Assembly: GCA_949128115.1 (NCBI GenBank)
Contig: OX421965.1
Coordinates: 11,749,420 to 11,813,419, forward strand
Length of the DNA stretch: 64,000 nt
Source of the DNA: Anaspis maculata
Taxonomy: Eukaryota; Arthropoda; Insecta; Coleoptera; Scraptiidae
Direction of reading: 5' to 3'
Shown here in pieces: positions 1 through 64,000 of this stretch (positions are counted from its first letter, which is position 1; each line of letters starts with the position of its first letter). The position numbers and the translations under genes are program-made. The notes below the pieces were generated by a model. That model searched no databases. It was given only the letters and a program-made list of their open reading frames with translations, and was not told the DNA's origin.

Positions 1-2128
<2,128 letters not shown>

Positions 2129-2694
2129 TCAGAACAAATTACAATCATTACCGTTGTCATCAATGAAAAAAACCGCCGTTAATACCTTGGGAAAGTATGG
2201 TTGGGTACCGACCTAGCGCTAATAGGAAACCGATATTTATGGAAGCGCGGTAATCGGGTCGGAGGATTTTTACTCTTTCTCTACACCCGCAATGTGCAGG
2301 CGCCGAAAGGCGGAAAGCTGATTTAGTATGCAATTGCACGTCTTTTGGAGCCAACTAGCAAAGTTGGAATTTCAATTATTTTCTCGCATTTCGCCCCAAA
2401 AAAATGCAGTGAGATGCTTCCGGAAAGATATTGATAAAGATTCAATGTGCCAACCTACCCCCATTTACGGAGAGCCTTTTGTATAAGGTGCTTGTGGAAA
2501 ATCAATATTATGCTAAGGAGGGTTATTGCAGTTATCCAAACTCGAGACTTTTAATATGAAACGAAGGTGCCCAGATCTAATTCCAAAGTAAATCCACTGG
2601 AAAAGAGGCCATGACGCTCACGTATATTCTTCAAGTTTTTAAATCAGGTACATATTTACTTTTTATATCGCTCTACTGCTTCGCACGTTTTCTA

Positions 2695-2721
2695 CATCAT
2701 CATCATCATCATCATCATCAT
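2695..2721. repeat. (CAT)n microsatellite
   Basis: Nine uninterrupted CAT units in the Sik2 intron. Confidence 0.95.
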
Positions 2722-4649
2722 GGTATACCTATAAGGGATGTCACGCCATCCTCAGTTCTAAATAAATCAATGATAATGTTCCAATCATTGATTATATGAT
2801 TGTAGGTACCTACGTAAGTACTTGCCTAGGTACATATTACTCAATAAACTAGATGGAATTATTTTTAAAGTGAGTCATGACGTAGGTACCTGCAAAACGT
2901 CCCTCCAGATGCTAACCAAATCATCATAATCCGCAGACGGCATGAGACAGTACATTAACTTCCAAGTACCGGCGATACCTGACTAATTGCTCAAATTGTT
3001 AATGAGCCAAATCGCGATCAAGAGATCAGAGTTGCCAAATGCATCTTCTTATGAGTCACTTTCTATTAATTACAAAGTTATGTCGGCGAGAAATGGAAGT
3101 TATACGAGGTACTATTTGTGGAATAAAAGTTCGCAAAGCCCTACGTCAGTTAGTAGTAGGTAGTAGATAGGTACTGGTAATCACTAGCTAGATTAGTAGA
3201 AGCATTGACGTTGGAATATTATCTCAAGTAGCTGGCGTAACAGTGAATATTGCAGCTGCTTATCAGAGTTTCAGAAAAAAATGACTATCTACACTGTGTT
3301 GGGGAAGCTAGAGGCTAGCGCTAGGGGCACCAGGGTCAGCCTTTTGAGCGTAGGGGTGTATCCGCCACTTAGTGATAGTATCGCCCAACTTTAGCAAAAT
3401 CCGTCATATTTGTTCGTATCTCATTATGTTCTATCAGCAACTTTCCACAAGTTTTCCACAGAAAATTCATCGCCCGAACTCAATTGTCTTTCGTACCCCT
3501 GCTGACACATTCAACTCTTCCAAGCACAGCACAACAGAGTATTTCAAATTTTCAAAGAAAATCAATAATTTTCTTTTTTTTTTGGGAATTTTGAAATTTT
3601 ATAGCATTGCCCGTACATTTTCTGTTTGGATGAGTTTCTACTTGAAGAAACAAATTAAATAAAGCCGATCCCCTCAACAACTTTTTCAGTCACATCCTTA
3701 AACGCTTTTTCAATAATAAGTGGGTGGTTTATGGGTATTTCAACACAGTTCTGTTAGGAACCATGCATTGCGATTTCAAGAGATTTTCTCTCTCGCGAGT
3801 TTCTACGTTCCACTAGTCGGAATATCCATCCACATGAATGTTCCGGTCTCTAATCAATAACTACTACATTACATCAATTATCATGGATTTAAAAATTCAT
3901 GTTATTGCACATAAACTGGGCACCGACAACTCTACTAACGATGCACAATTAGGTAAAATATTCGATTACTGCTCGGCTCGGAATCTACTATTCAATAAGA
4001 AAAAGGAGAACTTGAGCGTATTTCTGGTTCATCCAGAGCCGTGACCTTTGGCAATGCTGTCTGCGAAATGAGATTTGCACAGAGTGAGGTGAAAAATGTA
4101 GAGAGAATGGGACTGAAACCAAGGCGGATGCATGCGATCTAATCGAAGCAATTACCACGGGCGTCGCAACGCTTCAAAGACGGAAACGGCCAGGTTTACT
4201 TTTCAGTCTCAGTGCTGATGCTGATTTGATGCTTGACTGAAATTTTGCATGAACTTTTCCTGTCCATTGGATATACGCGAGGAAATATCTGCAAAATTCA
4301 CAGCAACTGTACCTACCTCTATAAATTTTACAAATTTACAAATTTTTACAAAAATGATAATTTTGGGGTTACCCTCAGCACCAAATCCGTCCAGATTAGG
4401 CTGATTAGGTATCTAGGTATACCTGAACTGAACAATCATCTTAGTTTTACGCGACCCGATCCAGAATCCGTCAAAAAAGCTAAATCATGGCTCTTCCATA
4501 CATCGACGCACATGGCTCGAATGATTTTCGACCACCGGTCCACCATCAGTCGTTTCGTCTAACTTGTTGCCTACTTTCATTAGTAAGCCACTGCTGGCCA
4601 ATTGAAATGAATATTATGATTTTTTTTTAGCACGTGACTTTGTTTGTTT
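2722..4649. other. Intronic DNA without a recognised element
   Basis: AT-rich sequence with scattered short TAGGTACC-type motifs. I see no gene, no clear terminal repeats and no long inverted repeat here. Confidence 0.5.
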
Positions 4650-4791
4650 CTTTTACTTTCCCGGCCCCACCAACATGGAGGGAAAGTATTGTAATGGTGC
4701 AGAAAAAAAGTTTTGAGATTTCACCGGATATATCCATTTTGAGGTCCCCCAAGTCGATTAAGACCATTTCCAGAATGATGTCTGTCTGTGG

Positions 4792-4793
4792 GT

Positions 4794-4823
<30 letters not shown>
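4792..4823. repeat. (GT)n microsatellite inside repeat copy 1
   Basis: Alternating GT with one interruption. The same internal position in copy 2 (11746-11791) has a longer tract, so the tract is a component of the repeat family. Confidence 0.9.
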
Positions 4824-4824
<1 letters not shown>

Positions 4825-5879
4825 ATCTTCCACGATAACTGCCGAACCGTTTATCCGATCGATTTAAAATTTGATATGCAGACATGGTTTCGCCCTGGAA
4901 TGACCGGATTAGTTTTTGGCTGTCATCTGTCAAACAGAAGTGTCACTATCAGCAAATGACAGAAGCTACATCTCACGGAACTTGATTTGCGATATGTTAT
5001 TTGAAAGCCCTTGAAGAACTGTATTCAGAACAGTTAAAAATATTTTCCTACCTGTTATCTGTCAAATTATAAAAAATATCAAAGTCTGGAACTTTGCCAT
5101 TTAATTATCCAAAATCTATACGACAGATGTGAACCAAACCCGGCAGGAAGCAACATTACCAAAGAATCAAGCTAATGCTGAAGTTGGAGTTCCCCATCAT
5201 TCACCAGCCGAGCGCTATGAATTTTCAAAGTTTGGCCTGGCCGAATTCAGCCGGGCTTGCCTGTTCCTCGATTTCTGGCCTATTCAATTTTTTTAGCAAC
5301 ATGGCAACCAAACCGGTAGGTAACTACGTTTTTGTTACGAATTGTATCAATGTCAAAGTGACAACATGAACGCTGTTCTCGGCAGGTTCTCGGTGTTTTC
5401 TTTAGTATCTTCTTGCATCATTTGAGGCAACAGTGCGAACCGATCCTTTGTGTTGTTTGGGGCTCCGTGAACCCCCTTGTGTCTTCTGTAGCTTTAGCAA
5501 CTTCAGTATGCCCATTCCATTGACGTATATGTACAAACTGTAATGTGTGCAGTTCCCTTATTTGATTCGGTACCAGGGCCCCATCCTCATGGTGTCTGCC
5601 GTTCAAGACCCTGATGGGGCCCCCATCTGTGTCCATCAGATTTTGCCGTTTCAGGCCAAAACTGCGGCCTTGTGTCTTCTTGGGTTCGTTGAGGCCCTTT
5701 AGGCTCCTGGTGTCTACGGGTGTCTCTTGAAGCCCCACCGAGTCCCCCTCTCGTTTTTTTCAGCTTTCAGAATTCTTGTGCCGTCAGGGCAATTATATAG
5801 AATTCTGCCCTAGGTTCCTAGGTATTTAATCCGTGAATAGATTTCCGCCAATGATTTTTGAAAAAATAGGTTATTGGTT

Positions 5880-6500
5880 CTTGAATATTTTCCAACATGT
5901 ACTGTTCAGTACCTATATATGGGGTGAAAATTAAAAAACAAATTGGGCAAGTATCCCATTCCTGGACTGTTTGTTGCTGCTTTAGGTAAGGTAGGTAAAA
6001 ATCAAGTATGTTATAAAGTTCACTATGACGACTACCATGTCAATAGAAATTTTTTGACATTCCATAAACACGCGCGCGTTATTATTGGCATTGTTGAATT
6101 ATTATTAGGTATTACCTACCTATCACTTTTCTATCAAGAGTACCATCCGTTGTGTTTTCAATTAGGTACTCCATACATTTATTTTTCATAAAGTAAGTAA
6201 GTACCTATATACTATACCTATCATTTTCATGTACCTAGTTGATATCGAAAGTAGATTTGCACTTGGCGACTTGGCGTGGCGCGGGCTCATATTCAAATGC
6301 GACTCGGTTTCGGTTTTCCGGCGGTGATTTTTTTTTCCAGGATCAAACTTATTAAGCATTCCATAATAATCTGTCGTGATAATTTCAACCTCGAGATTAA
6401 CGGAATAGAGGATAGTATAATAGGAAATGCATTTCTCTATTTTATCCAGAAGGGTTCAAAGTGAATTGGAGAGGTATATATTGGGTTGGTTTTCTAACTT
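5880..6500. other. Segment in repeat copy 1 that is absent from copy 2
   Basis: Homology to copy 2 breaks after the AATCCGTGAATAGATTT block and resumes at TTGTGTGGAACTAGCATTGC (about 6514). The intervening 600 bases are rich in TAGGTA/TACCTA words and carry no recognised termini. Confidence 0.5.
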
Positions 6501-7269
6501 CAGGTACCCCTTTGTGTGGAACTAGCATTGCATTCTTGAGATATCACAACAGTTAACTACCTCTAGCTCCAATCAAATCGAAATCAGGTATGAAAACATA
6601 AGGTCAGCCTGGAATGACCTGATTAGTTTTTGGATAGATGATTCCGATCGGGAGTCCTCAAGGGACACATTGGGTCTGGGCTTGTCTGGATACAGCATTG
6701 CATTCTCCAAATTCGCAACAATTGTCTTCCTAGTTCTACCTTTCGAAGTATTTTATCAATATGGAAACCTGAGAACCTGTCACTTATTTTTTAGGCCCAA
6801 CAATTGATGCAGGATGCTCGCTCAACGCTCAACTCACTAGAACTTTTCCAATCAACTTCTCAATTAAATCCCACTTTCCCGAAGGGACGCCTGAATAAAA
6901 ATCCTTACTGACGTCCCTGGATACCGCCGGGAAAGTTTTGTGTCGCCCCACAACAGATTTTTTTGGTTAGCATGCCTGATGGAGTGAGGAGTTCTCCATG
7001 AAAGAAACCGAAATCCAATTTGAAAAAAGCCATTGCGGCCTAAAAAAATTTGAAGCTGAGAAAATGTGGAACTTTTCTTGTCCTTGAACCACGTTTGCGA
7101 GGTCCTCTTCGAATTAAAGAGCAGACACATCATACCATCAGCATTCTTTTTAGCGCATTTTTGTGAGAAATTCGCTATTGGCCGCGCTTTGATGTCCGTC
7201 TGGCTTGTAGCTAAACACCTTCTAAACGAAAAGTCGCAGCGCTATCTTCTTCGGCATGTTGGAAATTTC

Positions 7270-7964
7270 CACTGACGTATAATACTAGACGGATCTTTCC
7301 TATACCCATTACACACTGTGTTGACGCGCGAGAACCGCTAGGACCAGGGGAAAGTGGGGGGGCGCGGGAGTTTGTTATCAGGACGACACATTGGCGTGCT
7401 TGCAGCGTTTTCTTTATGTTAAGGGGGCAAGACAAATAAAGGTCCAAAATAACGTCAATGTATGCTCCCGGTATGCCGAAGCTTTGCACACCTGGCACTG
7501 CTGCACCATTATTACCTCGCGAAATGAGCGAAATATCAAACGAAACGACAAATAATAGTGAGCGAAAAGCGTCAAAGAAATGGGACCGCTATGGTGTGAC
7601 GTGTGACAGCATGCAACGCGATCAGCTGACCGCAGCGCGCGACTCATAACAAGCCGCTCCCACAACAAGGTGCTACAATACGAGGTGTGATCACTTGGAA
7701 TTTAATCCCTACTCTCTACCTCTACTCCTACTTTACTTCTTAATTTTCAATTAGACATGGAAAATCTTTTCAAGAAATAGTACAAAATTGAGTATCTTGA
7801 CGATTTGGAGTGAAAATCCACACATTGGCCCCGCATTCATTAAGCGGGCTCACCTCAGTTGATATACTTGCATATTGTTATTTTCCTGACGTCGGCCATA
7901 CTGGATTTAGGTCTTGGCCGCATGCACGGATGTAAACAACTCGGTCTAGTATTATACGTCAGTG
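7270..7964. mobile_element. Non-autonomous DNA transposon with perfect 21-bp TIR and 8-bp TSD
   Basis: The left end reads CACTGACGTATAATACTAGA and the right end is its exact reverse complement, a 21-bp perfect TIR. It is flanked by the 8-bp direct repeat GAAATTTC at 7262-7269 and 7965-7972. It is 695 bp long with no transposase reading frame. An 8-bp duplication with CA...TG termini fits the P-element or hAT superfamilies; I cannot choose between them from the termini. The TSD is itself palindromic, which makes the apparent inverted repeat extend to about 30 bp. Confidence 0.88.
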
Positions 7965-7972
7965 GAAATTTC

Positions 7973-9028
7973 CGAACCGTTAAATTTATCTCTACATCCA
8001 GCGATTAAAATGTGGAGAAAGAAACGAAGCAATTTTTACTTTAAACATCATTCTGATTTCTTTATTGCTATGAAAGATACAATTTTTTTTGTCGGTGAAC
8101 CTGATACTTTCTTAATTTCCTACTTTCAAATTTTTTTCTTCAGGTCTCGCAAATTTCATTTTTGGAAAGTTTCAATACCCGCTTCTGTTTTATTATCTGG
8201 AGAGATGAGGAAGTTATGAGAAATTAGACTTTGTGATACCTGAACCAATTTGAATTCAAATTCACTACTGTGATGTGACAGGTGGAAATATCAGAGCCGA
8301 TTTTGATGAAATTCAAAATTTAGGCAATAGAGTTTTCTACAAAAAAAGCTGATTTCGTATGGTACTTTCAGAACAACCCAGGTGTAATAGTGGACAGTCT
8401 ACTCATCTGCACCCTGGAAATGCGCTCATGAGACTCATGCCGGTGGGGACTATGATACTTGATTTAGCTCGTCAGCGCTTATGGCACGATTTCACTTTGC
8501 TGTTGCGTTAGTGAATTAGGCTCAAACGGAGTATAATATCGATCATACGGATTGGCCAGCACGCTCTTCGGACTGAATTCCTGTCGAGCACATATGAAGT
8601 GGGCTGCAGCATTGAACGCATGCCAAGGAAAATCAGTTTGAAAATCTTGATAGGCTTGAGACACACTGAGGGACCCATGCTTCAAGAATAATTCTTACCA
8701 AGACGTATTTTCACTATATCAAAGGAGGGGGGAGTGATCAGAAGGGCTGGAGGTGGATCAAAAAACCATCAATTTCCACAGTGGTGAACCATCAACCATT
8801 TTTCAAATTTTGAGATAAACAACATATCATATTTGAGATGAAATATAATATCTTAAAAAAATGACAGCATAAAACCGCGTACAGGATTTCTTGCAAGAAA
8901 ATTTCAAAATATCCATTTCAATTGGTGAGCAGTGTGGATCCTGTGCCAAATGATGGGAGGTGTAGGTCTCTCTAAATGCTTGAATGGTTAGAGGAAAGGG
9001 AGAATTCCGCCCAGGTAGGTACCATGTA
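7973..9028. other. Intronic DNA without a recognised element
   Basis: No gene, microsatellite or clear terminal repeat seen; ordinary AT-rich sequence. Confidence 0.5.
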
Positions 9029-9030
9029 TA

Positions 9031-9611
9031 CAGGGTGTTTCAGGGATGATAGCAAAAATTTCAACTGTGAGTAGATCTTGTCAAAATAGGATGAAAACCT
9101 ATATACCATTCTGCAAAGTTCGGCTTGATGACGAAGTTACAGCCCTGGAAACTTCATTTTTTTCGGATTCCAAAAATTTGTAACTCAGGAACGTTTCAAC
9201 AAAATTAGCTTAAATTCAGCAAGAGCTGGTTCATCAACATTTTCTGTCAACCTGCCAAATTTTTAGAGAATCCAACCAGTAGCGTAGAAATTACGGAGGG
9301 TCATCTTACGTCAACTTTTCTTCGGATGCTTCTAAATTATTGACCCTCGTAACTCCGACACCACTGGCTGGACTCTCTCAAAATTTGGCAGATTGGTAGA
9401 TAGGCCGACAGACCAGTCTATGGTGAATTGATGTTGATTCTGTCTAAACGTTCCTGAGCCACAAAGTTTTGAAAACCGAGAAAAGTGAGCTTTGAAGGGC
9501 TGTATCTTTGTCATGAGGCCAAACTTTGCAAAATGGGATACAGGTTTTCGTCATATTTTCACGAGATCTACCCACAGTTGAATTTTTTGCTACCATCGCT
9601 GAAACGCCCTG
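9031..9611. mobile_element. Foldback element, CAGGGTG family (581 bp)
   Basis: Almost the whole element is one palindrome: arms of about 270 bp (9031-9302 and 9338-9611) around a loop of about 35 bp. The termini are CAGGGTGTTTCAGGGATGAT on the left and the near-complement ending GAAACGCCCTG on the right, flanked by TA at 9029-9030 and 9612-9613. TA target duplication points to the IS630/Tc1/mariner group as the source of the transposase. The arms are diverged but easily aligned. No coding capacity. Confidence 0.88.
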
Positions 9612-9613
9612 TA

Positions 9614-9990
9614 TGATAAGTACCTATCGGAATTTTTACAGCGCCCTCTGATCATCTGGCCTGCAACACTGATAGCGCAACGTTTTGGCAAATCTTACAT
9701 ATCATCCCCCAAACGGTTCAACAATATAGAGTTTGTGTTCCCTTAATATCAATCAAATCTCATTCATTTTGGCTCAATACTCATCAATTATATTGCATTT
9801 GAGGATGGACGGTTGTTTTGAAACAATTTTCAAAAATATACACATCTCCAAGTTTTGTCTATATATGGGGAAGCCCAGAAAAGTCGAGCAGCTTCCGGCT
9901 CCTCAGCCAATTGTACTGTTTTGTTGCTTATCCCTGAGTCGAAGTCTCCAGCAAATATCGTAATCTTCCATCTCTTCCAGATAGCTCAAC
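9614..9990. other. Short spacer between foldback and solo LTR
   Basis: Nothing recognised. Confidence 0.4.
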
Positions 9991-9994
9991 ATAT

Positions 9995-10643
9995 TGTTAC
10001 TAGTGGCGATTCTCTCGTGCATTCGAGAGCACACGCGGTCCTTATAGACCGTTTGATTGTCGTGTTACGAGTTACAAAGATCTAGGCATTCGAGAGCATA
10101 CGCTTCAATTTACATGGAGATATCAACAGGCGGCTAAGATACATCAGTCCGATTGGCGGAGGCGCCGTTCGTGAACACGTAGGTAATGCACGCGGGAAGG
10201 ATTGTTTCGGAGTCGCCTCGGAGCATATGCCGCGGTCAATATGAAGCTTGCCAGAGAACTGGTGGAAACGTTCAGAATGACAGTCGAAGTATAAAAAGAC
10301 CGATGGATCGGCCGACAGACCTGTCTTAAATTCAGAGCGATAGCAACCTGAAGGAATTGGCGAATTGGCGATATACCCAAGCGCGAATAATTATTATTGA
10401 CGTGCATTTATATTGGGGAGTTTGCGTCTACAAGTACGTACGACGTAACATAACTTCCAACATAAAAATTGGCGAGTTTGTTATCTGCAATTCCTCAGTT
10501 ACAGGGGAGTTTTTACGTTCTACGTTGCGTTACGTCGTATGTTCAATGAAATCGCAAACTCCCTAGTAGTACGCAGTAAAACACAGTGTGGGTTTTGAAC
10601 GATCGTCTCAATTATAAAAGAACCCAACGCGAAATCCGTAACA
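9995..10643 (+). mobile_element. Solo LTR A (Ty3/gypsy-type), carrying a MITE
   Basis: It starts TGTTACTAGTGGCGATTCTC and ends CCGTAACA, with 4-bp target duplication ATAT at 9991-9994 and 10644-10647. It aligns with four other copies here: 26545-27024, 50977-51489 and 54256-54777 (all reversed) and 40882-45180 (same orientation). Shared blocks include GATCGTCTCAATTATA and the TACGCAGTA segment near the end. The TG...CA ends and 4-bp duplication fit a Ty3/gypsy element. No internal retroviral-like coding sequence is present, so this is a recombined solo LTR. A 148-bp inverted-repeat insertion at 10416-10563 is absent from the other copies. Confidence 0.82.
10416..10563. mobile_element. Small MITE inside solo LTR A
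   Basis: The termini GGGAGTTTGCG and CGCAAACTCCC are exact inverted repeats, with a second inverted pair close inside (TACGACGTAACATA / TACGTCGTATGTT). The other LTR copies read straight through this position, giving an empty site. The exact target duplication is ambiguous. Confidence 0.7.
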
Positions 10644-10647
10644 ATAT

Positions 10648-11600
10648 TATCGATTTCTAATTGACTCATCCATTTTGACTTGACACCTATTCCATATAAC
10701 TACGCCTCTGATTAGAAGCTTCCCTACACCAAGTTTGAAGTTTGTTTCCAATCGTTCCTGGTACAAAAATTGAAACTCCGCTTCAATTTTTTATTATTCG
10801 AGGTCCGTATTCCCGTTAGAAAGCATTAACAGGAAAATGCTACCTTTTTTGGTAAGAGGAATCACCCCCTGGAGCTCAAAGCAACGTCACTGGAACACCC
10901 TGTGTTCGCTAGGTTGTATGAGAAGTTCTATAGTATGAGGAGAGAAGGCAATAACGCCAACCTTAGAAACAAAATCTGCGTTGCACATGCACAAGTGCAC
11001 AATCTAAAATTTTTACGTTCCGGATTCGGCACAACTTTCGAATGACCGTAATCAAATCCAGGAAAAATTTATTAATCGTGCATCCGTCCCAGCAGCGCAC
11101 TCATTATGTTTGGTAAATCTTGACAACCTTATATAGCTGATTGACGTCATGTTTGACGCAAGTTCACCGAGGTTCATAACACACACACACACACACACAT
11201 TACATACAGCAGCAGCAGCAGCAGTCATGATTCTCATGGCATGGTGGAGGCATTGTGTAGATGTAGGTATAGGTAAACTTACTCCCGTATGATGATAGAT
11301 ACCTACATAATTAACCTGTGCATTCAGGATTGTAATGCAATCATTGCAATCTGCATCTCTAATCACTATTTTGATATTTCCAAGTTCACGTTTATGATGC
11401 CGTAGCAGAGTTTTACTTCCAACAAACCGCAAGATAGGTGCATGTATAAATGCGAAGCAATAATTTGTATACATAGTGATCTTGGAAAAAAAATCACTCC
11501 AGAGTTTGTCTGAAAATAATCACAACTTCATTGCTTCGAATCAAGCACCCTGTATATTATAAATAGATAGGTGGGTATACCTGTCTAGGTATATTCTCAC
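10648..11600. other. Spacer with AC and AGC microsatellites
   Basis: Contains (AC)n at about 11180-11199 and (AGC)6 at about 11207-11224. Lone CACCCTGT words at about 10892 and 11549 look like ends of the CAGGGTG element family without partners. A TGACGTCA core sits near 11143. No gene seen. Confidence 0.5.
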
Positions 11601-11744
11601 TTTTTTTACTTTCCCGGCCCCACCAACATGGAGGGAAAGTATTGTAATGGTGCAGAAAAAAAGTTTTGAGATTTCACCGGATATATCCATTTTGAGGTCC
11701 CCCAAGTCGATTAAGACCATTTCCAGAATGATGTCTGTCTGTGG

Positions 11745-11795
<51 letters not shown>

Positions 11796-13660
11796 ATCTT
11801 CCACGATAACTGCCGAACCGTTTATCTGATCGATTTAAAATTTGATATGCAGACATGGTTTTGCCCTGGAATGACCGGATTAGTTTTTGGCTGTCATCTG
11901 TCAAACAGAAGTGTCACTATCAGCAAATGACAGAAGCTACATCTCACGGAACTTGACTTGCGATATGTCATTTGAAAGCCCTTGAAGAACTGTATTCAGA
12001 ACAGTTAAAAGTATTTTCCTACCTGTTACCTGTCAAATTATAAAAAATATCAAAGTCTGGAACTTTGCCATTTAATTATTCAAAATCTATAAGACAGATG
12101 TAAACCAAACCCGGCAGGAAGCAACATTACCAAAGAATTAAACTAATGCTGAAGTTGGTATCTCCCATCATTCATCAGCCGAGCGCTATGAATTTTCAAA
12201 GTTTGGCCTGGCCGAATTCAGCCGGGCTTGCCTGTTCCTCGATTTTTGGCCTATTCAATTTTTTTAGCAACATGGCAACCAAACCGGTAGGTAACTACGT
12301 TTTTGTTACAAATTGTATCAATGTCAAAGTGACAACATGAACGCTGTTCTCGGCAGGTTCTCGGTGTTTTCTTTAGTATCTTCTTGCATCATTTGAGGCA
12401 ACAGTGCGAACCGATCGTTTGTGTTGTTTGGGGCTCCGTAAACCCCCTTGTGTTTTCTGTAGCTTTAGCAACTTCAGTATGCCCATTCCATTGACGTATA
12501 TGTACAAACTGTAATGTGTGCAGTTCCCTTATTTGATTCGGTACCAGGGCCCCATCCCCATGGTGTCTGCCGTTCAAGACCCTGATGGGGCCCCCCATCT
12601 GTGTCCCATCAGATTTTGCCGTTTCAGGCCAAAACTGCGGCCTTGTGTCTTCTTGGGATCGTTGAGGCCTCGGTTGAGGCCCTTTAGGCTCCTGGTGTCT
12701 ACGGGTGTCTCTTGAAGCCCCACTGAGCCCCCCTCTTTTTTTTTAGTTTTCAGAACTATCGTGCCTTCAGGTGTGGTTCGGACTCAACTTCTTGATGGGC
12801 TCGAAGTCTCATTTCACAGGTCACCACTTGGGGGCCCTGAATTGCAATTAATTAGAACTCTGCCCCAGGTTTTCAATCCGCGACTGATTTTCACCAGTTA
12901 TTTTTCAAACAATAATTTAGGTTGCATCATTAAAGGCAACAGTGCGCCCCGATTGATTGTGTGTTCAAGTGTTGTTTGGGGCTGCGTAAACCCCCTTGTG
13001 TGGAACTAGCATTGCATTCTTGAGATATCACAACAGTTAACTACCTCTAGTTCTACCTTTTGAATTATATCATCACCTTGTACCTACTTCATAATGCGAT
13101 CGCGCAAATTAAACGGTTCTGCCACGATAACTACAAAATTGTTGATCGGATTAAATCGAAATCAGGTACGAAAGCATAAGTTCAGCCTGGAATGACCTGA
13201 TTAGACTTTGGGTAGATGATTTAGTTTGGAAGCCCTCAGATGGCACATTGGGTCTGGGCTTGTCTGCCCAAGCTCTAAATTGAAGATATAGAGTTGAAAT
13301 TCTACACACAGATGCAGAAAGTTCTCAGTCAAGTTTGTGTAATTTCATCATCATGTCTAAAGTAGGAACAAAAATTTTAATAAGGAACTAGCATTGCATT
13401 CTTGAGATATCACAGCAGTTAGCTTCCTAGTTCTATCTTTCGAAATATTTCATCATCGTGGAAACCTGAACCTGTCACTGGTTCTGTCGGCCCAACAATG
13501 GATGCAGGATGCTCGCTAAACGCTCAACTCACTGGAACTTTTCCAATCAACTTCTCCATTATGTCCCACTTTACCGAAGGGACGCTTAGATCAAAATCAT
13601 TACTGACGTCCCTGGATACCGCCGGGAAAGTTTTGTGTCGCCCCACAACAGATTTTTTTA
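11601..13660. repeat. Long dispersed direct repeat, copy 2
   Basis: Same orientation and block order as copy 1, from TTTTACTTTCCCGG to CCGGGAAAGTTTTGTGTCGC followed by CCCACAACAG. It lacks the roughly 600-bp segment present in copy 1 and has a longer GT tract (11746-11791). By eye the first kilobase of the two copies is very similar (only scattered substitutions), while the last part is more rearranged; the block GGAACTAGCATTGCATTCTT appears twice (13002 and 13385). No coding capacity recognised. Confidence 0.75.
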
Positions 13661-14289
13661 AATCCGGAACCGATATGAGAAGCATAATCATGTGTAGCCT
13701 ATAAATCTACTTAGGTAGGTACATTCTTGGGTAAGTACTCAGTAGTGGGTACCATATACCTACCTAATTCAAATAAAGGAAGTACTTATTGGTCGTATTG
13801 TATTGACCGCTAGTTGGCATTAAATTTCCAAATAATGCAACGACCGTGTTTCGAATTTCAACCCTACATGCTGCATGCCAATTGAGATACATTTATATGT
13901 ACGTACTAGAGACACACGTTTGTTCACGAATTTTTTCAAGCCTCAAACGGACTAGCGGAGAATTTGATGACGATCGGTCAACTATAAACAATTTTCAAGT
14001 TCATCTCCAACTTTCGTTTGATTGGATGAGCTCCTGAGAAGTCCACTAGCTTCCCTCATGAAAAGCTTTAGGAACGGCTCCTCCGCCAATTGCAAGCAGG
14101 GTTTAGGACTTATCCCCAAGTCGGCGTCTCCGAGTTTATGGTTCGTCTCCGAGTTGGAATTTGTAATTGTTCATGCATTGGGTACTATTAATTTTGGATT
14201 GATTTCCGTCAGGTAAGGTGATTTTACAAAAAGGTACGACATATTTTATTTTCAATGTTTTTTTTTGCGGGCTTCTTTTCAGATATATA
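13661..14289. other. Spacer without a recognised element
   Basis: TAGGTA-type words near 13700-13770; otherwise nothing recognised. Confidence 0.45.
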
Positions 14290-14319
14290 ACCTACGGAAG
14301 CGCAGAAGGGCCATGTGTT

Positions 14320-14621
14320 TTTTTTATCGTATTAATGTCGTCATTTATTAAATGCCGACTTTTAATCTCAGCAAATAGTGAATGTCAACTTTCAAACCCA
14401 GCATTTATTAAATGCCGACTTCTAAGCTCAGCATTTATTGAATGCCGACTGAGTTTGGATGTCGGCATTTAATAAATGCTGAGTTTAGGAAGTCGGCGTT
14501 TAATAGATGCTGAGTTTAGAAGTTGGCATTTGATAAATGCTGGGTTTGAAAGTTGCCATTCACTATTTGCTGAGATTAAAAGTCGGCATTTAATAAATGA
14601 CGACATTAATACGAAAAAAAC
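14320..14621. repeat. 302-bp near-perfect palindrome built from short repeats
   Basis: The centre is at about 14470. The outer arms read TATCGTATTAATGTCGTCAT and its complement at 14600. Inside each arm a unit of roughly 36 bp containing CAGCATTTATTAAATGCCGA recurs, so the structure could extrude as a cruciform in several registers. Confidence 0.9.
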
Positions 14622-14859
14622 AAGTGAGTATGCCTTCACGTGCGTGAGTCTCAGTAGCGCATTTTCTCAAAGTGGCATATTGTGAACGTAAAGAAATTTG
14701 GTTGAAGGAGAAACACCATTCCTTGCCCACTTTCTTCATTCGAAACTCATTGTGATATTGTGTTATCAGAATGGGGTACTTGCCAATGAAATAGATTTGA
14801 ATGAAAATTCTTTCCCTCATCAATATTTCTTTGTTTGAGGGCGGGAGCTGGGAGCGGCG

Positions 14860-16290
14860 ACTAATCAACAGTGGTCTATTCTTTCCCATTTTTAGTCGGC
14901 TATCCAAATAGCGGAAGAATTAGATCGCTATGTCTTCGGGTTTATGTTTTCCATTTATCTCTTACTTTAAGGGCAGCCTGTGAGGGTGACAGCATTCGGC
15001 AAAGTAACTGTTGCACAGTTTGAGTTGGGAGTTTCTAAATGTTCAAGGAAATATGACAATCAGTGAAAATTGTGAAAGTTGCATTTTTTTTGTTTGGGGG
15101 CGGGAGCTGAAAGCGGCGACTAATCAAAAGTGGCCTATCTCTTCCCATTTTTAGTCAGCTATCTATATAGCGGAACAATTAGATCGCTATGTCTTTAGGG
15201 TTATCTTTTACATTTATCTCTTACTTTGGGGGCGGCGTGTGGGAGCGGCAGAGTTTGACAAAGAAATTCTTCCACAGTTTGAGTTTGGAGTTTCTGAATG
15301 TTTGAGGTAACATTAAAATGTAAAGCAGTGGAAATTATTGAAAGTTGCACTTTTTCTTCTGGGGGTGGAAGTTGAAGGCGGCGCCATATCAAAAAAAAGC
15401 CTATTCTTTCCCATTTTTAGTTAGCTATCCATATAGCGAAAGAATTAGATCGTTATGTCTTCGGGTTTATGTTTTTCATTCATCTCTCACTTTGAGGGCA
15501 GCGTGTGGGGGCGGCAGCATTCGGCAAAGTAACTGTCGCACAGTTTGAGTTGAGAGTTTCTAAATGTAAGGGAAATATGACAATCAGTGAAAATTGTGAA
15601 AGTTGCATTTTTGTTTGTTTGGAGGCGGCAGCTGGAGGCGGCGGCTAATCAAAAGTGGCCTATCTTTTTCCAATTCCAGTCAGCTATCAATACAGTGAAA
15701 GAATTAGATCGCTATGTCTTCAGGTTCATGTTTTACATTCATCTCTCACTTTGGGGGCGGCGTGTGGGAGCGGCAGAGTTTGGCAAAGAAATTCTTGCAC
15801 AGTTTGAGTCAAGAGTTTCTGAATGTTCGAGGTAACATTATGAGCTCAATCAGTGAAAATTGTTGAAAGTTGCACTTTTTCTCTTATGGGGGCAGAAGCT
15901 GGAGGCGGCGCCATATCAAAAGTAGCCTATCTTTTTCCATTTTTAGTTAGCTATCCATATAGCGAAAAATTTAGATCGCTATGTCTTCGGGTTCATGTTT
16001 TTCATTTATCTCTTACTCTGGGGGCGGCGTGTGGGAGCGGCAGCGTTCGGCTGAGCAAATGTTGCATAATTTGAGTTGGCAGTTCCTAATGTTTAAGGGA
16101 TCATCTCAATCAGTAACATTTGTGAAAGTTGCACTTTTTATCGTTTGGGGGCGGAATCTGAGGGCGGCGACTAACCAAAAGTAGCCTATCCTTTCCCATT
16201 TTCAGTCAGCTATTCATATACCAAAAGAATTAGATCGCTATGTCTTCGGGTTAATGTTTTTAATTTTAAAGTGATTGGGGGCGGTTTTTA
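14860..16290. repeat. Tandem array with a two-unit higher-order period (259 + 267 bp)
   Basis: The marker TAGATCGYTATGTCTT occurs at 14921, 15180, 15446, 15705, 15972 and 16231, with spacings 259, 266, 259, 267 and 259. Two unit types alternate: type 1 carries a GCATTCGGCAAAGTAACTGT-like segment (about 14990, 15520, 16040) and type 2 an AGTTTGRCAAAGAAATTCTT segment (about 15255, 15777). Each unit has G-rich words such as GGGGGCGG and GGCGGC. This is a higher-order repeat, as in satellite DNA, but short and inside a mobile element. Confidence 0.9.
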
Positions 16291-16574
16291 GCAGTTTTTT
16301 CATGTCGGCGGCGCATATTGGAGACGGAATGTTTCTTGGCTTACGTTTATAAGTGGCAACTATGTATTATTCAAAAAATGAGAACACCAGAGCATCAGGT
16401 CTGGTAGAAAGTGCAATATTACGTTATTTCAAGTTTATCGGGGGCGGTTTTCTCTATGTTGGCGGCGCAATATGGACATCTATTATAGCCTAGCCCTCCC
16501 AAGGGAGTGACAGCTATGTAACAGCGAAAAAATTAGAAAGCTAGGTCGTCTAGTTTGGGAGGAGTTCGAGGAAC

Positions 16575-16602
16575 GGACGGACGGACGGACGGACGGACGG
16601 AC
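16575..16602. repeat. (GGAC)7 microsatellite
   Basis: Seven uninterrupted GGAC units near the start of the left long arm of the composite element. Confidence 0.95.
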
Positions 16603-19299
16603 AAAGCGGTTGCAATATAGTGGGGACGGTACGCGACGAAAATCCCTTGGATACTGCACTTTTGAGTAGAGTTATGAAACTTGACACATAGTTTCTAGGG
16701 ACCATAAGAAGAAAATGTCGCCCGATGTTCCCAGAAAAATTTTCGACGGAATTCGTTATATAGGCCCCTTTTTCCAAAATGGCGTCCACATTTTGAAAAT
16801 TGGCGATTGGTCGTACAGTGGCGCGCAAAGTATCAATTCCTAACATTTTGACCATGAAGAGTTGATTCAAGCCACCCCTGACTCGATCCATCTGATATTT
16901 TGGCCATTTGGGCCTTTTTTTCCAAAATGGCAGCCAAACTTCGAAAGTTGGAATTTGGTCGTATAGTGGCCTGCAAGGCGTCAATTCTGGACATTTCGAC
17001 CATGACAAGTCGATTTAGGCCTACCCCGACTCTGCCCAACCTAAATTTTGACCTCAATACTCAATAATTATAGTGCTGATTTAGAATTTATTTATTTTTA
17101 TCTTGAGAAGGGTTGTGGAAAACCCGAGGGAAAACTACTTCTTGGACTTTCTGTGTGTCCAACATGTGAGTAATCCGGAGAGCAGAATCACTACATTTTT
17201 CCGAAGGAATGAAAGGCTCCCCCAGTGGCAAAACCTATTTCACGCATGTATAAAACTGTGACAACCATAAAAAACGTCGAAAGTACATACCTATATACCA
17301 ACTGCAAGTTGTTTAAGAATTTTTTCATCAGTGCAGAAGAAATTTGGCATGTTGATCAGGAATAAACTCTTGCAAGGTTTGATTTTCTGCATGAGAGAGC
17401 GTCCCACTGATGTCGAGCATCTGAGTTGACTGTGCGCTGATATGGGGTGCAATTTATTTGAAAATTTGCACGTTTGCACGAAGTATCAATCCGTAACATT
17501 TTGACTATGACGAGTTGATTCAAACCACCTCTGACTCGATTCGGCTGATATTTGGGCCATTGAGGCCTTCTTTCCAAAATGGCAGCCAAACCTCGAAAAT
17601 CGGCAGGTAGTCGTATAGGGACACACAAGGTATCCATTCCTGAACATTTCAACCATTGCGAGTCGATTAATATCATTCCCGACTCGACTTGACTCAAATT
17701 TTGGCCTCGATCCCCATTTATAGTCCTGTCCTCCTGTCAGTGAAGATCTCGTGGCATCAAAACCGCAAGAAATTTCGAAGTGCAAGTTGTTTGAATATGT
17801 ACGGAAAGGGATCGAGATGAGCGGTTTTTAGAGATTTATACGTCGATAAGAGTTGTACTTGAAGAGATTTGAGCAGAAGACAATCACAATGTACCTCTTA
17901 TTGAATCGTAGTACTGTTTATAAAAATGTCTGCAAGTTTCTAGTGTGTCCAAGGCACAAAGATCTCTCCTATAGGTCTTAGTTTGTCCCATGTTACACAT
18001 TTTTGGGAAAATGTAGGTATAGTTTTAGATTTTTTGCACTTATAGCCGTAAAGTCCCTCTTCCTGAATCCTGATTCACAATCAGATTTTTTAGTGTCTAT
18101 GGCAGAAGAATATTATACCTTCGAGAAAAGCATTACAGCTTTAGCGCTTTATGGACATAGTTCTTTCCCAACCTTGGTATATGTAAGTGACAAAACGAGT
18201 ATAATGCAACATGTAGAAATTGGATCACCTACAAGAATAAGAATTGAAAAGGGATTCAGGATTGGTGAGAGTTCTGTTCTTCACCAATGTAATAGATAAA
18301 GAAAACAGTAAAGAAGAATGTAGGTGAGCGTCTCGCACAATCGCACAAACGCAAACGTGCAAATTTTTAAATAAGTTACCTATTACATCCCATATCGACG
18401 CCATATCGAAGTCTGAGGTCTGAGAGGCAGGGAGAAGTCTAACCTCCAAACACCACTGAGAAACAGCAAATAACACGCGATAGAGCGCAGATTCCTCAGT
18501 CACTATTATTTCTGGTTAACGTAATATGTAACCCGACTTGTCTTTTAGCACAAATACAAATTCTGGAACAACTTGCAATTGATGTGTATGTACTTTCGAC
18601 ATTTTTTTATGGTTTTGACAGTTTTATACATGCGTGAAATAGGTTTTGCCAGTGGGATGGGGGGCCTTTTATTTCTTTGGAAAAATGTAGTAATTCTGCT
18701 CTCCAGATTACTCACATGTTGGATACACAGAAAGTCCAAGATGTGGTTTTCCACAACACTTCAAAAATTGAAAAATAAATTTCAGTATCAGCACTATAAT
18801 TGAGTATTGAGGCCAAAATGTAGGTTGGATGGAGTCGAGGTAGGCTTTAATCGACTTGTCATGGTCGAAATGTCAAGAATTGATACCTTGCAGGCCACTA
18901 CACGACCAAATGCCAACTTCCAAAGTTTGGCTGCCATTTTAGAAAAAAGGCCCAAATGGCCAAAATATCGAACGGATCAAGTCAGGGGTGGCTTTAGTCA
19001 ACTTGTCATGGTCAAAATGTTGGAAATTGATACTTTGCGCGCCACTGTACGACCAATCGCCAATTTTCAAAATTTGGTCGCCATTTTGGAAAAAGGGGCC
19101 TATATAACGGATTCCGTCGAATTTTTTTTTGGGAACATCGGGCGAAATTTCTTCCTATAGTCCCTAGAAACTATGTGCCAAGTTTCATAACTCTACTCAA
19201 AAGCGCAGTATCCAAAAGCGTACCGACCCCACTAATAGCGATTTTCATCAAGATGGAAAATGCGCTAAAAACACATGGCCCTTCTACACTTCCGTAGAT

Positions 19300-20130
19300 A
19301 GGCGTACCCTCACCAATACTCTTTGTTGAAACTTCAAAATCTCTACGACAAAATGGATAGAGAAGTTATAGGAGTGCGCTTGTCTCGGCGCTTGTGACAC
19401 CCGGTGTATTTGAGTGACGCACGCGATCACGAACCGATCGAGTTCTGGATTGAGCTCGATGTTGTTTACTAATCTCCGCGAGAGCGAATCCCAAAGGTGT
19501 TATTGCCCACACACACACACATCACGGAAGAATACAGAAAGGTGTGCGATTTTAGAGGAACAACCTTGGCCAGGTATGGAAATGGCGCACAATTTTGCCA
19601 GAAGCTGAAAAATAACGCAAAGCAAAAATAATGTAAAACTCGTTCTCGAGAGTGAGAGTAAGGTGGGCCTTTGACACAAGGATTTTCGAATGGAATCCAA
19701 GCGTAAAACAACAAGACAATAATAATATCACTATTATAGAGTATCTAGCTAGCTGGTTGCAACCCCCGAATGCACGACTCTTGAATTTTGTGAATATATT
19801 GAACTTTGTTGGGTTTTCAATAAATATTCAATATTTTTACTTTGTACGCTAAAAACGCCGTCCGCCACAACAAAGCTATTTGCATAAATTAAGACAATTT
19901 TTAGAAACGTAGATATACTTACATTATACACGTTATTCACACGTGAACACATGAGAAAAAAGCGTTTCGGTGCCAAATTTACGGTACAAGGTGCGAAGAC
20001 TGCGAAGCAATAAACTGCTGAAATTTTGAAAAATAGCATAACATTTTTTTTTCACTACTAGCCGTGAAGTACATCATTATTAACCTGTTCCTCAACTGGG
20101 ATGGCGATTTTCAAGTAGTAAAAAAAATTC
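19300..20130. other. Intronic DNA without a recognised element
   Basis: A short (CA)n run near 19509-19520. No gene or terminal repeats seen. Confidence 0.45.
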
Positions 20131-20262
20131 TATATAAACCACGGTCGAGAAAATTATTATAGCTTCAGCGCCTTATATCCCTCAGCTGCGCTTCGGGATC
20201 TAAACTGGCGCTTCAGCTATAATAATACTTTCTCAACCTTGGTATATAATATACTATTATTT
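20131..20262. mobile_element. Small foldback (MITE-like), about 130 bp
   Basis: The left arm ATATAAACCACGGTCGAGAA...ATTATTATAGCTTCAGCGCC is repeated inverted as GGCGCTTCAGCTATAATAAT...CAACCTTGGTATATA. A related CCTTGGTATAT word occurs at 18175 and a related foldback with CCAAGG ends at 34210-34350, so this is a small family. Confidence 0.7.
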
Positions 20263-21254
20263 CGATAAGCTCCGTTATGAGTTAATGGCATGCTATAATG
20301 GGGGCCTTAGCCAGAAACACTCATATGATCCGGAAATCATGCTTCTTGTTGCTTGCATAGCTCAGGAAGGAAAGGTATTTTCGCAAGGCAACGGCATTGA
20401 CATTAAATATTAATATTCATGGAGCATTGCGTTCTTTTCTTTTTATCATGACGGAACTAAATTATCTATGTTGAGAAATGGAATGAGCAATCGATAATTT
20501 TCTCTTCATTCTATTCTAGTCTAGGTATCAATAATTCAGAAATATCAAAATGCAACGGGAATTTCCACTTGTCATCAGGAAGATACGTACTCGTCAAGGA
20601 CCTATAGGACGGCAAGAATTTTATCGTGCTTATAATTTCTCTAATCTTACTCCTAATTTTATTCAGCTCTAGTACTGGAATGAAAATTCAATTCTACTTT
20701 CAGCACCAGTGTTATAATTTATTTTTTAACAAATATACTAACTCAGTTGTTCAGGTTAGGCCAAAAATCAGGGTAAGTTTTGAAAAGGAGGTAAGTAACT
20801 CTTTGATACGAAAAGAGTTTGTTTTTTTCCTTTGGCCTTGCATTTTGGCATTGACCACGTCAAGAGTTTTGAAATTTCGTTTTTTAACAATGAACTAGAA
20901 ACAATGGAGATTTGATCAATAACAATCACTGAAAACGATATCTTCTGAATTCCCTATAAGTTTGCCGCTTTGCAAAGCTCAGCTCTTTCGAGAACGTTTT
21001 TCATTACGACTCCTAATATAAGATTTCTGGCTGCAGCGCTCGGACTTCATCAGCTTCAAAGTGACCTGCATCTGCCGGATAGTTCGAGGTCTATCATTCT
21101 GATAACTGACGGTCTTTCAGGCACCCCCTTAAGAAGAAGTCGGGGGCTGTAGCATCGGGCTAATGTGGATGTGGTGCCCAGGTGAATGCGGAATTGCCCG
21201 AAATTATTCGCTCCTCGTAAGTATGTCTCTAACGATGGTCATGGTGGCTGGCTC
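20263..21254. other. Intronic DNA without a recognised element
   Basis: Short reading frames near 20970-21150 show no family signature. Nothing else recognised. Confidence 0.45.
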
Positions 21255-21256
21255 TA

Positions 21257-21905
21257 CAGGGTGTCTCGAAACTCGCGCCTCAAAGCTCCACTCGGTATAT
21301 GGAATCTTCTATTAAGCCCCCAAAAATTGAATAAAAAAAAATTTCGACTTTTTTTAAGTTATGGAGGGTCAAAGGTTGGTCCTTCGAACCCTTCTAGTTT
21401 CGTTATTTCAAAAGGTTATTGTAATCTGTTTATGGCATAATATTGAGTGAAAAATATCAACCACTGGATGTGTACTAAATTTCCATTTACTATACAGGGT
21501 AAGTGATAAACCACTAAAATTATTTGCCTTCAAAAATGCCTGCAAACGTTTCTTTTGATCCCTTAACCAATGTAGAGTAGACAATAACACGGTTTTGTTC
21601 TAAAGATTTTTTTTGGGAGGAGTTTTTTACCGAAATTGGATTTTTTAGTGTATGACTCCACCCTGTGTAGTAAATGGAAATTTAGTACACATTCAGCGGT
21701 TGATATTTTTTACTCAATATTATGCCATAAACAGTTCAGAAAAATCTTTTAAAATAACGAAAACAGAAGGGTTCGATGGACCAACCTTTGACCCTCCATA
21801 ACTTGAAAAATAAAAGTCGAAAACATTTTTTATCAACTTTTGGGGTCTTCACAGAAGATTCCATATACCGAGTGGAGCTGTGGGGCGCGAGTTTTGAGAC
21901 ACCTG
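21257..21905. mobile_element. Foldback element, CAGGGTG family (649 bp)
   Basis: It starts CAGGGTGTCTCGAAACTCGC after TA (21255-21256) and ends GCGAGTTTTGAGACACCTG before TA (21906-21907). Arms of about 235 bp on each side; the centre is occupied by a second, smaller CAGGGT element at 21495-21665. No coding capacity. Confidence 0.85.
21495..21665. mobile_element. Small CAGGGT element at the apex of the preceding foldback
   Basis: CAGGGTAAGTGATAAACCAC on the left and ...GTGTATGACTCCACCCTG on the right give a TIR of about 25 bp. The outer foldback arms (GTACTAAATTTCCATTTAC and its complement) abut it directly. TA precedes it; the right flank reads TGTA. Confidence 0.7.
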
Positions 21906-21907
21906 TA

Positions 21908-23320
21908 TATGGAATACATATATTGTTGGAACCACATCACATGGTCATCTTCTGCAGCAGGGCGTAAATTTTTTCAACACAGTCCGATATCTTCTACTGG
22001 TAGACGATATGCTCGTTTAGTAGAAATAATCTATGTGAAAGAATTCATGCCTAAACAAAGCAAGACTAAGCAAGCATGCCTAAACAAGCCTTAGCGACAA
22101 AAAAGTTATTTGCTTTTCAAAACCTACTCTGATTTTCGGCCCACCTTATAGTAAAAAGGTATTGAATTTGAAAGCTTCGGGCAAAAAGTGTTAGAGGAAA
22201 ATAATTTGCTTTGAGGTTCAGGATTTAAATCGCCGAACCGCAATGCGACGCTTGGATGCTTGATGTCCGGTCCATTCGAACACTGGGACCGTCCAGCGCA
22301 CGGTTCATCGAGATTTCTCTTTGACCGCCAACGCAGGTTCAGTATGTTACATAATTCTGTATCTCGCAATGAGATCGTCATGTGTATGCTATCTTTGTCT
22401 GTATCGATGAATTCCCTGTACCTCCCTCTTTGTCTACCTGCATTGACAAGTCGTTACGAGGATACAGAATACCCTTCTTAATACCCGGTGCCTGCGCTTA
22501 CGGCAAAGTATTTTACTTTTTTATTTTTTGTTTTGGCTCCCTCGAAGAGAAAGTCAGTTATATAGAGCTCTCACGTGAACGTGAACATAGCATACGTACA
22601 TACACCAGGACAAAATTGATCATTGAATTTTTAATTGCTTCTGCAAAACTCTGACGCACACACAGAATCCAATTGGGACGTTTATTATGTTTTGCGAAGC
22701 GGTTTGATGTACCTACCTACACAAAAAATTGTTGTGTAGAAAAAATATACCTTTGGTGTCCTATACTTATGGATTTTCTATTTCTGATGTGATTGAAAAA
22801 GTTGTTCAGTATAGAATCGGTTTTCGGGAGCTTTTTTTGAAATGTGAAAATTCAAGTTGCGGTTTTCTTAAAAGAAATGTACGGTCAATGCTATCTATTC
22901 AACTTTCAATACAATGCACCTACGTTTTTTCAATGGAGGGATGCCATTCAGTTTTCTGTTTTCAAAAAAGCAACCAAAACCCGTTTCCAGTGAACCATAC
23001 TCCATCAGTCGCATCCAGAAATTTCTTGAACGTATCAACTTCTTCGATATATTAAGGTATTGTATCGTATGATCACCGAAGACGATCGGTTGAATAGAAA
23101 CAATCTTTGACAAAAATAAATATGCACGGGCCACGAAACTGCTCTGAGATAACGACGCGCAAATATGCGCTGTGGTTCTTAACATTTACGTCATTTTGGA
23201 TCTAATTAAGCTATGGGTTTGATTTTTTTCCATTTGAAGTACTGAGAGATCTTGTAACAGCGTTGAAACAATTGTTAAATTATTAATTAATTTATAGCCC
23301 AGGAAACATCTTTTTCAGCT
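21908..23320. other. Intronic DNA without a recognised element
   Basis: Nothing recognised in 1.4 kb on either strand beyond short open frames. Confidence 0.45.
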
Positions 23321-24436
23321 GAACTGCTCAACAACTGGAATGACGGTATCGAAAATTTTGCCTTTTTTCAAAATGACGTAACTTTGGATTGACACAACCG
23401 ATTTTGAATTTGTTTTCACAGTTTTTTTAGATCCATTTTTCAGCAATCCATCCCATGGACAAGATCTTGTTTTCAGTTTCAACTACTTTTTTCTACAGGG
23501 TGGAATGTAAAACATTGCAAAATTGTGCGGAGTTCCACCGATCCCCGTTTCTGTAAAAAAAATTTTTTTTTGGAATTCTAATGAATTATTTATTAAGCCT
23601 GACGTATAGTCTCGAAACGGTTTTAGAATTTTCCAGGTCAGATGTCCAGCAATGACGATATGATTTTTTTCACTTTCCCGACCCACCAAAATCTGTTCAC
23701 GGGATAAAAAGTTGGGAAATTTGTAGTTTTTCCAGAGGAAAAAACACGAAAACCGTGAGTCCGATTTAAAAAATTTTTCCTTTAAAAATTAATTCAATTT
23801 TTTCTCAAACTTTTATTCCCAGCATGTCTGCACCTAAAATGGATATTTCGTGGGGCTCATCGCATGTCGAAGTTTACACTGCAGTTTATTCAAATTCACA
23901 GATTGTCCAAATTCCATTTTGTAAAATTACCGTCAGGAAACCTAAACCTTGTCGATTCTGAAGATGGATCTACACGTTGGAAATGGTCTTAATCGTCATA
24001 GGGGACCTCAAAACGGATATATCTGTCGAAATCTCAAGAACAATTTTCAGCGCGTTCACAATACTTCCCCTCTTCGTTGGGTGGTGGGTCGGGAAAGTAA
24101 GAAAATCATATCGCCATTGTTGGACTTCTATCTGGAAAATTCAAAAACCGTTTCGAGACTAGACATCAGGCTTCATGAATAATTCATTAGAACTCGAAAA
24201 AAATTTTTTTAGAGAAACGGGTCGGTCAAACTTAGCACAATTCTGCAATGTTTTACATTCCACCCTGTAAAAAGATAATTGGAATTAAAAACCTAATCTC
24301 GTCAATGGGATAGATTGCCAAAAGATAGATATAAAAAACTGTGAAAACACATTCAAAATCGGTTGTGGCAATCTAAAGTTACGTAATTTTGAAAAAGGGC
24401 AAAATTTTCGATACCGTCATTCCAGTTGTTGAACAG
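23321..24436. repeat. Inverted repeat shell around a CAGGGTG element
   Basis: The outer arms, 23321-23493 and 24270-24436, are inverted copies (GAACTGCTCAACAACTGGA versus TCCAGTTGTTGAACAGTTT) and abut the inner element at 23496-24267 directly. The outer boundaries are not sharply defined and no outer target duplication was found. Confidence 0.75.
23496..24267. mobile_element. CAGGGTG foldback with loop related to the 4.6/11.6-kb repeat
   Basis: CAGGGTGGAATGTAAAACAT after TA (23494-23495) and TGTTTTACATTCCACCCTG before TA (24268-24269). Arms of about 190 bp. The roughly 380-bp loop contains GGAAATGGTCTTAATCG and GGGGACCTCAAAACGGATAT, the reverse complement of a block in the long direct repeats, and ends at the same TCGGGAAAGT motif. 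Confidence 0.82.
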
Positions 24437-24930
24437 TTTATTAATGCATCGTCCTTTACAGTAAGCGACGAAATTTTTTATTTATGAAAATTTCTATATA
24501 GAACCAGTGAAGCAAAACTAAATGGAGCATCAGGAGTATTCGGAAAAAAAATTGACTTCGAACTTATAGTTTTTTTAGAATGATTTTTTTCGACGCATCA
24601 ACTTTGAACAGCGCGCGGGGCAGGGTAACGTAGCACGCAACTACTAACTGTCCAAAACCCACTCGAAGTGAGGTGGACATTTTTAATGTGAAACTGAGCT
24701 GTCACAAAAATGATAATCAGATATTTTTTGTTCTTTACAACATTTTGATGGAAATGAAACGACATATTCCCAGCTAATTTCTATATAGTAAATGTCCTAT
24801 TTCAGACACTTGCTTTGCTCGTGTCTCTCAAACTTTCAAAGTGGTGAAATAATCACCCGTTTTCCTCAAGTAGCGCTGGATACCATTTTCTTCTACTTTC
24901 GTTTCCTTACTTTTTGCAGAAATGGCTATA

Positions 24931-26445
24931 CAGGGTGGTGAAAATTTCGATGCTCACCATTGGTATCTTCGAAACGGTAAGAGATACGAGGTCGGTTAAA
25001 TCAGAGAAAAGTTGCGCATTTGTGTGGGGATTGCGAATCTGAAAAGAGACTTTGAATATTTTGATTGGTTCCCGATTTATCACGAAAAAACTGAAAATTC
25101 TGATTTCAGAAATTATTTTTTATCTTTCTAACCATTCAAGCTATTTTGATCAAACTTAGTAGTTCTAGGTTTTTGACCACTCCGAGTCGAATAACGTTGA
25201 CAGAAATTTTTCAGGCCTTCTAGATTTCAAATTATGATAGTCAACTTTTCTTTTTCTTATGGCCGTCATATTGGATTTTTACACTAATAGATAGAGAAAA
25301 AAATTAGTTTTCCGAATTAGTACCCAACATGTTCTTTTTATGACATTTTTAGCGTCAAATTTCGATTTTTTCGTAAATTATTGACAAAATCGGGAATGCT
25401 TTGAAAAACAATTGAAATATTGTCTATAGCAACAACAAAAAAATGACGGATGGTGTGCAATTGACGTATCTAACTTCTTAATCGTGTTTTGTGCTTGTTT
25501 GTACCGAGAGTTCATAAATTAAATGGGTCAAGAGTGTCTGTTAGTTTAAAAACGTCTGTCGGAACAAGCATCGTTCTTGTTAAAGTTTTACAAATTCATT
25601 ACAAAAGGAGTAAGGATTACCCTAGTTTCGACAGACGTTTTTGAATTCACAGGCACCCTTGACTCATAACTCTCGGTACAAACAAGCACAAAACACGATT
25701 AATGGCGGCTTAACAGAACTTCGTTTGTCGCCGGCGACAGTGTCGCTGGCCAATAGGACTCGATCTGCCTGTACTTCCCTACCTCCCCCCATAATTTTCG
25801 CGACACGAGTTTCTGTCGTCGTGTCGTTCAAATTATTCAACTACAGTGGAGTGGGGGACTGTCGCCGGCGAGAACCGAAGTTCTGTAAAGCCGCCATAAG
25901 AAGTTAGATACGTCAATTGCACACAATCTGTCACTTTTTATTGTTGCTATTGATAATATTTCAATTGTTTTCCAAAGCATTCCCGATTTTGTCAATAATT
26001 TACAAAAATTTCGGAATTTGACGCTGAAAATGTCATGAAAAGAACATGTTTAGTACTAATTCGGAAAGCTAATTTTTTTCTCTATCTATTAGTGCAAAAA
26101 TACAATATGGCGGCCATAAGAAAAAGAAAAGTTGACTATCATAATTTGAAATCTAGAAGGCCTGAAAAATTTCTGTCAACGTTATACGACTCGGAGTGGT
26201 CAAAAACCTAAAACTACTAAGTTTGATCAAAATAGCTTGAATGATTGGAAAGATAAAAAATAATTTCTGAAATCAGAATTTTCAGTTTTTTCGTGATAAA
26301 TCGGGAACCAATCAAAATATTTGAAGTCTCTTTTCAGATTCGCAATCCCCACAAAAATGCGCAACTTTTTCCTAATTTAACCGACCTCGTATCTCTTACC
26401 GTTTCAAAGATACCAATGGTGAGCATCGAAATTTTCACCACCCTG
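24931..26445. mobile_element. Large CAGGGTG foldback (1515 bp)
   Basis: CAGGGTGGTGAAAATTTCGA after TATA (24927-24930), and TCGAAATTTTCACCACCCTG before TATA. The arms (about 24931-25555 and 25620-26445) are long inverted copies with low divergence by eye. The right arm is longer because of a 194-bp MITE at 25703-25896. No transposase. Confidence 0.87.
25703..25896. mobile_element. PIF/Harbinger-like MITE, TAA target duplication
   Basis: The ends TGGCGGCTTAACAGAACTTC and GAAGTTCTGTAAAGCCGCCA are inverted repeats, flanked by TAA at 25700-25702 and 25897-25899. The other foldback arm reads AAACACGATTAAGAAGT (reverse complement, about 25470-25490) with a single TAA and no insertion, a direct empty-site control. 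A 3-bp T-A duplication fits PIF/Harbinger. Confidence 0.85.
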
Positions 26446-26544
26446 TATATCAGGTGACATTTGGCAAGTATGCTTCGCTATCCCTCAGTTCCAATGAGTT
26501 TACAGGACAACAACGGAACAATGTTGATATCATACTTATTGTAT

Positions 26545-27024
26545 TGTTACGTATTTCGCGTACGGGTTCGAATATAATTGAGACGATCGTTTTAAACACA
26601 CACTGTTTATAACTGCGTCCTACAATAAATACACGCCAACAATTCCGCTCCCTACCATTTCGCATTCTAATTCATAACTGCCTGTCGCATTGAGAACGGT
26701 GCTTTTATATGCCTCCGATTAGCGTTCCCGAACTTTCCATCATCTTCCAACAATTTCCATAGTGGCCCGGCATATGCGGTTTCTAGACGACTCCTGAATA
26801 ATCACACACACCTTTCGCGTGCTTTCCGTGGGTTCTGGAGTCTGCACCTCCACCAAAATGGACAGATGTGTCTCGATCGAGCGTTGAAGGTTCCTAATGC
26901 TAAGCCATCGCGTATACTTCTGGAATGCACGATCGCTCCGCACTTCTACGCTGCTATCTAATGGATGGAAGAATCCAGAGAGATCGCGTGTTCACCAGTA
27001 TGCATGGAATAGCCGCTTGTAACA
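26545..27024 (-). mobile_element. Solo LTR B (Ty3/gypsy-type)
   Basis: On the plus strand it begins TGTTACGTATTTCGCGTACG and ends CCGCTTGTAACA, with GTAT duplications at 26541-26544 and 27025-27028. Length 480 bp, in opposite orientation to copies at 10 kb and 41 kb. No adjacent internal domain. Confidence 0.88.
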
Positions 27025-27028
27025 GTAT

Positions 27029-27547
27029 GTTTGTAGGTTTATATTACGAAAAACGACTTAAAAGTTGGTAGGTATTGAACGTCGATTTAAGAGAATCCCT
27101 CAACCTTTACGACTTTGTCGACTATTATTGAAAACATATAAACAACAAAGACTGTTCAAGTGCCTATAATACACGTTATGTAGTCTATCTATCTACTTTT
27201 GTAAATAAATAATAATAAATACAGGTTCGAAAATTCGACAGGACAGAAGTATGGTGTGTACTGTAGATCTATTATTAGTTTGATACCTAAGCAATCACTA
27301 TTATTCTATGACGTGGATAAATTTTGAGGGCGATCTGATAAAGTGATATCTACACTCAACTTTGGAGATTAGACAAATGCACCATGTATTAAAATACACA
27401 CGTTATGGAAATGGTCGGGGATTTCTCGAGGCAAATCCTACCTGAGTCGGCTTGAGTGAAGTCTGGCCAATAATATATTATGGGGAGTACAACGATGGTA
27501 AATACAGAGGGCAACAGACCACCCCGAGGGTCGTTTAGGGTCCGGGG
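27029..27547. other. Spacer without a recognised element
   Basis: Nothing recognised. Confidence 0.45.
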
Positions 27548-27555
27548 AGCTCTAG

Positions 27556-28963
27556 CAGGGCCGATTCTGGCTCGTCGGCCGCCCTTGTGCGAAAAATATT
27601 TGGCCGCCCGCCAGCTGTAGCCCCGCAGCAATTTTCTAGCGGGGGCGTCTGGGCTCTCTAGAAATTGCACCGCAGGCGATTTTTTTCACTTTTGCGGGCC
27701 TAAAACCGCCAAAGCTCCCCTCATTTTGAACAAAATTATGAACAATTATAATCTATTTTCCGCTGAGGATCAAGGTGCGTTCATGGCCACCTCACTTTAG
27801 CATATCCTTCGGCGCACCCTATAGGTCGCGGGAGCCAAAATCGCGTGCTAAGATGGGTATATGGTATAATTTTATTTTCACTAGTACTTGTGAATACCGT
27901 TTCCTTTAGTTGTAATAAATTATATAGATGATTTATTGAACAATTGCCATTTGATCAAAAAAATAATTGTGCTAAACTCAAGATTTGTCTGAGAAATGTT
28001 AAAAACAAACGAGTCTCTACAGCGGTACCTTGGCACCCTGTCTGAGCTTGCGCGAGCGTTTTATGTCAATTCAACGACGAAAAGGATGCGCATTGCGCAG
28101 TTGCCACGTCAGGCATACTTGCAACGTTGCCATAGCGGGTGCCAAGGTGACGGTTATGTTCCCGCGACCTATAGATAAGTTTTTAGGCACTTATACCAAT
28201 TCATAGGTAAGTATATTGATTTTGTAGTTGAATGAAATCAGATAAAGCTGTTCAAATAAACTGGGCAATAATTGAACTGATTCACTAGAAAATTTTGCCT
28301 CACTTCAAATGTGAATATCTCAGATAAAAATGAATCGATTTTGGAAATCGTGGTCATGCTGGATAGCGTGTTCTTTTGGCTGTGAGATACATGGATGGTA
28401 CAGAGGTTGAACAACGTTGAGTGAGCTATACAGGGTGAAAACAAAAAAAGGGCAAAACCGGTCCACATCATTCAATGCCCTGCTTCTGTGAAAAAGATCC
28501 CAGATTTTTTCTGATTGCAGTTCTGAAAAGCACATATCAATATCTCTAAACGGTTCTCGAATTTTGATCGTAGTGCGGTTTGTTTAAAAGTTGTGAATTT
28601 TTTTGTACTACACCGCATTTTTTCAAGCCGATCCGATTTCAAACTGACTATCGGAAATGTTACCAAGAGATGAAAATTCTTGCCCTTCCTCAGATACTTA
28701 TCTGAGAAAGAAGTCTAATATCTATAATAGTTGACGCAGGGCGGCCGCCTCGCCTCCATTCTTGACAACCTGTTGTATTTTTTCAGCACTAAAAAATCAC
28801 AATTTACGCAGGGCGGCTGCCCTCGGTCTCGAAAATCATAACATCAGTTCCTTTTTCGACACTCAATTTTTCGTTTGAAAAAATTGGCGACTTTTCGCCG
28901 CCCTTGAATTTTGGCCGCCCCTGTGCAGGGGCACACCCAGCACACCACTCAGAATCGGCCCTG
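27556..28963. mobile_element. Non-autonomous hAT element (1408 bp), 8-bp TSD
   Basis: The left end CAGGGCCGATTCTGGCTCGT and right end ...ACTCAGAATCGGCCCTG form a TIR of about 14 bp with C/G-rich subterminal sequence (GGCCGCCC words on both sides). The 8-bp duplication AGCTCTAG is at 27548-27555 and 28964-28971. CAGGGSC termini and an 8-bp duplication with a TCTAG core are typical hAT traits. No transposase frame seen. The interior carries an inverted pair, CTATAGGTCGCGGGA (27820) / TCCCGCGACCTATAG (28160), suggesting a nested insertion, and a lone TATACAGGGTG end at 28427. Confidence 0.86.
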
Positions 28964-29001
28964 AGCTCTAGGCGAAGCTCTAGGCGAAGCTCTAGGTCAC
29001 C
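28964..29001. repeat. Three 12-bp GAAGCTCTAGGC-type tandem units
   Basis: AGCTCTAGGCGA recurs three times, the first copy overlapping the hAT target duplication. Confidence 0.8.
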
Positions 29002-29002
29002 C

Positions 29003-29150
29003 GAAGTTATTGGGTGATATGCATAAAAACGGAGTATATGCTCATACTTGTTTTTTAGAGGAGTTGCTAAGGAGAGTTTGCTTAGAAACTCCTGTAAAAT
29101 CAGAGCATGGGTAGATGCTCCCGTTTTATGCATATGACCCAGTGTCATCT
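29003..29150. mobile_element. Small foldback with ATTGGGTGATATGCATAAAA ends
   Basis: ATTGGGTGATATGCATAAAA is repeated inverted as CGTTTTATGCATATGACCCA. The loop hairpin GGAGTTGCTAAGGAGAGTTT...AAACTCCT resembles the centre of the foldback at 32069-32610 (GTTGCTAGGGAAAGTCTGCTCAGCAACTCC). Confidence 0.7.
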
Positions 29151-29159
29151 AATAACTAC

Positions 29160-29735
29160 CGTAACCCAGATTTTATTCCATCAGAACAGACTTTTTTTCG
29201 TTGAAATGATTGCAGTTTTTTGAAATTACATATCAACCATTTTTGACATTTGTCGTGAGATAGAGGGAATTAGGGATTCCTAATAACCCTGGAAGGAATT
29301 ATGACTCTCATAATTTCCTTGGTGATTATGATCCTCTTAATATATACCGTAACCAAGACATTGTTTAGTCATAACCTGCAGGAAATAATGGCTATTTATT
29401 TATCAAGGGAATTACAACGATGATAATACATAATAACCGAGGGAGAGTCTGTGCCGAGGGCAACCTACATGGTATGTAGATTATTTTCATCTGATAATTC
29501 CCAATTCCCATAATTCATAGATGGCTTAATTCCATACTGAACAGACTTTTTCCCGTTAAGAAAAGTTAGAGTTTTTTGTCAAATGAATTTGTCAATTCTG
29601 GCAGCTAGCATGAGCTAGAGAGAATCATGGATTATTCATAACAACCCTGGAGGAGTTTATGAATTCCATAACTTCCTTGAGACTTGATCTCCGTAATAGA
29701 TACAGTAACCGAGACATTATTTAGTTCAGATTAAC
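29160..29735. repeat. Tandem duplication, period about 360 bp
   Basis: The segment from GAACAGACTTTTTTTCGTTG (29185) to GTAACCAAGACATTGTTTAG (29350) recurs from GAACAGACTTTTTCCCGTTA (about 29543) to GTAACCGAGACATTATTTAG (29705), diverged but colinear. No known family. Confidence 0.65.
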
Positions 29736-31177
29736 CAGTAGAGAATACACTTTTTTCCAGTCAAATTGCTAAGTAAGTAGTTTGCTTCTTCAAAATATCA
29801 ATCGAAGTTTTCTTTAAAAGGCGGTTGGTCGAGCGGGGGCCTGCGGCTCAAAGCGGACTTGGCGCTACAATACTTATCGCATAATAAAAAAAACTAAAAG
29901 CCTCTGACTTTGACCTTGAATAATCTTCATCTTCAATCTACCCGGTTATCATATTGGGAAATCCTGTATAAATAACAATCGTTTTATGACCCCGGCGTGA
30001 AAAAGCTGGAGAGGATTTGAGATTCGTTTCTTTAATCTTGAATATCAGAATTTTCGCTTCGCATGTCGTCAAAGAAAAATTGTTATTGGCGTAACCAAGG
30101 AAATTGAACTGCTTTTTATTCAATCAAGTGAAATATCTACCTAAGTGGAATATGCACGCGCACCCTCTTAATATTATGTCTACCCACTTCCGGGAGCATT
30201 TTTTTATGAATTGCACCAAATTGGCCTTGAAATTGGCACATTAGCTAACTGGCTGCAGGCTTGCATCCCTTCCTATCGTGCAGATTTTCAATACAATACC
30301 TACTTGTGTTTTGCATTATCAAATGGAATCACTTTACGAATGATCTATTTTTCCTTTGTAGGTACTTAGATGCAGCTTTGCGCAGTGGCTGGAGCGATAA
30401 TGTTACATACTTGGATCTTGGATCACGCACGACTTGGATATAGCACCGTTACAGTTAACAGTTAATTGCCCTTATTGTATCTGTGTGATTAAGCCGAATC
30501 GCATGCATTGTGACTAAACAAGATTTTGCCTTCGCAAAACTGGAAGATTGAAAGACCGTTCGCATCAATTTCTTGGCCACTATGGTACCCTCTGGTACTT
30601 CTATGGCCTGATGACATTTTTTTTTGCAGGTATATTTCGATTCACAGTGACATACCATGAGTGAGAAAGAGTGATATAATTAATAGTTTTACTTCTACAC
30701 TTTCGGCGCTACCATTGCTTCAAATGCAAAAAAAAAACAAGATTGACTTGACCAGTTCGGTAGCTATTTTTTGCAAATGTTTTTAAAAAAATAAATGCAG
30801 AGGTGTTTTTTGGAAAATTTCCAGCAACAAAAAATACTCGAAAAAATAGCTGGCTATTCTCTTTTCGATCTTCAGTTTTTCATTCGAAGCATTGATAGCA
30901 ATGGAATTGTAAGAAGAAAAACATTTTGAAAGGACAATCTTGATGAGGCTTTCATCCAGAAATATTGGAGATGGCCAGACAGGGACGGGTTCTGAAAGAA
31001 TACTTGATAGCGAAGCCATATAGCCAAGAGGCATTGCGTTTCTGAATAAAGAGACTGTATAAATTTTGTGGGACTGTTAAGCACCCCGCCGCTGCCTGCA
31101 AATGCCGACTGTACAGTTTACGGGGGAGGCGGCGGCGGCGGCGGCGTCTCGACGCTCGAGATCCCACGCGCGCTTAC
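29736..31177. other. 5' end of the Sik2 intron, no recognised element
   Basis: Contains a (GGC)n tract at about 31126-31146, just inside the intron beyond the donor. No other structure recognised. Confidence 0.5.
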
Positions 31178-31309
31178 CTCCGTCTTGGTGATGCGGTGCT
31201 TGGCCAACTTGACCACGGCGAAGTTGCCCTTGCCGATGGTCCTTTCGATGTCGTAAAAGCCGACCCTGACGGCCGTCTTGGCCATCCTCTCTTGGCGCTC
31301 CGTCGTCAT
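31178..31309 (-). CDS. Sik2: Sik2 protein kinase, first coding exon (glycine-rich loop)
   Basis: 44 codons on the minus strand, beginning [20 protein letters not shown] and ending ...AKHRITKTE. The segment [12 protein letters not shown] is the glycine-rich nucleotide loop (GxGxFxxV) of a protein kinase, and [18 protein letters not shown] is the signature start of SIK1/SIK2 kinase domains. The chosen ATG at 31309 is preceded by an in-frame stop (TGA, about 60 bases upstream) with no other ATG between. The exon ends at ACGGAG followed by a GTAAGC donor, in phase 0, and continues in frame at 1985-2101. The full protein should be far longer; only the start of the kinase domain is in this window. 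SIK kinases act downstream of LKB1 in metabolic and cAMP signalling. Confidence 0.93.
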
Positions 31310-32000
31310 GTTGATGACCCGGAAGTGGTGGTGGTGGTGGTGGTGTGCGATGCCCAGAAAATATCACACCGCAGTAACGGCCCGGGGTAACCCGGAAGAA
31401 TGGACCGGAACACCGACGACAACACGACCGCAGGACATTTTACTATTTACTTAATAAATTAAACGTTATTGCTACGACGCCGGATTCGATGTATTGTCAT
31501 TATTGTGCCGATAGGGGCGACGGTGTGGTCTCTGGGAGAAGCGAAATTTTGGTTTTGTGAACAGGTTGCGGGGCGCCTGTGCCTACGAGCGAGCGATGCT
31601 CCGACTCGGCAGAGGTCTGTATGCGACTGCCGTCAGCTGTTGGCTCGGGTGGCTCGTCGGTCCGGAGTTGATACGGCGGCGTGTGTGGTGGAATAGTAGC
31701 GGAGGACCTAGCAAGCTGCCGGCGTTGAACCGTTTTCGCCCGAAAGTGGTGCGCCGTGACGCCAGAGTCGCCGACTGCGAGGATGAGGAAGTGGCGGGCG
31801 CGCGATGTGCAGCAGGATCAGGATCAAGACCGGCGGCAGGACGAAAGCGGCATGATGCCCGCGTGGAGACCGCGGCAGCGAAAGAGCTCAGCCCAATCAG
31901 CAGCGGTGCTCGGTGCAGCTTCAACGCCTTCCGCATCTTACGCTGCAAATCACAATGCATTGATACTTATGAGATTAAACAAGTGAATATGCCCTGACGG
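31310..32000 (-). promoter_or_regulatory. Sik2: Probable Sik2 5' UTR and promoter region (CpG-rich)
   Basis: Immediately upstream of the Sik2 start the sequence turns CpG-rich (about 31380-31960) in an otherwise AT-rich window, and contains a (TGG)n tract at 31325-31345 that would lie in the 5' UTR. No TATA box or transcription start can be assigned by eye. Open frames in this block are best explained by high GC rather than coding. A non-coding upstream exon is possible. Confidence 0.5.
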
Positions 32001-32068
32001 GCGCGAGACTCAGTGGCGCACTTCTACTTTGAGGATCAGAGGTCCACTTTTGTTTGTGCATATCATGC

Positions 32069-32610
32069 AATGATTATTTCTTAGTAGTCACTATAGTCGT
32101 GGAATGACAAGATTGTATGTGTGAGGCTCCCGCTGCTCCCGCAGTTGGTTAGTTTCATCTGCCATCTAGTCGTGCTTTTTTTATTTACCGTCTATGGGTA
32201 GTATCTATGGTAGTAATAATAAAAAATAAGCATAAGCATTTGCTTGGATTTCATAGGCGTTGCTAGGGAAAGTCTGCTCAGCAACTCCTCAAAAATTATT
32301 AGCGTTTTCGAGTCACTAGAACCGAACCGGTTCGGCTCTAAAATCAGGAGATTTGATTGGTTCTCGAAAATCCTTGCCCAATCAGTGATAGCAATTTTCG
32401 AACTAAACTGGTTTCGTTCTGGCCAGTCGAAAACGCCATAAGCAAATGCTTATGCTTATTTTTTATTAATACTACCCATAGACGGTAAATAAAAAGAGCA
32501 CGAGTAGATGGCAGATGAAACAAACCAACTGCGGGAGCAGCGGGAGCCTCACAAATACAATCTTGTCATTCCACGACTATAGTGACAGTGACTACTAATA
32601 AATAATCATT
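32069..32610. mobile_element. Foldback element upstream of Sik2 (542 bp)
   Basis: The ends AATGATTATTTCTTAGTAGT and ACTACTAATAAATAATCATT are inverted. The arms, about 245 bp each, are very similar. The centre, at about 32340, holds a short palindrome CCGAACCGGTTCGG. It lies about 760 bp upstream of the Sik2 start codon. No clear target duplication. Confidence 0.82.
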
Positions 32611-33576
32611 GGAGTCGGTCTATTAGTGGAGTCGGTGAGCTATAATTTCGTGCACTTTTGAGTGAAGCAATGCCGTTTGGTACAGATACTCTTCAGACAA
32701 TTCTAAGAGATTTGACCCGTCGGGGCACGGAAAATTTCCCTTAGGGGGCACTCTAGGGGGGTTCAAAGTTGGGCCCCAGAACCTTGAAAAAATGAACTTA
32801 TTCGACACAGATCCTATTTTGAAGTATCAAATGGGATCATGTCGAGTCTTCCGAAGCTGATGATGGTTATTTGAAAGAAAAACCCAAATAGGGGGGCCAA
32901 GGGGAGGGGATTTTCGAAAAATACCATGCACTCTCTTTCTGTTCAGTTTTGAGGTGTCAATTAGAATTCAATCGACGAAACAACGTTTTGGATTGTTAAA
33001 TAAAAGATGACAGGTGAAACTGGTCCGTCGGGACAATCAAAATTTCCTTTAGGGGCAGATGTAGAGGTCTGCTTCTTAAGCAGTATTTTAGTCTATACAC
33101 AAAAATAGCGTGAAACTTGGAGTAACGCAATCTTATTTGACATACATATTCTTTAGACCATTCTGAGACGATTAGTCTCCCGGGCCATGAACATTTTCCA
33201 ACAGGGGGCACCCATGAGGGGGGTTATTGAGGAATATTTCATGAAAAGTGTCAAAAATGTCATGCACTCTCTTTCAGACCAATTTTAAGGTGCCGCTTAC
33301 GATTCCATCGATCAAAAATCGATCTGAAATGTTGAATCCATATCAACAGGTGCAATGGACTCATTGGTCCAGTTAAAATTTCCATCTAGTGTTGGTAAAG
33401 GTCCGCTTTTTACCATTCCATTGATAGCTATACTTCCAATATTTGAGCTCATGTCCATTGTCCATACCTAAGCTTTTCCATTTATAGCCCAGGCGTCAGG
33501 GAAAACAATAAGGAAATAATTGTTTCCTGGCTGGAAACTAGCTTAAAACGATCTGTGTAGCTTAGGTTTTGACATA

Positions 33577-34974
33577 CTAGTTTCCCCCCTTTTGGAAATG
33601 TCGGCGTCATGTCGCCATCATCAACAAGAAGTGCACCAGCGTGGTTTTTGCCGAATATCTTAATTTTGGGTCATCTGACAGCAAAAGATGTAAGGAGTCA
33701 TTTTGAAGCCTATAAAATCCCCTACAGTTTGGTTTTTCAACCAATTTCCTGCGACCTATGGTCTTTGAGATAGAGCTTCTGGAAGCGAGAGTCATTGTCG
33801 TGAAAGCTCCATGGCCACTTGACTCAAAAAACTAAAATGTCGATGTGACAAAAAAAAATTTGAAATGAGATTGCTCAAAAACTCTTCATGCTATAGTTGC
33901 GGTGATAGTCTTAAACTCTTCCTCTTGAACCGTAAATTACAAATATTGAAAAGTCAAAAACATCACATTGTACATATACAGGGTGTACTACGGGAATCAA
34001 ATCAGAACAGAGAAATTTGACATATTTCTTCGATTTAGCCTATGCCTCGGCCTATGCGAAACTCTAAGCACTTATCACAAGTCCAATTTCAATATGTGTT
34101 GCTCTGTGAGCTTCACTTGATACACTTAACAAGTGGTCAGCACACAGCCTTCCTGTGAAATGTTTTGAAGGCCCTCTGAAATCATCAAAATTTACAGTAG
34201 CAAGAAATGTATGTAACAGTATATTATATACCAAGGAACCAAAGTGAATTTTTGATCCTTTGGGTGAAGTTTGTTGCTCGAGCGCCCTTTGGGTCCAAAT
34301 CCCCAAATTAAAAATTCACTTTGGTCCCTTGGTATATAATATACTGTTGTATACATTCCTTGGTACTGTAAATTTTTAATATTTTGATGATTTCAGAGGG
34401 TCTTGAAAGCATTTTACAGTGAAGCTGTGAGCCGACCACTTCTTTCGGGTATTAAGTGAAGCTTATAGAGCAAATCCATATTGATATTGGACTTGTGTTA
34501 GGTGCTTAGAGTGTCGCATATAGGCTAAATCGAAGAAATATGTGAAATTTCTTTGATCTGATTTGATTCCCTCAGTACACCCTGTATATGTACGATGTGA
34601 CGTTTTTGACTTTTCTATATTCACAATCAACGGTTCAAGAGAAAGAGTTTAAGCCTATCACCGCAACTATAGCATGAAGGATTCTCGAAAAATCTCATTT
34701 TGAAATTTTTCTGTCTGATCGACATTTTGGTTTTTCGAGTCAAGTGGCCACGACAATGCCTCTCGCTTCCAGAAGCTCTATCTCAAAAACCATAGGTCGC
34801 AGAAAGGTCATTCAAAAACTATTCCGTAGGGAATTTTATTGGTTTCAAAATGACTTCTTACATCTTTTGCTGTCAGATGGCCCAAAATCAAGATATTCGG
34901 CAAAAACCACGCTAGTGCACTTCTTGTTGATGATGGCGACATGACGCCGACATTTCCGAAAGGGGGGAAATTAG
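33577..34974. mobile_element. Foldback with CTAGTTTCCCCCC ends, inserted in the left palindrome arm
   Basis: CTAGTTTCCCCCCTTTTGGA on the left and ...TCCGAAAGGGGGGAAATTAG on the right, flanked by TA at 33575-33576 and 34975-34976. The opposite arm of the giant palindrome (38400-38440) reads across with a single TA and no insertion, confirming both boundaries and the TA duplication. Arms of about 395 bp enclose the CAGGGTG element at 33979-34584. Confidence 0.85.
33979..34584. mobile_element. CAGGGTG foldback at the apex of the CTAGTTTCC foldback
   Basis: CAGGGTGTACTACGGGAATC after TATA, and GATTCCCTCAGTACACCCTG before TATA. The centre holds a further short palindrome with CCAAGG ends (34210-34350) of the same type as 20131-20262. 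Confidence 0.86.
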
Positions 34975-36156
34975 TATTAATCCAGGCCCTAGCAGTACTT
35001 CTGTAGGAAAAACGATGTAATCAAATTTTTTTTTTTTTGAATCGTTAGAGGATCATCCCAGGGCAAATAATCACTCGGGTGCTTTCGCGATTTCTGGTAC
35101 ATTTTCCAGCAATATCGCATCAAAGTGTGCGGCTGGTCAATTCTTCAGTTCGCTGATATTTCTTGGAGTTTTTGCGATTTTTTTCAAATAAAAGTACTTA
35201 TCTACTCAAAAAACAATTCCGGATCGAATGGTGCTGTCAGATTTTGAGTACTTACGTTATACCGGGTGAAAAAAAAATAAAACAAGTTTTATATTCTTTT
35301 TCCAACTTTTTAGTTTCTTGGCCGATTTTCACAAACTTTATGTCAAAACCTCGCTGACTAAATCGTCTACTCGTCTACTCGTCGTAAATCGTCTACAAAT
35401 TATCAAAAATCAAGATGGCGGCGGCGAACCCAAATAAAAATGTGTCGTATTTCGAGAATTTTTTTTTGATTTCTAAACTTCGTAAAGAACGACACTGATG
35501 GTGGATTCTGGAAGATTCAGCTTTCTTCTGCAATTTGGGACTAGACTTACTTGATTCGCACATTCCACTGTGAAAATATAGTGAATTAAAGGAAGGTCCA
35601 CTAGTGATTTTTTCCAAATTCACAATAAATCAGCAGTTTAAAAACCTCTCGCGAATCCTTATTTCTGAAGCAATTTCTACACACTTGGTAGTGATCGTAA
35701 GCTGTGTGCATAGGTTACAAATACCGTGTTGATGCATGACCGAAGTTTCAAAATTTCAGATGATAGATGACGTAAATGGTGGAGGTGCGCATGTCAAATA
35801 TCGAATATTCTACTTTTTGTTCTAACATGTTCTGAGCGAAATTTCTATAAATGGTTGAAATGGTCAGCCGGATAAACACGCAACAAGAGTCAAATGTTGA
35901 AAGAGTCGAAATGTGAAATTTTCAAATAGACGACTTTACTTCTTTGGAGAAAATAAAACGGTTCTATCCGTTGGTCCAGGAATTTTTGCTGTTAAAATCG
36001 CAAGTAGCGAACAAAAATGAAAGCCAGCCGGATTTTTGTATATAAGCTCAGTTAAGCATGTAGTTCAACATAGTCAAAGTTCTCAAGAATCCGGTGTGAG
36101 CTTCGGCCGTTGTGGCCTCGAGAAGAACTTGAGGATCAGTTTTTCGCGTATATCTC

Positions 36157-36384
36157 GTGAACAATGGCACTTGGGAAGAACGTGCTTGGGAAGAAATTGT
36201 TGAAAATTTTATTGTCTATGAGAACGGTCCTCACACGTTTCATCGTCAGTCCACTCTTTCTTCGTCAAAACACAAGAAAATTAAAATAATCCAGATGCTC
36301 GATGCTGAAGACTGTATGGACCTTGAGTTTTATGATGGCGAAGTGCCACCTCGTAGAGGTGTTGGTTGGTCCACTATTTCTTGA
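36157..36384 (+). other. Mirror-image open frame of unknown meaning (pair with 37010-37237, minus)
   Basis: A 75-codon frame beginning MNNGTWEERAWEEIVENFIV recurs, inverted, at 37010-37237 with a handful of amino-acid differences. It has a protein-like composition (acidic, with a segment MLDAEDCMDLEFYDG) and stays open in both arms. I recognise no domain. It could be a captured exon fragment or a chance frame kept open by recent duplication; the second is more economical. Confidence 0.3.
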
Positions 36385-36428
36385 TTGAAACTTGAACCCA
36401 TCCATACGAACTATGCCGGCGGCATATA

Positions 36429-36965
36429 CAGGGTGAAATAAAAATAAAAATTTGAACATTTGTTCCTCAAGAACCAGAATCGGTGAAGTCATGTAAATCG
36501 CCATAAATAATTCTGATGTCATGGTCATGAAGTCGTCGTGAACTTGAATCAGATATCTTGAGCCGTTCTTGAAATATCTTCAAAAGACTGAAGTTGTTAC
36601 CGAAAAAAATAATTTTTTCGTCTACTCATCAGAAAAAAAGTTGACTGTGTTTTTTCTTAAAGTAGTTGGCCTAGAAAGTTTTTTTCACTATTATTTCATT
36701 TAAAATGTGATTTATCATTGTTTCCATTCAAAACACCAAGTCTCGATTCAATATCTGAAGAGTTACTGATAGACGGAAAACTAGTTTTTTTTCGTAACGA
36801 CTTCAGTCATCTGAAGATATGTCAGAAACGGCTCAACATATTTGATCCAAGTTTACGACGACTTCATGACCATGAAATTAGAAATATTTTGGGCTGTTTA
36901 TATGTCTTCACCTGTTTTGGTTCTTGAGGTACATTTCTTCAACTTCTTATTTTTATTCCACCCTG
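36429..36965. mobile_element. CAGGGTG foldback at the apex of the giant palindrome
   Basis: CAGGGTGAAATAAAAATAAA after TATA, and TTATTTTTATTCCACCCTG before TATA. The palindrome arms outside (CTATGCCGGCGGCA and TGCCGCCGGCATAG) abut it with no spacer beyond the TATA, so it sits exactly at the centre. 537 bp, no coding capacity. Confidence 0.87.
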
Positions 36966-39190
36966 TATATGCCGCCGGCATAGTTGGTATTGATGGCAAA
37001 TAGTTACAGTCAAAACAGAATAGATCGAACAACACCTCTACCAAGTGGCACCCCGCCATCATAAAACTCAAGGTCCATACAGTCTTCAGCATCGAGCATC
37101 TGGATTATTTTAATTTTCTTGTGTTTTGACGAAGAAAGAGTTGACTGACGATGAAACGTGTGAGGACCTTTCTTATAGACAATAAAATTTTCAACAATTT
37201 CTTCCCAAGCACGTTTTTCCCAAGTGCCATTGTTCACGAGATATACGCGAAAAACTAATCCTCAAGTTCTTCTCGAGGCCACAACGGCCGAAGCTCACAC
37301 CGGATTCTTGAGAACTTTGACTATGTTGAACTACATGCTTAACTGAGCTTATATACAAAAATCCGGCTGGCTTTCTTTTTTGTTCGCTATTTGCGATTTT
37401 AACAGCTAAAATTCCTGGACCAACGGATAGAACCGTTTTATTTTCTCCAAAGAAGTAAAGTCGTCTATTTGAAAATTTCACATTTCGACTCTTTCAACAT
37501 TTGACTCTCCTTGCGTGTTTATCCAGCTGACCATTAAGCCAACCATTTATAGAAATTTCGTTCAGAACATGTGAGAACAAAAAGTAGAATATTCGATATT
37601 TGACATGCGCACCTTCACCATTTACGTCATCTATCATCTAAAATTTTGAAACTTCGGCCATGCACCAACACGGTATTTGTAGCCTATGCACACAGCTTAC
37701 GATCACCACCAAGTGTGTACAAATTGCTTCAGAAATAAGGATTCGCGAGAGGTTTTTAAACTGCTGATTTATTGTGAATTTGGAAAAAATCACTAGTGGA
37801 CCTTCCTTTAATTCACTATATTTTCACAGTGGAATGTGCGAATCAAGTAAGTCTAGTCCCAAATTGCAGAAGAAAGCTGAATCTTCCAGAATCCACCATC
37901 AGTGTCGTTCTTTACGAAGTTTAGAAATCAAAAAAAAATTCTCGAAATACGACACATTTTTATTTGGGTTCGCCGCCGCCATCTTGCTTTGCGATAATTT
38001 GGCTATATTGACAATTGATTTGAGTAGACGATTTAGTCAGCGAGGTTTTGACATAAAGTTTGTGAAAATCGGCCAAGAAACTAAAAAGTTGGAAAAAAAT
38101 ATAAAACTCGTTTTATTTTTTTTTTCACCCGGTATAACGTAAGTACTCAAAATCTGACAGCACCATTCGATCCGGAATTGTTTTCTGGGTAGATTAGTAC
38201 TTTTATTTGAAAAAAATCGCAAAAACTCCAAGAAATATCAGCGAACTGAAGAATTGACCAGCCGCCAACTTTGATGCGATATTGCTGGAAAATGTACCAG
38301 AAATCGCGAAAGCACCCGAGTGATTATTTGTCCTGGGATGATCCTCTAACGATTCCAAAAAAAAATTTTGATTACATCGTTTTTCCTACAGAAGTACTGC
38401 TAGGGACAGGACTATATGTCGAAACCTAAGCTACAGAGATCGTTTTAAGCTAGTTTCCAGCCAGGAAATTATTTCCTTATTGAGCTGATTTTTGCTCCCT
38501 GGCGCCTGGGCTATTAGTGGTTTCTAGTAGTATGAAGAGCCGCATATGGTTTGATTGTACGAGCTGAACACCCTCATATTTGCTTAGGTATGGACGATGA
38601 TCATGAGCTCAAATATTGAAAGTAGCTATCAATGGAATGGTGAAAAACGGACCTTTAAATCAACACTGGATAGAAATTTCAACTGGACCAATGAGTCCAT
38701 TGCACCTGTTGATATGAATTCAACATTTCAGATCGATTTTTGATCAATGGAATCGTAAGCGGCACCTTAAAATCTCTGAAAGATGTCCCTGCATGACATT
38801 TTTGACACTTTTCAAGAAATATTCCCCAATAACCCCCCTGTTCGGTTTTTTGTCTCAAATAATCACTTCGTCAACTCCAGAGGACCCGACATCATCACAT
38901 TTGACGTCCAGGAATTGAATCAATGTCAAAATAAATTTTCCACCGAACATTTTGGGACTAAACTTCGACTTCCACCCCCTAAATTGCCCCCTGTTGGAAA
39001 TTCTTCATGGCCCAGCGTTTCAGTTATCTCAGAATGGCCTGAAAAATATTTGTGCCTAATAATGTTGCGTCACTCCGACTTCCACGCTATTTTTGTGTAT
39101 CGGCCAAAATACGGCTTCACGAAGAAGACTTCTACATCTGACCCTGATCGAAATTTTGATTGACCCGACAAGCCCATTGCACCTGTCAAA

Positions 39191-40274
39191 GGACCCCGCA
39201 CGATTCTTATGGAAAATGGCTCCCGGTTAAATTCTCTGAATTTTTGATATGTTGTAGCTCATGAGATACTAATCGAATACCGTGAACCCCAAACTCAAAT
39301 AATGGACAGTTTTTTACCCACAGGGGGTTGAAGTTGGAGGTTTTGACGGCTTCAAAATGATATTATGACGTTAATAAGAGCTTTCTATTTGGTTTCTCTT
39401 CAAGTTGTGTTTCATGCTAAATGTATTTATTTGACAGAAAAATATCAACCCCCTCATCCTCCATCCCCAACCCCTATCTACCATCATAAAATCCGAGATT
39501 ACTCCCAAAAGCCATGCGGATGGCTTCTGTGATTTAAATTATGAATTTTGACATAAAAGTTATTTTCCACCCCTAATGTTGAGGTGCCGATTTTCCAATT
39601 TTCCTCGGTTAATTTGGCTGAATTTTTGGTATTGTGTACTTCTGATTCTGCTGAACAAAAAGTTCTCGAACCAAAACTTGAACAGTTCCTATGAACAGTT
39701 TTTGGTCTGCAGGGGACTTAAGTTCAATATTTATGCTCTCAAATCTTCAACTTCAGTCCCCTGCAGAACAAAAACTGTTCATAGGAATAAGTTTTGGTAT
39801 GAGAACTTTTTGTTCAGCAGAATTAGGAGTACACAATACCAAAAATTCAGCCAAATTAACCGAGGAAAATCGAAAAATCGGCACCCCAACATTAGGGGTG
39901 GAAAATAATTTTCATGTCAAAATTCATAATTTAAATCACAGAAGCCATATGCATGGCTTTTGAGAGTAATCTCGAATTTAGTGATGGTAGATAGGGGATG
40001 GGGGTGAAGGAGGGGGTTGATATTTTTCTGTCGAATAAATACAGTTAGCATGAAACACAACTTGAAGAGAAACCAAATAGAAAGCTTTTATTTACGTCAG
40101 AATATCATTTTTAAGCCGTCAAAACCTCCAACTTCAACCCCCTGTGGGTAAAAAACTGTCCATTATTTGAGTTTGGGGTTCACGGTATTTGATAAGTATC
40201 TCATGAGCTACAACATATCAAAAATTCAGAGAATTTAACCGGGAGCCATTTTCCATAAGAATCGCGCGGGGTCC
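39191..40274. repeat. Palindrome of about 1.08 kb inside the right arm
   Basis: The arms, about 530 bp each, meet at about 39733 with a loop of roughly 25-30 bp. The outer ends are GGACCCCGCACGATTCTTAT and ATAAGAATCGCGCGGGGTCC. It separates two copies of the 430-bp unit of the giant palindrome (38860-39190 and 40275-40620). No clear target duplication. Confidence 0.86.
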
Positions 40275-41243
40275 CCTTCCAAATAAACGCACCATCACCT
40301 TAAGAGGAGTTGATATGATCAAATTTGACGTTCAGGGATTCAATCAGGGTCGAAATTAATCATTTATTGAATATTTTGGGGCGAAACTTTGACCCCCCCT
40401 AAAATGCCCCCCGTTGGAAAATTTTCATAGCTCGGGAGACTAATCGTCTCAGAATTGTCTAAAGAATATGTATGTCAAATAAGATTACGTTACTCCAAGT
40501 TTCACGCTATTTTTGTGTATAGACTAAAATACCGCTCAAGAAGTAGACCTCTACATCTGCCCCTAAAGGAGATTTTGATTGTCCCGACGGGCCAGTTTTA
40601 CCTATCATCTTTCATTTAACAATCCAAAACGTTGTTTTGTCGATTGAATCATAAACTGACACCTCAAAACTGAACAGAAAGAGAGTGCATGGTATTTTTC
40701 GAAAATCCCCTCTCCTTAACCCCCCTAATTGGGTTATTCTTTCAAACAACCATCATCAGCTTCGGAAGACTCGACATTATCCCATTCGACGCTTCAAAAT
40801 TAGATCAGTGTGGAGTAAGTTCATTTTTTGAAGGTTTTGTTCGCTATTATTTCTGTAATTCCTGGACTAATGTTGGAATAATGTTACGAGCTGCGATTCT
40901 GGATAACACGCGATCTTTCTAGACTCTTCCCGTTAGATCGCAGTGTGCTAGTGCGGAGCGTTCTGGTGTGTTCCGGAGCGCGTGTAAGCTTTTTCCCGTA
41001 CAACTGTATAGACTTCAGCAGTGGGTCAAGCTACATCTGTCCATTTTGGCGGAGGCGCCGGTCCTAGACCACGGCATAATACGTATAATGATATGTAGGT
41101 ATAATATAATTATACGTAATCACCCGTATAATAATACGGGTAATGTGCAAGATTTTTCGGGAGTTGTATGGAAACCGTATGTCAGGTTACTGTGGAGACT
41201 GCTGGAGAATGCATGGAACATTCGAGATGGATCAGTCGGACCT

Positions 41244-42006
41244 ATTATCCGTTTCACCCTTATTTGCCACGCAGCAAGCTATGAGAAATTTCAGTTACAT
41301 TGGTACGCGTGAGACATACAGGTGGTTTCACGCAGTGGAGGTTATGTAGCTCTGGCAGTCTGACACGCGGATGACGCCGCACCGTGGAAGAACATTCGGA
41401 CCGGGAGCCTAGCCCGGAACAAGCGAGGAAAAATGTCGCGGCAGGTGCAGGTGAATTGTTTTTCAAAATTCGGGGGCGAAATCTTGACCCCTCAAACATC
41501 CGAGCCCTGGGGGAGAGGAAACTCCTTGCACCTGCTGCAAATACCACTGTAACTATTCGCAGTACCACCAGGTGTTGGACCAGGATGCATAATTAGGAAC
41601 AAAACTATGGGCTTTTCTAGAGGTGATGGACAGGAAGCAAGTATGGACTAGGTTTTTAGGCACCAGCTTCCTGCCCATGAACCAAAACGAAAATTGCTTG
41701 GCTCATCCAAGTCAAACATGAGCCGAGAGTGAAGGAACCGTAGGTTTCTACCGAGGTTTCTACTTACCCCAAAAATTAACGCACACACTGCCATGTTTTG
41801 GGCCATGTCCGGTTGCAGGCGTTTAATATACTGGTAATGCCGCAGAACTTGCATTTTTGTCTTGTGCGGAATAATTTTCGGCATCTTGTAATTTGACGTT
41901 GTCAAAATTTGTCAATCAATTCATGAGCTGTCGTCAGTAGGTATGCTAAACCTAACAAAACAATATCATGACTTGCTGGGTGGCAAATAAGGGTGAAACG
42001 GATAAT
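41244..42006. mobile_element. TIR element inside LTR E, about 760 bp
   Basis: ATTATCCGTTTCACCCTTAT (then TTGCCA) and its inverted copy GGTGAAACGGATAAT define a TIR of about 35 bp. The interior contains a short inverted pair around GGTGCAGGTG (41445) and CACCTGC (41529). No transposase recognised. Confidence 0.7.
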
Positions 42007-42007
42007 A

Positions 42008-44240
42008 TAGTACAGGAAAAATAGTAAAAAAATCGGTAAAACCTCGGAAAAAATATGGACATCCTGAAAATTTGATATTCTGTTCAGAATTAAATGCTAT
42101 ACTACATATCATCCAAAATCGCCAAAAATCGCACCTGGGGGTTTTGAGTTATTGGAGGGGGGGTAAAAAATTGCAACTTGAGATGGAGGGGATGGAACCC
42201 GTCAATCCACTGGATGCAAATGCATCGTAGTTCGACGCATTGTATTGTCTATGATTGTATCCCGTTCATATTATTTTGGTACAAAAAGTGTCGATCATTG
42301 TTGAAGGGGGCTCGTGGAGCGTGGAGATGCGAAGCTCGGCTATGGGGTTCTTGTTTTTCCAGCGCCATATTGAACCGATCACGACAAGTTTGGCACCCTT
42401 TCCGACTGAATTCAATCTTCTGAAGTTGAATCCGATGTGTAAATTGGGATCACAACAAGTTCGAACAAGTTAACTTGAAACTTCTCTTTTCTTTGACAAT
42501 TTTGACCTTTTTTCTCTGTTAGATATGTTCATCTTTGAAAATATCCCAGGGGCCATTAGATTGAAGTGTATTCTCCATGAGAATCATCCACTCGATGTAT
42601 AATTTTGTTTCTTGAGTTGAAAAAATCGATTTGAACCTGAGCCGGCACGGCGCGTCATCTAGTACTGACCAGAACACTACAGCTTGCACCTTTAGATGAA
42701 AATAGCTCACATTATGGAAGAAATAACCACTCATCTTCGAAAATTTGAGGATCTGTGCAGAATTGAATTCCCTATGACACAAACAAAATCGCCATGAATC
42801 GCACTGCAGGGTTTTGAGTTATTTGAGGGCAGAGGTTACAGTTCATAGAGTATTAATCTTGTCAAAATGTTATCCTCCTCCTCGAATAACTCAAAATCCT
42901 ACAGTGCGATTCATGGCGATTGTTCGGCAGTAATTACGATGCTGCCTTTGTTCATCTGGTTAATCTGAATGATTTAACCTTGGAAGGACCGATTTTACTA
43001 AACGACTCAAATAACGAACAAAGCAAAACAACTTCCACACTAAAATCTACAGAAGACATGACTTACCTATGTAGATCATCTGGTGGATGCGAAAGGGGTT
43101 GCACAATTTATAATAATTAGCGCGTGGACACATCAAGTCATTGTGACACACACGTCTATTCGAAACGACTTTCTACGACGACGACTATATAACGATTGAT
43201 TCTATTCTTTTCTATGCGGGCCAAGAAGTCTGGCCCGCTCCTTTGAGGGTGGGTTAGGGTTGCACACATGTGTTAGGTAGGTACCTAACCCCCACTTGTT
43301 GAAGCCATGCTACTTAGTTTTAGGTGGAAGCAGACAATTCACAAGTGTAACTAATATACTATAATTAACGCGACACGAATTTACAATTACCATCAGGTAC
43401 CACTTATCAAAAATTATAATGAATGAACTATAAGTATAACCAAACTAATACCGCACCGATTTGGCACCGAACAGCGATTTTGTTTATGTTATAGGGAGTT
43501 CAGTTCTGCACAAAACCTCAAATTTTTAAAGATGAGTTATTATTCTTTCAATAGTTTGAGCTACTTCCAATTAAAGGTGCATGTTGTAGTATTCTGGTCA
43601 GTAGTAGACGATGCGCCGCGCCGGCTCAGGTTCAAATCGATTTTTCAAGCTCGAGTAACAAAATTATACATCGAGTGGATGATTCTTGTGAAGGATACAC
43701 CTCAATTTAATGGCCCCTGAAAATTTTTCAAAGATGAACACTTCCAACAGTAAAAGAAAAATTTGTCAAAATTGTCAAAGAAAAAAACAAGTTTCCTCAA
43801 GTTAACTTGTTCAAACTTGTTTTCATCAAAATTCACACATCGGATTCAACTTTACGATATGGAATTCAGTCGGAAAAAATACTAAACTTGTCGTGATCGG
43901 TTCTACATGGCCAGAAAAATAAAATGGACCACCTAGCAGAGCTCCGCCCCCCCCACGACCCCCCTTCAACCAATGATCGACACTTTTTGTGCCAAAATGG
44001 TATCAACGGGATATCATGCGTCGAATTATAACGTATTTGCTTCCAATGGATTGACGGGTTTCATCCCCTCCATTTTAAGTTGCAATTTTTTACCCCTCCT
44101 CCGCAATAACTCAAAACCCCCGGGTGCGATTTTTGGCGATTTTGGGTATGTTGCAAAGCACTCAATTCTGAACAGAATAATATCAAGTTTTCAGGACGTC
44201 CATATTTTTTCCGAGGTCGAAATTTATCTTTATTGTACTA
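42008..44240. mobile_element. Large inverted-repeat element inside LTR E, about 2.2 kb
   Basis: The arms are about 42008-42860 and about 43500-44240, inverted copies: for example CGATCACGACAAGTTTGGCA (left, 42379) against CTAAACTTGTCGTGATCGG (right), and AAGGTTTTGAGTTAT-type AT/G blocks. The roughly 640-bp loop carries a second inverted pair (CGCCATGAATCGCACTGCAG / CTACAGTGCGATTCATGGCG at 42791 and 42899) and a GTTAGGTAGGTACCTAACC hairpin near 43272. Confidence 0.75.
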
Positions 44241-44247
44241 TACTATA

Positions 44248-44974
44248 CAGGGTGTCCACGGTTCAAGTGCTTTAACTGTAGGGTTGTATTCTTTGGCCAA
44301 ACACAAGAAAATTTTTCCAATAATTTTTTTTTGGGCTTCAGTTTCCAAGTTACAGGGTGTCAAACAATTATAAAAAAAATCTTTTTTTGCTGTAACTTAG
44401 TAACTACTATATTCACGGGAACCAAACTTGGTACTATTGATAGACTATTGATCAGCTTTCATTTAGGGTCTACCATTACTTTGTTGAAAAACCAGTGGCG
44501 TAGATATTAGGGTTACCCACCAATTCGCCCTGGTTATCTGCACGCCACTGAGGTAAAATCAATCTTTGATAAAATTTTCTGATTCCCCTGACAATTCTAA
44601 GCAAAAAAGGTACTCTTTGTCCAAAGCTCTGAAGTCAACCATTTTCAAGAAAAACGGCATTTTATGCTGAACAACAAGAAAATCGATCAGAACAATAAAT
44701 TGACTGATGAGACTTTTGTGAGCTGCAGTACTATTGAAAGTATTAAAATAACTGAAAAGAAGACTCATTAGAAATTATTGCTCTTGTTCAGTATTACTCA
44801 CACTAATTACAAGATGATTTATTGAAAAATAATTTGACTTTCTTTTTCTAATTTTTTGACAACCTGTAACTTGGAAACTGAAGCAGGAAAAAAAAAATGT
44901 CTCGGAAAATTTTTCTTGCATTTGGCCAAAGAATACAACCCTACAGTTAAAGCACTTAAACCATAGACACTCTG
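44248..44974. mobile_element. CAGGGTG element inside LTR E (727 bp)
   Basis: CAGGGTGTCCACGGTTCAAG after TA (44246-44247); the right end is ACCATAGACACTCTG before TA (44975-44976), one mismatch from the family terminus. The arms are about 140 bp. Just beyond the right end, LTR sequence resumes directly, so this element marks the insertion point in the LTR. Confidence 0.8.
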
Positions 44975-45184
44975 TATAAGGCATCAATCGTCGCCTCACG
45001 AGCAGTTATGAATTGAAATGCGAAGTGGTAGCGAGCGGATTAAAAGCGAGTAGTAATCACAGCGATTTTCCTAAGTAAATAATTGTTTGCGTGTATTTAT
45101 TGTAGTACGCAGTAATAAACAGTATGTTTTTAAAACGATGGTCTCAATTATATTCGAACCCGTATGCGAAATACGTAACAATAA

Positions 45185-45723
45185 TAATAATAAAAAAAAT
45201 CCTCCGTTGTTTTCTTTATCGTAGTGTATTTCAAGCAAAAGTTTTGAGTTTGAAGAAATCTATAGACAATTCAGTCAGCGTCTTTTTTTGTTATTAGCAT
45301 TATTATTATTATTTAAAAAAAAGTCGCCAGCGGCGCTTACTGGGGGGCGCCGCTTACTCTGACTCTCCCTTCGGTTTCGAGGCCACTTTCATTCTTTGCC
45401 CGGTAGGCCAAAATTTGCCAGTCCGACACTGGGTAGGCGCCTACCTAACTATATCCAATGTTATTCGGAGGAAAAGTTTCCTTCACATATTTTTGTCATC
45501 AAAAATTCCAATAAATGTTCCAGTGGTATTTCTCTAGCTGCGACCCACATAACGGTGAAGTGAGAAATGCGGCTTTATTCTGAAGAATTTTCCTGGAGTA
45601 AAGGGCAAGCTAACATGAGAACAACTATTCCACTATTTATATTGGAAAATAATCCCCTGCAAAGCTGATCTCTAAAGCTGCTTATTGTACCGCGTGGTGT
45701 CATCTGGCCGGCCAAAATCAAAA
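45185..45723. other. Spacer with a partial hAT end
   Basis: (AAT)n follows the LTR. At 45312-45431 a C/G-rich block ends GCCAAAATTTGCCAGTCCGACACTG; reversed, it begins CAGTGTCGGACTGGC, a typical hAT terminus. The partner end was not found, so it is probably a truncated copy. Confidence 0.45.
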
Positions 45724-46412
45724 GGTTATGACAGTGCCGGATCTAGGGTTTTCTTCGGGGGGTGAAAAATCCAATAATGCCGCTCCCCATCAATATGCAA
45801 GAAGCGAAGGGGGGTCTGGCGGCGAAGGGACCCATTAGCGCCGTAGACAAAAATCTATCGGATTTTAGAGGGACTATTTGAGCAAAATACCCTCCCTCAT
45901 GAATTTTCTCAATATGAGAAGATACAAATTGCTGAAGTAGACATACGGCTACTAAACTAAACTTAACTACGGCAGAAGATTTTTTGCTCCCTTCTTAATT
46001 ACTTAATTTACTTTCCTCCATTTTTTCTCCATATTTGGATGCTGATTGGTGCTTTTTTGTCTTTGCGTCTTTGCGTAATCGATCGTTGAGCAGTGTGCTG
46101 TGGCCAGTTCTGTTTCTTATCAAGATAAAAAATCGAACCTGGCTAATGAACCCGAGTCCAAGGCCGAGAGCACAGAAGAAAAAAAAAATCGAACATTTTA
46201 ATTTTTGAGTTTCAGTTCCTTCTGCCTGGCGCAATGTTGTTTCGGCTCAGCTTTCGGCGCCAAATTGGGTTGATACGCCAAACTCCACTGTCGACCAACC
46301 ACCTGCCACCCATGACGCTGTTGTGAGGATCTCTTTTGACATTTATTATTTTTTTTCGGAAACGCATTTGAATACCTCCACAAAAAGATAGAGAGCAAAA
46401 TAATACTTTCAT

Positions 46413-49246
46413 AGAATAGAATAGAATAATTTATTTTACTGTTTTTTATACGATATAAATAATATAGCCAAAAAATAAAAAGTTACTCTTATGGTAAAAT
46501 AAAATAGTAAATAAATATAAAGTCTATACCGACTTGTATAATTTTTAATAATCAAAATACTGTGTTCCATAGTAATTGTTGATAGTGTGGTCTAAATAGA
46601 CTGCGCAGAAAGCTTAGCTTGTAATGCGTCCTTTAGACCAACATCTTAGGCCAAAATCAGCAAAATATAATAATAAAATCATAATATTAACTATAATATA
46701 ATAAGGGAAGAAAGAAAGCAAGATATTTTTCATTGTCATGAGTATTTCAAAAATCAAACTTGAGTACCTCATTTCAACAATCATCGGATCTGTCGTAGCC
46801 ATGCAGGGTATAGAATCTGGTTTGTCACAAAATCATTTTTCCAGAATAGTATGTGTTTTTTAAGTCTATGAAGCTTAGAATTTCCATTCGTGACTTGCTC
46901 TTGATCCAATTTTTCAACTTTGATTTAAACATATTAATTGAATTGATACTTTTCAATTCATTCGGCATCAGGTTGTACAACTTTGGTCCCAGGAAGTAGT
47001 AACTCCTTTGCGTCAATGTTTTGTCTGTATGTGGCGTTCTTACAGTGTAATCCTTGTGTCGTGTCAAGTATTTATGGTCAATATTGATTAATTCGTTTCT
47101 GTGAATATATTGTCTGAGTAAAACGGAATAGGAAAACAACTGTCTGATGTCCATGACATTTGCCTCTTGAAACAATAATTGGGAGGGGTAGGTGTAATCT
47201 CTATTGTAAATAATTTTAAGTATCCATTTTTGGATTTTTTCTAGAGGCTTTATATGGTTGTTAGTAGCTCCCCCCCATCCCACAATCCCATAAGTAATGT
47301 GCGGCTGCACTAGTGCATAATAAAGTCGACGCAGTTGATCAGTTTGGAATATTTTTTTCAGATATTTAATTTTAGTCAATATAGTTCTAAGTCTCCGAAC
47401 AACATGAGCTATGTGTGTATTCCATCTTAAATGGGAATCAATGTAGATGCCAAGATATTTTGTGTTATTCGTGCTTTGGATTTCAACAGAAGGACATTGA
47501 CAACCAGTCATCTGAATAGTAATATGATCAAAAACCGGGAGCTTAGAACTATATGATGTAAAAGGAACAAAGGTAGTTTTTTCAAAGTTGATTGTTAGTA
47601 ATTTGCGGTTGAAGTAATGCACAATCGCTTCCATTGCAACCTCTACTTGATTTTTTAGGCTCGTCCAATCATCTCCTTTGAACAATATTACTGTATCGTC
47701 AGCAAAACCGATTACGTCTCCACCATGTTTGTTATTTGAATCAAAAAGGTCATTAAGGTATATAATAAATAAAATTGGACCCAGTACCGTACCTTGTGGC
47801 ACTCCGCATTTGATAATTTTTTGGCTGCTGGTCTCCTCTCCGACTGTTACTCTTTGTTGCCGACCTGTTAAATAGTCCTTGATGAGATTATGTGGAACTC
47901 CCCTTATCCCCGCCTGCTCAATTGTGTCAAATAGATGTTGGTGGTCGACGGTGTCGAAAGCTTTTGCTAGGTCGAGAAAAACTGCTATTGCTGGTTTATT
48001 GTTATTGATAGATTTGTATATAGAAGTGGTGAGGTATGCTATAGCATCTTGTGTTGACTTTTTTTCCCTGAATCCAAACTGCTTTGGTGAAAGAACATCA
48101 AATTTGTTTAAAAAGCTAGTTAGTCTGGTTTTCAGTGTTCCCTCAAAAATCTTAGCAAAGTTTGAAATCAAAGAAATAGGTCTGTAGTTTTGCGGCATTT
48201 GTTGGTTTCCTTTCTTATGTATTGGTTTTACTATACTTGTTTTGAAGATTTCTGGGCAAACACCTGTCTCGTATGCTTTATTTATTATTATTGCGAAAGG
48301 TCTAGCTATGTAGTTGCAGATTAGTTTAAGAGTTTCTGCTTTTATCTTGTCTTGTCCAGGAGATGTTTGATTTTTTAAATTGTTTATCAACTTGACTATT
48401 TCCTCTTCAGTAGTAGGTTTTAAAAATATAGAATGCCTATTTCTTTTAACATGTACAGGAAAAGATGATTTCTGACATTTTTTAATTTTTTGAGCAAGTT
48501 TTTCACCGAGTTCTGTGAAGTGATTAGCGAAAATTTCAGATATCATTTTACTGTCATTGGTTATGTTTCCCTTTTCAGAGCAAATTTCTTTTATTTTCAG
48601 TTGTTTTTGTTCATTACAAATTTCTTTTACACAAGACCAAAGCTGATTTGAATTTTCTATATTTTGCGTGATTTTTACTTGATAATAGTTTGCTTTTGTT
48701 GTTCTAATTAAAGAATTCAGAATGTTTCGGTGTTTTTTGTAGTTATCGATGTTTGTCGCGTTTGAGTTTCTTTTCATGATTTTGTATAATTTGTTTTTCG
48801 TATTTATTGACTTTAGCAGTCCCTTAGTAATCCACGGATTTTTTGTTGTATTTTTGAATGGAATTTGTATTGTATTTGTATTACTTCTAATATAGCTCAT
48901 TATTCTGTTAACAAAGGCATTTGCTGCTTCATTTATATTATTATAGCTGTGAATATCTGCCCAAGTTTCATTTTTTAGTTGTTTGATTAAACCTTGCTTA
49001 TTTAAAAATTGTTTTGTAACTTTTCTCTGTGGTGCCCTCTTATCCACTGTTGGTAATACCCACTGCACGAGTATAGCATAATGGTCTGTTATGTTCGTTT
49101 CCAAAATAGTTGGATTGCACTGGTATTGAAATGACTTGTACCTTATAAACAAGTGGTCGATACAACTCCGACATCCTCCCTGATCCCTTGTGGGTTCATT
49201 AATTGTGGAAATGAAACCTTCGCCATTCAAAATGTTCAAGTGAATA
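46413..49246 (-). mobile_element. 5'-truncated CR1-like non-LTR retrotransposon
   Basis: It inserted into the hAT element above, with 8-bp target duplication ACTTTCAT at 46405-46412 and 49247-49254. Read on the minus strand, the element ends in a short pentamer tail of TTCTA units just before the duplication. Simple pentamer/octamer 3' repeats instead of poly(A) are characteristic of CR1-type LINEs. The 5' end is truncated inside the endonuclease domain, and about 410 bp of 3' UTR follow the stop codon. Confidence 0.85.
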
Positions 49247-49254
49247 ACTTTCAT
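46825..49254 (-). CDS. LINE ORF2 protein: endonuclease remnant plus reverse transcriptase
   Basis: 809 codons without a stop or frameshift. The N-terminal part (residues to about 70) is the end of an APE-type endonuclease, with DHLFIRY and the catalytic-motif-like ITDHYAIL. Reverse transcriptase motifs follow in order: YRPISLISNFAKIFE (about 355), FLDLAKAFDTVDH (about 425, first catalytic Asp), GVPQGTVLGPILF (about 482) and IGFADDTVILF (about 515, the FADD pair), then YLGIYIDSHLRW in the thumb region. The enzyme would copy element RNA at a nicked chromosomal target. The annotated start is an artefact of insertion: the ATG and next bases lie in the target duplication (49247-49254), so M-K-V is host sequence fused in frame to the truncated ORF. 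It cannot retrotranspose because the endonuclease start and ORF1 are missing. The long intact frame implies a recent insertion. Confidence 0.92.
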   Translation of the reverse strand: MKVIHLNILNGEGFISTINEPTRDQGGCRSCIDHLFIRYKSFQYQCNPTILETNITDHYAILVQWVLPTVDKRAPQRKVTKQFLNKQGLIKQLKNETWADIHSYNNINEAANAFVNRIMSYIRSNTNTIQIPFKNTTKNPWITKGLLKSINTKNKLYKIMKRNSNATNIDNYKKHRNILNSLIRTTKANYYQVKITQNIENSNQLWSCVKEICNEQKQLKIKEICSEKGNITNDSKMISEIFANHFTELGEKLAQKIKKCQKSSFPVHVKRNRHSIFLKPTTEEEIVKLINNLKNQTSPGQDKIKAETLKLICNYIARPFAIIINKAYETGVCPEIFKTSIVKPIHKKGNQQMPQNYRPISLISNFAKIFEGTLKTRLTSFLNKFDVLSPKQFGFREKKSTQDAIAYLTTSIYKSINNNKPAIAVFLDLAKAFDTVDHQHLFDTIEQAGIRGVPHNLIKDYLTGRQQRVTVGEETSSQKIIKCGVPQGTVLGPILFIIYLNDLFDSNNKHGGDVIGFADDTVILFKGDDWTSLKNQVEVAMEAIVHYFNRKLLTINFEKTTFVPFTSYSSKLPVFDHITIQMTGCQCPSVEIQSTNNTKYLGIYIDSHLRWNTHIAHVVRRLRTILTKIKYLKKIFQTDQLRRLYYALVQPHITYGIVGWGGATNNHIKPLEKIQKWILKIIYNRDYTYPSQLLFQEANVMDIRQLFSYSVLLRQYIHRNELINIDHKYLTRHKDYTVRTPHTDKTLTQRSYYFLGPKLYNLMPNELKSINSINMFKSKLKNWIKSKSRMEILSFIDLKNTYYSGKMIL

Positions 49255-49354
49255 TTAATTGACAAAATCAAAAAAATTTTTGCCGCCCCTTTATCTTGCC
49301 GCCCGGAGCATATGCCCCGGTTTGCACCCCCCTAGATCCGGCGCTGGGTTATGA

Positions 49355-50114
49355 GAGCGCCTCTTGGCATAATTGTTCACTCAACGGTAGGTATTAAGAT
49401 ACAAAAAGCTGAACAACAGATAAATGAGATTATAAATTCTTGTCCTTTGAATAAAGCTTCAGTGTATGCAATCCAAATGCCGGAGGACGATTCGTTTGCC
49501 TTGCTGCACGCTGTTTGAATTTCTCATGCGAACGAAGCGCGTCTTGGAACATTTCAAATTTAATACACTACCTCCACGAAATTCGATCCACTGGAAAAAT
49601 TGGTCCACTTTGATGGTCCATAATTTCCAAGAGTTAATGGGTCATGAAATTTCTTTCGCTACTGGAAAGGACATTTCTCTGAGAATGACCCTGCTACATT
49701 TTATTTTGTTTTTGATGATTTGGTACTACATATTACATAACTATACTAGATTTATAAGGACATGATTTTTGCTCAAGTTGGGAAATCTGCATGAAATCGA
49801 GTCATCCTGTATATTTCATTCATACGTTATTATGAAATCCCATATCTTGACTGTCCATTATTTTTTTGAATTTCCATTCCAGCTCATTTTTCTGATGTAT
49901 TTTTTCGTGGTTATGTTATTTTCAAAAGCTGAAAGTTCAGTTCACATACTATACCAACTGTCGAGCCAAATATTGACGATTATTACATACAACGCCCTTG
50001 ATTATTAGACCTACAAGGATAATATTCACTTATCTAAATCCCACTGTCAATAGCAACGGAATAAAATTCATGTGGACTTGTGTAAACATTTTCTTTATGT
50101 GAAACATTAATAAA
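49355..50114. other. Spacer without a recognised gene
   Basis: AT-rich. The last part (TGTGAAACATTAATAAACATTAC) could be the 3' end of a retroelement followed by its tail repeat, but I see no reverse transcriptase remnant upstream. Confidence 0.4.
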
Positions 50115-50176
50115 CATTACATTACATTACATTACATTACATTACATTACATTACATTACATTACATTACATTACA
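50115..50176. repeat. (CATTA)n microsatellite
   Basis: About twelve uninterrupted pentamers. Confidence 0.95.
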
Positions 50177-50250
50177 TGTAAACAACAAAATCTGACAGCT
50201 GTCACTTCGGACTTCTTTTATGTAATAATCTTCAAAATATCACTCGATCG

Positions 50251-50400
50251 TGCTCGAGATTTTCCCAGATAATTTTGGCCAGGCGTTTCCCTCGGGCTGA
50301 TTGTCCCTGGATAAATGCCCTCCTCCTACGGAGTCGGGCAATTATCGCTACAATCAGCACTCGCGATCGCCTGACCAAAATTATCGTGAAAATCTAAGCA
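50251..50400. mobile_element. Small inverted-repeat element, 150 bp
   Basis: TGCTCGAGATTTTCCCAGAT plus AATTTTGGCCAGGCG is repeated inverted as CGCCTGACCAAAATTATCGT...AAAATCTAAGCA. A second GCCC-rich inverted pair lies inside. MITE-like; no clear duplication. Confidence 0.65.
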
Positions 50401-50972
50401 CTTGTGATATTACTGTTGATTATATTTTTGTTTTCGATTTTTTTTTTAAATTTGTTTATCAATCATGGGCACGGAGATTTGAAGGAATATCTGTTAAAAG
50501 AGTAAACACAGAAAAACAAAACTTTTATTCACATCTGTTATGGGTTGTGGGTTACACAATGGTATCCCGGCGGAATTCAGCGACGTAGAAAGTAATCTTG
50601 ATCGAAGCGTCCCTTTGGAAAAAAAGATGTAAAAACAAAAACTGTAGCAGAAAATTTTCGTCGATCAGCCGCGTGTCACTTGGCGCTACAGGGAAAGGCA
50701 TTGATTTCGGACTCTGGCGCTTAACGTGTTAATTGTGTTAGGTCCGTGGTCGCAGCAATAACTTCGTTATCGTAGCGCGGTGTTACTTGACAACTCAATT
50801 GTGACTTTACACAACAGGGCGGGATTGTGGGGTAATATTAATTAAGTACCTACAAGTAAAACAACTACATTTCAGCCGTTTTGGTTGTACGAAGGAGATT
50901 TGGTTGTGCGAAGGGGATAACATAGGTTTGAGCTTGTTTGGGTAGTTCTAAGCCTCATTTGTATCATTTCTA
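50401..50972. other. Spacer without a recognised element
   Basis: Nothing recognised. Confidence 0.4.
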
Positions 50973-50976
50973 GTAT

Positions 50977-51489
50977 TGTTACGTATTTCGCGTACGGGTT
51001 CGAATATAAATGAGACGATCGTTTCAAAACACAAACTGTTTATTACTGCGTACTACAATAAATACACGCCAACAATTATTTACGCTTGGAATATATCGCA
51101 GGTACTGTCGCTTCTCATCCGCTCGCTTTCTCTTCCAATTCAATACTGCCCGAGAGCTGACGATTGATGCCTTATATAGGCCTCCGAATAGTGTTCCCGA
51201 ACTTTCCATCATCTTTCAGCAAACTCGACAGTGACCCGGCATACGATTTTCTAGACGACTCCCGAATAATCCCATACATTTCGCGTATAATTCTGCCGTG
51301 CTGTAGAGCCGGCGCCGCCGCCAAATGAACAGATATGCCTTGATCAGTCGTTGAAGTCTCCATGTATTTCAATGTCATCGAGTTTACTATAGAAATGTCC
51401 AGAGCTCCGCGTATTTGTACACTGCGGCTGTGGAAGAGTCAAAAAATATCGCGTGTTTCCAGATTGCACGGGCATCGCCGCTCGTAACA
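50977..51489 (-). mobile_element. Solo LTR C (Ty3/gypsy-type)
   Basis: 513 bp, TGTTACGTATTTCGCGTACG ... GCCGCTCGTAACA on the plus strand, with GTAT duplications at 50973-50976 and 51490-51493. Same family and orientation as 26545-27024 and 54256-54777. Confidence 0.88.
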
Positions 51490-51493
51490 GTAT

Positions 51494-51881
51494 TGTAGAA
51501 TGTAGTGTGGCTGCAGGAGAAATAGTGAGTGGCCAAGAATCGCCACTTTTGTGAGTCAGGTGAGTTCTAGGGGTTGTGGAGCTCATTGGGGTGGCATGCC
51601 ATTGTCTGCCCATGTTATGACCTAACTTGGTATATCTAGATGGTACACATGTAAAGTTTCATGAAAAATTAATATTTTTAGCCGAGCTACGAGTTTTTTT
51701 TTTGTAAAGGAATATCACTAAAACGCAAGATTTCTAAAACGCAAAATATTTCTCTTGGGCTGAAAAATGGACACGAAGGAAATATGCAGGTACGTTGAAG
51801 AATCTTGACACCACAAAATACAACTTTTGAGACTGTTGCCTGATGAGAAAAAAATCCCAAAAGATTTATCTAAAAGCTTAT
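51494..51881. other. Spacer without a recognised element
   Basis: Nothing recognised. Confidence 0.4.
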
Positions 51882-52026
51882 CCTCGGGTTCCACCAAACT
51901 TTCATCAACGCGATAACTTTATCACTCTGATAGTAACTAAGCAACTGGCCATCCTATTGGCTGGTGCATAGCAACCATCAGCCTGATAGATTTAATCTGC
52001 TCTTAAAATTTTGGTGGAACCCGAGG
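51882..52026. mobile_element. GTTCCAC foldback 1
   Basis: CCTCGGGTTCCACCAAA and TTTGGTGGAACCCGAGG are exact inverted ends; 145 bp. First of three neighbouring elements whose ends contain GTTCCAC. Confidence 0.8.
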
Positions 52027-52199
52027 TATACTGTGTAAAGTAACTATATCTGTGACTTAACTGTTCATTTAAAACGGGTGTGCGAAACGTCATCGTAGGA
52101 AGGTGACTCTTCACAGAACTAAAGAAATAAAATAAAAATTATTGGTTGTTAAGTCGAAATTAATAAAAAAAAAACTAATGGATCGATAGCTGACCCTGG

Positions 52200-52423
52200 G
52201 TTCCACAAAAAGATAATTTGAGATCAGTTGATTCGCGATTTTTGTTTGTCAATTTGTAGCTTACTGATCAATGGAAATGCTGGTTTATCAGTCAATAATG
52301 AAAAGATGATGGGTCTAGTACAGATTTCAGACATTTTTTGTGGTTAATCGCCTAGCATTTAGTAAAAAAAAGTTCAGTTAATCTGCAATCAGCCTTGATC
52401 GCTGATCATCTTTTTTGTGGAAC
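52200..52423. mobile_element. GTTCCAC foldback 2
   Basis: GTTCCACAAAAAGATAATTT...GATCAG and the complement CTGATCATCTTTTTTGTGGAAC form imperfect arms of about 40 bp or more. Confidence 0.72.
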
Positions 52424-52444
52424 TGACGGTTACACCTTTAATAG

Positions 52445-52679
52445 CCAGTTCCACCAGCGAATTTAATCATTGTCAACTAATTGAGACATTTTCTCTGGTG
52501 AATATTGGCTTAGTGACCACAGCCATCACAAGCTTCACGAAATATTATGATGAGAAAATGTTTAGACCAGGACATCTTGTATGCATTTTTCGTGGTCATT
52601 CAACCAGCACTGGCCTTACATCCATCAGAGAAAATGTCTTAATTAGCTAACAATATTTAAATTCGCTGGTGGAACTGGA
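52445..52679. mobile_element. GTTCCAC foldback 3
   Basis: CCAGTTCCACCAGCGAATTT(AA) and its exact inverted copy (TT)AAATTCGCTGGTGGAACTGG, with further inverted blocks inside (GAGACATTTTCTCTGGTGA / CATCAGAGAAAATGTCTT). 235 bp. Confidence 0.82.
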
Positions 52680-54251
52680 CTTAAGTGTAACACATTTGAG
52701 TTAAATATAGATTAACCAAGTTCACTAGGAGATATAAAGCAAAATGCGAAAAACCGGTTTTAAAGTAACACCACCACACTACGGTACCAGTACAGTGCGA
52801 TGCTCTTATGCGACTTAATTAAAAAGGTAATCCGCCGTTGCGAAGGTGGATGAGGGGTGGTTTCCTAGAAGAATAGCGGATAAAACTGGATTGTCTTGAG
52901 ACTTCTTGAGTCACAGTGCTGTTTACTAGTGTTTACATCGCTAGCGCTGGATACCACCAGGAAAGTATTGTGCAAATGAAGATTTGCTTACTTATTCCTT
53001 TACATCTCCGTGATTATTGATGTGGTATTTTCCTTTTGATTTTGTTTGTACGTTGGTACGTCTGAAGTAGGTATACCGTCGTAGAGGGAAACTTGGTAGC
53101 GTTTGCCGATGAGAGGGGGAGATGGCACTAGGGCAAGACAGCTGTGTCGAGAACGCGTCGATTGTTGTGTGCTCCAGAGTAGTTGGTTTTCTCGACCGGT
53201 TCCAGGTGAGTTTTTCACTTGATATTGTATAGTAATTTTGGCTTCCACCCATCCACCAAATCATGCATGGTACTTCGATACACATTCCGTCCGCATAATT
53301 ATTATACCTAACATGAAATTTCGGTCGAGTTGCTGGCACTTTTTTCTCAACGGGCTTGCGTAACTCGCAATTTTTCCCCTTTGTAGTCAAGGTGCGTGGC
53401 ACTGCTTTGTAGTTTGGGTAATTAATCGTAATCTGTAAATTCGTTCTTGGTTTTGATGAATCCCGCAAATCTAGTGGGTGTGCACATCGTGACGCACAAC
53501 GCACTCTCATGACGTTGCCCCAGAGTCACTCTGTTGTGTGCGTATTTCGGGGCTTCACGTTTCTCACGCTGCTACAAGGTTGCTTTTCCGTGGACCAGCA
53601 CTGATGTGTACTTGACTTCCAAAAAGATGACAAAAGTAAAATGTACTTAGTGAAGTAGTCTCCGGTAAATTGTCAAAGACAGAGAGAGAAAGGTACCTGT
53701 AGTTGACCTTCTAAAATTGTAAGTTTCAAAAAATCAAGTGTCTAATGCGCGCCATAAAAACTAAAGAGAAGTTACAGATTTCGATGAATTGCAGTGGTTA
53801 TTGAATGGAATGCTATGCTGTGTGTGTGTATATGATCTGTTACAGAAGAATCCACAGAGACGATGTGCCATCGAAGCGAGTACTCGAGCGAGTATAATCT
53901 TCACAGGGACGTCAAGAGAAAGTCAGGATGGCCGAAATGTTTGAATATTAGAATAATTATTTTTGTGAGATTCTATTGATGTTATTTAGAAAATTTCAGA
54001 CAGTAGGTAGCTAGACGACAGACAGAGGGTGTAAACCAGTGGTCGCTACGCTAATCAGCTTTATTATAGTTTGAGAATTTTAATAGCGTCTGGCGAAGGG
54101 TGCTCTGCTGTGGAAAGAACCGAGACGTCAGTCGGTTTCAGAGTATGGTTGAATATAGTAGGCTTCACCTGATATAATAAATAATAATAATAATAAATAG
54201 CTTTTATCGGCTATGATTTAATTCGCCCATTCCTGATTATCAAGATTTATA
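52680..54251. other. Spacer; 172-codon open frame of unknown status on the minus strand
   Basis: The frame at 52992-53510 (minus) starts MRVRCASRCAHPLDLRDSSK and has no recognisable domain. On the plus strand GGTTCCAGGTGAGT at about 53200 looks like a splice donor, and the block 53090-53600 is richer in CpG than its surroundings, so an untranslated first exon or promoter of an unseen plus-strand gene is possible. An (AAT)n run lies near 54178-54197. Confidence 0.25.
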
Positions 54252-54255
54252 ATAT

Positions 54256-54777
54256 TGTTACGATATTTCGCGTACGGGTTCGAATATAATTGAGGCGATC
54301 GATTTAGAACACACACTGTTTATTTCGGCGTAATACTACAATAAATGCCAACAATTATCCACTTGGAATTATATCACAGGTACTTCGCTTGTTTCGCTCG
54401 CGTTAACACTTCGCCTTCCAATTCAATACTGCCGCGAGCTGCCGGCTGATGCCTTATATAAGGCCTCCGAATAATGTTCCCGAGCCTTCTGTCTACTTCC
54501 AGCAAATTCCATAGTGCCTGGCATATGCGGTTACTAGACCATTCCTGAATAATCACACACACCTTCCGCGTGCTTTCCATGTGTTCTGGAATCTGCACCT
54601 CCGCCAAAGTGGACTGATGTGCCTTGATCGAACGTTTGAGTCTCCATTGAGTTTCACATACACGAACGCTCTGGAATGCACCAGATCGCTCCAGACTTCT
54701 ACACTGCGATCTGATGGATGGAAGGATCCAGAAAGGTCGAGTGTATACCAATATGTACGGGGTCGCCACTCGTAACA
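54256..54777 (-). mobile_element. Solo LTR D (Ty3/gypsy-type)
   Basis: 522 bp, TGTTACGATATTTCGCGTAC ... GCCACTCGTAACA on the plus strand, with ATAT duplications at 54252-54255 and 54778-54781. Confidence 0.87.
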
Positions 54778-54814
54778 ATATTATGTTTGTGTTTGAATGC
54801 ACTTTCATCTCTTA

Positions 54815-54968
54815 GGGCTAGATTTCAAGTCGGAGATCCGCCCGCGCAAGTGTAGCGCGAGTCCGGTCACTATGGCAACCGCAACATACCACAATCCGAT
54901 GTGATGATTGGCTTATCGATGCCGTAAATAAGTGGCGTAAGTTGCGCCGCTAACTTGAAATTCAGCCC
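54815..54968. mobile_element. PIF/Harbinger-like MITE, TTA target duplication
   Basis: GGGCTAGATTTCAAGT on the left and ACTTGAAATTCAGCCC on the right (one mismatch), flanked by TTA at 54812-54814 and 54969-54971. 154 bp. Confidence 0.82.
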
Positions 54969-54971
54969 TTA

Positions 54972-55383
54972 GCTGGTAGTTTTTGTATATCGGGCGTCCG
55001 GCGGCCTTGATATCGAATTTTCCCGGTTAGAGGCTACCCAAGAAGCTCCGCAATGCTTTCTTTCACAATATGAATTGTTGGAATACTTGCTAAATGCAAG
55101 ACGCGTCGTGCGTAACGGTACGTGAAATAAAATATGAATAGTGGTTCCGACCCTGCATCCACTGCATAGTATCTTTTACGAAATGTCTAAAACGGTTATA
55201 GAGATCGACGAGCCCGCTTATCGTCGACGGTAACATCTCCAAATATTTGGAGTGAGGTAGTAAGGTTTGAACGGCTGAATACAATGACAACCAAATAATA
55301 AAGCTGGGAATTAAAAAAATATAAACAAGGTAAAGGAAACCTTAGAAATAACGACAAAGTCATAAAAACAGATTAAGACAAAT
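54972..55383. other. Spacer without a recognised element
   Basis: Nothing recognised. Confidence 0.4.
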
Positions 55384-55680
55384 GTGAATCCATTAAGAAT
55401 TACTTTTAAGGTCTTTCAAAAACAGCGTTCACGAGTCCGGATCTGTTTGAATACTATTTTTTTCAAGCGAACAACTTCTGAAGAGATCGAAAACCTCATT
55501 GAACGTTCAATCCAGAAAAGCAGCGCTGCTATAGACGAAATGGACGGCAGGGCGATACCGATAAGAAAATTCAGTCCCCAAATGTCGACTCCTCTTTCAC
55601 ACATCATCAACGAGTCATTCCTTAGGGGAACTTCCATCTAGCCTTAAAAGTTCTCATTTTGGACAACCGAGGGTCGAAAG
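55384..55680 (+). pseudogene. Decayed non-LTR reverse transcriptase fragment
   Basis: The plus-strand frame reads FKRTTSEEIENLIERSIQKS, then AAIDEMDGRAIPI, then FSPQMSTPLSHIINESFLRG, and after a frame break LPSSLKV. This is the segment just before reverse transcriptase motif 1 in LINEs (loop linking the endonuclease and the polymerase, P-L-x-x-I-I-N-x-S-F). No catalytic motifs survive and the fragment is short. It is unrelated in detail to the intact LINE at 46.8-49.3 kb. Confidence 0.6.
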
Positions 55681-56362
55681 GAACAGCTGAAAGTCAACTC
55701 GATCCAAAGCCAAACCTGTATTCAAAATTTCAAATTATTCTACGCCATTCACCGGTATCGATCACTCACATGGTTATGTAACCTTATATTAAAGAAAAAT
55801 CTCTACTTGGCCTAAAAAGATAAAACCTTTTGTTTACAAAAACACCAGTTCTACTATCAAGAATCGAGAACGCTGGCGATATCAGTAACACTTCACCCTG
55901 TTCAGGTGTTTACGCCTTGTGTGAGGCATTCTTTCTCAACTTACTCTGACGTGCGTGGGCATTTGCGTCATCCACTTGCACACAATCAGCGGGGCCCGCT
56001 CATAATAAAACTTCCCATATTATATGATGATAAAGGACGAAAAGAAAATGCGTTGTAACTGGTCACACAAAGTTTAATCGCCAGAGATTGCTATAAGTAT
56101 AAAACTAAAATAAATAAATAAATCATGTACACAAAATAATATTAATTATTGATATCATTTCTATATAACGTAAGAACATAATTTTAAATTTGTACTAACT
56201 TTTTTGAGCTGCATATAAACCGCCCTGCCCTAATCTGTTCTGGAATGACAAAATCGCAGCCTGTCAATGTACACAACGAGAAGTGGGGTGCCTCAGTTTA
56301 AACTGTCAAACAAAGAAACAGAACCTAATAATTTTTCAGTTTTCTCAAAATAATAAAAACAG
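55681..56362. other. Probable downstream flank or 3' UTR of the gene at 56.7 kb
   Basis: AT-rich, nothing recognised. I cannot place a polyadenylation site with confidence. Confidence 0.4.
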
Positions 56363-56594
56363 GGGCCCTATTCCTGTGGGCGAAGCGGTTGTTCGCTTCG
56401 CCTGGGATCCCGCCGTTGCTACGTGACGCGGCGTCCGCCTGGCTTTTGCATGCCATGAGTCATGCAAAGAGAGGTGGGTGCAACCCTCGTGCAACCTTAA
56501 GCAGTGTTCCCAAGGTTCCCAATTTTGAAACAGGCGAAGCGATCGGGTTGCATCCGATCCGGTCCGCATCGCTTCGCCCGTAGGAATAGGGCCC
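56363..56594. mobile_element. Harbinger-like MITE, CAG duplication, next to a stop codon
   Basis: GGGCCCTATTCCT...GGCGAAGCG on the left and CGCTTCGCC...AGGAATAGGGCCC on the right, flanked by CAG at 56360-56362 and 56595-56597. 232 bp. It ends 94 bp downstream of the stop codon at 56689 and so probably lies in the 3' UTR of that minus-strand gene. A 3-bp duplication fits PIF/Harbinger, though CAG is not the usual TWA. Confidence 0.8.
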
Positions 56595-56688
56595 CAGATT
56601 ACTTTTAAGTCATTGGACACTTTATACTGAGGCACGTGTAGCCATGTACAAAGTTACTCAAAGCTTATACCTATAGTAAAACAAAAAG

Positions 56689-56987
56689 CTATTTAATAAC
56701 GCGATCTTGCGTTCGGATGCGCTTGTGGGCGGCGTTGAAGCCGTTGTGGTGCCTTTGCGTCGGCTGCATGCTAGGCGTTTTGCTGGTCTTCCTCAGCAGC
56801 AGGCTATTTGGATTGTCCAGGAACAGATCTAAGGAATAAAGGGCGGCCAGCTGGCTCAGTTTTTTGTGTTCTGCGCCAGAAAGCCTGAGCTCGGATTTTG
56901 ATGTGTCTTGCAAGAACTTGGCCACTCTCTCGTTGGCCCCCGTGCTGATGCTGAAGCCCGGACGTTCGTCTCCCAGACGTCTGCAGC
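56689..56987 (-). CDS. Terminal coding exon of a conserved-looking host gene (GPATCH2-like?)
   Basis: The minus-strand exon begins after a GTTTAG acceptor and ends at TAG. It reads GCRRLGDERPGFSISTGANE, RVAKFLQDTSKSELRLSGAE, then HKKLSQLAALYSLDLFLDNP and a basic tail to the stop. The first glycine codon is split: G from the preceding exon (58341-58527) plus GC here, an exact phase match. The block from FLQD to NSLLLRKTS has the spacing of an R3H-like nucleic-acid-binding fold (H....LA..Y.LD), but this is a weak impression. With the preceding exon (GDDELTDW) it recalls GPATCH2/GPATCH2L proteins, which share an acidic DDEQSDW-type motif; the known GPATCH2 C-terminus as I recall it does not match, so I leave it unnamed. 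Confidence 0.75.
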
Positions 56988-58340
56988 CTAAACAGTATTC
57001 TTGTTAGTGAAAAACACGATTCGCAAAGTTATACGAAACTAATGGTTAGTTATCCAGCGGCAATTCGTCCAATTGGCCCAAAGCTTGGTATTATTTTTTT
57101 ATGACCCGATTCTGACTACTGGATCTCGGCCACCTTGTTTCAAGTTTCAAACTAGACTTTAAACTCTTCTAGTCTGGAGTATCAAGCGACGGTGTCGCTG
57201 CCAGGCCTCGCCACAAGTAAATAAAGCACCAAGTATCACCAAATGGTACGTAAACTTGTAATGTAACAATTTTATCTTCAGATCTGTGAAAACTAACAAT
57301 TCACTAATTTCAAACTTATATTTTTTAGTCCTGTCCCAGTTATAACAAATCAAACTTTGGGAGATTTTTCTAGTCCTCTTGATTCAGAAAAACATAACAT
57401 TATACAAGATGTTCATTTTCAAACCTTCCACTTCAGATTTCTAGCCGACAAAATATTTTCCAGGAAAACACCCTAACAGGTCGATTTTTATTTCAAGGGG
57501 GACATCTATGACACGACTGACTCCCCAAAATGGAATCCAGAATCTATGACACGTATTGTCAAATTTTTATTTTCAACCCCTTCGCCCCCACCCTACCCTA
57601 CTTTAAAATTTCAAATAGCATCACCTATACTCGGGGTTCAAAATAGTTGGCGAGTAACTAATGCATAATATCAGAACACCTTCACTATAAAGTGTACATA
57701 CGAATTAACTACTTATATTATGCAGTTACTGAACTTTTGAAATAAGGGAATAGTTGCGCTTTAAAAAATGGAGAACCGCACTACGTGTCGCTGTAACACA
57801 ACAGAGTGAACTTTAGCGAACAAGTGCACAAGGAGCCGAAAACAACTCGTGCTTCCTCCGAGCGGCCCAAGCTACAACTCGGCTTTCAAACCTATGAGTA
57901 GTAGCGTAGCATGAGGTGTTTTCCTCTCGAAAATATTTGAAATGGAGCCCTCGCCCGCCAGTAACAATGCAAATTCGCCTCCAGCACCGAAACGCAAATT
58001 TTTAACGCGCCTAGAACAAGAAATAGTTTGCAATGTGTACGAGGAAATAATAACCTCGAGATAAACTCGTATCTAGTTTGAAACTTGGAACAAGACGACC
58101 GAGAGCCAGAAGTGAGAAATTCTAAGTATTTAGGTACAGGGTGTTTCAAATTGTATCTCGACCGCGTCGAATTCCAGAGAGCGATTTCGGTCATCAAAGT
58201 GAGCCAAAATAAAACTGATGACAACTGACATACCTACAGATTTTGACGTTATGGAGTGAGTGAGCTTTTGGGCGTCTGACATCTACGAAACACCCTGTAC
58301 ACGCAAATAACACAATATTATCATCGAAAAGAAGAATTAC
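56988..58340 (-). other. Intron between the two exons of the unnamed gene
   Basis: 1353 bp with GTAATT donor and GTTTAG acceptor on the minus strand. An inverted pair of about 50 bp (57106-57155 and 58070-58115, containing GTTTCAAACTAGA) suggests an old TIR element of about 1 kb. A CAGGGTG MITE lies at 58137-58297. Confidence 0.65.
58137..58297. mobile_element. CAGGGTG MITE (161 bp) in the intron
   Basis: CAGGGTGTTTCAAATTGTAT after TA (58135-58136) and ...CTACGAAACACCCTG before TA (58298-58299). The short TIR is about 13 bp; unlike its relatives it is not a long palindrome. It ends 42 bp from the exon donor. Confidence 0.82.
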
Positions 58341-58527
58341 CAGCGCGGATTTCTCTGGGGTCTGCGTCGTTTAGTGGATTTTGATCGATCATTGCTGCCG
58401 TGTCGATGGGAGGGGCCCAATCTGTCAATTCGTCGTCTCCGTCGTGGCCCTCACCGCCGCTCCAGCTGATGCTGCTTTCGCTGGCGAATTCGCAATCGTC
58501 TATGCTTTGGGTTTCCATCGAATTCGG
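58341..58527 (-). CDS. Internal (possibly first) coding exon of the unnamed gene
   Basis: The minus-strand exon lies between ATTCCAG (acceptor) and GCTG followed by GTAATTC (donor). It encodes PNSMETQSIDDCEFASESSI, SWSGGEGHDGDDELTDWAPP and IDTAAMIDQNPLNDADPREI, then RA and a split glycine codon. The acidic/serine-rich SGGEGHDGDDELTDW patch is the most distinctive part. It ends in phase 1, which fits the exon at 56689-56987. Translation could start at the ATG at 58518, but the good acceptor just upstream and an open frame into it suggest an internal exon, with earlier exons to the right, perhaps beyond the inverted repeat and pogo element. Confidence 0.7.
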
Positions 58528-59032
58528 CTGGAATTTTCCAATTTTTTTCATTTGAAATTCAATTTTCAACCAATCAAATTGAGGAGGATTAAGAGAAAAA
58601 GAAAATTGATTATTTTTATTTTACCACGCGCAGGTGCGATAGGGTTCCAATGTTGGGGATGAGGCAACAACTAATAGTTTGGAGTGCATGCATGACAGAG
58701 AGTGGTAAGTGAAATGCGAAAATCCACAACCGTACTTACCTGATCGTTTAACAAGCACCAAAATTAATAAAAATTAGTCACGAGGTTCAAATTCATTAAT
58801 TTCTCACATAACATGTGGAGTGGATAGGCAAAGATCCGTATGTCTGTGATAAAATGAATTATACTTTGGATTATTGGTTAGGTTACTTTGGACTAGCTTT
58901 GGACGCAAAATTTAGGACGGCGTAATTTGCCAGATAGAGCGGTCTGATTGGCCGTTGCTATAATAACCGCACTTAGGGCGGTCTTAGCCCCAACTTGGTA
59001 TCGAGCCGTTAGTTTGGAAAGCAAGGCCGCTA
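58528..59032. other. Probable intron of the unnamed gene
   Basis: No coding exon recognised. Confidence 0.4.
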
Positions 59033-59561
59033 CTTAGAAAAAAAACTGTGAAAATGCGATTTTTTCAGTTTTTCACATAATTGAAAAACAAAAATACAGG
59101 CATATAGTCCAGTCAAAATAGGTTTTAACCGGAAATAAATTCGGAAGTTGAAATTTTGTGGATCGATGCAGAATAGAGTATTATACTTTTGAAAAAATAT
59201 TTTGTTTTCGATAGAATCGGAAACTATATTGAAAAAAAGCTGACCCGTATTTTTTTATTTTGCCATAAATCGTATCGTTTGGCCGCAATAAATAAATGAA
59301 ATTCCTATATTCTGCCTATTTCTGACGTCATTTACACAGGCAGTATAGGCGGCGACTCGCTGTGACGTCAGAACTAGTTGATGTTATTTATTTATTGCGC
59401 CCAAACGATACGAGTTTTGACTAAATAAAAAAACACGGGTCAATTATTTTTCAATCTAGTTTCCATTTCAATTGAAAAAGAAATTTAGTATAATACTCCA
59501 TTTAACGTAGAATAACATACTAAAATTTCTGAAAATTCCAAGGCTTGGCTTTTTTTCTAAG
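59033..59561. mobile_element. Diverged foldback element, about 530 bp
   Basis: CTTAGAAAAAAAACTG and ...GGCTTTTTTTCTAAG ends. The arms match inverted over most of their length (GACCCGTATTTTTTTATTT / AAATAAAAAAACACGGGTC; TCGTATCGTTTGGCCGCAAT / ATTGCGCCCAAACGATACGA), with a TGACGTCA-containing centre near 59335. Divergence is visibly higher than in most other foldbacks here, so it is older. Confidence 0.78.
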
Positions 59562-60638
59562 GCCAATCAAAGAGCGCCATCCTTGAAAATTTTCGATTTT
59601 TTCTGAATAAATTGTAAACTATCACCTTTAGAACACAAAAACCAGCAAAGCAAATGTAGCCCGGTTAATTCTCAAGAGATCAGTACCTACTGAACTCATT
59701 ACTTTGTGGTTAATAGTCTTTGAGATACAGCGTCTGCAAAAACACAGTGAAAATTACTCAAGATTTATTTCCGGATTTTGCGTAACAATTTGCATAGTGT
59801 CAGTTCAGGGGATGTAACGTGGACAGCAAATGTGCGGATTTCGATGTGTTTTACATGTGTGGAAAGCCAATTCAACATTCGGTATCACAGTTTTGTCTAT
59901 AAGTCGCCAACTTGAAAATGGTACTTTTGCTCGACCTTTGAAATTGATACTTGATGTCCCCAAGAATCCCCAAAAATCAATTTTTTTCATACCATGACAT
60001 TTGCCTAATTTTTTAAGTGGGGTAAACCATCCAGGGAATATATGAAGAATTGAATACCAGAAAAAATAACATGTTTTGGAATCTCTTTCCCAGTGATGGT
60101 TCCTGAGTTATATGGGTTGAAAGACTAAAACGACCTATTCAGAAAAAAGATAGGTAGTCCAAACACTAACTGCTGAATACTGTACGCTTGCATTTGAGGT
60201 GTAAGATGACTAAGATGCCACTTGGCAGACGTGTAAAGTAGGGGAGACTGGGTAACAGTGAGACACTTTTTTTTATATATTTTTTTACTCGAATTGTATT
60301 TGAAATAAAGTTTCAATTTCGATTGCTACATAACACTACACATCTCAGTAACCAACGCGCCAAGCGATTCTTTTATATTTACTGTCATTTTCCATATATG
60401 CTTTGTCAATGTCATTCTTGATCAATGTCTCACTGTTACCCATACCTTGGGAACAGTGAGACAGGGCTACGGGTAACAATGAGACACTTCATAAAAGGTG
60501 GAAATAAACATTTATTTCAAATTATATAATAAAAACTAAAAAACGACTCTAATAAAATATTTAAAACAAAAACAATAGAGATCAACAAAAAAACAGCACT
60601 TCTTGCTTTAAATAGAGAAAAGAATAGGTAATACTAAT

Positions 60639-62427
60639 TTAGCGAAGATTAATTGAATTGAAATTTATTTCAAACGAAAAATAAGCATTCTGCCTCTTTG
60701 TTTTACCGTAGTTGGTCGGCGGCGGCAAAATCATTTTTATATCAAATTGCGAGATAATTGCTGTATCAGGAATGTCTGGGAAAAAAAACTTTCCATCAAC
60801 TTTCTTACTTCTTCGTAGGAAAGTGATTTCACACTCATTTTCATCCGTCAGCGCTGTCAGCAATTGTCCGATAAAGTAAACTGTCTTCGATTTAGGGTTT
60901 TCAGGTTCGAATTCGGTTAAGACGTAGTCCCCCACTTCAGGAGTCCTCTCCAACTCCTCGAAGGCCGTCGGATCTACCTCAACCATGTAGTCAGATTCGT
61001 CTGACTTCCACTCAGCTTCTTCTTTTCCTTCGTCGTCGTCGCTTTCATGAATCTTTCGCTTGACTGCTTTCTTTTTTTGTTTTTCCACCGAAGTTTGTTT
61101 TTTATTCTGCCTGCTTTCCAATTCATCTTTTTCAGGAGTGTCCGTTGGTATCATACTTCTTCCTTTTCTTCGACCTTGGCGCATTTGCTTTCTTGCTTCA
61201 GCCTTAGGATAACCTCGCATCTCTTCTGGACTTATGAAGCGACCATCAGCAACATTTTGCGAGGTGCTCGCATCTATCAGATCTTGGAGAGGAGGAGGGG
61301 TTTGGTGTCCCGAAACCAAGTCAGGTGCAGGTCGGTCGGTTACAGAACTTGGCAAAAAGTCAAGTTCTGTGAAAACATCGCGATCGTAAGGAAATATTCC
61401 GCATTTCTTGAAGGCAGATGTTATATTCGCAGGTGTCATTGCTTTGTTATAGGCTTCTCCTACACAAGCAGCGACTTCGTATATTGACAATGGTTTCCCA
61501 GGATGCTGCATAAGCCAGCTATCTACAGCAGCATTGTAAGCCAGGTTGAATGGCTTGAACAGTCCAACATCCAGAGGCTGTAACTTGTTAGTGGAGTGAG
61601 GAGGAAATGTGAGGATTGTAACCCCGTGGGCTTTTGCAAGATTCAAGACGTTGATTGATAGATGGCTTTCATGATTATCATACAGCAAGAGAGTAGGAGT
61701 TTCGTTTGAACTGCAGGCGTATTTGATAAAGTGCTCAATAACTTTCAAAAACAATTCTGAATTCATCCAACCAGATGGTGCCGCTAATCCCAACGTACCA
61801 GGGGGAGCTCCTGCGATCATGTGCTCCTTAAAATGAACTCGGGGGAAAACCATCGCAGGAGGAAGGTGATTCCCTGCCGCACTGATGATCGCACAGGTTG
61901 TCACCAGTGTCCCTTTTTCACCACTGGTAACCTTGTTGACCTGTTTGACCCCTTTCACAGCTAACACCTTGGCTGATTTTTGGACTGTAACGGTTGCAGT
62001 TTCGTCGAGGTTATATATCCGCGTGCCATCACAAAACCTCTCATGCCGATTTATCACATCATGCAAATTATTTAAAAAAGTGTTCACATTATGTGGATTA
62101 AAGGATGTAGCACGGGCCAAACTGCATCCCTCTGGAGTTCTCAGCGAAATGTTGGGATGTCGCCTCATGAAATTCCGGATCCATTCTTCACCTGCGGTTT
62201 CATTGGTTTGCCAACTTGGAGGTATTTTAATGTTATTTGTCGTTGCCATTTCATAGGCCAATTTCCTGCAGTCAACAAGAGATAAACCATAGAACATCTG
62301 GGAACATCTGATGATGTAATCAGCAAAAGAATTCTCTTGCTCCTGAGTAAAGACTCGATTCACGTCATAATGGGGAGTATATCGAATTGAAGCGTTTTCG
62401 TTGGCGGCTTTCTTTTTTTTTACATAC
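60639..62427 (-). CDS. pogo/Tigger transposase, exon 2 (DNA-binding end plus DDE domain)
   Basis: Exon 2 begins after an AATTATAG acceptor and continues the exon 1 frame (AG plus G makes Arg, then YVKKKK). It contains a CENP-B/Tc5-type helix-turn-helix region (WIRNFMRRHPNISLRTPEG) and a DDE_1 nuclease domain. Catalytic candidates are D in YNLDETATV (about residue 189 of the joined protein), D in LLLYDNHESH (about 298) and D in LQPLDVGLFKPF (about 334), giving DD35D spacing. A basic, acidic-flanked tail with KKKAVKRKIHESDDDE is a plausible nuclear localisation signal. The joined protein is about 643 residues, a normal length for Tigger/pogo transposases. No stop or frameshift seen. It would cut and reinsert the element at TA sites. 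Confidence 0.92.
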
Positions 62428-62485
62428 CTATAATTAAAATGTGCCACCTAACTATTCAGGTCCTACCTTGTAGTCATCATCTTAC
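62428..62485 (-). other. 58-bp intron of the pogo transposase
   Basis: The donor AAG/GTAAGA and acceptor TTATAG/G recreate a continuous reading frame and complete the helix-turn-helix domain. The length is at the short end for insect introns. A continuous unspliced frame would start at 62447 and lose the N-terminal DNA-binding domain. Confidence 0.82.
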
Positions 62486-62628
62486 CTTGCCAAGGTTTGA
62501 AAACTCAGAGATTCTGCTTTTGCTACTGATCTGATGCTGCGCCCGGTTAAAACAGCTTCAACTGCCCTCCGCATCGTTTCCTCGGAAAACATTCGAATGT
62601 TAGTTTTCCTTGGTGGATTTCTAGGCAT
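62486..62628 (-). CDS. pogo/Tigger transposase, exon 1 (HTH_psq DNA-binding domain)
   Basis: 47 codons and two bases on the minus strand, starting MPRNPPRKTNIRMFSEETMR. The segment RRAVEAVLTGRSIRSVAKAE followed by SLSFQTLARYVKKKK across the intron is a Pipsqueak-type helix-turn-helix (recognition-helix pattern S.RSVAK....S.QTL.RYV). It would bind element ends, perhaps the GGTAACAGTGAGAC sites. The ATG at 62628 precedes a short basic N-terminus as expected for the family. Confidence 0.88.
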
Positions 62629-62757
62629 TTTGATGGTCAATGAATTTCAAAAGCAACATGAAGATTTTGAAAATGACTTCAATGATTTCTAAAACAAAAT
62701 TTAAAAGCTGCAAAATTTGTTCAACATAATTGCCAACATTATGGTTTATAGTTTATA

Positions 62758-63120
62758 CAGCGGCTTGCCATACTGATATTTTGTTGTTGTGAGTAGGCGG
62801 TGTAGCCAACAGTTTTAGCGAGTGTTTAGAGTTATTCAAGAACTTCGAATACTTAAAATTGAAGTTTAGTATGGAATCATGTTTCAGATTTGAAGTAATA
62901 TGGGTAACAGTGAGACGCATGGGTAACAGTGAGACATGTCTCACTGTTACCCACTTGAAATCGTCTCACTGTTACCCATATGATTTCAAAGCAGAAACAT
63001 GATTCCATACTAACCTCCAATTGTATTCGAAGTTCTTGAATGACTCTTAACACTCGCCAATACTGCTGGCTACACCGCCATACACACAACAATAAAATAT
63101 CAGTATGCCAAGGTGGTGTA
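62758..63120. repeat. Palindrome in the right subterminal region of the pogo element
   Basis: Arms 62758-62935 and about 62945-63120 are inverted copies (TGCCATACTGATATTTTGTT / AACAATAAAATATCAGTATG), meeting at a cluster of the GGTAACAGTGAGAC sites at 62901-62977. It makes the two element ends structurally unequal. Confidence 0.82.
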
Positions 63121-64000
63121 TACACCACCGATTTAGGAGCAAAATAATTACTTTGTTGCAACTTTTATGAGCCGGCCATTGAACCTCGAACACTGAAAGC
63201 ATCTCCGGCGCACACACTGGATTAGTGGGGGGGTCGAAGTGATGCCAAATCACATGCTTAGTGACATCTCTAAAATGCAAGTGGAACTAGAGATATTTCA
63301 AATGTCTCACTGTTCCCCGTGTCTCACTGTTACCCAGTCTCCCCTACATAAGTATATTCACTACGTCTGCTAAGTGGCATTTTGTATCATCAAATGCAAG
63401 GTATGTACAGTATTTACCAGTTAGTGTCCGGACTATCTATGTTTTTTTCAAATAGATCGTTTTAGTCTTTCAACCCATATAACTCAAGAACCATCACTAG
63501 GAAAAAATTCCAAAACGTGTTATTTTTTTGATATTTAATTCTTTATACATTCCCTGAATGGTTTTGCTCTACATGGAACATTAAGCAAATGGCATGGTAT
63601 GGAAAAAATCGATTTTTGGGGATTCTTCGGGACATCAAGTATCAATTTGAAAGGTCAAGGAAAAGTACCATTTTGGAGTTGGTGACTTCTAGACAAAACT
63701 GTGATACCGAATGTTGAATTGGCTTTCCACCACACATGTAAAACACATTGAAATCCGCACATTTGCTGTCCACGTTACAGCCCCCGCACTAATACAATGC
63801 TAATACTATGCAGATTGTTCCGTAAAATCCGGAAATAAATTTTGAGCAATTTTCACTGCGTTCTTCAAGACGCTGTATCTCAAAGACAATTGACTACAAA
63901 GTAATTAATTTGGTACTGATCTCTTGAGAATTGAACGGGCTACATTTGCTTCGCTGGTGTTTGTGTTCTAAAGGTGATAGTTTACAAGTTATTCAGAAAA

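Follow-up and report, generated by a model that had tools for sequence, protein, structure and literature searches.

Nested elements in the genome of Anaspis maculata show a real flush mirror geometry, in which elements with TA-flanked ends are centred precisely on the axes of larger palindromes. Most of these "apex elements" are probably mirror-copied element ends, a reading to which we give a probability of about 0.55. The window studied here is a 64,000-nt stretch of assembly GCA_949128115.1 (contig OX421965.1, 11,749,420–11,813,419, forward strand). For comparison we used an independent block of 200 kb from this genome, and positions in it are given as block coordinates.

Results

Elements centred on palindrome axes

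A sequence-only reading of the window had placed six elements at palindrome apices. Five of these (c1–c5) have TA-flanked ends and lie exactly on the symmetry axis, while the sixth, a pogo-type element, lies off axis in a loop. When the flanks are joined with one TA retained and unpaired bases are counted, the loop is 0 nt in c1, c3, c4 and c5 and 5 nt in c2. The flanks are inverted repeats right up to the TA, with matches in 72/80 (c1), 61/83 (c2), 70/80 (c3), 63/83 (c4) and 77/80 (c5) columns. Two cases go beyond the earlier list: the element B, and the c6 inner unit (loop 0 nt, flanks 70/83). Across c1–c6, TA is found outside the inner end on 11 of 12 sides. Comparison of their joined flanks with 14 other palindromes gave a difference in loop (Mann-Whitney p = 0.0004) that is indicative only, because mirrored flanks lack a loop by construction and the comparison set is mixed, 3 of the 14 being inner parts of composites and 1 holding B and its neighbour.

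Table 1. Palindromic and nested features in window coordinates (TA included for c1–c5).
Feature	Position	Strand	Ends, site or basis
c1 outer palindromic element	21255–21907		ends TA-CAGGGTGTCTC, TA both sides; read from sequence
c1 inner unit	21493–21667		short imperfect TIR; non-palindromic interior; TA left, TG right
c2 outer palindrome	23322–24438		ends near AACTGCTC, resembling a block family
c2 inner unit	23494–24269		flank alignment, joined flanks
Outer palindromic element around B	24929–26447		CAGGGTGGTG ends, TA (TATA) both sides; second copy at block 143972–145459
B, palindromic element	25479–25702		axis of 24929–26447; TTAA or TA at site
Later insert adjoining B	25703–25897		GGCGGC ends
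c5 outermost mirror	about 32777–40839		window palindrome analysis
c3 outer palindromic element	33577–34974		TTTCCCCCC ends, TA
c3 inner unit	33977–34586		on axis, flush
Shell: outer unit of c4, inner unit of c5	35260–38134		CCGGGTG ends
Stretch outside c4 element	36341–36426		divergence 16/83, on a par with element's own arms (39/208)
c4 inner unit	36427–36967		on axis, flush
Palindrome in c5 right arm only	39191–40274		inserted
c6 outer palindromic element	44246–44977		CAGGGTGTCC ends, TA
c6 inner unit	44351–44868		short TIR, non-palindromic interior; on axis, flush
Outer palindrome around pogo	59599–64000		cut by window end
Pogo-type element	60241–63344	-	in 24-nt loop; transposase frame 60639–62447

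One paired-end rule, applied to both samples, returned 9 elements in the window and 19 in the block, some of the pairings overlapping and doubtful; c1 was missed because TG follows its right inner end. Flank-symmetry scores of the paired elements form two separate groups, one at 53–185 and the remainder at 11–25, and on this ground random insertion was dropped as an explanation. The high group holds 5/9 elements in the window and 7/19 in the block, so that 12 of 28 paired CAGGG-type elements score as lying in mirrored flank. Symmetry beginning at most 8 bp from the junction, which we scored as flush, was found for 5/9 window and 6/19 block elements, compared with 4 of 3000 random TA-to-TA intervals drawn from the block; the block cases 48611 and 64271 have common flanks and are therefore not independent. 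Such flank symmetry was absent from five non-nested CAGGG-type elements of the window (9029, 21255, 24929, 44246 and 58135).

There are 16 occurrences of the sequence TACAGGGTG, where 0.30 would be expected by chance. Terminal inverted repeats with a flanking TA duplication were found for the CAGGGTG families at 24929, 44246 and 9029, and by reading for c1. Long inverted arms make up most of the element, as in foldback and long-TIR elements, and arm divergence is about 4–21%, with a value that differs between shells. No transposase for the CAGGGTG families was found among the open reading frames of the window. Three sequence patterns had 0 matches among viral contigs, one pattern had 44 in prokaryote genomes, and the 20 papers listed of 545 from a literature search by motif were unrelated.

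Composites and nested shells

The c1 composite belongs to a dispersed family, its outer element representing one multi-copy family with copies at different sites. Of the 445 cells of this family that cover fixed differences between the arms, 68 are now alike, and arm-to-arm copying therefore occurs. An automatic TIR/TSD scan of the c2 outer palindrome found none; the idea that this palindrome is not a transposon was dropped once its AACTG ends proved to be a family. There is an overlap of about 27 bp between the right arm of the c2 inner unit and a fragment that occurs singly at 4645–4772 and 11601–11725, which speaks for mirror-copying.

In its outer part c5 consists of arrayed units, each a few hundred bases long, and the mirror symmetry breaks off within one of them. 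In c4, outer and inner ends are 1.17 kb apart. Three insertions had been named as off-apex. Those at 33577 and 39191 are so, the first lying in the c5 left arm only and the second in the right arm only. The third, at 25703, does not fit the off-apex description in any simple way; by reading, it entered beside B, which itself sits on the axis of 24929–26447. B occupies the same axial place in the second copy of that element, which is without the insert 25703–25897 and has a different one nearby, and a search of the 200-kb block for 25703–25897 gave 0 matches. We rejected 42041–44217 as an apex case on reading an insert (about 42921–43473) in one arm. Inverted-repeat alignments of at least 80 bp in the 200-kb block number 74 as listed, some of them overlapping.

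Divergence of inner and outer arms

No step in divergence separates inner from outer arms at 10 of 11 junctions if c4 is judged beside its junction, and at 9 of 11 otherwise. In the window, 5 of 6 pairs lack a step (Fisher p 0.29–1.0). In c4 the divergence changes at 36341, 86 bp beyond the element; tests placed at the end of the element and at the CCGGG end gave p = 1.0 and p = 0.23, respectively. Junction p values for the six block composites, two of which are segmental copies of each other, are 1, 0.74, 1, 0.86, 0.058 and 0.070; the last two lean toward a difference, and one is above the G threshold.

Inner and outer rates were closer than under random pairing except in 33 of 20000 shuffles when c4 was represented by adjoining columns, a choice made after its profile was seen, and except in 155 of 20000 when c4 was omitted. 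With the whole c4 shell the test was not passed (5901/20000), and the six window pairs alone gave no significant result (533/720; 19/120 without c4). Arm identity changed from apex to outer end with nominal significance only in the c2, c3 and c4 outer arms, among 11 arms tested. Arm-to-arm conversion after insertion could level the ages.

The pogo-type element

This element is the exception, an ordinary clean insertion into a loop. Its site is a TA, off axis, in a loop of 24 nt by reading and 13 nt by the automatic rule. The frame matches DDE_1 (E 3.4e-14, 53.2 bits against a cut-off of 22), and HTH_Tnp_Tc5, a CENP-B/Tc5-type DNA-binding domain, scores 21.2 bits, under its cut-off of 22.2. The DDE_1 match and the TA on both sides resemble pogo-type elements, which belong to the IS630/Tc1/mariner supergroup; the likeness is limited to 60241–63344. 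Partly preserved relatives of its outer palindrome lie at block 44749–45604 and 185016–187448. Targeting or simple chance fits this case, in which a sister copy of the outer palindrome has an intact loop and no pogo. Empty palindromes of the outer families with intact loops had been proposed as a mark of targeting; within the 200-kb block this sister copy is one, and none was seen for the other families.

Discussion

The sequence-only reading held that random insertion should mostly hit palindrome arms, and offered either tip targeting or flank duplication as explanations. Its premise is not directly applicable, since mirror symmetry alone centres inward-facing ends: whichever arm such an end lies in, the other arm holds its mirror image, so that together they always look like one complete element on the axis. 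Between the explanations, our tests lean to duplication, because most junctions show no age step and 264 kb searched by a strict rule contained no palindrome with arms of at least 40 bp that was both loop-free and empty; targeting is not the best reading. By reading, exact motif matches in the window include only inward-facing ends. Were random inserts simply mirrored, ends facing outward and complete elements present in each arm would be expected as well. One-armed loci occur in the block at 81227–81950 (c4 type) and at 60822–60946 and 53417–53541 (109534 type), and may be truncated copies. We did not accept the latter two as proof of a stage preceding duplication: both start at the element's own outer end, and truncation may explain them. 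No certain pre-duplication locus was seen.

In mirror-copying, folding would occur within the element, and an element end in one arm would be copied across, inverted, together with its flank. Each side of the product would then carry a matching TA-flanked end, and the outer palindrome would be flush with the element by construction. Inverted ends of the element might prime foldback synthesis at a break, or copying might proceed by template switching in gap repair or by arm-to-arm conversion; we infer both the copying step and any role of transposase cleavage in it. Since a number of the outer units carry TIRs and TA of their own, a second step of composite transposition is required, in which the long-TIR unit would be mobilised as a single piece. 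A tentative possibility is that TIR elements repeatedly act as seeds of flush palindromes. After cleavage at one end, the TIR of the resulting 3′ end would fold back to pair with the opposite TIR, and the flank would be copied outward from there; the flush palindrome could then take in a further transposon end and become a new, larger foldback element.

It is unlikely that the pattern reflects targeting joined with survivorship, in which TA-inserting transposases strike the tips of extruded loop-free palindromes and a central interruption allows a palindrome to persist, uninterrupted ones being unstable. This would account for exact centring in several unrelated families, block included, for the restriction to inward-facing ends, and for the pogo insertion with its empty sister copy; moreover, local symmetric TA targets are described in part of PMC3276498, and spacer-free palindromes are given as the most unstable in part of PMC7999016. 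Against it stand the absence of empty loop-free palindromes from the 264 kb searched, the lack of extended target symmetry at stand-alone elements, the level divergence across most junctions, and the size of the known symmetric motifs, about 7–15 bp.

We are more doubtful still that each composite is a single element without insertion, the inner CAGGG motif being an internal site conserved where a long TIR ends on its inner side, like that of Tc1-group IR/DR elements. Outer and inner ends are indeed similar in c1, c4 and c6, AACTG-ended block units retain CAGGGTG about 170 bp in, and 40/40 scored c1 relatives cover the inner part, which the query contained. However, the two ends are of different types in c2, c3 and B, TA borders nearly every inner end, and the c4 spacing is 1.17 kb. 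An assembly or library foldback artefact, of a kind reported for long reads in part of PMC12870357, is highly improbable and was dropped on arm divergence, which varies shell by shell; the same composites were also found again at other loci.

Mirror-copying has partial parallels. In Drosophila, long TIRs of Galileo (P superfamily) are described in excerpts of PMC4168063 and PMC3573991 as growing by uptake of internal sequence or a secondary TE. As here, the sequence taken up ends in both TIRs and copies exchange sequence; unlike here, the superfamily is another, the TSD is 7–8 bp rather than TA, and secondary TEs lie within TIRs, whereas the element here always spans the axis. In yeast foldback inverted duplication, a broken end folds on a short inverted repeat and primes an inverted copy of its flank (PMC10622511, PMC11724301). 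As far as these excerpts describe them, local events span 2 to about 150 bp, compared with arms here of about 100–1200 bp, and involve neither transposon end nor transposase. Target motifs of DNA transposons, as partly described in PMC3276498, are symmetric, mostly AT-rich and local, with TA used by pogo and a Tc1-type element; the palindromic ones span 7–14 bp, compared with outer arms here of at least 100 bp.

To our knowledge, the origin of the arms in foldback and long-TIR elements is unsettled. This genome is dense in such foldback units, and with the share of paired CAGGG-type elements found in mirrored flank the question is therefore open to counting. An "element at apex" need not mean target choice, since any end that is mirrored in a palindrome will necessarily appear centred. 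If TIR elements do act as seeds, repetition would build nested shells, and the process would be a general route of origin for foldback and long-TIR families.

Results

Every named case was read at base level, the flanks of each inner element being aligned outward from the junction, where outer arm meets element end, and then joined by script. The sequence-only reading had placed six elements on the axis of a larger palindrome; the joined flanks bear this out exactly in five of the six (c1 to c5), whereas the pogo element is a TA insertion in a 24-nt loop. In c1 to c5 the inner ends read TA-CAGGG...CCCTG-TA and the outer arms adjoin them directly as mirror images, with TG in place of TA at the right inner end of c1 and CCGGG in place of CAGGG at the ends of the c5 shell. 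The joined site is TATATA in c1, c3, c4 and c5, and TATA-type sites are present too at some non-nested elements. These local bases appear to reflect a family preference, and arms of ~100-1200 bp are left unexplained by them. The CpG ratio of the window is 0.95, not depleted.

Features of the window (C5:11749420-11813419 of the 757.8-Mb, 50-contig genome), with joined-flank loops and arm mismatches inside vs outside the junction
Feature	Position	Strand	Loop (nt)	Mismatches	Remarks
c1, inner unit	21493-21667		0	4/25 vs 22/236	Fisher n.s.
c2, inner unit	23494-24269		5	18/188 vs 21/168	Fisher n.s.
c3, inner unit	33977-34586		0	28/278 vs 38/387	Fisher n.s.
c4, inner unit	36427-36967		0	35/203 vs 44/1154	differs (Fisher)
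c5, shell around c4	35260-38134		0	44/1154 vs 11/280	Fisher n.s.
c6, inner unit	44351-44868		0	5/33 vs 11/105	Fisher n.s.; extra case, absent from the sequence-only list
B, inner unit	25479-25702				on axis of 24929-26447
Pogo element	60241-63344				
~550-bp element	42921-43473				TGTTCGG ends, GCGAT repeat both sides; inserted into a single arm of palindrome 42041-44217
GC-rich stretch	31077-31439	minus			frame-shifted residues, possibly like the beginning of an exon for an SIK-type protein kinase
809-codon open frame, LINE-like	46825-49254	minus			RVT_1 reverse transcriptase domain, E 4.8e-37
Tandem array	14834-16266				259-bp unit, 5.5 copies
Direct repeat, ~1.17 kb	4648-5788 and 11601-12771				94% identical

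Pogo is an ordinary loop insertion, since its site is a TA within that loop, its terminal repeats are identical at 16/16 aligned columns vs 548/613 for the outer arms, and a pogo-free relative (block 44749-45604, in the independent sample described below) has the loop intact, but with the right arm mostly missing. Among the 120 matches listed for the pogo frame, those that are named come mostly from insects. Inside pogo lies a small palindrome (window 62751-63125) with GGGTAACAGTGAGAC repeated several times at its centre; this motif recurs at the pogo ends (60252, 63303), and these copies are possible transposase binding sites. A palindrome of the pogo-arm family (block 184370-188694; G000:C1:20184370-20188694) has a younger outer mirror, 97.5% identical, around older arms of 88%, with other inserts near its apex.

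The flush-mirror pattern is not peculiar to the window. We paired element ends (TACAGGGTG, at most 1 mismatch, at least 14/22 terminal matches) in the window and in a 200-kb block of another chromosome (C1:20000001-20200000), obtaining 9 and 19 paired elements, some of them overlapping and doubtful. Flank symmetry scores fell into two groups, 53-185 in 7/19 (block) and 5/9 (window) and 11-25 in the remainder. For the control a stricter rule applied, in which symmetry begins no more than 8 bp from the junction; by it the counts were 6/19 and 5/9, vs 4/3000 random TA-to-TA intervals of the block. Block cases 48611 and 64271 share their flanks and are segmental copies. A family copy of the 42041-44217 palindrome (block 66870-68995) lacks the ~550-bp element.

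We asked whether the inner ends are later than the palindrome or were mirrored along with it; ends arriving later would give inner and outer arms separate histories. Only c4 differs among the window pairs. Its best change point along 34978-38414 is at 36341 (likelihood ratio 84.7), 86 bp outside the element end, and mismatch is 16/83 just outside that end vs 39/208 inside (p = 1.0). The CCGGG end of its shell has no divergence step (p = 0.23). Six block composites (outer palindrome plus inner unit; two are segmental copies) gave p = 1, 0.74, 1, 0.86, 0.058 and 0.070. When the total inner-outer difference of 11 independent pairs was compared with 20000 random pairings, a difference as small as observed arose in 33 with c4 judged on adjoining columns, which were picked post hoc with the profile already seen, in 155 with c4 left out and in 5901 with the whole c4 shell; the pairs below threshold numbered 10, 9/10 and 9/11, respectively. 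Equal inner and outer ages favour mirroring, as support rather than proof, because of the post-hoc c4 columns and because arm conversion could equalise ages.

Short-loop palindromes (arms at least 40 bp, loop at most 30 nt, 12 exact inner base pairs, a rule that diverged palindromes escape) numbered none in the window and one in the block (loop 21 nt), over 264 kb in all. A one-armed relative of c4 (block 81227-81950) extends from within the shell past the CAGGG end as far as roughly the axis; its second arm was not found in the block. Either this copy was never duplicated or it has lost half. A fragment occurring in single copy at 4645-4772 and 11601-11725 overlaps the inner right arm of c2 by ~27 bp. 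In c5, the outermost mirror ends within a repeat-array unit, with no convincing terminal repeat plus duplication there.

The composites are inherited units. Of 4063 candidate places for c1 in the genome, 40 were scored; 34 were nearly full-length and all 40 covered the inner part, although the query included that part, so that copies without it would rank low and may still exist. Flanks differ between copies. The consensus of 28 copies, the window's among them, has outer arms identical at 225/241 positions, ungapped, and at the 16 fixed differences 68/445 cells have been made alike, vs ~12 by a hand estimate from mutation rate. B lies on the axis in both copies seen, and later inserts beside it differ; c2 resembles AACTG-ended units of the block, with CAGGGTG ~170 bp in. 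Short inserts adjoining B (window 25703-25897, block 144752-144911) are unlike each other and flanked by TAA and TTA, presumably reminiscent of Harbinger-type target duplications.

Discussion

In a palindrome, an end in the left arm has its mirror in the right arm at equal distance from the axis. A single inward-facing end, once mirrored, seems a whole element, flush, centred and with matching TA; apex centring is no evidence of targeting. The main rival, possible though less likely, is insertion at the tip with survival of the interrupted palindromes. It agrees with inward-facing ends being the sole kind seen and with the hazard of spacer-free palindromes described in PMC7999016; the age comparison leans towards mirroring. 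Alternatively, each composite could be a single element whose long TIR bears the motif at either end, a reading that suits c1, c4 and c6 better than c2, c3 and B.

Our literature search met the exact pattern in no report, which we do not take as its absence from print. The nearest published description met for mirror-copying is TIR extension in Galileo: in the portions consulted, TIRs lengthen by taking up internal sequence, and a secondary TE can enter both (PMC4168063; PMC3573991). At yeast breaks, parts of PMC10622511 and PMC11724301 describe foldback priming on short inverted repeats that yields mirrored flanks, in local events that are short, unlike the arms here. We give slightly better than even odds (about 0.55) to mirror-copying in which the fold point falls within the element, a process that transposase cleavage at one element end may start.
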